From: Odiellus spinosus | Taxonomy: Eukaryota; Arthropoda; Arachnida; Opiliones; Phalangiidae | DNA length: 64,000 nt | Direction of reading: 5' to 3' | Assembly: GCA_963920705.1 (NCBI GenBank) | Contig: OY987236.1 | Coordinates: 12,882,190-12,946,189, forward strand | Shown here: positions 1 through 64,000 of the stretch, piece after piece | Numbering within the stretch: position 1 is the stretch's first letter | How the letters are laid out: every line of letters begins with the position of its first letter | The notes under the pieces: generated by a model | What the model saw: only the letters and a program-made list of their open reading frames with translations | Told to the model about the DNA's origin: nothing | The model's database searches: none | Made by a program: the position numbers and the translations under genes

Positions 1-971
1 GTTGGTTGGATTTTGGTTTCAATTGCTTATTAATAGATTAAGCTTCCAATCATCTCCTTCCGGTATTATATAATAAAACATGTTTCATTAAATCCTTGAT
101 CCAATCACCATGGTAAAGAGATTTCCTAAATAATTCCTCGTAGCATCAGGTATCAAGGTACGTAATAATAAGTTAAAAAGAGCAAACAAATTAAGCTCGC
201 TTTTCTTCAAGCTTCATCATTATACAAATATAAAGAAGAGATTTGGGTTAAGGCTCGCGCGCCGCCAAAGAAAAACAATTAACTCCCAGCTCCCTTTGCC
301 TCGTAAACCGTACAGTAATTAAGCAAAAGGCTACGTACACCAACGAATAATGACTCTGGATAATTATTCCGAGAACGGGGCGAACGAGAGCGCGTCACGT
401 GTAAACGCGTCGATGGACTTATTGAAGACGAAAGGGGAGCAACGAGAAAATGAGCAAATTAACGTACGGTTAACGTCGCTATCATTATTAAAGCCAATCA
501 AATATAGGTTACTCTCATTAAAGATAAGCGAACATACAACGCGTTATTAAAACATTATGCATGCCGATTAAAATTAAAATTCAAAGTACAATGACCTCTT
601 ACATATGACAAACAATTAAACTGAAGCGTGTACTATTTTCTATGACATATGTATATTATTTTTAAATATTTTTAACAATATTTCCGAAAATCATATAATT
701 CTTTTCCATTTGGAACTCGTGAAAAATCAGTGGCAGCCTCACTTTAAGCAGAGCTTTAAGGATATCTTATAAAAAATTAACTGGTTTGGTACCTCATATC
801 ATGCCAAATTATCCAAGCACCAGGTTTTGATTGTTACTACTTTTGCAAATGTTTGCCGTTAGAGGACGCTTATGTACGGCAGGTTTTGTTATTCATCTTT
901 ATCTATTAAGATAGGTGTTCTACCCTAAACTACTAATATCCCAACACACTGGATAATAATTGCATTTAAGT
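1..971. other. Non-coding DNA, no gene recognised
   Basis: Apart from a 66-codon open frame at 350-550 with no family features, this stretch shows no coding structure, splice-framed exons or RNA gene that I can support. Confidence 0.5.
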
Positions 972-1208
972 AGACGAAGCGTAATTAGCCCGTTCAATCA
1001 GATTTAACCGAGGTTGATACCTTTATCAGACGAAGCGTAATTAGCCGGTTTAATCAGATTTAACCGAGGTTAATAGCCTCTTCAGACGAGGCGTAATTAT
1101 CCAGTTAAATAAGTTTTAACCAAGATTAACGATAGCCTTCTTAGTTCAATAAACCTCGGTTAAATCTGATTAAACCGGCTAATTACGCCTCGTCTGAAGA
1201 GGGTATTA
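972..1208. mobile_element. Foldback repeat, CAGACGAGGC family
   Basis: Three head-to-tail copies of a unit of about 60 bp (GACGAAGCGTAATTAGCC, then GATTTAACCGAGG) are followed by one inverted copy that ends TCGTCTGAAGAGGGTATTA. Related sequence occurs at 10476-10732 and, more decayed, at 25210-25470. This suits a non-autonomous foldback element. No coding capacity is visible. Confidence 0.65.
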
Positions 1209-3050
1209 CACTGTCTGAAATATCCAATACAATGAAATTCTGTCAAATATGTCTGAAGGGTATTAGGGTTTTTTGATTATAAATGTGTGTGTACATTTGA
1301 AACATTATATCGGATCCTAACCACCCCGTTAATTTGGGTAGCCATGTCATAATATTTGTTTGGTTAAGTTAGAGCAGCCGAACTTATAGGAACAAGCCCA
1401 TGAACTAAACTGACTTACTTGCTATTTGTGAAGCATAATTTAAAAATATAATTATTATAATACAAAATTTAGATTTTAAACTCAGCAAAATCGAGAGAAA
1501 GTATATTTCGAAGAGTGGCAGCAAATTAAAACTTGTAAGTTTATATGCCGTTGGTTTTATATCTCGTAAATATCATACGAAGAACTTTCTTTGAAAATAA
1601 AAATATAGTTTTTTCGCTTCAGAAAACGAAATATCTTCCGGAGTAAACGCTTCTTCCCACGGTCCATTCCTTTTAATATATATATTTTTTAAAAAATCGA
1701 CCTCGTACTTTAAAAAGATAACCAAGCTATTTCTAAGTCTTCCAGAGTTCCAGCCAGAAGTAAAGAAAGTTTAAAAAAATTCTAGCTAAGGTTTGCATTT
1801 CATTCCTCGCATAAATTTAAAGCGGAGGTCCTCGGCCAGAGAGAAAGTCTTTAAATCGAGCAAAAAAAAAAATTCTACTTTTCCGTAAGATAATCCCAGT
1901 TGGGCCTAACGTGAAATATCCTAGCTTACATCGCTCGAAACCTATTTCGCTTTACATTAAAGCCAAAGTTTATATCTTAAAGTCTATTCTTAGCGCCTAG
2001 AGTCAAGTAATAATGGTATAAAGTATACGGAATTGGCTAGAAGAAAAAAATGACGTCTTTGGGCCGAAAAAATATCAATTTACATTCTTGGCGAGCGCCG
2101 AGGAGGATTCTTACATCGGGGAGGCCTAAAAGTTGGTCCTAAGTCTAATATACAATAGGGCCAAACTCGGATGTACCATTTAATTCAATATTTATTCGCA
2201 CAGGAAAAGTAAATTCGTTTCCAGCTCGGGTCAAAATTTGAAAATATAGAGTAAAACTTGAAATGGGATTCTATAGAACATAATTTCGCGTCAAATTGCT
2301 AGAGTAATATTTTCTGTTATGACCTGATTTCCGCGCTTACTATCTAAACAAGTGATGGACGCTGTAATCTCACGTATAAGCGGCGTGAAGGATTATTAGT
2401 GTGGGTTAACTGGAAAATAAATAAAACTATTCATACCCCGCAATTAAGAGTTGATTTCATCTCTCATATACAGAATATTCCTCTTAATGATAACATCTAA
2501 AAGCAATAGCTTTGATACATTAATGCAAGACTGTTCAAATGATTCAGGGACCTTGCTTATTGAGTCAATCATTGTGTCTAAACAGTAACAGGGTGACTTC
2601 AAAATTAAATGCCGAAAATTATGGCAACCTGCATTTAAGAAGCGTTTTAAATCTAATAGAAGTTTTTCTAATTTTTATAGAGATTCGAGATTTTCATAGA
2701 GTTTGGAGATTTTGATACAGATTCGAGATCCTGGGATTTTCAGAGATTTGAGATTTCAGGATTTTTATAGGGATTAGAGATTTTAATACAGATCTGAGAA
2801 TATGACTGAGATTTTCGATATCTCGAAATTTGGATATTATTGGGTTTTGAGAGTTTAAAGTGATATTTCGGAATTTGGCCAAGATTTCGGGATTTAAAAG
2901 ATCTTTTGCAAAGATTCTTAACGACTGGGATTTCGAAATTCTAGCATTTAAAAAACTTATTTTTGCTCTTAACGTGTACGAGATTTTGAAGAATATCCGA
3001 CCCCTCTGGAGCCAAGATAAACTACTAACAGCTCGTTAGTACTAAATAAT
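1209..3050. other. Non-coding, with degenerate GAGATTT repeats
   Basis: No gene is recognised. Between about 2660 and 2900 the sequence is a decayed tandem repeat built on GAGATTTT / GATACAGATTCGAGAT, whose reverse strand carries a 62-codon open frame that is a by-product of the repeat. The rest is AT-rich with no visible structure. Confidence 0.45.
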
Positions 3051-3262
3051 ATTTACAATTCTAATAAAATGTTATCAGATACTCATTACATTTCTAATAA
3101 AATGTTACCAGATAACCATGGCAATTCTAATAAAATGTTACCAGATAACCATGGCAATTCTAATAAAATTTTACCAGGTAATATTACAATTCTAATAAAA
3201 TATTACCAGATAATCATTACAATTCTAATAAAATGTTACCAGATAATCAAAACAATTCTAAA
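3051..3262. repeat. 33-bp minisatellite
   Basis: About six tandem copies of a 33-bp unit containing TAATAAAATGTTACCAGATA and CCATGGCAATTC, slightly diverged from each other. The 67-codon open frame across it exists only because the unit length is a multiple of three. Confidence 0.85.
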
Positions 3263-3490
3263 TAAACTTTAAGAGGAATTTTCAAGATGGAACGGACTTG
3301 ATGTAGAGAAGAAGACATATCTTATCGGGGCGGCAAAGAAGTATATCACGAAAGAAAAGAATTTTCAGACTAGGCTATAGCGTCAATACCGGGGATAGTT
3401 AAGAAGAGAGGAGTTAAAGGATGACTTCCGGTTGAGCGCTCATCCGCTCAACAGTGGAGTAGGGGCGGAACGGTTCGGGTACCCGGAGTA

Positions 3491-4188
3491 AAGTCTGGTT
3501 TTCACGAGACCGAAATTTTAAGGCTGAATGTCGCATTTCCGCCGCGAAATTCCGTCCGTTTTCGCTTACGCGACGGCGATTGGTTTTCACGTAACCATTT
3601 TTGGTGAACCGAAAATTTTTGGTTTTACGATTTTTAACAATTGTCTATGTCCTGTCCTTCATAGACATGTATATGTCTATGTCTTCTCCTAACTATATCA
3701 TGTATCAGGTATTTACTCGGGTATTTAAATACATGCCCTTTGTAAAATAAAATTTAGTTACTGCTGCCCTTTGTAAAATAAAATTTACTTACTGCTAAGT
3801 CCGAATTTCGTCCCTATACTGGACCAACAGTTATCCTTCATGGTTGAGTCTTTATACTCTTTTAAACTCCCATCATAAAGAAATCTGTTTCCTTATTTCT
3901 TCAATAAATTCTTCGTTGTCAACAGCTTTTTTCGATACTTTCGACATTCGAGCGTCCGCCATTTAAAATCTACTCTAGAATCTCGGAAAACCTCGCCAAC
4001 GACGAGATCTCGCGTGGGAAAATCCAGGGGTATGATTGGCTGCGGAAAGTTTCGGCCGCTAAAATATAGAACTTTTCTCTAGTCGCGCGGAAAGAGACTT
4101 TTCGTTTCGGCCCGCCGAAATATTTTCAGCCGCGGCAAGTTTTCGCCCGGTTTTGCCTCAATTTCCGCCCCGTGAAAACCAGCCTTAA
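3491..4188. mobile_element. Candidate non-autonomous DNA element with inverted ends
   Basis: The ends are inverted copies: AAGTCTGGTTTTCACGAGAC on the left and, read on the other strand, AAGGCTGGTTTTCACGGGGC on the right. The interior is more GC-rich than the surroundings and holds a 30-bp tandem doublet (CCTTTGTAAAATAAAATTTA, about 3738-3798). A clean target-site duplication is not visible, so the exact boundaries are uncertain. Confidence 0.5.
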
Positions 4189-4758
4189 TACCGCGAGACG
4201 AAACAAAAACCTTTTTTTTTTTTTTTTTTTTTTTGGCTAAACTTCATTTCAGTTTTGAAAATTGACCCATTGTTTTTCAGGAATTTCCATTTTGGTATTT
4301 ATGGAATTTCTTTTGTGGATGTCAAATGATGTTATACTATTTTTACAAAGGTTTTTGGTTAAATTCAAATGAAACGACGAATTTATTTTGAATTCTTGTA
4401 TTATTATCATTAAACATTTCTGGAGAAAATAATTAAGATTTTCATTTTAAAGAATTTTAATATTACTTTGGATATATTAGCCTTGATTATGTAATAAGGG
4501 GCAAGACCATTAAAATAATTGTAGATATTATATTTAATTGTTTAAATGTTATTAAAGTGAGGCTGTCATCAACTTCAAATGGAAATTGGGTAGAATTTTC
4601 GTAAAAAATTACCGCAAAAGTAAAAATACATATTTTACACTCGCCTTTTTTGAAATTTTTAAACTAAACATTCCCCGCAATATTACGTCATCACTATGGT
4701 CGCGTGACTATTGTAGAGCTTACAGGAGATTCTCGCGCGGTCTTTTTCGTAAAAGTAC
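4189..4758. other. Non-coding, with poly(T) tract
   Basis: This holds a run of about 24 T near 4211-4234 and otherwise AT-rich DNA. No gene is recognised. Confidence 0.45.
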
Positions 4759-5205
4759 TTAAAAGGAGAATGTAGCCTAACAACAAGTGATTTTTTATCG
4801 ATTCCTTATTGTTTAAATAGGCCTAATCCACTAGCGAAAAAATTTACGAACAAATATTAAACTAGAAATAAATTTAAAACTTACCCGGAAAATAGGCTTA
4901 GCGGGATTCATGGAGATTCTAATTTCCTAGCGTGTAAGGTCTAGCGACCAATCGAACGCGATTGTAAGTCTCGAGATCACGCGTGAACGACTGGCCTTCT
5001 CTCATTGGTCGCTAGACCTTACACGGTAACACGGAGACAATTCAGGATCAGCATTAATCCCGCTAAGCCTATTTTTAGGGTAAGTTTTAAATTTATTTCT
5101 AGTTTAATATTGGTTTTGTAAACTTTTTATTAGTGGATTAGGCCTATTTAAACGATAAGAAATTGATAAAAAATCACTTGTTATTAGGTTGCATTCTTCC
5201 TTTAA
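4759..5205. mobile_element. Foldback MITE with TTAA flanks (piggyBac-like)
   Basis: The element is bounded by TTAA on both sides. It starts AAGGAGAATGTAGCCTAACA and ends with the near-complement (GGTTGCATTCTTCCT). The arms are long inverted copies, about 200 bp each, meeting at a CATTGGTCGCTAGACC / GGTCTAGCGACCAAT core. Other copies lie at 28031-29369 (interrupted), 41930-42098 (left end missing), 45493-45762 and 47288-47632 (divergent). TTAA target duplication is the hallmark of piggyBac-type transposases; assignment to that superfamily is inference. Confidence 0.75.
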
Positions 5206-6155
5206 TCTAGAAAGTCCTACCTTTCGTATCACAATTATCTTTAATTACTTCCCAGAAATAAACTACGTTGTATATCGGAAAAACAATTACCCATATATTT
5301 CCGACATTTCGTTTTGAGTTTCTTAGGAAGGCGTCAACCCAGAGGTATACAATTTTGAATATAGCCATTTAATACTATGAAAAAACTAAAAATATAATTC
5401 ATAGGCATTCGAAAAACATGGTGACAGCCTCACTTTAACAAAAACATTCAATTGTCTGAAAAAGGAGGGCGACCGTCCCGCCCCTGTAACTTTTCCTGTT
5501 GCGAACGAAACTTTCCGACGGCTTTAGATAGGGCTTTCGATACATTATGACGACGATTTCTAATGTCCATAATTAAAGAAAATTTAGAAAATTAAAGGTT
5601 TTGCGTCTTTTGAAATGGCTTAAAGGTTCAGTCTTGAAAAAATTCAAAATTTAACCAATCGCAAAATTTCAGAAAGCTATAAGATAAGTTCCAACAAGAT
5701 TTCAAAATTGAATTTCCCTGATAATTTCAGATTTCAATGACTACTTTTGTTAAATTTCCATATGTATATGGTCTTTAAAAGCAAAAATAATGTTAGAAAT
5801 ACAGAAAAATAGGGCTGAAAATAAGCAAGCCCATTCTTACGGGTTTGCTACAGTTTTTTAATCATATTTTCCCAAATTATATCAGTTCTTTATGATTTAA
5901 CCCAAAATTTCCCTGAATTATTATTTAGATTTTTTTTTTATTAAAAATCATTTCCACTGATATTTCTAGGTTTCCCATGTTTATACGAGAAATATAATTT
6001 CGTTGTATTTGATGTACTTTTAAAATCGCGTTTTCAATCAAGGCGCGTTAAATCAAAGTTGAAGCTTAAATCAAGCTATTCGTTTAACCCAAGATAACAT
6101 CCTTCAAGTGCCAGAAAAGCGGATATCTAAATGATATTGATAAGAGGGTCTCTTG
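5206..6155. other. Non-coding DNA
   Basis: AT-rich sequence with no gene, tandem repeat or clear element that I can support. Confidence 0.4.
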
Positions 6156-6334
6156 TAGAGATCGGGGTTTGGACAAGAAAATTACTGATTATTTTATCTT
6201 TATTCATAACTTAAAATTTTTCGAGGAAAGTCTATTATAAATCCAATGTAATCGCGAATAATTTTCCGATTATTTTTTATTATTAACTGATTAACTGATA
6301 GTTGTGGATTATTTTGTCCAAACCCCGATCTCTA
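6156..6334 (+). mobile_element. TA-flanked MITE, copy 1
   Basis: 179 bp including flanking TA. The perfect terminal inverted repeat is GAGATCGGGGTTTGGACAA. Three further copies lie at 6897-7076 (inverted), 11658-11803 (internally deleted) and 48448-48626. A TA duplication is typical of Tc1/mariner-type insertion. The element has no coding capacity. Confidence 0.85.
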
Positions 6335-6896
6335 TAGTCTCTTGGAAAAGAAAAAACAGAAGCTTGAAAAACTTGATTGAAAACGGGGCTTTATGCTCGG
6401 GGCGAGCCTGTATATATACTCTGTGTAGAAATAATCTAACCTTATTAATTTATAGCTCCAATTGATTAAAAAATAATAATTATAGACTTATCCTTTGAAT
6501 TTCGTCCTTCCCCTTAGCTCTTGGTAGATTTATAGTTGTAAAGCGAGAGCGAGAGATAGGAGGAGGGAGGATAGGTTGCCTAATAATTTTCTTGGCGTTA
6601 TCGTTGGAAGTGGCGTTTTAAGTGTTTGTTAAGTACCCCGAAGGGTTTTCACTATGGGCCTCCTATTAATTACATAAATAACCGCTCTTTCTCTAAGAGT
6701 TTAGACTTATAGCTCGCTCTCAGGAAGTCGAATTCTCCTCCCACTTGCCGAATCTTTTAAACTGACCCTGTCATCGATTTCACGTGAAAACCAAATGGTT
6801 TTTAATAGAATTTTCGCAAAGATCGGTATTAAATATCATAACGTTCAAAGGAGAAAAAAATAATTACGTACCCCTTTTAATTTAAATACTAATTTA
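6335..6896. other. Non-coding DNA between two MITE copies
   Basis: No gene is recognised. A short purine stretch (GAGAGATAGGAGGAGGGAGG, about 6550) is the only conspicuous feature. Confidence 0.4.
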
Positions 6897-7076
6897 TAGA
6901 GATCGGGGTTTGGAGAAAATAATCCACAACTATCAGTTAATCAGTTAATCATAAAAAAATAATCGGAAAATTATTCGCGATTACATTGGATTTATCATCG
7001 ACTTTCCTCGAAAAATTTTAAGTTATGAATAAAGATAAAATAATCAGAAATTTTCTTGTCCAAACCCCGATCTCTA
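6897..7076 (-). mobile_element. TA-flanked MITE, copy 2 (inverted)
   Basis: Same family as 6156-6334, in the opposite orientation and 562 bp away. The 19-bp inverted ends are nearly intact (the left reads GAGATCGGGGTTTGGAGAA), with TA on both flanks. Together with copy 1 it makes a long inverted repeat. Confidence 0.85.
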
Positions 7077-8009
7077 CTAATTTAACTCGTTCTAAACTTA
7101 AATAACCAGATTTACTGGATAGTTGAAAGTTATGTAACATTTCCTTGCGCAATAAACAGTTAAATCATGCTTCAAGTTTACAACAAGGCATATTGTGCTT
7201 GGTCTTTGGTTCTGAAAGTTTTGTCGTCAGAGCTTTCGCCCGAGGAGAGAGGAAAAAAAAAAAAAAAAAATCCAAAAACTCTAAACGGTCGAAAAACGGA
7301 ATTCGAAATTGTCCTCTCTAGCGGTTGAGATTGGAACTAAGTAGGCGGTGCTAATATTGCACTGAACTAATAGACGTTTACGGGGGTGATAATGTATCGA
7401 CGGAAAACGACTCTCGCCTCTCTCTCGCGAAACGAAGGAGCGTGTCTCGCCCGGCCGTCGCGATTTCGAGTCTGATCTTCTAGAGAAAGAATATACTGGG
7501 CCTGGCCGTCTTTCTGTACAAATTTCGGAATACTTTGGGTAAAACCATAGACTGAGAAAATCGGATTCGCTTCATATGTCGTGTTATAACCTTGAAAGAT
7601 GATTTACTTGTGGTATTACTATCATAGATTTTAGACAAAAATGTTGAGACAGAGTTACTTTAAAAATAATTTTTCAAAAGAATTCAGAAACTCTTCTTGG
7701 AGTGCCTCGTTCTTTCGCTCCGTCCTCGATAATAATCATTGGGACAAAAGTCTTCCCTCTTCTCTATTATATCTCCATAAACGTTTTTCTTGTTCTCTTC
7801 TTATCATCTTTAAAGATCAACCAGTTGATATTTTTCCCCAGAAGGCCATACACGAATTATTTTCCTTATTGACTATAAGCTTAGCTATAAGCCTCTAAGG
7901 ACGTAAGGCTTAGAGTTTGTTTTTCGTGAGCCTCTGCTAATAAAATTTAAACGATATTTCTTCTCATGTTTGTAATAAATCATTTTGAAAAGAAGGTGAA
8001 GGGAACAAT
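7077..8009. other. Non-coding DNA
   Basis: It includes a poly(A) run near 7252-7270 and an 85-codon open frame at 7641-7898 that shows no signal peptide, domain or splice context. I do not regard the latter as a gene. Confidence 0.4.
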
Positions 8010-8635
8010 ATTTTCCCTTTAATACTCTCCCTTTATTATACCTAATCCATGATTTTACGTCTGGCTCTCCCTTTATTATCCCTGATCCATGATTTTACGT
8101 CTAACTCTTCCTTTATTATCCCTACTCCATGATTTAACGTCTGGCTCTCCCTTTATTAACCCTACTGCATGATTTAAAGTCTGACTCTCCCTTTATTATC
8201 CCTAATCCATGATTTTACGTCTGACTCTCGCTTTATTATCTATAATCCATTATATACCGTCAGACTCTCCCTTTATTATCCCTAATCCATGATTTTACGT
8301 CTGACTCTCCCTTTATTATCTATAATCCATTATATACCGTCAGACTCTCCCTTTATTATCCCTAATCCACACCACGATTTTACGTCTGACTCACCCTTTA
8401 ATCAATGATATACCCTCTGACTCTTCCTTTATTATCACTAATCCATGGTATGCCATCTGACTCTCCCTTTATTGCCCTAATCCATGATATAACATCTGAC
8501 TCTCCCTTTATTATCCCTAATCCATTTTATAACATCTGCCTCTCCCTTTATTATTCCTAATCCATGATTTTACGTCTCGCTCTCCCTTTATTATCCCTAC
8601 TACTGGCTCTACCTTTATTACTACTCCATGAATTT
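8010..8635. repeat. 40-bp minisatellite with higher-order 80-bp pattern
   Basis: About fifteen tandem copies of a 40-bp unit (CTGACTCTCCCTTTATTATC followed by CCTAATCCATGATTTTACGT). In the middle (about 8220-8345) two variants alternate: one with CATGATTTTACGT and one with TATAATCCATTATATACCGT. That gives an 80-bp higher-order period. Confidence 0.9.
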
Positions 8636-10475
8636 TGGCGCGAGTAACCTCTCTCGGAAGATTCTTTTAGTCTTGACAGTTTAGGGTAAAGAATCTCTCC
8701 CTGACATTTTCGCGTCAGTGGCGACGGATAGAACGTAGTGACTTAAAAACAAGTTTTCGAGTAACTAAAAATGACGGGTTCAAATTGACCTTGATGTAAG
8801 AAAACTTAGGAGAATGTAACAACTATAATTTGGTCAATGTTTAGGCATTTTTCCCCAGTGTATAGGCTGTTTACTCAGAAACAAGAATTTTTCAGCGTTT
8901 GAAAGAGGAAATCCGCATTTAAAATAACCGAAATTCAAATACAAATAATTTTGTGAATTTCAGTAATTTACCGTAGGACTGTAAATTCTAATTGTTATCC
9001 ACCCCTCCTCTTTTTAATGTCCAAAAGGACATGTGCTCTCCGAGCAAAGGCTTAACGCTTAGATAGGACTCGGCATACTAAGCCTATGTTATTATATATG
9101 TACTTTAACCTTTACACAAATAAAACAAACGATTTCAGCGTAATTTACCGATTTTTCCAAATTAAGTATTTCAGATCTTTAGATTATTTCCACGGTTTTC
9201 GAAAATCGAGTTCGAAAACCGCAAACTTTTAACATTCTCCTCGTGGAGGATAAAATTATTTGCTATAAAATTGGTGTTTTTAGTGTACGTGTTTAAAATT
9301 AAACTATAACTAGAATGTGATGAAAACTATTCTCACCATTTCAGACTAAACAATTCTGCCAACTTCAAACCTAACAATAATTGTATATATTTCTATATTG
9401 GTCGCTTTTGGCTTTGAACCGTCCTAAAGCTGGTACTACGGGAAGCAATTAAGTAAATTGGTAAAGCGCGACCCGTAGCGGAGAATACCACGAATTCGTG
9501 ATGTTGAATTTTCGATTGAGCCGCCTTATCAATTTCATTAATTGATCAAAGCGGAAATTCCGGAAAATGGAAAAGTGGAAGGAAATACACGTACGAGAGG
9601 GAAGAGAAAGAGCTAGAAGTGTTTGAGGTTAGAAACTCGACCGCATATTCTTGGTTAAGGTCTAATTAAAGGGAAACTTGGAGCTAAGAATGGAACAACT
9701 TTGGCCAGAACGCTGAGAATTAACTGCTGGCTCTATAATCAGAGAAAATATACTACAGGAATAGACGGAGCGATTTAATATGGCACGAGCGAAAGATGAT
9801 CCTTTTATTTCCGGTTATGACGTCCATCAGAGGTAAGCAGTGCCATAGGCCAATGAGAGACAACCGGAACATAGGAAATCCCTTTTAATACCCGTACTAC
9901 ATTTTCTCTGCTATAATAGCCACGGAACCGAAGTGATATCTTGGATTTTGAGTTTCCAAAATTTCGAAAATAAATTTTAAACTTTTTAGTTTTAATAATA
10001 TTGTGGCAGTTTGCATAAGGCATATTTAATCACTTTTAAACGATATTTTTGAAATTTTTACTCAAATTTCATTTGGATTTCGCGAGGAAAACATGACATC
10101 ATCCCTTTAAAATTTGAAACGTGACTTATCGTGTCTTTCAATATTTTCAATATAAGAAGGTTGAACGGGAATCTTTCACCCGTAACGCGCGGATATCAAA
10201 CAAAATTCATCCGAAAGTTTTACGGATCTGGATATAATACGGGCCTGGGGATTTATAATAAATCGCTTTATGCGTAAAGAATCGGATCGAGAAACCAGGA
10301 GAAACTAACTCATCCTCATCTCTCATCTTCATCCTTTGAAGAGAGATAAAAATTGAAAAATTTAAGGAGCTTAACATATCTAAAAAGGAAAGAGAGATAT
10401 ATTCCACCGCTTTTTATCTCTTTTGTCAAAAGTTCATAACTTATTAAAGAAAAGTATAATTAAGGTCCAGTAGCT
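8636..10475. other. Non-coding DNA
   Basis: I see no exon set, RNA gene or well-bounded repeat here. Reverse-strand open frames at 9805-10023 and 10207-10407 look random in composition. Confidence 0.4.
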
Positions 10476-10732
10476 TAATACCCTCTTCAGACGAGGGTTA
10501 ATTAGCAGGTTTAAAACGATTTAACCGAGGCTTACATGTAGTCTTCTTAGTTCAAAACTTTTCAATTAACACTTAGTTAAAGGCCTGCGATTCCTCTCGC
10601 CTTGCTTCACAAGTGGAAGTCCAGAAGGTGAGCCCACTTCCACTGAAACAGGCACGTGACAGGCAGAAGAAATTCTTTAGGCCTTTAATTCTGATAAAAC
10701 CGCGTTAATTATGCCTCGTCCGAAGAGGCTAT
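10476..10732. mobile_element. Foldback repeat, CAGACGAGGC family, second copy
   Basis: The left end (TAATACCCTCTTCAGACGAG) and the right end (CCTCGTCCGAAGAGGCTATT) are inverted relatives of the 972-1208 element. The centre carries a segment (GGAAGTCCAGAAGGTGAGCC) that recurs inverted at about 25319-25380. The family is thus a dispersed non-autonomous element with a shared core. Confidence 0.6.
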
Positions 10733-11657
10733 TGCGATCTAAGGTTGGGAACCAACCATTACGCTAGAATGTTTTGAAACAATGCTTTTAATTCTGATGG
10801 TTTAACTACTTTTCTGGAATAAGTTATGAACTTTTGCTACTATTTGTCGCCTCGCTTTGAGCGTGTTGACAACTCGAGCGAAGTGAAATATACTTTTATA
10901 TATAACAAGAGCGGGAGAGAAAAAAACCCGAGGAAAAAAAGCAAAGAAAAAGATGAAAAGAAAAGAAAAAGGGGTTTAAGACTTTTAATCTAAGATCTGA
11001 TGGCGAGATCTGAGGAAGTCGGCTCCCAAGCCGACATAAAATCAAAAACCATGAACTATATACTATATACTCGCCTTCGAGGCTGTTAAAATTGACTACT
11101 TTTTATCCTATGAGGATTAATATCAAGTATGAATACGCCTTAGTTTTTACAATTCCCTTTTTGAAAGAAAGATAAAAGGGAATTATCATATTTCTCAAGA
11201 GAGGAGTTCCATCATCTCGCTACTTAATGGGATAGTAAATCATGCGGCTGAGTCCCCCAATATTTTTGAAAATGTATCATTGCCGTCAATCTGACGAGTT
11301 TGACGTCAAACTCGTCGTCAGAGTATCTTACATTTGTTTACCACCTTAAGGGTGTGACGTCAATGACAAGTGATTTGTTTCTAAATAATGTTGGGGAGCT
11401 AAACCGAAGGATTTACAGTTCCTTTAAAGGTATAAAATGCATCATTTTGGGCTGATAGTCAAAGTTAACCTAAAATTATGTGAAAATACTCAGAATCGGA
11501 TTAACGAGTGTGAGCTTAGGGTCATGAGCGCCAGCCAAATGGGGGCACTTCAGTTTTGAGATGGGTTTAAAACAAACTTTCCCAATATTAGCCAAAAAGG
11601 GTGCCCAGCTCAATTAAATCTTTCTTCTGAGCAGTAAGCAAACATCCTAATTAGAGA
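10733..11657. other. Non-coding; polypurine tract and CRE palindrome
   Basis: The stretch 10905-10980 is almost purely purine on the + strand. At 11293-11316 there is a perfect 24-bp palindrome centred on TGACGTCA, with a second TGACGTCA at 11354-11361. No coding region is recognised. Confidence 0.5.
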
Positions 11658-11803
11658 TAGAGATCGGGGTTTGGACAAGAAAATTTCTGATTATTTTATT
11701 TTTATTCATAACTTAAAATTTTTCGAGGAAAGTCTACGATAAATCCAATGTAATCGCGATTAACTGATAGTTGTGGATTATTTTGTCCAAACCCCGATCT
11801 CTA
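11658..11803 (+). mobile_element. TA-flanked MITE, copy 3 (internally deleted)
   Basis: Same ends and TA flanks as the 6156-6334 copy, but 146 bp long. An internal block of roughly 33 bp, present in the other copies just after TAATCGCGA, is missing. Confidence 0.85.
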
Positions 11804-14800
11804 ATTAGAGATGCCAAGCTATGACATTTCTTTATAAAGGGTAAAAAAAAATCATTGATTTTCTACAAAACCTATTTCACTATCTCTTTATTCCAGTTAA
11901 CCCATATCGGGAACGGTTATTAAATATTTAAAATAAGAGAATCCCACATTTCCTTTCAAAAATCGCTTCCCATTTACGCTGCGTGAGAGATGTATCAATA
12001 AAGGAGCCTTATAACCCCCTCCCCCTTCCAAAAACAAAAGTACAGGTGCATCGGCACGAATAACGAACGATCTATAGTTCAATCTTCAATCTAGGGTTCA
12101 ACCATAAATTCATACGTACTCGTTTTAAAGAGAAGTTGGGCAACGAATTACGCTTCAGCGTTTGCGTATTACGGCAACACGGAATTAGATTTTAGTACTC
12201 AGCAAGTACAAAGCTACAAGTTCCTCTTTATTTCTATGATCTCGTTTCTTAGGGAGAAACCAAATTTGCACGTGTTGAAAATACAAAACCGATTCTTAAA
12301 AGGAAGAGTCTTGTAAAAAAAATCACGTTTAAAGGGATAGTAAATTGAATATGAGGGTTGAGGAAATTACTGTACATGGAATTATTACTAGCTTTAACTT
12401 ATGGCCACCAGAGGTGGAAGTATTAGAAATTATCACGTGATCGACCAATAAAAAGGAAAGGGAAATAATTGTCCAATAAAAATTAAACAGAAGTAAATTG
12501 CCACGTTTGGAAAAATATCAGAATTGACACGCATCAAATTTTTCGATTCAATCGTAATTTAAAAGAAAAAAATTAATAAAATACAAATATACATTATGTT
12601 GAAAATGGCGAAATATTTTTCAACATACTATGAAAGTAGGCTTCACAAGGATCCGTGGATTATTTCTAATCTCGCCAAAACTATTGGATATAACTATTCA
12701 CGAGAGGAGGGAGTTAATCCTCGTTTAATATGTAGGACTTTAATATGTAGCCAACTTCAATCATCTTTGAACCGATTTTAGAATAATTGGATTGAAATTA
12801 AACAGGGTTCCTACAAAATTTTGAAAGTTAATTTCCCTGACCATTTCTAAATAATTTCCCTGACCATTTCTAAATAATTTCCCTTACCAATTTTAATATT
12901 TGACGTGAATTTATTCTTGGCAATTCCCACTTTTTATTTGACATTGTTTATCAATCAGGGTTGTTAGTGTACTCAGAATATGAAAAACTAATTGAAACCT
13001 TAGGCAAATAGTTTCAGTTTAAAATAAATATGTTACAATTAATTGGTCAATTACCAACCATAAACAGTTCCTTGACACGTACCAAAATATTTAATATCTC
13101 TGATCTATTTTCTCGGCTCATTTTCAAATTCCCTGACCTTTGGGGGTCAATTTCCAAATTCCCTGATTTTTCCAGACCTTTGGGGGACAATTTCCAAATT
13201 CCCTCACTTTTACAGGTTTTCCAAGTCGTGTATGAACGTAACGGACCCTGTTTAAGTTCTCCGTGAACTCTACTCCTATACCGTGAGAATTGTCCTTTAA
13301 GGAATATTTTTTACAAAAGAATAAAGCCTACATAGAGGTGTTTAGTTTTACAATTCTGTTTCCCCGGTACAATTTCGCTACCTCAAACAAGACGAACGAG
13401 AGTTGCGTGGTAATATTTTAACATTCATCAAGCAAGCTATAGTTTATAACACACAAAGCATCCAGCCACGTATAAATCGGCTTTTTTTCCAAAATTCAGG
13501 AAAAGCTGCAATGCACGAGAAGCTTTGCTATTTGCCTCACTGCACTGGCTTCTACTCTTCACTCCCCCCTCCACCAAATCCCGCGTAAAAGAGAAAGCAA
13601 GGGGCAGGGGGAAGTATTAAGCGTAAAAGTGGACGTGAGGGGTAAGAGAGGTAATCCGAAAAGAGAGGGGAGGGGGGCGAAGAAGGGAGGAAAAGGAAAA
13701 CTTTGATCAAAACCGGGAAGGGGGGAAGAGTCCATTTTCACCCATCAGAGGGTGGCGGAAGCAATTACGCAATTCCCATGAGAAAAAAAAACGGGGTACA
13801 AATTTTGATACAAAAAAAAACAACACGATAAACTAGGCCTAACCTATTACTTCTCAAAAACGAGAATTTCCCTGAGACTAGCTTTAATTAAAATTTTGTC
13901 ATTTATAAATCCCACACCTGACTTTTATCGTATATATTGATCACACCACCTACGTATCAAAAGTTTCATAAATTTGGCGCGATCAAGAATATTATCAGTT
14001 CCCGTAAAGTCAACGAGAAGCCTGTGTACAGTACAGTACGCGCACTTTTGATAGTGCAGACATCAACCAAATACATTATCAAAGGTATAAGTTATCATAC
14101 ACGGTGAATTTTATAACAAATTTTCCTACATTTAAAATAAAATGGCATGTAATCGACACTCATGGAGAATAAGAGTTACGGTGCAAACAATATCAACTCT
14201 AAATACTTTTGAGAGTGTTCAAAATAAACGCGTTAATTTTAAAGAAACAAAAAACTTTGACGGCTCAATTTGTAGTTGCTAAAATTATAAAATACGCTGA
14301 ATATTTTTGGTATATTTTGGATACAAGTATAATGTAGCGCGGGAAAAATAACAGCGTTAGGCTTAGGCCTAGGTCGATATTTTTATATCTCTAGATTATG
14401 TTCATGTTTGAAATAAAAGGCGTTGATAGCGACGGTTGCATGGTCTATACCCGTTTCATTTTTTGGTCATATCGAGACTCGATATATAATTATACCCTAC
14501 TTTCTTTCATTTACGTTTTTATACACGAATACGATGCCGAAAGAAAAAATAGGCCTACACTTACTCGAACAATAAAACGATAGACACAAGCCGGCTACTA
14601 TAGTAACATAAATTACGATTCATTTGAAGATACAAATATTCTTACTTGTATCGGTTGACAAAGCATCCGTCTTGAAGGGTGAACTTTTGTAGGTGGCGAA
14701 AACGAAGAATGTCTTTCGGAGATCCAACAAAAAGAAGCCGCCGTTCAACAACCGACGTCCTTTCACTAGCACATCACAATCCGACTGAGAGGCAGACTGT

Positions 14801-16581
14801 AAGCGCGCGCGCGGTCTTGGTAAATTTTTCTATGTGGAGAAATGACCCCGAGGTCACGTGTCGACGATGTCGCTTTCGCCGATATATTAACACTAGTGTG
14901 AAAACGAAATCATTAAGAAAAAAGTTGAAAACAATGCTAATAAAATTCTTACGTATATTTCATTTTGTTGCTTTTTTTAGACAAGAGTGGAAAAGATATT
15001 CCAATTTAATCAATTCCCAGGACCTATTAACATATAAATTATGTCATATTATATTTATGTTTCGTTTTGATGCTTTATTTGTTATGATTATACTGTATTT
15101 AATTATGTTGCTTTATATATATTATGATTATATTTAATTATGTTGCTTTATATATATTATGATTATATTTAATTATGATGCTGTGTATAGTATGGTTTTA
15201 TTTAATTATGATACTTTAATACGTTTTATATCAAGAAAAGAAAGATATCATTTCTTGATATTAAGCTTCTTTATTGATTACAATTGGAAAATATATTATA
15301 CTACTTTATAGATTATTGTTATATGCAGATTATAGTCCTTTATAGACTATAGCTCTTAATTCATGCACAATTATATACGACTACGCTATTTTTTATGGAA
15401 CAAAATGAGTTTGTTCAAGCGTGTTTGTATTTTACCTAGCCTTACCTTGGTTTAAATAGCAAGTTATTTGACTTTTTTCTCTCTCGTCGTTTGGAATTAT
15501 GCTGTTTTGATTAGTATGTTAGTGCGTGTTGATAAATAAACAGATTGTTTGACTCATAATTGAAAATTTTTATCCTTTAGTTCCCTCCACTATTCGTTTT
15601 CTCCGAATCCTTGAAATCCGAAAAAATATTTTAAACTTTCAAATGTGGTTAAATCAAATTTATTATCTCAAAAATTACCTCAGTTTTGCCATAGATACAT
15701 TTATATTTAGCTTGAAAATAGTTAAAACATATTTGAATGGGCTCCGTGTCGCCATCTACAATAAATTATTTTCATAGCCTAAATTCGAAACGAGCCCAGT
15801 AACGCCATCTATACATTTGTTTTTCTAAATATTTTCTAGGTCTATCATTGGTTAATATGACGTGACTGATAGTTCCCAGCTATGATTGGTTAGAAAAGTG
15901 TTCCCCTTCTAAAGTGTTTCCCAATTTTTTTTTCTTTTTGTGTATCATGTAAGGTTCGATTCAGTGCTGCATACCGAAGACACCGCTTCCCTAGAAAATA
16001 CATTGAACATAGAAACCGGACGCTTCGGTATGTGTCGCTGAACATGGGAAACGTTTTCTGTCTTCGCATCGTCATTATGATTTGGGAATAACGCAGTGCT
16101 AGCAGTTTCACTGCCCCTAATAAATTCGTTTCAAACGTTTAATCGTTTTTTATATTTATGCAAACTTGTATGCTTACAGTTTTGTAGACATTGAAAAAGA
16201 GCGCCAAGAGTTTGAATACGGGGGGGGGGGGGGGGATTATATGAGGTTTATAGGTCCTAAAAGCGGAAATAGAGGAGGGTCGTATGGAGAGCCGTTTCGG
16301 GATTGGCTGTCTTACTTGTCCACACAGTCCACTATTCAGTAGTCATAGAGAGCCTGTGATTGAACAAAATTTCCGGTTTTTGGTCCTTTTGGAAAGCGGA
16401 AGATGCGTGGATGCTAGGCTGCGCAGCTTTTTGTGAGACGCCATAAATTTTAGGGTCAATCAAAAGCAATGAGTTTCTGGATTTTGGGTTAAAGCCCAGT
16501 TTCTTTTTGTAATTTTATTAGTTAACCTTGAAATTTAGTCCAAGATTCGCTAAAATAGCAATTTAAAGTTTATTAAAAATT
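11804..16581. other. Non-coding; decayed repeats and purine tract
   Basis: Contents are short imperfect repeats of TTTCCCTGACCATTTCTAAA (12825-12890) and of CAATTTCCAAATTCCCT (13120-13205), a purine-rich tract at 13587-13735, a small inverted repeat (GTGCTGCATACCGAAG against CTTCGGTATGTGTCGC, about 15965-16043) and a run of 16 G at 16220-16235. An open frame at 14679-15137 begins with GTG and reads into AT-rich low-complexity sequence, so I do not call it a gene. Confidence 0.45.
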
Positions 16582-19500
16582 ATGGGGAAACGTCGTAGGT
16601 GAGTAGTTGTTTCATTACACCAATATTTTTAGCATTATGTTTCTGGTAAATAATGAAACGCGTCGTTTGGCACAGGGCACCAAGAAAAAGAGGCCTGACC
16701 AATGAAAATAGTAGTAAAAGAGAAGGTCAATCTAATCTTCAAGGTCATGACGCAAACTCAGAAATTACCCAAATTTTGGATAGGATTAAAACTGAACCTC
16801 TCGAAAAACATTTTGATGTTGTAAATAAAACAAATGGTAAATTAGATGAAGAAAGTTCTGGATTGAATCGAGTAGAATCTGGGAAACAAGAATTTTTAAT
16901 TAATTTCAAACAAGAAGATGATGTGAAGATCTCAGCAAGAAAAAGGAGAAAAAAGTCCATGTGGTCCCAAGGGGTTGTACCCAAAAAGAAAAAGAAAAGT
17001 TCAATGGTAACCAAGGATATTTCAAAAAACAGTTTGTTCCTTCAGACTCCAGAAGTAACAGATCTTGTTACACAAATTCAGCCTCAGGAATTTTCAACAG
17101 TTGGAGCAGATCCTTATACGCCCATTCAGTCTCTGGAAATTCCAGCAGATGCTGTAGACCCTGACACACCCACTCAGACTTGTTCATTTTTACCCGCAAC
17201 TCCAAAAAAACAAACTTCATCTCATAAAAAAAATAAACCAGGGGCAAGAAAGTCTGTAAAAAACAAAGAGAGAACTATCAAATCTATTAAGAATGAAGGG
17301 AGAGCTATCAAATCTACTAAAAATGAAGGGAAAACTATCAAATCTAGCAAAAAAACTGATTTAAATATCCAAACAGAGGAAACTATCAAATCTAGTAAAA
17401 AACCTGATATGAATATCCAAGCAGGGGAAACTATCAAAGCTAGGAAAAAACCTGATTTGAATATCAAAACAGGGGAAACTATCAAATCTAGGAATACTCG
17501 AGCAAGACCAAATAAGTTTAACCATGATTCAAACATTGATAAACCCCTTTTAAACAAATCTGTACCCAGACCTAAGAATAAATTGGTTAAATCTCATAAA
17601 CCGGTTAAAAGCGCTAAGACTACTGAAAACTTACCCGTAGAAGGTGTAAGTACGACTATAGATGAACTTGGAAGAATGGACTTTGAAATTCCTAAACCTA
17701 TGACTGATGTTGAAACTGAAAGGGAAAATGCGATTCTCATCACTTTGAATAAAGAACATTTAGATGATGAAATATTTGAAGATAATGATGCTCTGAATAT
17801 CGTGAATAGTCTGGCCAATGAACTTCCTGAAGAAGAGGTGGTTGAAAGGTCATTCGTTGGTTTAAAAACTGTCAGAAATATTGTTGAAGACCGTGAACTC
17901 ATTGTTGTAATGTCCAAGTTGAGCCAAGAAGAGATTGAAAAGTGGACCCGAAGACACTGCATTCCTACACCACGATTGTTGGATGACAATTTCTTTGATT
18001 CGTCCTTGATCATGAGTAGCAGCGAAGATTCTTGTTCCACCCCTCCTGAGCCAATAGACCCCGATTTCAATCCTTACGCCAAAATAAGTGCTCAGGCTGA
18101 AATCGCTTACTATTCTGTCAGGAAAAGAAAAGCGAAGAAAAAAACCAAAAATAAGCTTCTAATTAAGAACGTAAAAAGTCTGGCATCAAAAAGCAAAGCA
18201 ATAAATTTAAATGAAAACCAGCCAGAAGATAAGAAAGAGGATGATGAGTCAATTTTAGATGGTTTATTACAAATACCAGTTGAACCTGAGGATGGTGCAT
18301 TAGTTGCAACACAGTTATCAACTTTTTCCAAACCTAATTTCAAGAATGGCAAACCCATAATACCAAAACTAGTTTTAAAAAAGAAATTGGCCAAAGACCC
18401 AGTAAAAGTTCCTCGGACTTTACCTACACCTATTTTGCCTAAAGAAAATCCGTCTCAGGTAACTCCACCTGATCCTCTTCAAAATGAAAAGGCAAGAAAC
18501 CAAAAGCCAAAGAAATCCAAAAAGTTGCTGGTCAAAAACCCATCACCTCCAAAAATACTGCCAAAATGTTCAGGATCAAAGTTTATGGCTTTGATGAGTC
18601 TAGATTACTTAAGCCCAAAAGGAAAGAAGCCTAAAAAAAAGAGGACAATATCACTCGCGCCAGCGACACAATTTGTTACTGTAGAAAATACTACTTTGCC
18701 ATCACTCACACCTTCGAAAGCCAAAACTCCACAGTCGTACACTAAATCTGGTGAAGATGAAAGTATTTTGCCATTGAGTGTAACTCCAATAGTTAATTCG
18801 CAGCAATCATTGCTCAAACCAGCTGAAGGTTTAGATGATGATGTCCAAATCATAGCTTGCGTTCCAAAACCAAAGCCTAAACCAGTGTTTGAAATTGATT
18901 TAACTGAGGATTTGGTTAGTTCACCGGCTAAAATAAGTTATCCTCTTAACAAGCCCTTGGATTTTGAACCTCGAAACCCATCTGAAGCCTTATTTGGTCA
19001 ACCAATGGTGGAACAACCGGGAAGGTCTAATGCTACGAGTAAAACTAGACCTCAAGCTTCAGTTAGACCACAAGCTTCGGTGAAACCACAAACCTGTGTT
19101 AGACCGCTGTTATCAAACTCTTCCCCTAACTCAAGGAATCCAGTCTCAGTTGTACCAACGAAAGATTACTCAGCCGTTGTCAATGTTGATGGAAAAATTT
19201 TAATCATACCCTTGGAAGCTTTAATGAACCAACAAAGAAACATGGTCATATCCAATACACTTGCTGGACTAACAGCGAATCAAAGTAGCTCTTTATCCAT
19301 GGCTAATTTAATCTCTGAGCAATCTGGTTTACCTAAACAAATGACGCAATTAGCTCAATCAAAGCCCATCGATCCTAGTACAATGCCAGTTATTGTACCA
19401 AACTCTGTCATAACAATCAGTACAAGTCTTCAGTCACAACAATCAACTGCTATTGCTGGGCATTCTAAAGAAAGGTCAAACTTTATAGTGCCGAAAGCTA

Positions 19501-22500
19501 AAAGAGCTAGTTTTGCAAACAAAAGTCAAGAGCAAATCTCTGAAATTCATATACCAGATCATTATCCAATACCAGAAGATACATATGATTTGTTAGAAGC
19601 AGTCTCGAGAACGACTTCAGAGAGTTCTCCAACTGTAGTCACAAGCTCGGGTATCTCCGCAATTACAAAATCTGGGCTTACGTCAACACTATCAGCATTA
19701 CTGAACACAATGTCATCAACTATCAGAAAGGCACGAACAGCTATACCAACAAGTTCCTCTCAAGCTAATTTTAGTACAGAAACAGTTTCATCAGTAATAT
19801 CCACGACTAGTTCACTAAAATCGGTAATGACCACTTGCCGTTCTCAACCCAATTCTTTGACATCAAATTCAATCAAATCCATGATGAGTCAAGCTGGTCT
19901 CGCTTCGACGAGTCAAGCTAGTCTCGCTTCGACGAGTCAAGCTAGTCTCGCTTCGACGAGTCAAGCTAGTCTCGCTTCGACGAGTCAAGCTAGTCTCGCT
20001 TCGACGAGTCAAGGTGGTCTCGCTTCGACGAGTCAAGGTGGTCTCGCTTCGACGAGTCAAGGTGGTCTCGCTTCGACGAGTCAAGGAGGTCTCGCTTCGA
20101 CGAGTCAAGGAGGTCTCGCTTCGACGAGTCAAAGAGGTCTCCCTTCGACGAGTCAAGGAGGTCTCCCTTCGACGAGTCAAGGAGGTCTCCCTTCGAGGAG
20201 TCAAGGAGGTCTCCCTTCGAGGAGTCAAGGAGGTCTCCCTTCGAGGAGTCAAGGAGGTCTCCCTTCGAGGAGTCAAGGAGGTCTCCTTTCCACGAGTCAA
20301 GGAGATCTCGCATTGACGAGTCAAAATGGTCTCTCTTCGACGAGTCAAGGAGATCTCGCATTGACGAGTCAAAATGGTCTCTCTTCGACGAGTCAAAGTG
20401 GTCTCTCTTCGACGAGTCAAAGTGGTCTCTCTTCGACGAGTCAAAGTGGTCTCTCTTCGACGAGTCAAAGTGGTCTCTCTTCGACGAGTCAAAGTGGTCT
20501 CTCTTCGACGAGTCAAAGTGGTCTCTCTTCGACGAGTCAAAGTGGTCTCTCTTCGACGAGTCAAAGTGGTCTCTCTTCGACGAGTCAAAGTGGTCTCTCT
20601 TCGACGAGTCAAAGTGGTCTCTCTTCGACGAGTCAAAGTGGTCTCTCTTCGACGAGTCAAAGTGGTCTCTCTTCGACGAGTCAAAGTGGTCTCTCTTCGA
20701 CGAGTCAAAGTGGTCTCTCTTCGACGAGTCAAAGTGGTCTCTCTTCGACGAGTCAAAGTGGTCTCGCTTCGACGAGTCAAAGTGGTCTCGCTTCGACGAG
20801 TCAAAGTGGTCTCGCTTCGACGAGTCAAAGTGGTCTCGCTTCGACGAGTCAAAGTGGTCTCGCTTCGACGAGTCAAAGTGGTCTCGCTTCGACGAGTCAA
20901 AGTGGTCTCGCTTCGACGAGTCAAAGTGGTCTCGCTTCGACGAGTCAAAGTGGTCTCGCTTCGACGAGTCAAAGTGGTCTCGCTTCGACGAGTCAAAGTG
21001 GTCTCGCTTCGACGAGTCAAGGTGGTCTCGCATCGACGAGTCAAGGTGGTCTCGCATCGACGAGTCAAGGTGGTCTCGCATCGACGAGTCAAGGTGGTCT
21101 CGCATCGACGAGTCAAGGTGGTCTCGCATCGACGAGTCAAGGTGGTCTCGCATCGACGAGTCAAGGTGGTCTCGCATCGACGAGTCAAGGTGGTCTCGCA
21201 TCGACGAGTCAAGGTGGTCTCGCATCGACGAGTCAAGGTGGTCTCGCATCGACGAGTCAAGGTGGTCTCGCATCGACGAGTCAAGGTGGTCTCGCATCGA
21301 CGAGTCAAGGTGGTCTCGCATCGACGAGTCAAGGTGGTCTCGCATCGACGAGTAAGGCTGGTCAATCTTCAACATGTATTACAACCACAATTGTTTCATC
21401 CTCTTCCACTAAATCTCAAACCATTCCACCTAAACAACCACCAACAACAACAGTGGTGCCATCTACTTTCACAAATACCCTAACTGCGCCTACATTATCA
21501 TTAGACAAATCTTCAAGCCCAAAGTCCCAAAATTTTACATCTCCAGCAACAACTTCTGGAGTGCACAAAGGCTTGCCATTAATGATACCAACACCTGGCT
21601 TTGGCAAAGTAACAAACGTGTCAATGCCATTCAGTCTAGTGAATTTAACACAGAAAGGGCCTGGCATAGGTATACTGATACCCACCAGTAATTCTTTTCA
21701 AAACCATTCACCACCACTCCTGATGTCTTTAACACCTACACTTTCCACTTCTACGGCAACTTTAGCCTCAAATAATGAAGTTGTGACTGGGTTTAAAACT
21801 ATCACAACGGATTCCGACGTATTTGGTAGCTCAAATACTTGTACAACATCAAAACCTGGTACTATTTCAGCTAATGTAGTTCACTCTGTCAATAACACTG
21901 CTAGGCAAAAACTTCTACCAAAGTTTATCCCAAGAGGAAGTACAGTGAATCAACCACCGTTTTTGAACTACACTGGACAAAGCGTTAATTCCATAACAGT
22001 CAACAGACCAGGAGGCAACCCCCAGAATTTTTTCTTATCTAGATTTAGAACTGCACCAAGAATTATTTCGAAAAAATCCATAATGGCTTCTGAACCCAGA
22101 TGCGCTACTATACCAGATATAGTGGTAACCCGACCTCATAATGTAAATTCGACCACCAAAACCTCCTCTTCCAAAAACACCAAGGTTTCAGCTTCATTTG
22201 TACCGGTACCCTCGTCTGAAGGATCAAGCTCCCGCATTGAGATATTAAATAAGAGTAAAGTTCAAGGATTACCAGCAATAACTGCGGTGAAGAAGAATGA
22301 TGGCCCCATATTTTCTGGGAGTGCTAACCCTATGAAAATAAAAGATTTGCTTAACACCCAGCCTAAGCTGAAACCAGCTGTAATTGATTTGACAAAACAA
22401 CCTGAAGGTTTTCTAACTAATTTAATCAAAACGTCACTGCCTGTCGCCCAAACTGTAGAGAGTGCAGCTTCAACTTTGTCAATTTTAGCTGCCAACATAT

Positions 22501-23732
22501 CAAAATCAGATAACAAATCTGTCTCAGCCAAAGAACAACATATTGGACAGCAGAGACGCGTCGTATCCAACTTTTCAAATTCTAACAAAGAAGTAATAAC
22601 TATCGTCGATAATGAAACAACTAATAAAAATATAAACAATGAAAGATCTTCTACCTTCTCTGTAGTTAAAAATATATTGGGTGGGGCTATCTTTAACCAC
22701 AATCTTATGCTGCAGAAACAACAGCCAAAAATGACACAGTCTAATCCTTGCGCAATTTCTCCCAAAAATCCCTTGGAAATCTCTTCTACTAACCAAAGCC
22801 TAAGATTTACAAACAGTACACCAGCAAGAATAGCACCAATAATTCCTCACATTGGTTTACAAAACCCCATACTCGCCAGGCAGCTTCAATTACCTCCCAC
22901 TACCCAACAAGGGCCTTCTAAACTAAACACCCAGACTCAACTGCCACAACCAGTCGCTATAAACTCTCAAGAACTATTTCAACCAGTTCAAATGCTACCT
23001 AATCAGGATAATAAGCAAACTCTCCCTCAAAATTGTTCCAAGCCAACCTATTTTATTGCCACAAATCCTACTACCGGGCAACCAATAGCAGTGTCTGTAA
23101 GTGAAACTTCTGCCGAGCGATCTCAAATCGTTTTTAAAGCCACCATGGAGGGAGGTAAACGAGTATTACAACCATTTCTGGTTTCAGCAAATCCAAATTC
23201 TTCACCTCAAGTTGTAGTTGAAGAGCAAAGTTTTATTATACCTCAGAAACCACTGCAAGCTGCGAATACTGAGAAAGTTTTATCCCCGGTTAAACAACAT
23301 AAACCCCAAGAACCGATTCCCTTTGCCCTAACAAACAGCGTTCCTCAGCCTATGGCAACATCTTACAGTTCAAGCGTTGGAACTTCTCCATCCTTTAAAC
23401 ATCAGCTTAAAGAGTCCAGAGTCGTTACGACCAAAACTCCAAACGTTATATCTAATCAACATACGAGTGAATTACCAATTAAAATTACCAGCGTTTTTTC
23501 AACTCGATCTATTAATTATAATGATGAAAATCCTGACTACCAAATGATAAATAATTTAAATCCCCCTTCGAAACAAGATTCTGAGTTAGACAACGCGCTT
23601 AAAAAATTATCCATGCGAGGCATTCAATTAAGCTACAGGCCAAATGAATATCTTAATCAGCCTATTTCAGAGCCTGAAATAAAATTTCCCGCAGGCTTAT
23701 CTGTAACTTGTAGAGAGGAGCCTTTGGATTAG
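16582..23732 (+). CDS. Very large basic Ser/Thr-rich protein with octapeptide array
   Basis: Family not recognised. Preferred model: exon 1 at 16582-16598 (MGKRR) with a consensus donor AG|GTGAGT, a 77-bp intron, then exon 2 at 16676-23732, giving 2,357 aa. The alternative is an unspliced start at 16653 (2,359 aa; residue numbers below use it). Lysine/arginine clusters near residues 95-115 resemble nuclear localisation signals. IKTEP (about 45) and FKQE (about 87) fit the sumoylation consensus. Acid-flanked VQIIACV (about 731) and EIDLTED (about 747), plus VIDLTKQ (about 1909), resemble SUMO-interacting motifs. Residues 1081-1568 are 61 octapeptides of the GGLASTSQ type. The rest is low-complexity S/T/P/Q/N. 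I see no zinc finger, helicase or kinase motif, signal peptide or membrane segment. A nuclear regulatory role is inference. An AATAAA follows at 24149. Confidence 0.8.
17263..17499 (+). repeat. Coding repeat, lysine-rich TIKS motif
   Basis: Inside the large gene, six diverged units share the core TIKS(I/T/S)K(N/K), for example RTIKSIKNEG, KTIKSSKKTD and ETIKARKKPD. The later units are 19 residues long and add DLNIQTGE-like spacers. It is a basic segment, more degenerate than the octapeptide array downstream. Confidence 0.75.
19893..21356 (+). repeat. 24-bp coding minisatellite, 61 copies
   Basis: 1,464 bp divide exactly into 61 units of 24 bp, each encoding eight residues. By eye the order is AGLASTSQ x1, ASLASTSQ x4, GGLASTSQ x5, RGLPSTSQ x1, GGLPSTSQ x1, GGLPSRSQ x4, GGLLSTSQ x1, two alternating GDLALTSQ/NGLSSTSQ pairs, SGLSSTSQ x15, SGLASTSQ x11 and GGLASTSQ x14 (the last ends SK). 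Blocks of identical units mean recent amplification. The unit lacks stops in the other sense frame and in two antisense frames over most of the array, which produces long spurious open frames. Confidence 0.95.
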
Positions 23733-24148
23733 AAAAATTCCCCATATAATATAGTTGTATCGTAGATAAATAATTGAACGCTTCCTGGATATACCACTAC
23801 AGCATTCTTATTCTATCAGAACGCAGCATTTCAAAGCGCTATAATGTTTTTGTTTTACATTTTATGGTGGATTATGAACTAGTTTCAATTTTTTTCCTCA
23901 GATCCTACATCGTTAGATCGAACTAGTAGTTATGGAATAGATGGGTAGTTTTTAAGGTAGTGCTATGTTCAGGAAACATTCGGTTATGTTTCCAAGTATG
24001 GTAATTTCAAGATAAAACTCTTGTATATATTTTAATTATTTCATTGCAATTTCTTATTATTTTTCCAAGAATGGAAATTTTAAGATATCTGTTTATATTT
24101 CTGTCAATTGAATTTTAATTTTATAAAAATCTGTAAAATCTGTTTTAC

Positions 24149-24154
24149 AATAAA
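24149..24154 (+). terminator. Polyadenylation signal of the large gene
   Basis: AATAAA, 417 bp after the stop codon, is the first canonical hexamer downstream on this strand and is followed by T-rich sequence. Confidence 0.6.
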
Positions 24155-24235
24155 CTTTCTGAAATCTAAAATTTCTTTCGTTTTTTTTTCACTTATATTT
24201 GAAGATGAAAGTACAAACATTTTAATCATAAATGA

Positions 24236-24241
24236 TTTATT
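24236..24241 (-). terminator. Polyadenylation signal of the RRP15-like gene
   Basis: AATAAA on the - strand, only 22 bp after the stop codon, implies a very short 3' UTR. Confidence 0.6.
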
Positions 24242-24262
24242 TCCTTTCCAAAAAGGTCCAAT

Positions 24263-25075
24263 TTAGGTTTCACCATCAATCTCTTTACCCCAATCCCTCA
24301 TTTTAGCCCCCATCATATAATTTTCATTAAAAACTCCAGCGCTCCAAGATGCATCTGGCGCTTCTTCGATCGCATCATTATCCTTCTCTTTCTTTATATC
24401 TTTTGATTTTAAAAGGTCCAAAAATGCCCCTTTATTAAGTGATTTCAAAACTTTGTCCTTTTTAACTTCCGAAGGTCCAGCATCCTTTAATTTTGCATCC
24501 AAAGTTCTTTGATGGGTTTGAACGGCGTTGAACAGTTGCACGACTCCTTTCGTACCAATCTTCATCAGCGCTCTTTCTTTCTCTTTATCAAGAGGAGAAG
24601 GTTTGACACGTCCCATTTTTTCCCATTCTTTCTTTTTCTCTTTACGTTTAATGATTTCGGATACAGTCTTTTTTGGCTTTTTAGCTTTAACAGGCTCATC
24701 TACATCGGCTAATTTATTTCCATCTTCTCCCACAATCTCAACCTCGCTATTTTTCTTTCCATCTTTAATAATTATGTCCTTGTCTTTCTTAGCTTTAGAT
24801 AAAATTACTTTATTGGCTGGTCCTTTAGATCGAAGTACTTTAGCAATAGCGTCAGCCCACGCTGGATTGCCTAACACTTGGTCGTCGTTAGATTCTTGGT
24901 CCGAATTGGAGTTAGAGCTATTCGAATCACTATCATTTTTAGATTGAGAATAAATATTTTTTACTGCCTTTTCGTTAGAAGAATTATCTTCTGATAAACT
25001 TAATTCTTCCGAATCATTAGAATCATTTTCCGTAGCCCTGACACTCACGCGTTCTTTCCGGGTAGCAGACGCCAT
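24263..25075 (-). CDS. RRP15: RRP15-like ribosome biogenesis protein
   Basis: 270 aa, single exon. The Rrp15 family (Rrp15p domain) acts in the nucleolus in maturation of 60S pre-ribosomal RNA. Visible signatures are an acidic, Ser-rich N-terminus (residues 15-65), then NPAWADAIAKVL (about 71), ILSKAKKDKD, a basic KKEWEKMGRVKPSPLDKEKE stretch, the highly characteristic GTKGVVQLFNAVQTHQ (about 173), FLDLLKS, and a C-terminal block with NENYMMGAKMRDWGK. Order and length match the metazoan family. The ATG at 25073-25075 precedes the acidic region and lies next to a short hairpin (AGCAGCAC...GTGCTGCT, 25103-25138) upstream. The gene converges with the large nuclear-type gene; no functional link is implied. 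I am confident of the family. Confidence 0.93.
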   Translation of the reverse strand: MASATRKERVSVRATENDSNDSEELSLSEDNSSNEKAVKNIYSQSKNDSDSNSSNSNSDQESNDDQVLGNPAWADAIAKVLRSKGPANKVILSKAKKDKDIIIKDGKKNSEVEIVGEDGNKLADVDEPVKAKKPKKTVSEIIKRKEKKKEWEKMGRVKPSPLDKEKERALMKIGTKGVVQLFNAVQTHQRTLDAKLKDAGPSEVKKDKVLKSLNKGAFLDLLKSKDIKKEKDNDAIEEAPDASWSAGVFNENYMMGAKMRDWGKEIDGET

Positions 25076-25767
25076 TATTTGTAATTCATGATATTTTCAG
25101 AGAGCAGCACCAGACGGCAGCACTAATAAGTGCTGCTGGGTTACTGGGTCAAAGTTGAAACATAACTTTTGACATACCGCGAGTTTTGAACAACGAAACA
25201 CCAAACACTAAACCTCAGTTAAATCTGATTAATTAACCAACCTCCTAGAAATATTTTAAATTAAAATATAAGAAAAATACTTAGCTTATTTTTAGGCCTA
25301 AAATTTCTTCTGACTGTTTCACTGGAAGTGGGCTCACCTTCTGGGCTTCCCCTATGGAAGCAAGGCGAGGGAAAGCCTGGAGGGTGAGTTTGTTTCCAGG
25401 GTGACAGGCGGATGAAATTATAGGCCTTTAGGAGTTTAATTTAACCTAATTGACCCCCTGGCTATTATTTCTCGAAATTTTGTTATACAATTCATAGAAA
25501 TTACGAGAATTAATTATTAGCAACACGAAGCTTATTTCTGAATCTCTAGTTAATAATTATGATTATAACCGTAATTGAAAAATAAATATGGGCGGAGTCT
25601 AGGCGATTGTTATCTGCTTTATAATTTGACCTTGAACGTCTTTGATGGTATAAAAGCTTCGGAGTCCCGCCTCTTCATAAACTAATTCCGACCCAATTAA
25701 CAATAAGCAAATAAAATTAAAAAAGTGGTTTTATTAAAAAATTATCAGTTTTTCACAGAAGCTAATG
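25076..25767. other. Intergenic, with decayed foldback element
   Basis: It contains the upstream region of the RRP15-like gene and, at about 25210-25470, a decayed relative of the foldback family at 972 and 10476 (shared core GGAAGTGGGCTCACCTTCTG and GCAAGGCGAGG). A - strand AATAAA at 25729-25734 could serve the group-7-like gene at 25980. Confidence 0.5.
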
Positions 25768-25951
25768 CAGTAGTGGCGCCAGGACATTTTCCCACGTAAG
25801 CTGATAACTTTTAGAGGGACTTGTCGAGGTCGTAGCTGACTGTCCATATTTGATTTTTTTTCTCGACAGTAATTTGTGACCGTTTTGTTTGAGTGGATTT
25901 TGGGATCAGCTTGAAATTTACACTTAGGCCTACCCCCTGGCGCCGCCACTG
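25768..25951. mobile_element. hAT-type MITE with intact 8-bp target duplication
   Basis: 184 bp with inverted ends CAGTAGTGGCGCCAGG and, on the other strand, CAGTGGCGGCGCCAGG. It is flanked on both sides by AGCTAATG (25760-25767 and 25952-25959). Eight-base duplications and CAGTGGCG-like ends are typical of hAT transposons. It has no transposase and lies 28 bp past the stop codon of the gene at 25980-27705, so it may be in that gene's 3' UTR. Confidence 0.85.
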
Positions 25952-25979
25952 AGCTAATGACCCAATTCAGTGTTTTTTT

Positions 25980-27705
25980 TTACAATACTCCAACCATGTT
26001 CATCGCCGAATTCATTACAGAAAGCGCCGAAAATGTTATTATCCCTTTGATTTGATCTTTCATCATGTCCATGAAGGCTGAAACCCCGTAACTTGCCATA
26101 GGGCCCCAAATTGGCCCTAGGCTTACAATGCTAAAATAATACAAAAGTAGTTGAAGACCCTATTATTATAATTTGAAAAGGAGTGGAGAATAAAAGCCAG
26201 CGATACTTGTTAATGTGTTTTGGCAATATTAAGGAATTAAATACCTAGGGTTCGGTTTTCCCATCATAGTTATTGAAAATCTACTCAATATCGGTGGTAA
26301 ACCCGACGAAGATCTGTTTACCAGATCAATTTCAGCTAGAACGTTAGGCACTTGAACTTTGACTACCATAAAAAACCTGTAAAATCATCGAATTTAAAGT
26401 TAAAGAGCCGTATATTCCTTACCATTAAAAGTTAGGCGTATCTCTTTGCAGACCAAGCCAATCGGAAGTAGATTAATGTAGAAGTAGTAAAGCTTTAATG
26501 AAGCGTACCATTAGAGGACATATTTTTCAATATAAATCGAAAGATCAAAGTTACTTAGCTAGACCTAATCTTTAACTTGAATTTATTATTGTCTTTGGAC
26601 GTTTATGACTTATCTTCGAATATAAGATATAAACTTATGCTGTACCGGTAACCTTGTTTCCTGTTTCCCCCTTTTCATTGGGTAAAGACTAAGCCCTTTT
26701 AAATAAGCCACATACCTGAATCTCCGGGACTGTACCATAGCTCTAGTTGTCAAAGTGTAGTTGGGTATTATAACTGGCGCTGTCAAAATTGGTCTGCCTG
26801 GTCGCCGAGTGTGGTCAAAGAGTATGGGTCCTATTCTTTCGATACCTGCCATTCCCTGAACCGTACCGTTGTAAAGCGTGTACGATAGAGTCACGGGTTG
26901 ATACATCAAGCGAAAGGTCAAATAGTCTCTCATTCCAAACTGAGGAATAATGACGTGGTCGTTCAGAGAGGTTAAGTAGGACCTGACACTGCGCGTAATA
27001 CGGTCAAAATATTCGTTTGGGCTCGAAGGAGCTCCGGGAGATACTACATTCTGGATTCCTTGCGTTTTGAGTTGTCCAAACGTAGCAACTAAATTAAATA
27101 ACCGTTTCAAATATTAAAAGGTCTAATCTTGTACAGAATATATTATAGGAAGTTTTTATTTTGTTTGTTGGTTTGTTTGCTTTCGATTTGATACACTTTC
27201 GAAGGGAAATTTTGTAGGGTACTCTGTCAGAGGAAAGCTTTCTTCAGCCTGCTCTTAGCTCCTCTACTGCTTCTAGAGATAATTTCGATTTTCAGTTCGC
27301 AAATCATTTATTAAAAATACTAAACTTAAGTACATTTTTATGACTTATTCATAGAAAGGCGGATTGTCACGCTCCAATCTTTATCATTCACTTATTTAAA
27401 CTTCATTGATATTATATATAGCTTAAACATTACCAACTCAAAATAAGATTTCTATTGGCTATACTCTTCTGAAATAAGATTTCTATTGGCTATACTCTTC
27501 TGAAATAAGATTTCTATTGGCTATACTCTTCTGAAATAAGATTTCTATTGGCTATACTCTTCTGAAATAAGATTTATAATAGCTATACTCTTCTGAAATA
27601 AGATTTATATTGGCTATACTCTTCTGAAATATAAATTGGCTAATAAATTTATAGTTTAAGGGAATAACTACTATACTTACATATTAAAAGCACTGCCAGT
27701 TTCAT
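25980..27705 (-). CDS. Divergent group-7-allergen-like secreted protein
   Basis: Four exons on the - strand: 27681-27705, 26716-27088, 26245-26376 and 25980-26130, together 681 nt or 226 aa. All junctions are GT-AG and in frame. The signal peptide begins MKLAVLLIFATFGQL. The group 7 allergen-like pattern is recognisable but weak: NEYFDRITRSVRSYL for the N-terminal helix, LYNGTVQGMAGIERIGPI where relatives have GLSTLHRAGD, and IVSLGPIWGPMASYGV where relatives have FKNLGPLNWILDG. The family adopts the BPI/TULIP fold and presumably binds hydrophobic ligands; the exact ligand is unknown. There is no membrane anchor. It is the most divergent member and marks the left edge of the cluster. Intron 1 holds a 31-bp minisatellite. 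A TATA box lies at 27791. Confidence 0.75.
27440..27640. repeat. 31-bp minisatellite in intron 1
   Basis: Six copies and a partial of a 31-bp unit (AAATAAGATTTCTATTGGCT followed by ATACTCTTCTG), the first four nearly identical. It lies in the first intron of the group-7-like gene at 25980-27705. Confidence 0.9.
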
Positions 27706-27790
27706 TTTGAATCGGGTCTCGCAAATAAACTTGAGCACTTTAATATCTCAGATCAAATCGGAATAAAAAGGTTCAATCAATTAGCATAGA

Positions 27791-27798
27791 CTTATATA
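27791..27798 (-). promoter_or_regulatory. TATA box of group-7-like gene at 25980
   Basis: TATATAAG on the - strand, about 90 bp upstream of the start codon at 27705. Position and sequence fit a core promoter. Confidence 0.55.
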
Positions 27799-28134
27799 GT
27801 TTCAGTTTTGACGCCGTCGGTCGCGTCATTGCCTGAGCAAATACTGATTTACTAATTATATGGGAAGTGATTTTCAATGGTAATCTTGAAAATATGAATT
27901 TTAAATGTATTCCAACTGTTTATTTAAAAATCAATTTTACTGGCCATCAATAAACGCAACCAGGAAGTATTTAACCTGGAAAATTAGCTCGTTGACCCCC
28001 AGTAATTGCTCAGTATTGTTTGAATATACCTTAAAGGGAGAATGTAACCTAACAACAATTAATTTTTTTTATCGATTCTTTATCGTTTAAACAATTCTAA
28101 TCCAACAGTAAAAAAATTTACAAACCAATATTAA

Positions 28135-29045
28135 GGCTTAGTACCATTGGATCGAAATTCATTTGATCGACACAGGGTCCATTAGATCGAAATTCAATGG
28201 ATCGACATGCAGAACCAAATGATCGACACTTAAAAAAAGAAGACTCAAATGATCGACAGGTAAAAAAGATTGAATGTAATAGACATGCAGTACCATTGGA
28301 TCGAAATTCATTTGATCGACACAGGGTCCATTAGATCGAAATTCAGTGGATCGACATGCAGAACCAAATGATCGACACTTACAAAAAGAAGATTCAAATG
28401 ATCGACAGTTAAAAAAGATTGAGTGGAATAGATATGAAGTACCATTGGATCGACATGCAGAACCAAATGATCGAAAATATCAAATAAAATTCAAAAAGAC
28501 TTGATACTGCATAGATTTAAAAATCGATTAGTTAATTTAAAACCTATCGATTTTTAAATCCATGCAATATTAAGTATTTTTAAAATTAATTTAATAACCT
28601 AACCTAACCTAACCTAACCCTACAAAACGCAATAATTTTATATATTAACCAAATAATTTCGATTATTTAACACACCATTTTCACGATGAGGATTCAAACT
28701 CAGTATCTTTTTACAATCCATGCTGGCTACCCTTTCGGGCAACGGGTCACGGCATCTCAATTAAAACGAGAGAGACTGTCGATCAAATAAATTTCGATCA
28801 AATGGGGCTATTCCGTCGATCAAATGAGACACACTGTCGATCAGATAAATTTCGATCCAATGGACCCTTTGTCGATCGAATGAATTTCAATCTATTGGTA
28901 AAAAACGAGAGAGACTGTCGATCAAATAAATTTCGATCAAATGGGGCTATCCCGTCGATCAAATGAGACACACTGTCGATCAGATAAATTTCGATCCAAA
29001 GGACCCTTTGTCGATCGGATGAATTTCTATCTATTGGTAATATCC
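28135..29045. mobile_element. Nested long-TIR element packed with GATCGA motifs
   Basis: It is flanked by a direct CCAATATTAA on each side (28125-28134 and 29046-29055), which marks the insertion. The long inverted ends are dense in GATCGA spaced about 17-18 bp apart. The left half is two tandem copies of a unit of about 149 bp (about 28143-28440) and the right half two copies of about 138 bp (about 28763-29037). The centre holds a small hairpin (28508-28567) and an AACCT run at 28596-28620. The 9-10-bp duplication would suit a Mutator-like element, but superfamily assignment is inference. Confidence 0.75.
28596..28620. repeat. Short interstitial telomere-type repeat (AACCT)n
   Basis: Four perfect AACCT units and a fifth imperfect one. 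AACCT is the complement of the TTAGG telomere motif found in many arthropods. It lies inside the nested GATCGA element. Confidence 0.8.
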
Positions 29046-29369
29046 CCAATATTAAATTAGAAATATATTTAAAACCTGCCTTCAAAATAGGCTTAACTGG
29101 ATTCATGAAGATAGCCTGAACTCCAAAACGTTGATCATGGAGATCCTGCATTCCCCATATAAAAGCCATCGAATATTTGGTCGCTAGTCCTTATACGGGG
29201 AGTTCAGGTAATATCCACGAATTCAACTAACCCTATTTTCCGGGTAAGTTTTAAATTTATTTCTAGTTTAATATTTGTTCGTAAATTTTTTTACAGGTGG
29301 ATTAGGCCTATTTAAACGATACTGAATCGATAAAAAATTATTTGTTTTTAGGTTGCGTTCTCCCTTTAA

Positions 29370-30620
29370 ATAAGTGGTATAGCGGTTTAAATTAGTGAAA
29401 TTAAAGGTTACCCAATTTGACCCAAACATTCGTTTATCAGGGTTAATTAGATATTAATTAATTATGTCTGGATTTGTGAGATTATCCTAAAAGACTGAAA
29501 ATCGGTGGGAATTTGTTTTAGTGCTTGAAAAAATACTTAAGAACTTTTAAATTATGAATAATTATCCCAATTCATTATGTTATTCTTCGTTCAAATGATA
29601 AATTACGGGGAAAATTCTTTCAAAATTGATAACATATCGGAAATGTTATTATTTCAACATATTGATAAGGGATGAACTTCTATTATTCTCTGTCGAATTA
29701 TTCTCTAATCAGATGTCGTAAACAATTCCTTATTGAATATTCTTACGAAAACCACCCTCCATTCAACTTTTATTTATGAGATTACTCTTAAACTTGTCGT
29801 AACGAGAAAATTTGCAAAATGACTGCACCAGTTTTCTTCAAAATATTTTTAGGTAAATATATACAACCAGACAAAAATATTTTGAGAAGTGAGACTCGAT
29901 TCTTGTATCTCCATAATGCTTTAGTTCGATCATAAGTTAATAAATTATCTTCTAGAAGATAAGTTGTTATAATCTTATGGTTTGATAAATGAAATCTCTG
30001 AGATTTATAGAGCTCCTGGTTATGTCTTAGTTTGGGACCTCCTCCGATTTTTGAAAGTTTTTAGTCATTCAAATTCAATGGTCGGCTTTTCAGCTAAGCC
30101 TCGAGAAAAGTGGGAAAACGTAGTTTCTTAATTTGGAGACATTATTCACGATAACAAAGCGAACAACACTTGTAGACTTTTTACGGATGGGCGTGTCATC
30201 CCTCCTTTTTTCGCGGGAGGAAAAAATTATCTACACGACGTAAAGCTAGAAATGGTGAGAAACGTCACGAAAGTCACCTTTATCCCATTGGTTGGGAGTT
30301 AATGGCTGCCCCCAGTCTACAATATCCGGCATAAAGTCTATACGCACCTAGAATCAGAATTCAAAATTTAATAAATGCGCTATGTTTCGTGAAATAAGGT
30401 TTGCCAAACTTCTATTATATTTCCATATATTGATGTCTCTCTTCTCATATTATCAGCTCCGTGTTATTTAAACAGGGTTACCACAATACTCGAATCATCA
30501 TGCTAAAATTTATGTTGGGAAATTTGTATTTCAAAGCTCTTAGATATTTATGGAAATATAATTTAAAAGATTGTGGGAACCCTTAATATTTAAAATATCG
30601 ATTTAAAATAAAAATAATGA
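29370..30620. other. Intergenic, with a dispersed repeat also found at 37 kb
   Basis: The segment 29983-30318 is closely related to 37003-37302 (shared strings include TTTGGGACCTCCTCCGATTT and ATTATTCACGATAACAAAGC). No inverted ends are obvious. The remainder is AT-rich and includes the upstream region of the takeout-like gene at 30621. Confidence 0.6.
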
Positions 30621-31754
30621 ATGTTAATAATTGTAGTCACGTGCCTCATGGTCGTCATGAGTTTTACATCGGTGTTTGGTGATAACCAAACCGAGCAACC
30701 TGATTCGTTAACGCAATTCGATGCGATAATTAACGACAACTTGATTGCTTTTCAAAATAAGATGTTAAAGGGATTGCCCAATTTGAACTTAACTGGTTTT
30801 AACCCTATCATTATGGGGCCACGAAATTTCAAGGAACAGAATGATATGGTTGCCGTTAGTTTAGATGTAAAACAGGTAATAGCTGATACTCGTTTCTTCA
30901 AGAGATATTTTTTTTTCCTCGCCTTAATATATAGTTGACCTTGCAATAGATCAACATTTTTGGATTAATTTCTTTCGGTTATGAAATGAAGAAAAGCGGA
31001 AATAGTTCGATAACTTTGGATTTAAGTTACCCTTACCTGACTACCCGAGGTTTATACACAATGACTGGCAAGACCTTCAAAGTCTTCCCTCTTATCGGTA
31101 CAGCTAGATTCCTACGTACTTTATTTCTTAATCGATTTGAAACGGTAAAATCTAACCGATATTCAAATCGCCAGGAATCGTTTTAAGCGTCACGTGTTCA
31201 GGCGTTTTCTTTATAAATCGATTTATCGTAGCTTTATCTATCGGTTGTTGAAACGGAATCGGTACGAAACTGGTTCCCGAAGCAGTTTCGAGAACTCGAA
31301 TCAAATCGATTCGAGAAGAGACGGTTTCCTGTTCACACGACTCTAGCGAAACGTTTTAAATCGATTCCAAGGCCTAGTATGAACGCGGCTTTTTTGAGTG
31401 AGTTCGTGGTCTAAGAAATATTTTTTAGGTGAAGGAAGCTACGAGGTTAAGATCCAAGGAGCTAAAATGAATTTGGAGGGAAAATTCTCCGAAGTTAATT
31501 CCAAGGTTATCTTCGAAGCCGGTGATATCGAATTCGATTACGAAACGTTGACCGTACGATTGGAGAACTTTGGCGGGGGTTCTTCCGTTTCCGTTTTGGT
31601 AAAGACCATTCTTCAGGCTTTCGGCAAGGACATTTTAACATATATAGAACCGATCATGAAAGCCAGGATGAAACCAGTTTTAAATCAAATGTTTTACGAA
31701 ATATTGTCAAAAAATGAAGCTCAAGTTCTAGCGAGAAACCTCTTTTTAAAATGA
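30621..31754 (+). CDS. Takeout/JHBP-like secreted protein 1
   Basis: Three exons: 30621-30875, 30950-31097 and 31429-31754, together 729 nt or 242 aa. The signal peptide begins MLIIVVTCLMVVMSF. Family features in order are GLPNLNLTGFNPI (relatives: GIPxxKLPPADPL), VSLDVKQ before the first intron, INIFGLISFGYEM, the strand-rich TTRGLYTMTGKTFKVFPLIG, EGSYEVKIQG, and a C-terminal helical block rich in K, M and L. Takeout/JHBP proteins are extracellular carriers of juvenile hormone or other lipids with a BPI-type fold. The usual N-terminal cysteine pair is absent; the mature protein has no cysteine. The second junction (ATCG|GTACAG to TTTAG|GTGAAG) was chosen because it restores the PLxGxGxY motif of the relatives. 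It has fewer introns than its relatives. It converges with the next gene, with 54 bp between stop codons. Confidence 0.82.
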
Positions 31755-31802
31755 TTATTTTAAAACAATTTGTATTTAAAAATTGTCAAGGTTTTGTGAT
31801 AA

Positions 31803-31808
31803 TTTATT
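31803..31808 (-). terminator. Polyadenylation signal abutting a stop codon
   Basis: AATAAA on the - strand begins at the base directly after the TAA of the takeout-like gene at 31809-33543, in the 54-bp gap to the convergent neighbour. Confidence 0.55.
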
Positions 31809-33543
31809 TTAAAATCCCAATCTTCCAGCGATACCAGGAATAAAAGTAATCAAAACGTTTCTAACCGAATCTTTTTGCAACTCCGAATTGATTAGTTTTG
31901 TCATCCCGCGACTGGCCAACGCCATAATTTTAGGTTTAAACTCTTGGAAAAAGGTTTTTCCCAATCCTGGTAGCATTTTTTGAATTTGTGAGCCAAAATC
32001 TCCTCCGCCCAAGAAATCACCTGTTAAATTTATAAAAATGTTAGAACTGAACTGAACCGAATACAAGGTGAGCGGGAGTATATAACCCTCAAAGATTTCT
32101 TTAAGGAAGATAGCCATCATTTTAGGGCCGTGACCCCATATTGAGCCTTTAACCTAAACTAAAATTCACATAGATTAAACTGATGGCAAACTTTGCAACT
32201 CGTTTTGGATGGGCTCAAAGGGGCGGGGGTATACTCCTTTTAAAGGGACTATCTGCGATTTTTAAAGCCCCTTTAAAGTCGAGTAATATTCTAGCGTAGC
32301 AGACGGCGTTGACCATAACAAATTGTACAAAGCAAGGCTGTGTGCATAAGGGAAGATTGTTTTAAAGGGGTAAATTTCAGAGCAGATAGGACATTTAAAG
32401 GGAGTATAAAGATCAGCTCCTGTCACTACAAAATATTCACTAAAATCTTTAAGGAAAAAAACCTCGTGCCTGTAAGCAGACGATTTTTCAAACTGGTTTA
32501 TACTCCCTTTAAAGAAATCAAAGACAATAAAATGAAACTAATTGAAAAAAGACGAACCTAAATTTAAATCCAATTGGTCCCACTGCAAGTTCAACTCGAG
32601 GGGAGTTACGATGAGTTGTTTACTCTGGGTTGTTAATGTTGTTTTGGCCCCTATTTGAATTGCCGTGATTTTTACCTCGTAGTTTCCGGTTCCATAAAGC
32701 GGTATCAACTTGAAAAATTTTCCTGTCAAATTGTATGACCCAGAAATGACCAAGCTGGGCAATTGTAAGCCCGCATCCACCGTCAGGGTGTTGAGATTTG
32801 CTTTCAGTTTCTCCACTTGGAAACTCGATAGACCCACAATATTTATCTACGATCATAGATTAATCACTTACATACGTTCATGGAAACAGAGCTAATCAGA
32901 GCGAGGTAATATACTTCGTGGATATCGAGATCTAATTCCACTTGGTCGTTTCGAACATGTATCTGTTCGTTTTTCATGTTTAGCGGATCAGCCGGAGGTA
33001 GTTTTATCAAGGGTATGCCACCTGTCATTTTATTGTTATTATTATTATAGGGTCATGGACAGTTTTTCTTAAAAATATATATATACATATATATATATCA
33101 ATGTTCCCCTGGCAGTAAGACTTCGAAAAATATCTAATTTTAAGCCTAGATTAACATGTTTTCCATAATAAACAAACACCCTAAAAAAATCGTGGGAATG
33201 GTAACCAGTCATGTCAATTTGAGCGAATTAAATTAATTAAAAAAAGTTAATTCCCAGAACTGTAAGAACACACCCCTACCTTTCATTTGTAGCCGAAAAT
33301 TCTCCAAAACCCCTCGTAGAAATTGACCCATTCCATCGAACTCGATGTCCTCGTAGTTTCCATTCCGAATGTCGGAAGGCCATTTTATTTGACCTAGATG
33401 TGGACCAATCAAAATATATAATTTGGTTTTCCCTGGACTACAGAATCTTCCCACGATAATTTGTAAAACTAAAATATTTAACTTTAATTACCATTGACTG
33501 ACGCTGCGAGGAGAAAAGGCAATATTAGAAAGCCAGTATACAT
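31809..33543 (-). CDS. Takeout/JHBP-like secreted protein 2
   Basis: Five exons on the - strand: 33492-33543, 33280-33393, 32915-33021, 32558-32846 and 31809-32020, together 774 nt or 257 aa. The signal peptide MYTGFLILPFLLAASVNG is followed by QIKWPSDI. The body shows FLRGVLENFRLQMKG, GIPLIKLPPADPLNM, VELDLDIHE, INIVGLSSFQVEKL, LPSLVISGSYNLTGKF, KLIPLYGTGNYEVKI, LDLNLGDFLGGGDFGSQIQ and a C-terminal FKPKIMALASRGMTK helix. These are the takeout/JHBP landmarks in order, but the mature protein contains no cysteine, so the typical N-terminal disulfide is missing. An extra intron after MKG is unique to this gene, and the intron that its two neighbours carry after the GxGxY strand is absent. A - strand AATAAA directly abuts the stop codon. 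Intron 4 contains a TATACTCC-ended MITE. Confidence 0.87.
31839..31844 (+). terminator. Probable poly(A) signal inside the opposite gene
   Basis: The first + strand AATAAA after the takeout-like gene ending at 31754 lies inside the last coding exon of the convergent gene. If it is used, the two mRNAs overlap at their 3' ends. Confidence 0.45.
32230..32408. mobile_element. MITE with TATACTCCCTTTAAA ends, in an intron
   Basis: 179 bp with inverted ends TATACTCCTTTTAAAGG and, on the other strand, TATACTCCCTTTAAATG. The interior carries GACTATCTGCGATTTTTAAA. Related pieces are at 35331-35508, 39014-39160, 48891-49003 and 63800-63873. This copy is in intron 4 of the takeout-like gene at 31809-33543. 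Confidence 0.65.
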
Positions 33544-33883
33544 CTCGAAGTAAATGGAAATTAATCCTTGTGAAAATCTTTTTTGTGGCCTCGATAGTAT
33601 GACTATACAATATTGATACGGATCCCTAAATAGATAAGAAAGTTTCTAGTTAAATGTGAAGAACCGGGTGTTTTTAGTCTCATAATGAATCTATAGTAAT
33701 TTTAACTCACAATGGCTCCAATCAAGTTATAAAGATCTTAAGGGCTACGATGATAAGTAATCGGCGATATTCAGCACGTGTAATTAACACACGGAAAGTG
33801 ATAATAGATTAATAAGACAATTTTTATTATTTTTATAATATTCTCATTATTATTTTACTACATCAATTCGTTTAAAAATTCAA

Positions 33884-36003
33884 CTATCCAGTGAGAGCCG
33901 GAATAAAATTATTCAGTGCTTTTTTCACTTCTTCTTTCTGCAACTCGGAATTGATTATTTTTGTCAACCCGCGACTGGCCAGCGCCATAATTTTAGGTTT
34001 AGACTCTTGGAAAAAGGTTTTGCTTAATTCAGGAAGCAATCTTTGAACTTGTAAGGCAAAATCACCTCCGCCCAAGAAATTACCTGTTAAATTCGTAAAA
34101 ACCCAAGAACTGAAGTGAACCGAATAAAGTCAGATACGTGAAGTTGTTATGGGGAGGGAACCAAACTTTTAAGGGAGCAAGGATTTTTTGAAGGAAGGTC
34201 CCCATAATTTTAGGGGATTGAACCTTTAACCAACGCTAAAATTCACATAGCTCGATTAAACTGGTGGGAAACTTCAGAGCCCTGGACCTTTTTGAAACGA
34301 AGAGGGATCGAGAGGGGGGTTATATAAAAACAAAGATTAAAAAAAGAAAAGGCACAAACCTAAATCAACTTTAATGTCTTGCCAGTCAAGATCGAGAACC
34401 AATGGCAAAATAACAAAATCCTTCCCGTTACTAGTTAAAATCGTTTTTGCCGCCATTTCAGCCCCAGTTACCTGTAATGTCCTTCTATAAATTAATTTCG
34501 GGTATACTTTAATCAAATTATACATGTATATTAGTTCATAATCGTTATTCAGAATTCATATATTTGTATATAAGCCCCTTGTTAAGGCGCCAGATTTTCA
34601 TACAGATTGGCAGTTGGAACCATAGAAAATATGGTAAAAGGAATAGAATCTTCAGTTGGTAGCTGTTCCAATCCAATCTGGTTTATTCAACTTCCTGAGA
34701 TCAGTGCCTCGCTAAAGGGTGTCATATTTTTCGTTCATAAAGACTAAAAAGGCCAAGTCTATTATTTAGTTTTTTTTTTTTTTTTTTTTTTTTTGAGCTG
34801 ATCAATGCATGACTGGTTACTCGGCTCCAATAGGAGAGCTACCGGAAGTAGAGATACCAGAGCTTAAGCTCGACTAGACCCGTCCGCAAAAAATTGTACA
34901 GGCAATTAATTCTTACGGTTCTATTCCTTAGACTATATATGCTATGTTGGAATTGAATTCTTGAGATTGAAAGTTTGTGATATAGCCTACCGTAATTTTA
35001 TAGCTCCCATCTCCGTATAGGGGTATCAATTTCATAAACGTTCCGTTAACTTGATATGATCCAGATAAAGTCACGCTTGGTAATCGAAATCTAGCGTCTA
35101 AGGTTAAAGTTCCGAGGTTAGCATTCAGTTTGGGTACTCGGAAACTGGAAAGTCCAACAACCTTGATCTGTTATGAGTTATAGATTTGGTTTAGTGGCAA
35201 AATAAACTCATGATAACTCTTAAGTATATACGCAACACTGAATGAGACCATGTCTGTCCTAATGGTAAATACCATTTTTTTTTTTTTTTTTTTTTTTTTT
35301 CATTCCTTGCGAACGACCCATGGCATTACGCTTAAAGGGGCTATATATGATTCTAAAATCGCCTTTTTTTTTTTTTTTTTTTTTTTTTTCTTAGCGCGCA
35401 GTTGACTTAGACCATAACAGATTTTATAGTCTAAGCTAGGCTGTAGGCATAAGGGAAGATGCTATTATAGAGGCAAATTTTGTAGCAGATGGTGCCTTTA
35501 ATAGTCTGCGTCACGGGGTGTTTAGTAACTTACCTCGTGGAGTTTGAAGTCTAGTTCCACTTGGCTATTATTAACTTGGACCCGTTCGCTTTTCCAGTTT
35601 AAAGGGTCAGCTGGTGGTAGCTTAATCATAGGGATACCGACTTTTATATGTTCTCGCAAATTCTCCAAAGTCCACCTCAGAAACCTTTCCAAAGCTTCGG
35701 TTTTTAAATCACCTTCGTAAATTTCAGCCGGCAATATAAATTTACCTAAGGAATTAATTTTACCCTAAGTATTCAATTTGGTTGTGAATATATAACCAAT
35801 AAAACCTTCTGATTAACGAATATTAAATCAATGGCATGCTTTAGAAAGTCAAAACACCTTGAAATAAATTGCATCCATGACTTCAAAAAGAACCCATTTA
35901 TATATTGTATACATTTAACACTGTGACAAACAAGCAGACGATGTGTCAACGTACCATAGGATGATACGACCAGAAAGGTCAATAATATAACCACGCTTTT
36001 CAT
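33884..36003 (-). CDS. Takeout/JHBP-like secreted protein 3 (duplicate A)
   Basis: Five exons on the - strand: 35955-36003, 35534-35745, 34991-35167, 34360-34471 and 33884-34083, together 750 nt or 249 aa. Signal peptide MKSVVILLTFLVVSSYG, then KFILPAEIYEGD. Landmarks are ERFLRWTLENLREH, GIPMIKLPPADPLNW, VELDFKLHE, IKVVGLSSFRVPKL, LPSVTLSGSYQVNGTF, LIPLYGDGSYKIT, LDLDWQDIKVDLGNFLGGG and a C-terminal FFQESKPKIMALASRG helix. There are no cysteines in the mature protein. The start at 36003 is preferred over an upstream in-frame ATG at 36048, because that ATG lies only 15 bp from the TATA box and the duplicate has an in-frame stop there. Compared with duplicate B, an AAG to TAG change removes the last four residues. 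Intron 2 carries two poly(T) runs and a piece of the TATACTCC MITE. Confidence 0.87.
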
Positions 36004-36062
36004 CTTGGATGCTGTAACGTCAGTCTCGGAGCTGAAATTGAAACTCATGATCTGTGCTCTAT

Positions 36063-36070
36063 TTTATATA
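36063..36070 (-). promoter_or_regulatory. TATA box of takeout-like gene 3
   Basis: TATATAAA on the - strand, about 60 bp upstream of the ATG at 36003. It is conserved at the same place in the duplicate (39730-39737). Confidence 0.65.
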
Positions 36071-36355
36071 CCACCTAAAAATCACCTTGATCAAAACGCG
36101 CTCAACAGATGTTTTTTTCCAAAACGTGAAAAGTGGCCAGTCACCTAAAATAAGAGATATTTATAAAAATGACAAAATGATAACTTTCCAAAAATCGTAT
36201 CCTTCAATATAACAACCCGACTGTCAAATTACTAATAATTGAAACTGCATGTACTCATTAGAAAAAATATTTTTTCTAATTGATAACAAAAAGGTATAAA
36301 TCGAGATATGTTATCGTTATTGGAACAAACGAATGGCCCACTAAATTTATATACA

Positions 36356-37328
36356 AGTTGGGAAACCAAAACCTAACCCTACTTTAAATATAAAGATGAA
36401 AAGAAGCGTGTATGTTTGTAGATTATTGGAATAGGGCATTTGTGTTAACAATCTACGTTACAGAGTATAAATATACTTCTCGCACTAACCTTGAGTAATC
36501 ACTGAATCGAAAAGTGCCCGGCATGACATTCTACCATTAATTTATACGTGATAGGTTCAAAGCTAAGTCAATAGAAACACAAAATAAAAACATTATTTTA
36601 TTTAAAGTAAATATGTGGTATACAAATCCGAGGGGTCAGACACTCTTGAATTCGCTGTACCCCTGAGTTCACTGAGTTCAGCTTTGACAGTGCATAGAAT
36701 TCGAACTCTTATGAACTCTTAGTTCAGCTTTGATAGTGCAAAGAGTTCAAAAATTTTCTATACCTGAGTTCGCGAGTGTCTGCCCCCTCGTACAAATCCT
36801 TGCAAAATAAAAAAAAAAAAAAAAAAAAATACAACTGAATCATTCGACTGTTTCCCTTTACCAAGCAACTGATTTGATAAAGATGAATGTATCAATCGGG
36901 AGTGGCAAAGAAGAAAAAAAATAAAAATAAAACAACGGAGATTCTGCAGAAAGTTCGCTTGGACATGCCAAAGACATATCATAAGTTATATATGATATAT
37001 ATGGCTCGATAAATGGAATTTCAGAGATTCATAGAGCTCCTGGCTATTTGGTAGTTTGGGACCTCCTCCGATTTTTAAAAGTTCTTAGTCATTCAATGGT
37101 CTGCTTTTCTTAATTTGGAGACATTATTCACGATAACAAAGCGAACAGCACTAATAGACTTTGCGGATGGGCGTGTCCATCATACCACCTTTATTCGCGG
37201 GAGGAAAAATTCTCTACACTGCGTAAGGCTAGAAAAGATGAGAAACGTCACGAAAGTCACCTTTATTCCATTGCTTGTGAGGTAATGGCGGCCCCCCCGT
37301 CGACAATAACTTGTAATACATTTGCATA
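36356..37328. other. Spacer between the two duplicated units
   Basis: About 970 bp with no counterpart inside the duplication. It holds a 161-bp MITE with 9-bp target duplications (36630-36790), a poly(A) run near 36809-36828 and a copy of the dispersed repeat also at 29983-30318 (37003-37302). There is no gene. Confidence 0.65.
36630..36790. mobile_element. MITE with 9-bp target duplication, copy 1
   Basis: Ends GAGGGGTCAGACACTC and GAGTGTCTGCCCCCTCG. Direct TACAAATCC lies on both sides (36621-36629 and 36791-36799). A second copy at 40557-40708 is flanked by a different 9-bp duplication, so the boundaries are well supported. Nine-base duplications are typical of Mutator-like elements, but the superfamily is inference. 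Confidence 0.88.
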
Positions 37329-37593
37329 ACAATATTGAAACGGATCACTAAATAGATAACAAAGTTTCTAGTTAAATGTGAAGAACCGGGTGTTTTTAGT
37401 CTCATAATTAATCTATAGAAATTTTAACTCACAATGGCTCCAATCAAGTTATAAACATCTTAAGGGCTACGATGATAAGTAATCGGCGATATTCAGCACG
37501 TGTAATTAACACACGGAAAGTGATAATAGATTAATAAGACAATTTTTATTATTTTTATAATATTCTCATTATTCTCTTACTACACCAATTCGT

Positions 37594-39670
37594 TTAAAAA
37601 ATCAACTTTCCAGTAATAGCCGGAATAAAATTATTCAGTACTTTTTTCACTTCTTCTTTCTGCAACTCGGAGTTGATTAGTTTTGTCAACCCGCGACTGG
37701 CCAGCGCCATAATTTTAGGTTTAAACTCTTGGAAAAAGGTTTTGCTTAATCCAGGAAGTAATCTTTGAACTTGTAAGGCAAAATCTCCACCGCCCAAGAA
37801 ATTCCCTGTTAAATTCGTAAAAACCCAAGAATTGAAGTAAACCGAATAAAGTCAGATACGTGAAGTTGTTTTAAAGTGTAACCCGCAAGAATTTTTTGAA
37901 GGAAGATCCCCGTAATTTTAGGGATGACCCCCATATTGAGCCTTTAACCAACGCTAAAATTCACATAGCTCTATTTAACTGGTGGGAATCTTCAGAGCTC
38001 TGGCACTCTTTGGACCGAAAGATAGAAGATAAAGATCAAAAAAAGAAAAAACACAAACCTAAATCAACTTTAATGTCTTGCCAGTCAAGATCAAGAACCA
38101 ATGGTAAAATAACAAAATCCTTCCCGTTACTAGTTAAAGTCGTTTTTGCCGCCATTAGAGCCCCCGTTACCTGTAATTTCATTCTATAAATTAATTTCAG
38201 GTATACTTTAATCAAATAATATATTAATTTATATACGTTATTCAAAATTTACAAATATATAAAAGCGAATGAATATGATCGCCCTTTGTTAAGGTGCCAG
38301 ATTATTATAAAAATTGGCAGTTGGAATGATAGAAAATATGGTAAAAGGAATAGAATCTTCACTTGGTAGCTGTCCCAATCCAATCTGATCTATTCAACTT
38401 CCGGAAATCAGTGCCACGCTATAAGGCATACTGTTATATCTTTCGTTCATAAATACTATAAACGCCAAGTCTGCTTAGTCTTTACTTTTTTATCGACTGC
38501 TCTGTCTGTTCAATGCCTGCTTGGTCACTCGACGCCAATAGGAGAGCTACCGGAAGTAGAGATACTTCGACTAAACCCGTCACCAAATAATGTACAGCCA
38601 GTTGTTAAGCTTCTATTCCTTGGACTATATATTCTATGTTGGAATTGAGTTCTCGAGATTGAAAGTTTGTGATATAGCCTACCGTAATCTTGTAGTTCCC
38701 ATCTCCGTATAAGGGTATAAATTTGATAAACTTTCCGTTAACTTGGTATGATCCAGATAAAGTCACGCTTGGTAATCGAAGGCTAGCGTCCAAGGTTAAA
38801 GTTCCGAGGTTAGCATTCAGTTTGGGTACTTCGAAACTCGAAAGTCCAGCAACCTTGATCTGTTATGAGTTATGAAATTCGGTTTAGTGGCAACATAAAC
38901 TCATGATAACTCTTAAGTACGCAACTCTGAATGAGACCATGTCTGTCCGAATGGACCCCAATTTTGTAAAATAAAATTCCATTCCTTTCGAACGACCCCC
39001 ATGGCATTACTTTTAAAGGGGCTCTATATGATTTTAAAATCGCCATCTTTTTTTTTGCTTAGCACGCATATGACATTTTAGAGTCTAAGCTAGGCTGTAT
39101 GCGTAACAGAAGATGGTATTACAGGGTTAAATTTTATAGCAGATGGGGCCTTTAATAGTCATCGTCACGGGGTTGTTACTGTTTAGTACATCTTACCTCG
39201 TGGAGTTTGAGGTCCAGTTCCACTTGGTTATTATTGACTTGAACCCGTTCGCTTTTCCAATTTAAAGGGTCAGCTGGTGGTAGCTTAATCAAAGGGATAC
39301 CGACTTTCATTTGTTCTCGGAAATTCTCCAAAGTCAACCTCAGAAACTTTTCCAAACCTTCGGTGTTTCCATCACCTTCGTAAATTTCAGCCGGCAATAT
39401 AAATTTACCTAGGGAATTAATTTTACCGTAAGTATGCAATTTGGTTGTGGATAATTATCCAATAAAACCTTATGATTAACGATTACGAAAATTAAACCAA
39501 TGGCTTGCTTTAGAAAGCCATAACACCACGAAATCAATTACATCCGTCATCTCAAAAAGAATCCATTTACTTTGTATACATTTAACACTGCGACAAACAA
39601 GCAGATGATGTATCAACTTACCATAAGATGATACGACCAGAAAGGTCAATACTATAACCACGCTTTTCAT
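37594..39670 (-). CDS. Takeout/JHBP-like secreted protein 4 (duplicate B)
   Basis: Five exons on the - strand: 39622-39670, 39197-39408, 38683-38859, 38059-38170 and 37594-37805, together 762 nt or 253 aa. Exon sizes and phases are identical to duplicate A except at the very end. Signal peptide MKSVVIVLTFLVVSSYG, then KFILPAEIYEGDGN. The landmarks are as in duplicate A, including GIPLIKLPPADPLNW, LSGSYQVNGKF, IPLYGDGNYKIT, VDLGNFLGGGDFALQV and the C-terminal tail FIPAITGKLIF. The mature protein has no cysteine. It forms a head-to-head pair with the group-7-like gene at 40120 (449 bp between start codons), so the two may share regulatory DNA. Function as an extracellular carrier of a hydrophobic ligand is inferred from family. 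Confidence 0.88.
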
Positions 39671-39729
39671 CTTGGATGCTGTAACGTCAGTCTAGGAGCT
39701 GAAATTGAATCTAATGATCTCTGCTCTGT

Positions 39730-39737
39730 TTTATATA
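39730..39737 (-). promoter_or_regulatory. TATA box of takeout-like gene 4
   Basis: TATATAAA on the - strand, about 60 bp upstream of the ATG at 39670. It matches unit A at 36063-36070. Confidence 0.65.
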
Positions 39738-40043
39738 TCGCGTTAAAATCACGGAAGATATTGATTAAAACGCGCTCAACAGATAAGAAAAAGGAAATTT
39801 ATTTTCCAAAATGTAAAAAGTGGCCAGTCACCTAAAATAAGAGATATATATTTATAAAAATGACAAAATGATAACTTTTCGAAAATCGTATCCTTCAATA
39901 TAACAACCCGATTTAAATGACAAATTACTAATAATTGAAACTATACTCATTAGAAAAAAATATTTTTGTTTCTAATTGATAACAAAATGGATAAATCGAG
40001 ATATGTTATCGTTATTGGAACAAACGAACGGTCCTCTCCAATT

Positions 40044-40051
40044 TATATAAA
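40044..40051 (+). promoter_or_regulatory. TATA box of group-7-like gene at 40120
   Basis: TATATAAA, 68 bp upstream of the ATG, at the junction where duplication unit B ends. Confidence 0.65.
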
Positions 40052-40119
40052 AACCGCGTAATCCTTCGTGAAAAACTTAGAACCGTTTTGGTTACACGTG
40101 TGATTATATACATTTCAAA

Positions 40120-41787
40120 ATGAAATTCACCGTTCTCATATCACTAACTTTGGTCTTGCATTCTGCATATGCCGCAGTGACTCCAGAATATGAAGATGTT
40201 TTCGTTGGTATGATATTTTAAAGTTTTTTTTTGTAAAATTAGATTCTTTGTAGGGAAAATGGAACAGCTTTTGAATTTATTTTCGGAATCACTATGCCTA
40301 AAAACGTATACGAGAATTTTTCAGAATTTTTAGACACGTTTTTGGTATTTACAGTAATTTCTGAAGTTTGGTAAAAAATTAAAAAAAAAAAAAAAAAAAA
40401 AAGGAAATATAAATTCGGACCAATCATATTATTGCAGCCTTCTACAGCGCTTGTTATGTCCTAACATTAACAGAATAGGCAGGCGATTGATCACCAATGT
40501 CATATACATTTTTTAATGTTAGGAAATTACAAGCGCTGTTGAAGGCTGAAATAATAGAGGGGTCCGACACTCTTGTATTCGCTGTACACTTGAGTTCAAC
40601 TTTGACAGCGCGTTTAGTTCGAACTCTTGTGAACTCTGAGTTCAGCTTCGATAGTGCAAAGAGTTAAAAAAATTTGTACACCTGAGTTCTCGAGTGTCTG
40701 CCCCCTCGGAAATAATATGATTGGCCCGAATTTATACATACATTTATTAAAATTTTACGAAACTTCATAAATTAATTTAAACACCAAAAACGAGTCTAAA
40801 ATTCCGAATACGTTTTCTGACATGGCGATTCCGAAAATAAATTCAAAAGCTGATCTATATTAGCTCCAAGTTTCCCTTTAATGTAAATCATGGGATTGGG
40901 AATCATGATACAAAAGGGAAACCTTCAAAGTCGTTGTGAAAGTCTCTCCCTGATGCACGCCAAAGGCAGGAACCAATTAGTCCCACTCTTAATTAGAGCG
41001 CTATAAATTAAAATCTGATTTAATATATTTTATTTTTTTTTTATAAAAATGTGAAGAATTCCCTGGTGAGGTTTTCGTACCGATTGAAAATCGTACCTCA
41101 AACTACCATGGGAAAAATTACGCCGCTGTCGAAGGCAATGCAAACGTTTACTTGGATAACTTGTTGAAAGAAGCGGGGTCCGCTTTTCAGTCCAATAACC
41201 TCGACCCATTGCCCTTACCCGATGTGGACAAAAGTTTCGAAAAAAAAGTATGGTTCGTCACGTTTTACGGAGGTTTCCGGGCTTACAATGGAAAACTTCG
41301 AGGTAGAAATTAAACCGTATATTATTCATTGAGCCCTCTATAACTCCTCGACGTTTGATTAGGCCTATCAACTCTTCATCGGGCTGGAGACGCCACCTTG
41401 GAAACTTCTTCAAACGGCGACACGACTTACATTAAAGCGACTTTGGCTGTAAATAATATGAACGTCGGAACAGACGCTAAAGCTTGGTTCGGAAAACTCA
41501 GTATTCCATGGTACATGGGATCGACCATCAAGTACTTGAAATGTACCATAGAGTTAAAGGTTCCCGCTACTCCAGGCGCCAAGCCCGTAGCGACCAGACT
41601 AACCATTAACGAAATTGGTACCATTTTGATAAATTTCAAGAACCTAGGACCACTAAATTGGATTCTGGATGGAGTAGGCTTTCTTATTACTAATATGATA
41701 AAAAATTCTTTGAAAAATGCCATCGCCAGTCCTATTTTGAATACGATTAACTCCGTCATCCCCAATCTACCCGGATTTACTTTTTAA
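40120..41787 (+). CDS. Group-7-allergen-like secreted protein A
   Basis: Three exons: 40120-40207, 41057-41302 and 41363-41787, together 759 nt or 252 aa. The signal peptide MKFTVLISLTLVLHSAYA is followed by an acidic spacer. Family landmarks are NANVYLDNLLKEAGSAF, NNLDPLPLPD, VTFYGGFRAYNGKLRG, GLSTLHRAGDATLE, NNMNVGTDAKAWFGKL, ATRLTINEIGTI and NFKNLGPLNWILDGVGF. Insect group-7-allergen-like proteins are secreted and share the BPI/TULIP fold of mite group 7 allergens; the ligand is unknown. There is one cysteine in the mature chain. The acceptor at 41057 follows a T-rich tract and matches the paralogue at 51036. The 849-bp intron 1 is largely filled by a foldback element with a nested MITE. 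It is divergent from takeout-like gene 4. Confidence 0.88.
40245..40865. mobile_element. Large foldback element in intron 1, with nested MITE
   Basis: The left arm (about 40245-40475) and right arm (about 40510-40865) are inverted copies: GCTTTTGAATTTATTTTCGG pairs with CCGAAAATAAATTCAAAAGC, and CAGCCTTCTACAGCGCTTGT pairs with ACAAGCGCTGTTGAAGGCTG. The right arm is interrupted by the 152-bp MITE at 40557-40708, and the left arm by a poly(A) run at 40380-40402. There is no coding capacity. Confidence 0.8.
40557..40708. mobile_element. MITE with 9-bp target duplication, copy 2
   Basis: Same family as 36630-36790, with ends GAGGGGTCCGACACTC and GAGTGTCTGCCCCCTCG. It is flanked by direct GAAATAATA (40548-40556 and 40709-40717). 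It inserted into the right arm of the foldback element, so it is younger than its host. Confidence 0.88.
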
Positions 41788-42455
41788 TCGTTTTACTTTT
41801 GTAATGTTGGTTAATATACGTTTAATCTTCTGGTTTAATTTGAAATAAAATTCATATATTTTGAATAAAAAATTAAGATTTACCTGAAATTACGCTGATA
41901 ATAATTGAAAGACTTGAAAATAATCATGACCCTTCATTGCGAAGAATTTCAGAATCTCCATGAATCCAGCTAAGCCTATTTTCCAGGTAAGTTTTAGATT
42001 TATTTCTAGTTTAATTTTTTTACTGTGGATTAGGCCTATATAAACGATAAGGAATCGATAAAAAAATCACTTGTTGTTAGGTTGCATTCTCCCTTTAAGG
42101 ACCAGTTACATAATGCTACACGCGAAGCGAAACTCTGGCGTAGGGGAGCCGAGTCTGGGATAACGGACAGCTGTGAACTAGAAGAAAAAAGATATCCAAG
42201 GGGAGGTTCCACCTAGCTGTCCTTATTGGGTAGACTTTTAAAAAGGCAAGCAGAGGATTTTGACTTGTTCAGCTTTATAATTGGTCCAGCATAATAAGAA
42301 ATATAAATAAAAATAGATTTAAAATTATGATTGAAAAATTGTCTTATGAGATTATATATTTATTTGGATAAAAGCAAAACAGATTTAAAATTATTTTTCA
42401 GGTTTAAAATAACCCCTTAGGCTTAATTAAATTACGAATAAAGTCTAATTAATCC
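41788..42455. other. Intergenic, with a half copy of the TTAA MITE
   Basis: The region 41930-42098 is the right half of the TTAA-flanked foldback family (ending GGTTGCATTCTCCCT, then TTAA); the left end is missing. The rest is AT-rich, with a - strand AATAAA at about 42359 that could serve the takeout-like gene at 42456. Confidence 0.55.
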
Positions 42456-44520
42456 TTATGAACCAGCACCAGCCATTCCTTGAATTAATTTGGCTACAAT
42501 TTGGCGTACTTCGTCGGTGTTAAGTTTCAAATTGGCTTGTTTGGTCAAAGCTTCGCTGGCCTTCTTCAAAAGATTGGGCTTGTATTGTTCGAAAAGTGTT
42601 TTGCCCATAGTAGAAATGATCTTCGAAACGGTCTTCCCAAAACTGCCACCGCCCAAGAAATTACCCATGTCGACGTGAATTTCTTCAAATATACAGTGTA
42701 GAGTAGGTTCCATAATCTCCATGTCTTCTTCGCCTAAAATTAGAGTAGTGGATCCACCCAATTCTGCCCCGACTATAAGAAGAGAAACCAGACTTCAAAG
42801 AAAGGCGTACAGTAACTCCTTATACGTCACTATGACGTCAACAGGTTTTATTTTACCTATGGTCACGTTGTAATTTCCATTTCCGAAAATTGGTACGAAT
42901 TTCATAACCTTGCCCTGAACCTCATAAATGCCAGAAATGACCACTCTAGGGAACTTGAGTATGGCTTTGATCGACAAATTAGGCAAATCTGGCTTTAGTT
43001 CCATAATTTCAAAACCGGATAAACCCTCGACTAGAATCTGTTATGAAATTGTTAAATATATTTTTTAGTTGTTTAATAATTTAATAATTAGCGTAAAGAT
43101 TATCTCAAATGAATCAAAATTATACTTTTTATAAAATTATCTTTAATTAAAGTTAATTATTAATTTTTAGTATTTGTTTTAATTTAAATCGCGTAAGATT
43201 TAATTTAAATCGCGTAAGATTTAATTTAAATTGCACCAGATTTAATTTAAATTGCACTAGATTTAATTTAAATTGAACCAGATTTAATTCAAATTGCACC
43301 AGATTTAATTTAAATTGAACCAGAGTTAATTTAAATTGCACCAAATTTAATTTCAATTGCACCAGATTTAATTTAAATTGCACCAGATTTAATTGAAATT
43401 GCACCAGATTTAATTGAAATTGCAACAGGTTTAATTTAAATTTTGAATCTAGACCATGCAACTTTGAATTTAATTAACAAATAACGTGGTAACCTATAAT
43501 TCATATGTGAGCTAATTATGAAAAGCAATGGTCAAATTTAACTTGTTACCTCGTGTAACTTGAGATCCAAGTCAACCTTATCTTGGTTTACTCGAACTTT
43601 TTGATCTTTCAAATGTAGTGGTTCAAGAGGTGGTAGTTTCATGGCGGGGATACCATCTTTCATTTGAGCTCGTAAATTTTCCAGAGATTCCCTGATGTAT
43701 TTTTCGAAATTGATTTCCTCTTTGGATTGGTATGTTTCCAAAGGGATAGCTGATTTTTAATATAAAAAATTATAAGATTAAGTTAGGCTTAACTTTGGAA
43801 TATAACTTTCTCATTATACATGGCAGGCATTGATGGTCAATTTATAAAGACTGATAAGTCAATGCATATTTAAATTCCGACCCTTTAAAGAAATCCTTGA
43901 AAATAGTATTTCCAGTTTCAGTGGCGTAACCTTTCAAGGAACACTCGAATTGATCTTGAAGCGATCAATAAATGCTTGTACAGGAGTTCTTGGGGGGACC
44001 ACAAATATGGAACGGGTACCCTAAGCTCATGAGCAACTGGCTTATTTGCTCCTCTGTCACTACGCCTAAGATTTCCTCCTGGTAAATGTCGTCTGATTAA
44101 GTGATGTTTCTGCGTTTTATTGGTCTATTGATAGCACGAAAGGCCTAGACCTTTAATCTGGTTATCAAATAACCAATAGAAAGACAAATCTCATAAACAG
44201 ACGATGTTAATCAGCCCGATCCTTTTAGCCTAACCGTATCTTGGACATATTGGCTCCGGGATTTAAATTTCAAATCCTATAATCTCAGTATTTTTAATTT
44301 TAATTTATTGCTACGTGGAGCTTTGAGAACTGAGCTTATATCATTTATTTGAGGATTAACAAAATACCTAACACCACTTTATGAAAATTTACAGTGGTGC
44401 GTAATAATCATTTAGAGTGAAAATTTCTATATATATCGCGAGTTTTTGGATCCAAGGACTAAGTAACTTACCATAAGCTTCTATGGCCAAAAAGGCGATG
44501 ATTAATGCAAGGTATTTCAT
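42456..44520 (-). CDS. Takeout/JHBP-like secreted protein 5
   Basis: Four exons on the - strand: 44472-44520, 43550-43749, 42857-43037 and 42456-42772, together 747 nt or 248 aa. The signal peptide MKYLALIIAFLAIEAYA is followed by IPLETYQSKEE. Landmarks are YIRESLENLRAQMKD, GIPAMKLPPLEPLHL, VDLDLKLHE, ILVEGLSGFEIMEL, FPRVVISGIYEVQGKV, FVPIFGNGNYNVTI, HVDMGNFLGGGSFG and a C-terminal YKPNLLKKASEALTK helix. One cysteine remains in the mature chain (LHCIF) and the N-terminal pair typical of the family is absent. The penultimate intron of duplicates A and B is missing, while the intron after the GNGNY strand is shifted to phase 1. Intron 2 is mostly a 21-bp minisatellite. Role as an extracellular hydrophobic-ligand carrier is inferred from the family. 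Confidence 0.86.
43165..43440. repeat. 21-bp minisatellite in intron 2
   Basis: About thirteen copies of ATTTAATTTAAATTGCACCA plus G, with scattered substitutions, inside intron 2 of takeout-like gene 5. The unit is open in one reverse frame and creates a false 102-codon frame of repeating QFKLNLV. Confidence 0.9.
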
Positions 44521-46075
44521 TGTGGTGTTTTTCTCGACTTGTGGTGATGTTCTCGAATTGTTGTAGACTAGAATGAATGAAATGTCGCCTTGTTTGTGAC
44601 CATATAAATGGGGAAAACTCGTCCGATAAGGGAACCAGGTTAAGGGGGAGGAGGTGAATAGACAAACTAAGTATCTATGTCATAGCATGGCATCCTTCAC
44701 ACCTGCAGGAATCGGGATAAATATGATCCCGAGATAAAATTAGCCATAAAGAGAGATCATCATTATTTTCCATCTGTTTAGTCTCCCTGACCTATTCGCG
44801 TTTTGCTCATCCTTATCCGTTAATTTGTAGCTATTTCAAATTTTCATTTTTTCTATTATTATTCGATAAGATGGAGATAACGCTCACCTAAGCCATTTTG
44901 ATTTTATTATATCCATGATCTATTGAGCCTATTATTTAATCCTTATCGGTCGTATTTAAAATGTGTTACAAATTAAATGCTGGTCACTGATCGCGATTAT
45001 CACGCGATTGTAGGGTTTATGATCACGTGATTAACTCGTGTGGGAATTGATACATCGGTTAAGTTTTTTCTAACCGGATAGCAACTAATTTTAATTATTT
45101 ATAATGAGATTATTATTAAAAAAAAAACAATTATACTAAACTTGGTGTAACATATATTTTATTTAGAATCCATTTTTCTGTAATTATAACTAGAGTCAAA
45201 AGAACGAAGAAAGACACAAGAACGATTGCCCAATCAGTATGCTTTAAATTGAAATCCCGTTAAGCCTAATTTTCAGAAGTGTTTCGATATTTGTGTGATT
45301 AACTTATCATGTGATAATAAAATGCAAATATTAGAATATTTATAATGTCATATTCTATATTTATAAATCAATATTAAACTACAGTAAATCTCGAAGGTTA
45401 TTTGAATAACCCTATAGGACCTTTATTAAGATAGTTTAAGATAAGACTTGTTCCATTCATGGGCCAATAAATGATAAATCCTGATCATTTCTTTAAAGAG
45501 AGAATGCAACCTAACACATCGAATTGTGAACCTCGTTGAGATCTCGCCTTATCGACGTGCCTTTGCTCATTGGTCGCTGACCCATCAATACGAAGAAATT
45601 CAGTATCTCCGTGAATTCAGCTAAGCCTACTTTCTGGGTAAGTTTTAAATTTATTCCTAGTTTAATATTTGTTTGTAAATTGTTTTACTGGTGAGATTAG
45701 GCCTATTTAAACGATTAGGAATCGATAAAAAATACTTGTTGTTTGGTTTCATTCTCCCTTAAATATAATAACATTGAAAAATAATTCATATATAGATGGC
45801 AATTTTTATTAAAAATCTAAAGATAGATTGTACACGTAAGAATATTATATTAAAGTTTGATGAAAAGTGATCGAAATAGTCAATAATTGCCGCTGATAAA
45901 GGCGGTCCTCATCGTCTCACTGTTAATTGACAATGAAACAAAAATATCAATTCAATAAAAATTAACGGTATGATATTTAATATATACATACATGCCCATA
46001 TCACATTTTTTTGTAATATTATTTAAGTTAGTAATCATTTCAAACATTATTCTTTTAAGCAATACATTATTAAGT
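44521..46075. other. Intergenic, with a TTAA-flanked MITE
   Basis: The first few hundred bases are upstream DNA of the takeout-like gene at 42456; a TATA-like TTTATATGG lies about 80 bp upstream on the - strand. A TTAA MITE sits at 45493-45762. No gene is recognised. Confidence 0.5.
45493..45762. mobile_element. TTAA-flanked foldback MITE, 270-bp copy
   Basis: Ends AGAGAGAATGCAACCTAAC and GGTTTCATTCTCCC with TTAA outside both. The left arm is shorter than in the 4759-5205 copy, so this is an internally deleted member. Confidence 0.7.
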
Positions 46076-47744
46076 TTAAAAATTAATTCCCGGACCTGGC
46101 AGGTTGGAGATTGATTTGTTAATAGCCTTGAGGATAGGTCCAGAAATCTTGCTCTTGAGAACATTCTTGAACATATTGGTAAAAGCGAAACCCATTCCGT
46201 TCAAAATCCAGTTCAAAGGTCCTAAGTTCTTGAAATTAACCGAAATTTTTCCAATCTTGTGAATGGTCATCTCAGTGGCTTTGGGTTTAACTCCGTTCTT
46301 TGAATTGGCTGGAACCTCCATAGCGATAGTGGCCTTCAAGTACTTAATCGTTGACGACATATACCAAGGAATGTTCAGTTTGCCAAACCAGGCTCTGGCG
46401 TCCGTTCCAACGTTCATGTTTTCCACTGCCAATGTTGCTTTGACTTTGATGATATCGCCTTCGAAATCCAGAGTAGCGTCTCCAGCTCGGTGTAGAGTTG
46501 CTAGGCCTAGAATTCAATCAATATCAATCTAGATAAGTGTTCCAATTACTTTAATTACAACCGAAAATAAAAGGAAAATACCTTTTAAAAGTCCATTGGT
46601 CGCCTTGAAACCGCCGTGAAATCTTACTTTAAAAAAAAGGGGAATATATATGTTGGTGTGTCAAAATGTCAAATCAAAAATAAAACTTTGTGTCCGATTC
46701 TCACAATAAATTACCCATAAAGAGGTAAAGGGAGGGGGGAGAAATGTATAAATTTGACAAAATATTACCAAAGGAAAAATCTCTAAATTTGACAAAAAAT
46801 TACCAAAGGAAAAATCTCTAAATTTGACAAATAATTTCCAAAGGAATAAATCTCTAAATTTGACACGTTACTTCTAAATTTGACAAAAAAGTCAAGTTTA
46901 GCCCCCTGCCAATACGATTTAAGAACAGTAAATAGTAACCACCGTGCGGCCAAACTTATCACGACTTAAGGATTCATACCTAAACCAACTTTCTTGTCGA
47001 AACCTTTGTTGATGTCGGGGAGGCTGAGTGGATCGAGGTTCGATTCGAAGAATGATTCTCTCGCGTTTTTCAACAGTTCGTCCAAGTACTGATTAGCGTT
47101 ACCCACCGCCGTTTGGTACTCGTAGTGACCCATTACGCCGTGCGTTTCATTTTGCGGTTGACCTATATCTTCTTCGGGGTATTCTGAAAATATGAAAATA
47201 AAACTTTACATGAATTTTTCAAATTGAAAATGTTAATTGCATATTTCATCTAACGTAATTATATTTAATTATATTGAAAATAGAGTATTAAAGGGTGAGT
47301 AAAGCCTTACAACAGGTGATTTTCAATCGATATATTCAACGTCCACTAATAAAAATGTTTTCTTAATAGGAAAGTAGAAATCAATGGAGAATTTGGTATC
47401 TCGCCGTTAACCAGTCTCCAGCGAATTACTCCTCAAGTAGACTCTTTTATTCGTTGGCTGAAGACTGTTTAACAGTGAGATTTCAGTCTCTCCTTGTTAA
47501 AAACTGATTATGGGGTGTGGCTACACTAATGGAGTTATCCATCTTGTTTTTCTACCTTAGTGAATTAGGTTTGTTTCAAGTATTAGGAAGCGATAGAAAC
47601 ATTCTAGTTGTGGGGCTTCATTGTCCCTTTTCTTGAAAATATTAACAAAATGTCTAACAAAAACTTACCAATAACGATGGATTCACATTGTACGTGACTT
47701 AAGAAGGCCAGGATCGCCAAGCAACTCAGTGTTTTAAACGTCAT
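46076..47744 (-). CDS. Group-7-allergen-like secreted protein B
   Basis: Four exons on the - strand: 47669-47744, 46980-47183, 46582-46626 (only 45 bp) and 46076-46506, together 756 nt or 251 aa. The signal peptide begins MTFKTLSCLAILAFLSH. Landmarks are NANQYLDELLKNARESF, SNLDPLSLPD, FHGGFKATNGLLKG, LATLHRAGDATLD, ENMNVGTDARAWFGKL, ATEMTIHKIGKI and NFKNLGPLNWILNGMGF. It is the closest relative of the gene at 40120 but has an extra intron splitting the central strand, with a micro-exon coding VRFHGGFKATNGLLK. Intron 2 (the longer one next to the micro-exon) holds a 35-bp repeat. Secreted carrier function is inferred from family; the ligand is unknown. Confidence 0.87.
46745..46870. repeat. 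35-bp tandem repeat in intron
   Basis: Three to four copies of a unit of about 35 bp (TAAATTTGACAAAAAATTAC, then CAAAGGAAAAATCTC) inside the intron between exons 2 and 3 of the group-7-like gene at 46076-47744. Confidence 0.85.
47288..47632. mobile_element. Divergent member of the TTAA MITE family
   Basis: The left end is TTAA followed by AGGGTGAGTAAAGCCTTACA, then AACAGGTGATTTTCAATCGA. The right end (GTGGGGCTTCATTGTCCCTT) is a decayed complement without a clear second TTAA. It lies in intron 1 of the group-7-like gene at 46076-47744. Confidence 0.5.
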
Positions 47745-48447
47745 TTTTGAAATGAAGAGAATCTATTTGTACAAGATGACGAAAATCAACTGTTAAGACT
47801 TCTTAACGAGACCCCTGGAAAGATCGTCTGACGAAATCTGCCGCTTAACCTTGGCTTTTTATTGATGGGCATTTATCTATGCATCAGAATTTGATCTTCT
47901 CTTTATCTGATACATATCATTTCAAGCTTGTTTAATTTTTTTTTTTTTTTTTTTTTTTCTGTGAGATGACGGCAGCGTGACTTTACATGACTAGATCGCT
48001 AGAGAATTTTCCATCTGTCTCTTTACTCCGATGCCAAAGTAGCTTCTCCTTCCGCCTCTCTTTTCCTAAATGACGGTCTTGTGATCCCTTAAAATTCCCA
48101 AGAGATTTTACTCTCTACAACTTTACTACGGCTTAAATCGATTGGTTTTATCCCTTGAACGAACTGAATTTGTATCCGAGGAGACGCTAGGAATTAAGGA
48201 ATAGTTACAGGAATGTTGATGATTAGTATTTGTTTCAATCTTCAACTCTGTTAAGGGATTGTTCGCGTACAATTTTCTTTGCTTTTTTCGGCTTCTGGGA
48301 AGAGCTTCTCTCTCTCGGGCTCTTGTGTTCGATTTTTTTCTTTTTGATCTTGATTTCTAAAGAAGTAATGAAATGTTTTCTTTTATTATATGTAATAACT
48401 AATAAAAATACCCGTAATTAGCGTTTTAGTTTCTCCATTCAGTTGAA

Positions 48448-48626
48448 TAGAGATCGGGGTTTGGACAAGAAAATTTCTGATTATTTTATCTTTATTCATA
48501 ACTTAAATTTTTTCGAGGAAAGTCTATTATAAATCCAATGTAATCGCGAATAATTTTCCGATTATTTTTTATTATTAACTGATTAACTGATAGTTGTGGA
48601 TTATTTTGTCCAAACCCCGATCTCTA
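48448..48626 (+). mobile_element. TA-flanked MITE, copy 4
   Basis: 179 bp, almost identical to the copy at 6156-6334 more than 42 kb away. It has perfect GAGATCGGGGTTTGGACAA inverted ends and TA flanks. The close match suggests recent spread. Confidence 0.88.
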
Positions 48627-50950
48627 CAGTTGAATTACAGATTGGAATACAGACAGTGGGGGAAGAAATCACTGGCTAGATATGAATGTTTCTTGATAGA
48701 TGAAGTTAAATGACTGGTTCTACTCGACTTATTGGCTTAATCTGGGCTAATTATTCAATTCATCGGGTAGACACGTAAAAATAAAATACCTAAATATAAC
48801 ATGACTCTACCACGTTCTTTTTCCAACTCTGGCTCTATTAAACTCTGTTAAAAGCCGTATCTTCTCTAGAATTTGCAGCTTTAAAATTATACATTCCCTT
48901 ATGCGCACAGACTATCTTTAACTGTACAATTTGTTAAGGTCAATGTCGTCTGCTAACCAAGAAAAGAAGGGGCTCTACAAATCGCAGATAGTCCCTTTAA
49001 ATGCAATACAATAAAAGATATTCTGATCTCTATTAAATCGAAAACAGTGGACAATCTATATACCAAATGTATAATTAGTAACATAATTATGTTTATAGAT
49101 TACAGTTCAATTAATATATATCTTAGAGTGACAAATATGTCTTGGTATAACGTCCAAGAGTTCCAATAAAAAACCATTAACAATAGATAGTGCGAAAAAC
49201 TGTACTTAGAATTTGAAAACATATTTACTCGTTTTCGAGGCAAAGTTAGGTTTCAGTCTCTCTTTAAATCAAAATCGATATGTCGGCAAACAGCAAACCA
49301 CGACGCAGTACTTTCGGTTTCTGTAACAGAAACCCAAGTGGTCGGTTTTAAAAGGGAAAATTTTTCGTAGCTGCTTTAATTCAAATTTTAAAAAGTGAAA
49401 TGGGGGTTTTCCTTGGCGTGACGCCATCTCATCTAGTTTAAAGAAAATGTTTCAATGGAGACTGGTTTTGAGTGACGGAGATCTTACGAGATTTCATAGA
49501 TCTCCCCCTTTCGTTATTAACGTTTTGTTAGTATAACTAGTTTAAACAAGTAGTCTGCGTGATATCCTTGAACTATGTAGGATTTTATTGTGATTAAGTA
49601 TTTTCCCTATTATTATTTTTCTAAGTAAAATCATCTTTGAAGATCAGATTGACGAAAATCATTCTTGATTTGATATAAAATCGTGAAATGTTTCTGATCA
49701 TTCCTTCTTCCATATTCGAACCGAATGTGATCTAGTTGTTATATATTATAATAACTGAAATTCCTCCTTGTTAAAATTGCCTTTGATAGCGACCACAGCT
49801 GTTTAAAATTATGTTTTCCTTCAAGGCCCGTTTTCACTTGCACGAATCTGCGACGCATTCGTTTTGAGGGTTACTAAACAGGCGCAGATTCACGCAAACC
49901 GATTTTAGCTGCCAAATGAGTTTTGCTACCGACGTAGAAATAATTAAATATGAAAGAGAGACCCACATCATTTCATTTGTATGATCTTTATCATATAGGT
50001 ACCGTTTGATATTTCAACTTCATAAAACTCGCGTCCTTCGAGTTTTATTTGAACGACGCGTTTGTAATTAAAGCCAATAATAATCAATTTATTAAACGAG
50101 ATGAGAATGTGACAATCACTTATTTCAAAATTAAAATTATGAGTTAAGAGATAAATACCAAAAATCAAAAATAAGTACTTTTTTTGCCCAATTCTTTTCA
50201 GCTTTAGCGTTCCCGACAGGCAGACAGACAGACGGATATATATAGAGAATTACATATTTTGATTATTATGATTATTTATACAACGTGACAACAATATAAA
50301 TTTCAAAAGACCGTCGACAAAATGTGTCTATATAATTTTACTCTCTTTACACAAGGCCATTTAAAATCTGATGGCAAAGCAGGGCTAGTTTATTCTAATT
50401 ATTTTTCCTTGTCATATGTATACTATAACGAATGGTACTGGTTTTTGAGGCGTTAACTTTTATTTATGGGTATATGCTTCGGTGATTTCCACGTTAGTAG
50501 TAACTTTATTTAAAAGATCATTAGGTCATCTCAGTATCAAATCAAAAATTTCTAATTTTTTAAAGTACTTCAATCTTTTTCGCTTATTATTCTTCAAATT
50601 CTTCAATTTTTTAATTGCGTATCTATATTTTTATACAAAATTTAATTAATTTGCATATTACGAACGTAATATTTCAAATAAATATTGATAATTCTACTCT
50701 TAAAACCAGATAAAATTAATATTTTTAATAATTGAAATTCGTTTATTACCGGGTAATTTAAATTATTTACAAATAACGAAAATGAATGTGGAACACAATA
50801 TTAAGCCATAATCGAGGTCTTAAGATATTGATAGGTTAAATGGAACACGATAAAATTAAATTATCAATTTTTTTCTATTATTATGGGAGTAAACACCGAT
50901 TAAGTATAATACCTTATGGACTTCAACTGCGTACCTTGTTCCCGTTAGAC

Positions 50951-50958
50951 TATAAAAG
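50951..50958 (+). promoter_or_regulatory. TATA box of group-7-like gene at 51036
   Basis: TATAAAAG, 85 bp upstream of the start codon. Confidence 0.7.
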
Positions 50959-51035
50959 GCCCCATCACCCATTGAGAACCTCACATTCCTTAATCAAAGC
51001 TTAAACTTAATTAGTTAAAGTAACATGTGCAAAAA

Positions 51036-52246
51036 ATGATCTGGAAACCATTCTTTCTCGGTGCCTTTTTCTTGGTTTTTTTTAAAACAGTTTTTTCCAA
51101 AGAAGAATTAGAATATTATAAGTTGGGTATGTCATATCTAAATTAATATAAATTGCCGGTAATTACAGATATATTGTAACGAGCTTAAAAGGAGTTAGAA
51201 TTTGTTAATCACTTCCTTATAAAATCGACTGTAACTTTGGTAGAAATCCAATTTAAAAATCGATTTTTCCTATAAATATTTAGAGGTCTAAGGCTCCTAA
51301 ATTTCCGTAGGAAAATCAGTCAATTATGGAAGTTTCCACGATTGACTGATTGTTGATGTATAAATCAAATTTCTAAGATCAGGATTGTTAGCTCCCTATT
51401 AGAGGATATTACTTTTTTAATGATTTAATTTGGGATAATATTACATTACGAATTTAAGGTCATCTTTTTAATTAAATAACTTATTACTAATCCTTTAAGA
51501 TTATCCTGGGGAAACATTTGTTACGTCATTACACAATAATGAATTAAATGATGGCGATAATGGAGCTAATTACAATGTGGCTAACGCTAATGTATTCTTG
51601 GACATGATGTTAAAAGACGCCGAAAAAAAGATAAAGGATAACAAATTGGATCCTCTTACCCTTCCTGATACGAACAAATTGGTTAAACAACGTCTTTTGG
51701 TTTTAGTATTGGAAGGAGGGTATAGTACAAGAAACGGGAAACTTCACGGTAAATTTTATTTCATCGCTTTCTCTCACTCTTTACATCGATCTTTATATGG
51801 TAATATTGAACAATGATACGTTAGGCCTGTCTACCATCCACCGAGCCGGAAATTCGACTTTGGAAAATAAAGGGGACAGTATGGAAACGGTAGCCACGTT
51901 GTCCTTTCGCCACCTGTCTGTGGAAACGGACGCGCAAGTATGGTTGACCGCAGTCAATGTTCCCTTTCGTATGACAGCCTCCATCGAGTATTTGAAGGCA
52001 ACCATAACGGTGGTGATTCCCTTAAGCAAGGGGGAAAAGATCAGGGCCACCAGTTTTGTCATTAACGAAATTGGCCGAATTTCCATGAAGTTCAAAAACC
52101 TTGGGCCTCTGAACTGGTTGTTAGACGGACTCGGCAGTTTAGTGACCAATATGTTAAAGAATGTTATCAAGAATCAGATATCACACAAAATGCTGGACTC
52201 TATCAACTCGGTCATTCCTAAATTAGCTGGTGGTTTTGGAATTTAA
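51036..52246 (+). CDS. Group-7-allergen-like secreted protein C
   Basis: Three exons: 51036-51126, 51500-51748 and 51825-52246, together 762 nt or 253 aa, with the same intron phases as the gene at 40120. The signal peptide begins MIWKPFFLGAFFLVFFKTVF. Landmarks are ANVFLDMMLKDAEKKIKD, NKLDPLTLPD, LEGGYSTRNGKLHG, GLSTIHRAGNSTLE, TDAQVWLTAVNVPF, ATSFVINEIGRI and KFKNLGPLNWLLDGLGS. A five-codon upstream frame (ATG at 51025) ends with a TGA that overlaps this ATG by two bases, which could favour reinitiation. The gene is convergent with the next one (239 bp between stops). Intron 2 is only 76 bp. The ligand is unknown; secretion and TULIP fold follow from the family. Confidence 0.88.
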
Positions 52247-52485
52247 TTACTAGTACTTTTAACACCAAAGTGACCCAACTAATAATTATTGAAAGGTTCA
52301 TCTTTTGTTAAATATAATATTATACATGTATAGTCAGGTACTCGTAATATCTTAGATGTCTAGTTTTTAATTTATATTATAATATCAGAATTGATGTAAA
52401 TATTTAAATACATAATTAAAATAATTAAAAGACGATTAAATAACTTTTATTTTAAAATATATTTATTGTTATTCTTGTTGGATAT
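52247..52485. other. Convergent 3' region
   Basis: Short AT-rich spacer between two convergent group-7-like genes. A TTTTATTTT near 52446 gives a - strand AATAAA signal; on the + strand only weaker ATTAAA variants are seen. Confidence 0.5.
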
Positions 52486-53428
52486 TTAAAATATTGGTAG
52501 TTTGGAGTCTTGCAAGTACTTCTTGACAATTCCGTGCATGACCTTTTCAGTAACGTTCTTGACGGTTCTCTTTAAGAGATCGGTGATCAATCCGGAGAAG
52601 AAGTTGATCAAGTATTTCAAGGGGCCCAAATTGGTTATTTTTACTTCCAAACCCCTTAAAGCTTTCAAGGAGAACCTAAAATAAGGAGAAATTACATATT
52701 TGAGTCTCATTTTTAGGCACTGAGAACTTACTTGGTCAATTCGGCTTTACTACCGGGAACAGCGGTTCTCGAGAGAAGTTGCAAGTCAATATCCGCGAAA
52801 CCAACTTTGGCAACGATATCGATGGAAGGTCCCAAGTTCATGAACTTAAGGTCGGCGGTAGCCTTGGCGTTAAGAACACCCATGCCCAGAGTAGCGTCAA
52901 CGATCATGGTTCCGTTTCCGAAGGACAGGGTACAGTCGTCGGTCCTGTGCAAGGTGGTTAGTCCGTTGATAATGGTATTTCTGACCTTCATTTCTCCTTT
53001 CCAAGTGACTAGGATGATCTTTCTTTCGAAACCGACCCTCTGGTCGGGCATTAGGTATGGCTCCAAAGGTACGTCAACGTTTTTTCTCATGCTGTCCAAA
53101 AGCATGTCCACGAAGTAGTTGGCATTACCTTTGTCCTCAGGCTTTTGAGCTAATTTTACGATAACAAGAAGTTTGGTGGTTTAAAGGCATTATGAAGGCT
53201 CTCTACCCTAAAGAGTTAAGTTCTAGTTTTCTGAAACCAAACGCTCCTTCAACACGATATATTATTAAATCACATGATTAACTTCTTATATATAAAGGCA
53301 AAGAAATAAATGTATTTATTTCGGTGTCCCTTTAATTATTAATTTGAAAAACAAGCATTGAAATAAATTACAAAATCGTTACCTATGCAGAAAGCGCAAA
53401 CGGACAATAGAATTAAAACCTTAATCAT
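52486..53428 (-). CDS. Group-7-allergen-like secreted protein D
   Basis: Three exons on the - strand: 53383-53428, 52732-53149 and 52486-52675, together 654 nt or 217 aa. Signal peptide MIKVLILLSVCAFCIA, then QKPEDKG. Landmarks are NANYFVDMLLDSMRKNV, EPYLMPDQ, VTWKGEMKVRNTIING, GLTTLHRTDDCTLSF, ADLKFMNLGPSIDIVAKV, GLEVKITNLGPLKYLINFF and a C-terminal helix ending KYLQDSKLPIF. It is shorter than proteins A-C and keeps the regular alternating strands of mite group 7 allergens. The intron before the last exon is phase 2, as in the divergent gene at 25980, not as in A-C. Codons ending in C or G are far commoner than elsewhere in the window (GAC, AAC, ACC, AAG), which may reflect high expression; that is inference. 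Confidence 0.88.
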
Positions 53429-54415
53429 TTCGGCTCTGTTGTTTTAATTATAATTCTTACACGAGAACTAAACTGTTCAACCAGAAAGAATTGAACCTAA
53501 TAAGACAATTTTTATGATAGAAATACATTTTTAATTATGATTCCATATCAATATTTGATGAGAGTCTACCCACCTGGTAACTATAGATTAAAATAATCGT
53601 GGTATTAAGATCCTGTAAACAAATTAACGCGTTTAATCAAATTCATGTAGTAAAGATAGGAGAACTGCACATGCTTTCACTGGTGATTGTATGTCAAGCA
53701 CTCCATACCTTTATATCCACTGGTTTCAAAATTGAAGTCCACCTATACATAGAAATGCGTCTAAAGAAACCTTGGATATATTTTAACCCTGAATTAATCT
53801 CGTAACAAGATGGTCAAGACTATAGGAATAGGGTCATTCCACACGGGTTCGAACACTCATGTTACCATGGGTCGGCCGATTTTAATGAAATTTTACATAC
53901 GTTAATTTGCGGCTATTTAATGGTCAAATCCCAGTTTTTAGCCCAAAATATTGATTAGAAATAAAACTAGAGGCTTTTGAAAATATCCCCCGTTTTTAGG
54001 TGTCCGCCATGACGATATTCGTACCCCTAAACATTATGGCGAATAACTTTTTCCCAGTTTGATCAAATCTCATGATATTTTCAGTTTTAAGGTAATATAT
54101 AGCTTAGATTTCAATAGCGCTAACGAAATGTTTCTATCTTTAATGGTGTTCTCGCAAATAGGGGTCCTTTCCAAAATTTTGAAGAAGGGGGGGGGTCAAC
54201 TTCGAAGCGCAGCTCTGAAAAAGGCGCAACTTCGATTTTGAATTTTTTGCCAGTAATAGATAGCCCTATACCTAGGCTTTAATTTCATATCCAATTTGTT
54301 TGTGATATTTGGGTGCTAAAGACCGAAAAACGTGAAAAATCAATTTTGAAGAAAAACACATTTTTTTGGAATTAAATAATTTTTTATTTGGCCATAAATA
54401 ATGCTCGCGCATTAT
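53429..54415. other. Intergenic DNA
   Basis: Upstream DNA of the group-7-like gene at 52486 and unassigned sequence. No exon set is supported. Confidence 0.4.
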
Positions 54416-54694
54416 CTAGGCATAGTTTGGTCGTTTTAAATTTGTAAGTTCCCTGTCTGAATGATATTGTAGCGGCACATTATTGAAAAGGGCAGGTAAA
54501 ATGCATAAAATGGAATTTACAGGTACAAAACTTATATCATTTTGAGATTCCGAAGAAACTATCGCGTTACCTTTGTTGCATTTCATTAATCTGAGAAGGA
54601 AGTGATTTTCTTCTTCATTGGCTTCTAACACTAAGGCCACCTACCAATCCTCGTCATATTTGGCCGCTACATAGTCCCCAACAGAAACATCGTC
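54416..54694 (-). pseudogene. Degraded fragment of a repeat-associated protein
   Basis: The reverse strand reads VGDYVAAKYDEDW, then a stop, then VALVLEANEEENHFLLRL and later DISFVPVNSILCILP. The pattern GDYVAxxYDxxWYxxxV...W/FVPxxNILC resembles a C-terminal segment seen in many repetitive insect proteins, recalled rather than searched. The in-frame stop directly after the conserved Trp and the lack of flanking exons indicate a dead fragment. Confidence 0.4.
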
Positions 54695-57600
54695 AAATAT
54701 AAGTGCATTCGGTTGATATCAGTATTCTCAATTATAATCACCATAACATTTGTATTGAATATATCACGTGAAACTCTCTACATTTTTAATTCATAGTGTG
54801 ATATGGGGATAAACTCATGGTGGCTTCAAGCGTCAGTAACAGTGGAAGCCTTAGAAAGACGTTCTTGAAGGAATAGTCGATGGAGTTTAACATCCTCTTT
54901 CGAAATGTAGAAAAACATATTTCCAAAATAGTTTTTTTCTGACCATTCGTAGTCGTTAATATTTGATCCACTTCAGTGTTTTGCAAGTACGCCAGGTATA
55001 CCAAACGCTAGGCTGTTCCCCCAGTACCGTCATATCAGAAATAGATCTATTTCTGGTCATATTCTAATAAAAATCTAATTTAATCGCTCATTGTAAAATG
55101 TATGCAAAATTAGGGCTAAATCTTGTTCTTACATTAACCTATGACGTATCATATTGATACTCAATTCAAAAGTCAGCCTAAGAGTATAGCGTGTAGAATA
55201 CCACCCAGAACTATTTCAACAATATTAAACAGGGTAACCAATAAAGCTAGAAGCTTACGCTCGCTCTTGTCCCAAGTAAGCGTCCAATAAGAATGCAGAT
55301 GCAACTTCAAAAAACCTAGGACACTTTTTAATTTTGAATAATTTTGGTATAAATTAATTTTAAAACATAAAATCCGTGATACGATACGATTAAATAGTCA
55401 CGATTACGTTTAATTCTAGACATTTTTGACAAAAATCATGTCGAATTTTATTAAATTTCAATAGAAACTAGTGGTAGCCAATCGCGGGCCAAGGAAATTT
55501 CCCGCCACATTTTGAAACACATGGAACAAAATATATTTATTACTATAGAACCGAACTCTTAAAAAATGGAATTTTGTTACAGTTGTAATTAAGTTTAAAA
55601 CCGATTTAAATAGACTTAAATTATGGATTCTTAATTTAACTTAATTTCATTGATTTACATTAATTTCATTATTTATTTAATTTCTATAACATTAACCCAA
55701 GCCGTAATAAAACATTTGAACGCGTAACGGATGCTTAATAATACCTAGAATAATATTCATTCGTTTAAATTTCATTAAATCCGTTAATTTAGCCTAATTA
55801 TTTAAATTGTAATTTCTACCAGTCGGAGTTTTCCTACCTATTACACTAATCTTTCATTGGAAGTTGAGTTATATCCGTAGCGTATTCGGGCTGTACAAAT
55901 ATATATAGAAAAACCAAGACCCCCAATTTTCTGAAATGGAATAGTCCATAGAGACTTTTTTGGCAATTTTTATCATTTTCTAATGCAACCATTTTTGGAG
56001 CTAAGATCAACCGTAATTTGCAGAGTGTTTTATACGGAAAAAGAGTTTTGGTTTATTATTCTCCCGCTGAAAATAAAAGCTGACTCCGCGCGCGCCCCGT
56101 TTCTCCGGGAATTTCATTCCCCTCTCATTTCAGACCCCTTTACCTCCGTTTGCCAAACAAACCGAATGATGTTTTATTTAAACTACAGGGAAAAAAATAA
56201 GGTTAGGATTTCCCCTTAATGGAGTTTTGTCTCTATTCAATTTTTAAGCACGAACACTAGTAACTTCTATCGTTCATGGAAGAAAGCGAATGGGGCTATG
56301 GAGTAAAGAAACGCTTTCCTCCTAAGTTATGGGCTCCCCTCTATTACAACGAGCTCCGTGAACCAAAAAATGGAAGAAAATGCGGAGGGGGTTTGATTTA
56401 AATTAAATATTTAATTAAATACTTAATTTTGAGCGTCGAAATGAACATTTTTGAAATTCCCGCGCGCCAATCTATCGAAACACGTTTAATTTTCTTAATT
56501 ACGATTTATTTTAAAGCCGTAGTGACGTGATAAACATTTTAAAATCAAGAAAATAGCTTAATTAGCCCCAAACTTTTTTAAATAACTAATTAACGGATGG
56601 TCTTAGGATAAAGAGACTAATTTTATTTTATTCTCCGTATCTTAATTGACTTTTTTACATATATCACATTTAAACGCGTCTTAATTTCAAGGCGGGAAAA
56701 TTATTTAAAAACTTCGAAACAAAAAAATTGGTTAAAATAGTGGAACTTAATTACGTAACTAATTAACCGCTTATCCCAGGATAATGAAATTAACTTTTTT
56801 GAGTTTCTCGCGCGTTAATTAACTAGATTAAATATGCTTTGTTTAAATATAATCGAGATTTAATCTAATTATAAGCGTTAATTAAATTTTTCGAACTGAA
56901 AAAGGAGTTAGGCTTAACTTTCTAATTGAATAACTAATTAACTATTAGTCTTAAGTTAATTATAATAACACGAGCGGATTCCTCGTATTCTAATCTATCA
57001 GATGACATAGTTTTGGATTTAAAATTCGTTAAAATTAAGCTAAATATTTAGGTTTTAACGAAAAGACTCGTTCGAAAACCTTTTTCTCAAAATGAAACTT
57101 TCAGGACGAGATACGCTGCCATAGAATTTTCTTACATCCAGTTTTACAATTTTAAACGCGATTTAAATATAGTTTTAAATTAATTAGGGGCTCTAATTAA
57201 GATAAATTAAAAAGAAATATAAGTATTCTTAGGGTTGAGGACGCGGGCAATCCGATAAAAATATGTTTGAAAAGTTACGAGCAATTTTAATTTTAATTTA
57301 GATTAAATTTAATCGCGATTAAACTTGATTAGGAATATATAAGCTCTTAAAAACACTCCTTGCGTTTTTATATAATTAAATTAGCCTATTTTAGCCTCAA
57401 AATGCGAAAAAAATATTTTAATTAACTTAATTTTATCAATTAACTTTAATTACAAATATATTACGATATAATTTACGCTTAAAAATAATTATAAATCAAT
57501 TTCGGTAAATATTTGCACCAGTTTGCGTCAAAATCTACTAATTAAACACAAATTATCCCTTTAATTAATGACCTTTATAAAGTTTACGTATTATTAATGC

Positions 57601-58713
57601 AAAATATGTCGAGATTTATAAAATAGAATAAATATTTCTAATATTTATTACGTTTTGAAATTAAATATTACGAATATTTACTAAAAATGAACTGAAATTA
57701 TTCACTAAAGTTAATTACGTCTAAACATATGAATTAAATATTTTTTGCTTTTCAAATTCTAATAAAAATCTAATTTAATCGCTTATTGTAAAATTTATGC
57801 AAATTTGGGGTTAAATCTTGTTAGATTAACCGCGAAGAGCGCTATCTCTGACATTTCATATTGATACTTAATTAAAATATCACCCTAAGAGTACAGCGTG
57901 TAGAAAACCACTCTGAATTATTTCAACGATATTAAATAGGAGACATTAATAAAGCTAGAAGCTTACGCTCGCTCTAATCTATAGAATAATTTTGAATTTA
58001 AACAAAATTTTAATTATTAAAAACTTGGTATCAATTAAATTATACTTTTACTAGATTCGAGTAAAGTTTAACTAAAATTTAATTAAAATTAAAACAATTC
58101 AACCTACAGATGTCGCCCTGTAATGTCCATCAGTTTCCAAGTTTCGGGAGGGGAGAGCATCGACAAACTACTAGTTTGTCGATGGGGAGAGGGAGTCCTA
58201 AGACTTCAGCCAATGGCGAGGCTAGAAACCTTTTAGTACCAATTTCAAACTCTTAGAAGGCGTCGCTTCGGAACTCCGAAGAACAATTCGAAATCAAATC
58301 TTTAACCGTAACTTTAAATGTTGAATTTACAATTTCGTAATTAACGAACAATCAAATGTGGACTTAAAAATTTACACCTACTACTAATTTAATACTAATT
58401 ATCGCTTTAAGTAAGTACCTTTATAAACTTGAATATTAAAGTTATTGACGCCGCAGTGAATACAGTACCTAGACCCCACTAGGGTTGGGTCTAGCTAAAA
58501 ATGGAACATATATTTGCGGTTGTAAATAATTATACTTATTCTTCAGCTTTAATGGCGTCAGCTTAACAAACATAATATACCATGTACGCAACTTTTAGAT
58601 TTTTATTGTGATATGTTAGAGTTAAAAAAATGTACTAGGCGTGGCATCATGACAGGTGTTTCTCAGATTACATGTATTTTTGCGAACTATGCATCGAAAA
58701 CACGCGATGATCT
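54695..58713. other. Long AT-rich intergenic region with a dispersed direct repeat
   Basis: The segment 55062-55266 recurs in the same orientation at 57756-57975 (AATAAAAATCTAATTTAATC at the start, GCTAGAAGCTTACGCTCGCT at the end). Between them lies AT-rich DNA dominated by TTAATTAA-like words. A perfect inverted repeat of 13-bp arms (CATCGACAAACTA, one-base centre) is at 58158-58184. No gene is recognised. Confidence 0.5.
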
Positions 58714-59558
58714 TTAGAACCATCCTAGACTCCCTGGCAATGGTGTTCTAGATACCGAATTTGTCAAGGCATAGCTGTAAGGTCCGTAGAAAGCGTTTGT
58801 CATCTTCATTAACATGATATTGACGACTCCAGGCTTTAGAGCCTTTTTAACGCTGTTATTAACTGGACCCAACCCGTTGAATTCCATTTCCATTTTGCCT
58901 AAACTGACTACCGTGAATTGAGCTAGTGCGGGATTACTAGAACCCCTGCGTGACGTAATCACCATGTTTAACAAAGGTCGGGTGTAATTGACCTCTACTG
59001 CTCCGATTCTTTCCGGTAATTTTCCGTATTTGACCTTGGCCTGATATTGAAGTGATTTAATCGGTTATAGTTCTACCTGTTCTGGTAAGAAATTTATTTA
59101 AAACGAGTATATGTTTCTTACCCCATAGTTTACTTTCAAATAGTTGAAGGTCACAGAACAGTTGAAGGTGATATTGCCATAGCTTAAGTAAGGAGTACCG
59201 CAATCTAGAGGTCTATAGCCCTTGCTGAATCCAGACATAGTGCCATTTAGAAAATGAGCGAAAACATTAACACCAACTGGTCCAATTTTGTCCTTGCCGT
59301 GGTCGTAAAACGGTGGCATTATTAGAGGGTCCAATCGGTTACTCCGTATCTCTGTAGTCATGGATATTTGCAGGAGACTGTCCACATAGTGGTTAGCGTC
59401 GCTTACACTCGAAGCTTGAATCAAAGCTGTTAGTTGATAAGGATGCGGTTAAATTATAAAATGTTATTGATTAGTACTTATAATTAATGTTTTGGCTACT
59501 TACAATCACAATGGAATAGAAAAATGCAGCAACAGAGCAAAATAATAATTCTAGCCAT
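58714..59558 (-). CDS. Divergent group-7-allergen-like secreted protein E
   Basis: Three exons on the - strand: 59504-59558, 59122-59426 and 58714-59040, together 687 nt or 228 aa. The signal peptide begins MARIIILLCCCIFLFHC. The landmarks are recognisable but altered: ANHYVDSLLQISMTTEI, SNRLDPLIMPPFYD, HFLNGTMSGFSKGYRPLDCG (relatives: NGKLxGLSTxHRAGD), and MEMEFNGLGPVNNSVKKAL (relatives: FKNLGPLNWxLDG). Unlike proteins A-D it carries two cysteines in the central strands and a tail TPLPGSLGWF. Its second intron is phase 0, at a position not used by the others. It marks the right edge of the cluster. A TATA-like motif lies at 59615. Confidence 0.78.
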
Positions 59559-60277
59559 GTCGTTATAGTCGAGATTTCGAAGTTGCGTGTTCGTTCGTTG
59601 TCCCGAAGAAAGTGGCTTATAACTTAGGCTTCAATAAGGTTTTAATAACTGTTGAGATATTCCCAACCATGACCTGTCAGCGAGATTTTACGTCATTATT
59701 GATTTCAATTTCGCCAAGACAGCCAAATTTTATAAGCGCTGATTATCTGCAGATTCATGGCTGTCGTTGGAAAAATCTTTGTTGAAAGTTCCAGGAAAAA
59801 AAATGTTTTGTTGTTTTTGTAAAATTCTATTGTTCTTCGAGAAGCCTCTCATCGTTTTTGGCCTACTCACTGTAGATACATAATCAACGTAAGTCAAAAA
59901 TATCTATATAAACATATTCAACAGTGTGTCTTAATTAGCATAATTAAGGTCAAACTTTATTTTATTTTGATTTAAATGGTTAATATTAAGCATATACGTT
60001 CGCTAAAATATTCTTCAAGAAATACCTATAGACATACATAACATCGAACCGTAACGTATAAGCAAATACCAATTCAAATTCCCCGGTTCTTTGGTTAACA
60101 CGTGACAGGATAGTGACGTCATATTAAGGTCCAACAACCGTATGCTTTTTTTTCCAATGCGTCAACTAATTTTCCCGGAAATTCATCTTTACCAAAATAC
60201 CAAAAGGCAGTCATTTTGCTTTAGTTCGTTATTTAGCAATTTAGCGTTTAATTTTTTGTAAATTATTTTAATGAAAA
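59559..60277. other. Divergent intergenic region
   Basis: It lies between the start codons of the divergent group-7-like gene E and the tetraspanin. A TATA-like TTATAAGC serves gene E (59615-59622); the tetraspanin side shows no TATA box. Nothing else is recognised. Confidence 0.5.
59615..59622 (-). promoter_or_regulatory. TATA-like box of group-7-like gene E
   Basis: TTATAAGC on the - strand, about 57 bp upstream of the ATG at 59558. Confidence 0.45.
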
Positions 60278-61910
60278 ATGCCAAATCGAAGAAATAGGCG
60301 AGGAAATAATTTTCCAACCGATTTTACTTACATAAGTCCTTGCGTTAAATTAACCTTGTTTTTCTTCAATTTTCTGTTTTGGGTGAGTTAAGCCTTTGTT
60401 ATGTCATAATTTTTCATTTTTTCTTTGTAATTTATTTCATAATGTTATATTTAACGTTTTAATGTTATTGATAAAGGATTGTAATGTTTTAGCTTATCGG
60501 TGGTGCCATAATTGGTATAGGAGGCTGGTCCTATTTCCAAGAATATGCCGAAGGTGCTTCTGAAAGCGTGAACAATGCCTTCAATTTGGTGCTAAATATA
60601 TCGCTGGTTGTTATGATATGTGGGGGATCCATATTTATAATTAGTTTTTTCGGTTGCATCGGAGCGTTGAGAGAAAATCTCTGTCTTCTTCGTATTGTGA
60701 GTACTTTTATTTCAAAACATTGTTGTAAATACGGCGATTAATTTACAAACAATCTTTATTGTTTTCAAGTATTCTTTCATCCTCTTGTTGTTATTCTTGG
60801 GTGAAATGGTTGTTGCTACATTAGCGTTCGTCTTCCCAACAAAGTTTTCAGATTTGGCTAAGAAAGGTTTATCGAACGATCCAATCGTTAAGTATAGAGA
60901 TGACGTAAATCTACAGAATTTCATTGATATTATGCAACAAGAGTTTCAATGTTGCGGCATTTCCCATCAAAGTTACAAAGATTGGTCTAAAAATATATAT
61001 TTCAATTGTACCGTAACGAATAACAGCACGGAAAAATGCGGAGTTCCCTACTCTTGTTGTCAAAATCCCCGAAATTTGGACGTAAGCTAATAAAAAAAAT
61101 TAACATCAATAATTAACTTTCATCTAATTAAAATCTTTCAAATCCAGAGTGGGTTGTTAAACATACAATGTGGCTATCATGTACAAAATTTGGTAAAGTA
61201 TTAAACTTGATTAAAATTACTTTTGTGGTTAAAGAGAGAATGAAATGAACACCTCGTAGTGTGAGCTTGGCTAAGTTTGGACACCTTTAGGAAAAATGGG
61301 GTTCCAGCAATTAATAAATGTAACAGAAGAACAAAAACTTAAAGAAACCTCACTTAGGCATTCTAAAGTTTTTAAGATTTTAAAACCAGTAAATTTGGAT
61401 GATCAGTAATGGAAAGAGACCTTAATATAAAACAAGTATGAGATAAAAATTCTTCAAATTTCTTGTTAGTTCATATATGAAATTTTGGCATGCCTTGATC
61501 TCTTTAAAACAAGTCTTTCGCCCAATTTGTTGCAATTTTTTTAGGAAAGCTAAACACAGTATATGGGTTTCCAGAAAAACTTGTTCACTTCCTTATTATA
61601 CCAGATATATTTAAAATTATAAGTGTTCAAACTTAGCTGCGTCCAAACTTACCCAAACTAACCGGACAATTAAAAATAAAATCATCAACTTTAATTTTAC
61701 TTATATTTCTCGATGATTTAGACGGAATCTGAAGTTAGAAAACGTATTTTTACAATGGGTTGTGTGGAAGCGCTTGAAGAATACGCCAAAAAGAATTTAC
61801 ACATTATAGCCGGTGTTTTATTGAGTGTAGCATTAATCCAGTTATTCGCGATTTATTTATCGCGAACGCTTTTAGGGCAAATTGAAGCTCAGTTAAGTCA
61901 ATGGACGTAG
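60278..61910 (+). CDS. TspanC8-type tetraspanin
   Basis: Five exons: 60278-60382, 60493-60696, 60770-61081, 61148-61192 and 61722-61910, together 855 nt or 284 aa. Four membrane segments are visible: about residues 23-47 (TLFFFNFLFW onward), 62-84 ending in GCIGALRENLCLL, 104-127, and a C-terminal one (NLHIIAGVLLSVALIQLF). The large extracellular loop has eight cysteines: FQCCG, YFNCT, EKCGVPYSCC, IQCGY and GCVEALEE. That is the mark of the TspanC8 subgroup, known in animals to bind ADAM10 and control its exit from the ER, and so Notch shedding. YRDDVNLQNFID before the CCG motif and the tail IEAQLSQW also match the subgroup. Which paralogue it is cannot be settled here. An upstream ATG (60271) opens a nine-codon frame ending in TAG that overlaps this start. 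Confidence 0.93.
61268..61645. mobile_element. Possible inverted-end element in tetraspanin intron 4
   Basis: GCTAAGTTTGGACACCTT at the left and, on the other strand, GCTAAGTTTGAACACTT at the right delimit about 375 bp inside intron 4. Target duplications are not clear, so this is tentative. Confidence 0.4.
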
Positions 61911-64000
61911 ATTATGACGAAAATCTTTTTAAATATATATTTGAAAAATGCTCAATGTTATAAAGGGATCAAAACAAAACTGGTTTAAAAACAAAAGACA
62001 CGACGCATTTTCTCTTCCAAATGAACAAAAACTAGTCGTAATTAAATGTATTTAATCTATAATTAAACTAATACAAATCTTAATTATAATGTTGAGTACG
62101 ATAAAAAGAAAATATGAATTTTTTAAATGGAAAAGAAGTTTGAACAAAAGTAAAGAAATCCCTTTTCCGATTATCAGTTTTATTTTCAACTTTTTCACCT
62201 GTTGACTTTATCGTGCTTTTAAATTTTAAATAGCCTGCGGAAACAATTAGATTAATGCTAAATACTTAGAGTGTATCAAGAGATTAAGGTTTCTTTTATG
62301 TTAAGAATGTTTCGTTTGTATCTTTCTACGTTCGCTTACATTTTTTTCACGTTATTCAACTTTAGCTTTCTATGTATATTAATATGACTTTCATCTCTCG
62401 GTAATTTAAAATTTTTAAATATTCTTAATCTGTTGTTAATGGAAGTGTTGTTTGTAATATAAAGTGTTTATGCCAATTTTTAGGTATTATTTTAATCAAT
62501 GTACAGTTTAATTTGATAATATAGCCATGTTTACATAAAATTAGCGTATAATTAAAATTTAAAACCAATTTAATACCAGTTTTATAAAAAGACTGATACC
62601 AAAAACAAATTGTGCCGTACTGTTATATATTTAAATTTAAAATAAGGCCATTAATTGCCATTTTAAAAGTTGAAATATTAAATTTAATGAGGCATTATAC
62701 TTTAGTTCCCGTGTTAAAACTATAAATTTATCATAGTATTATTATTTTTAATTTTTTATTATTATGGAAAAAAAGGTGCTTTTTAAGTTTAATATTAAGA
62801 AGATAATTATTAATAAATGATAATCGAAATGATTTTATAGTTATAGTAATAAAAGCGTAATATATCTGTATTACTAGCTAAAGTATTAGACGTTTACGAA
62901 AATTGATGATAACAGTGTTTTAAATTAAGCATTTTACTGTGCTATACTTTTGTAATATTTGTATGATGATCTTAAATCTTAATCATTCCAATTGATCAGT
63001 AAAATGTTGTATATTACGAGAATGAATGTTTAATTATTAATATTTTGTACATGGTGCGTATATTTGATTGAAGTTTTAAATTTTTGGCGTTTAATTTATC
63101 CTTTTTTGCTTTTACAGGGCTGACAGCATTGTTTCAGGATTCGTACGAAATTTTCATGATGATTTTCACTGACTTCGATGATTTTTTTCATGACCATTCT
63201 TTGAAGGAATGATGTTTTTGTTTTGAAATTTAAAGCACCAATGCTCAGAGTGTGAAAAACCAAAGGTGCACCAGATGAATTTGGATCTCACTGTCTTGCA
63301 TTTTTAATACAGGGTAATTAATGACTTGGAACTGGGAGTAAAGTTAATGTTTATAATTTTATAACGATGTAACAGTCCCTCTTAACATTTTAAATGGTAC
63401 TAGAGTGTAGCGAGTAAAGGTGGGGAAATTAATCATCCACATTCCATTGTTTTGAAGTATTGTTTTGTAAGTTCCATAAATGAACTGGTTTCAAAAGAAA
63501 ACATATTCACGGCGGTGCTGAAGCGTCTGCCGCCTACTAAGGTGTTGATTCCTGTGTGAAGACATGCTAAAATTCAACACAACAGCTTTTCAAAGTCAAC
63601 CTACAGGGCGGCGCTGCGATAGTTTAAAAATGGTAGCAGAGCGTTGTGTGGATCAGTATAGGGATATTAGAGAGATAAATCACCATATTTCTAGACAGCT
63701 ATAAATGAATATTTCATGCATTTTGTTTTTGAAGTTAAATTCCATTTATAGTGAAACTAATTTCAATATTGTTTTAATGAAACACATGGTGTTTCATACG
63801 CTTAAAGGGTCTAGCTAAGCAAGAAAAGAAGTCGACTTTAAAGGGGCTTTAAAAATCGCAGATAGTCCCTTTAATACTACAGTCTATGCAAATTTCATCC
63901 CCCAAATTTCAAGGGGTAGTGGCTAGTGGGTACTTCTCTGGGCTCCTGTCTTATCATGGCTGAAGAAGTTTATCGCGATATAAAATAAACGCTTTTTCTT
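61911..64000. other. Tetraspanin 3' flank and non-coding DNA
   Basis: AT-rich sequence with several candidate polyadenylation signals, so the tetraspanin 3' end cannot be placed. The segment 63800-63873 is a piece of the TATACTCC MITE family (CTTTAAAGGGGCTTTAAAAA, then TCGCAGATAGTCCCTTTAA). No gene is supported. Confidence 0.5.

Follow-up and report, generated by a model that had tools for sequence, protein, structure and literature searches.

A mixed cluster of JHBP/takeout-like and group-7-allergen-like genes in Odiellus spinosus and its probable origin from a linked pair of sister families

Gene content and boundaries of the cluster

The window, i.e. the whole stretch of 64,000 nucleotides analysed here, corresponds to G000:C14:12882190-12946189 in a genome of 443 Mb. 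In this genome, TTAGG arrays are frequent, COX1 reads in code 5, and one match to the odorant-receptor family (6.3e-8) was obtained. The segment from position 25980 to 59558 of the window holds eleven complete gene models, each with an ATG, GT-AG introns and a stop codon and free of internal stop codons. The models were built from six-frame open frames and with a spliced-alignment script, the splice sites were inspected by eye, and all models derive from the sequence alone. The encoded proteins comprise 217 to 257 amino acids. From left to right, the genes are arranged as 7a(-), T1(+), T2(-), T3(-), T4(-), 7b(+), T5(-), 7c(-), 7d(+), 7e(-) and 7f(-), with T for JHBP/takeout-like and 7 for group-7-allergen-like genes. 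A preliminary description had already named eleven genes with the families in the succession 7,T,T,T,T,7,T,7,7,7,7; all models proved to be intact, and the outer limits are identical.

All five T genes exceeded the cut-off of the Pfam JHBP model (PF06585) over most of its length, with E-values from 5.5e-18 to 8e-37. T1 (30621..31754, plus strand; 3 exons, 242 aa) showed the weakest match (5.5e-18), followed by T3 (33884..36003, minus strand; 5 exons, 249 aa; 5e-32), which is a tandem copy of T4, T2 (31809..33543, minus strand; 5 exons, 257 aa; 1.3e-32), T4 itself (37594..39670, minus strand; 5 exons, 253 aa; 1.7e-33) and T5 (42456..44520, minus strand; 4 exons, 248 aa; 8e-37). In this respect, T1 to T5 resemble the insect takeout/JHBP proteins of PF06585, such as EpTo1, JHBP and the locust yellow protein.

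The cut-off of the Grp7_allergen model (PF16984) was passed by five of the six group-7-like genes (1e-5 to 1.5e-30), namely 7b (40120..41787, plus strand; 3 exons, 252 aa; 3.8e-27), 7c (46076..47744, minus strand; 4 exons, 251 aa; 3.4e-29), 7d (51036..52246, plus strand; 3 exons, 253 aa; 5.1e-25), 7e (52486..53428, minus strand; 3 exons, 217 aa; 1.5e-30) and 7f (58714..59558, minus strand; 3 exons, 228 aa; 1e-5, 26.1 bits against a cut-off of 21). By these matches, 7b to 7f are similar to the mite group-7 allergens Der p 7 and Der f 7, whereas the divergent 7a (25980..27705, minus strand; 4 exons, 226 aa) remained just under the cut-off (6.3e-4, 20.3 bits versus 21). Compared with a profile of 7b to 7e, 7a reached an E-value of 8.5e-7 (reversed control 0.11). 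The closest relatives of known structure to the group-7 profile were Der p 7 (1.5e-12) and Der f 7 (about 2e-11). A match to a designed PPR protein was considered spurious; its whole-sequence E-value was 4.7e-9, while no single stretch passed. As had been proposed, the profile searches thus yielded two families and not one, and from this family membership it is likely that the cluster proteins adopt the TULIP fold.

A difference from the canonical takeout proteins concerns the N-terminal loop. Two N-terminal cysteines are said to occur in all members of the takeout family, according to the accessible part of one report (PMC6160090), but this pair was absent from all five T proteins and from the three other JHBP-like domains of the genome, the N-terminal limits of the latter being approximate. 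T1 to T5 are therefore better regarded as members of the JHBP-domain family than as canonical takeout proteins. Among the group-7-like proteins, a cysteine pair is present in 7f and in four dispersed relatives and absent from 7a to 7e.

The cluster is flanked by an Rrp15 gene on the left (24266-25096, minus strand) and by a tetraspanin gene on the right (from about 60.5 kb, plus strand). Profiles of both families, applied to the window at E-values up to 5, revealed no TULIP exon beyond those of the eleven genes; as these profiles include the proteins of the window itself, the meaning of the search lies in the lack of additional matches. One exon of T2 was matched by both family profiles (7.4e-40 and 9.2e-4). 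Likewise, the two stretches of 9.9 kb each that border the window (L041, L042) contained no match to either profile at E-values up to 1. Outside the exons lie 28 open frames of at least 65 aa; a Pfam scan of ten of them gave no match at the cut-off, although a gene composed of small exons could be missed by such a check. For these ten frames, the view that no unrelated intact gene lies between the eleven genes was borne out. A large frame in the left-hand part gave only an adhesin-repeat match below the cut-off in an NCBIfam scan.

An assembly artefact, or a chance neighbourhood, might be suspected from the mixed orientations and the unequal intergenic gaps, which range from 54 bp to 5.3 kb. 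This explanation is extremely unlikely. The locus lies within a contig of 19.7 Mb without any N and all eleven models are intact, which argues against an artefact, an outcome that the preliminary description had named as a possible refutation. Moreover, the Pfam JHBP matches of the genome are confined to the cluster and three other loci, and a search with T5 added only a chance-level match on contig C7 (E 0.46). The mixed array of known families is thus genuine and, within the reach of the searches, complete.

Relationship of the two families and joined genes at other loci

Takeout/JHBP and group-7 proteins are usually viewed as separate families with related folds. The preliminary description had similarly assigned a common TULIP fold but little sequence similarity to the two sets of genes. 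The assignment to two TULIP families holds, but the similarity is greater than was assumed. When all JHBP-like (8) and all group-7-like domains (12) found in the genome were compared, their profiles aligned over 181 columns, the greater part of their length, with an E-value of 1.2e-6 (reversed control 0.0082). This significant match requires the loci beyond the window: the mature proteins T1 to T5 alone gave no significant match to 7b to 7e (E 0.094), and T1 to T5 with their signal peptides matched all six group-7-like genes of the window with 2.8e-4 at a probability of 41%. In the phylogenetic tree, JHBP-like and group-7-like domains were separated with a support of 100/99. Judged by the profile alignment, the two groups are homologous sister families that share more than a fold, and local duplication can therefore explain their presence at one locus.

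With respect to gene structure, ten of the eleven genes possess a short first exon that ends in a phase-1 intron, T1 being the exception. Introns of this phase following a signal peptide are common among secreted proteins. Apart from this intron, no intron was found at the same codon and in the same phase in both families. A phase-0 intron lies just before a GLxSF motif in all five JHBP-like genes of the cluster, and a phase-1 intron is located at a GLSTLH/GLATLH motif in 7b to 7d (three of the six group-7-like genes). With the motifs matched by eye, these two introns are only a few residues apart.

In the Pfam search of the genome, JHBP matches were detected at no fewer than four loci, i.e. 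at least the cluster and one locus each on contigs C4, C5 and C2; three of the four detected loci (the cluster, C4 and C5) also contain a group-7 partner. At C4 and C5, which are not linked to the cluster, both domains share a single open frame or gene model, and the JHBP domain precedes the group-7 domain in each. The C4 model consists of four exons and encodes 446 aa, with JHBP at residues 75-249 (1.7e-33) followed by Grp7 at 253-426 (3.3e-27), and the border between the domains falls inside one exon. The C4 protein on its own gave weak matches to takeout (0.0096) and Der p 7 (0.031). At C5, an intronless open frame of 469 aa was found; the Pfam JHBP model matched two stretches (4.3e-22), one of which was placed at residues 46-240, and the N-terminal half matched the T1 to T5 profile with 1.4e-8. 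The C-terminal half was not matched by the Pfam Grp7 model, but by the 7b to 7e profile with 8e-7 and by the T profile with only 0.01. A first exon was looked for at C5 and was not found. The C2 locus showed a JHBP match only. No further members were detected near C2, C4 and C5 (about 10 kb on each side, less 2.1 kb beside C2). Near C4:3.43 Mb, the C-terminal part of the gene at C4 is present in partial copies.

A similar combination was annotated in Bombus terrestris. The transcript BTT05272_1 is reported to match a JHBP and a mite allergen group-7 domain (PMC3276680, 2011) like the C4 and C5 genes, a likeness by description that comes from a single annotation line in an expression study. With two TULIP-family domains per chain, the C4 and C5 products also resemble the double-TULIP proteins of vertebrates, such as BPI and CETP. 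In the accessible text of a TULIP review (PMC5507252), double TULIPs are placed on the CETP/BPI side and none is from arthropods. Pfam gave no support for an orthology of the order JHBP-group-7 with the N-C order of BPI: the N-terminal model of BPI/LBP/CETP reached only 0.091 at C4 (12.9 bits versus 28.8) and did not match C5, and the C-terminal model matched neither. Tandem clusters of takeout genes, as found here, are known, for example in Spodoptera with 76 genes and 29 tandem pairs in the accessible portion of the study (PMC11354444), the main text of which does not contain the word "allergen". A mixed JHBP/group-7 cluster was not described among the literature matches listed, a search scope that mostly excludes subscription papers.

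History and regulation of the cluster

T1 to T5 formed one clade (support 92/92) in the tree, in which T3 and T4 are sisters (99/99). The units of T3 and T4 align over 2.8 kb with 84% identity, and the dN/dS ratio of this duplicated pair is 0.41. The genes 7a to 7e grouped with the group-7 domain of the C4 gene (C4C; 87/88), and 7f was placed outside. A single clade of all six group-7-like genes of the window was disfavoured (AU p 0.03), this topology having been tested after inspection of the tree. In direct searches, 7f matched genes on C14 at 11.36 Mb (2.9e-21), on C8 (8.5e-14), on C15 (2.2e-8) and on C5 at 20.57 Mb (0.001); the best match to its own neighbours (7c, 0.029) was weaker than those to the dispersed genes. 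Long branches are flagged in the tree for 7a, T1, both halves of the C5 protein (C5N, C5C) and C2, and C5N joins C2.

The families are interleaved, as had been described, and do not form two blocks: the gene order comprises five runs, compared to an average of 6.45 at random, and the probability of obtaining two clean blocks is 0.0043. The degree of mixing is thus close to that of a random order. Prolonged local duplication and inversion can produce the observed order, and selection for mixing is not needed. The long co-residence that was proposed for the two families agrees with these data, since the cluster looks old in view of the deep divergence between its members.

Therefore, the cluster is best explained by tandem duplication within two sister TULIP families that started from a linked founding pair and gave rise to secreted ligand carriers, a reading to which we assign a probability of roughly 75%. 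The founding pair, one JHBP-like and one group-7-like gene, was probably already linked; this is suggested by the homology of the families and by the two loci elsewhere in the genome at which a single gene contains both domains. The genes of both families would then have become intermixed through recurrent local duplication and inversion. The linkage of JHBP and group-7 may even be ancestral.

It is possible, though doubtful, that the cluster represents broken-up two-domain genes, i.e. that a fission of joined JHBP-group-7 genes released single-domain carriers, which multiplied later. Such an origin would agree with the joined genes at two unlinked loci, in both of which JHBP comes first, and with the bumblebee transcript mentioned above (PMC3276680). 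In addition, the group-7 half of C5 branches before the other group-7 members in the JHBP-rooted tree (85/79, on a long branch). However, each of the eleven proteins possesses a hydrophobic N-terminus of its own, including all five T proteins (according to Kyte-Doolittle hydropathy only), and neighbouring genes in the order T then 7 on the same strand are absent from the window. Furthermore, the halves of C4 and C5 are not sisters in the tree, although their sisterhood was not rejected (AU p 0.28 for the N-terminal and 0.10 for the C-terminal halves), and two independent fusions would account for the same facts. In a wider and equally tentative scenario, JHBP/takeout and group-7 proteins might be the halves of one ancient double-TULIP carrier of arthropods; the C4 and C5 genes would have stayed joined, the cluster would consist of dispersed single-domain progeny, and allergen 7 and takeout would be the separated halves.

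The mixed composition might also be maintained by selection as a functional unit because the carriers are co-expressed, perhaps in the gut or the fat body. The only close divergent pair of a T and a group-7-like gene is T4/7b, with 449 bp between the start codons (39671..40119). In this region, a TATA-like box lies upstream of each of the two start codons, at distances of 67 bp and 76 bp, which would suit a co-regulated pair. A second hint comes from Drosophila. We take CG33307, CG33306, CG8997, CG7916 and CG7953 to be group-7-like, and the JHBP genes CG5867, CG5945 and CG16820 presumably adjoin this set on 2L. As far as the accessible parts of the respective papers go, CG33307, CG33306 and CG8997 are adjacent in a 2L table row (PMC3303825), and CG8997, CG7916, CG7953 and CG33307 form a 2L cluster whose expression differs in parallel between populations, the first three genes in both sexes and CG33307 in males; a shared regulatory element was put forward by the authors (PMC3040150).

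In the upstream regions of the present cluster, no word was common to more regions than in shuffled sequences (ten regions, T3 being dropped as a near-copy of T4). GATA sites, a test that was chosen after one 10-mer had been noticed, were at background level in the eleven upstream regions, with 26 sites versus 21.9 in random and 22.7 in shuffled sequences (P 0.23 and 0.27). The suggestion of a shared regulation thus found no support in these two analyses. The gene order alternates no more than at random, and plain duplication fits the mixed orientation and the deep divergence of the genes. A co-regulated unit kept together by selection is therefore improbable, and tandem duplication from a linked pair is retained as the preferred explanation.

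Putative function and significance

Each product of the cluster is most likely secreted and would hold a small hydrophobic ligand, such as a lipid, an isoprenoid or a pigment, in a tubular pocket. Among the related proteins, the solved structure of Epiphyas takeout 1 contains ubiquinone, and juvenile hormone is carried by JHBP. The binding of a carotenoid was reported for the yellow protein of locusts, and in the accessible part of the source it is disputed which carotenoid is bound (PMC11009388).

Two-domain carriers of the C4 and C5 type could hold two ligands, like the BPI/CETP proteins. The presence of a mixed locus and of joined genes in one genome makes a particular history testable, namely that a linked or joined pair yielded both families. 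Orthologues of the C4, C5 and C14 loci in other arthropods would bear on the question of whether the joined form came first.

Repeats and a large open frame around the cluster

Two minisatellites were detected in introns of the cluster genes. The first, with a 31-bp unit in 6.2 copies (27441-27631), is located in intron 1 of the group-7-allergen-like gene 7a, and the acceptor-like TTATTTCAG recurs in its coding-strand unit. The second, with a 21-bp unit in 12.6 copies (43178-43442), lies between exons 2 and 3 of the JHBP/takeout-like gene T5, inside an open repeat frame of 106 aa. In the interval between 7a and T1, two tandem duplications of 149 bp (28140-28453) and 139 bp (28763-29040) were found, and GATCGA-like words are abundant in both.

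Left of the cluster, a 2360-aa open frame extends over 16650-23732 (+), and its DNA is GC-richer in part. This frame matched the Pfam model Fibrinogen_BP with 2.3e-16, above the model cut-off, and an adhesin model below that model's cut-off. Both matches were read as compositional.

Related sequences elsewhere in the genome

Four group-7-like genes are scattered elsewhere in the genome (stretches L029, L030, L031 and L032), with an additional fragment at L030:230-343. These four genes and 7f have a cysteine pair in common, which 7a-7e do not possess. No JHBP-domain protein with the takeout N-terminal cysteine pair was detected in the whole genome, for which the JHBP census is a lower bound.

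Separately, several COX1-like stretches with mitochondrial-type stops were observed on contig C17 (1.1-4.4 Mb); these are probably nuclear copies of mitochondrial DNA.

Genes joining both domains

On contig C4 (~15.239-15.241 Mb; L024:4734-2611, (-)), a gene model with four exons encodes a 446-aa protein with a hydrophobic N-terminus, in which the JHBP domain comes first and the group-7 allergen domain second. The C-terminal part of this two-domain gene recurs in partial copies (L033:2089-2364 (+) and C4:3432572-3432964) on the same contig, just under 12 Mb from it.

At the C5 locus (10.603-10.605 Mb; L025:2251-3657, (-)), a frame of 469 aa without introns likewise has two halves, one JHBP and the other group-7-like; a first exon was looked for at this locus and not found. 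The two halves are separated by a dibasic KR, which is possibly a processing site.
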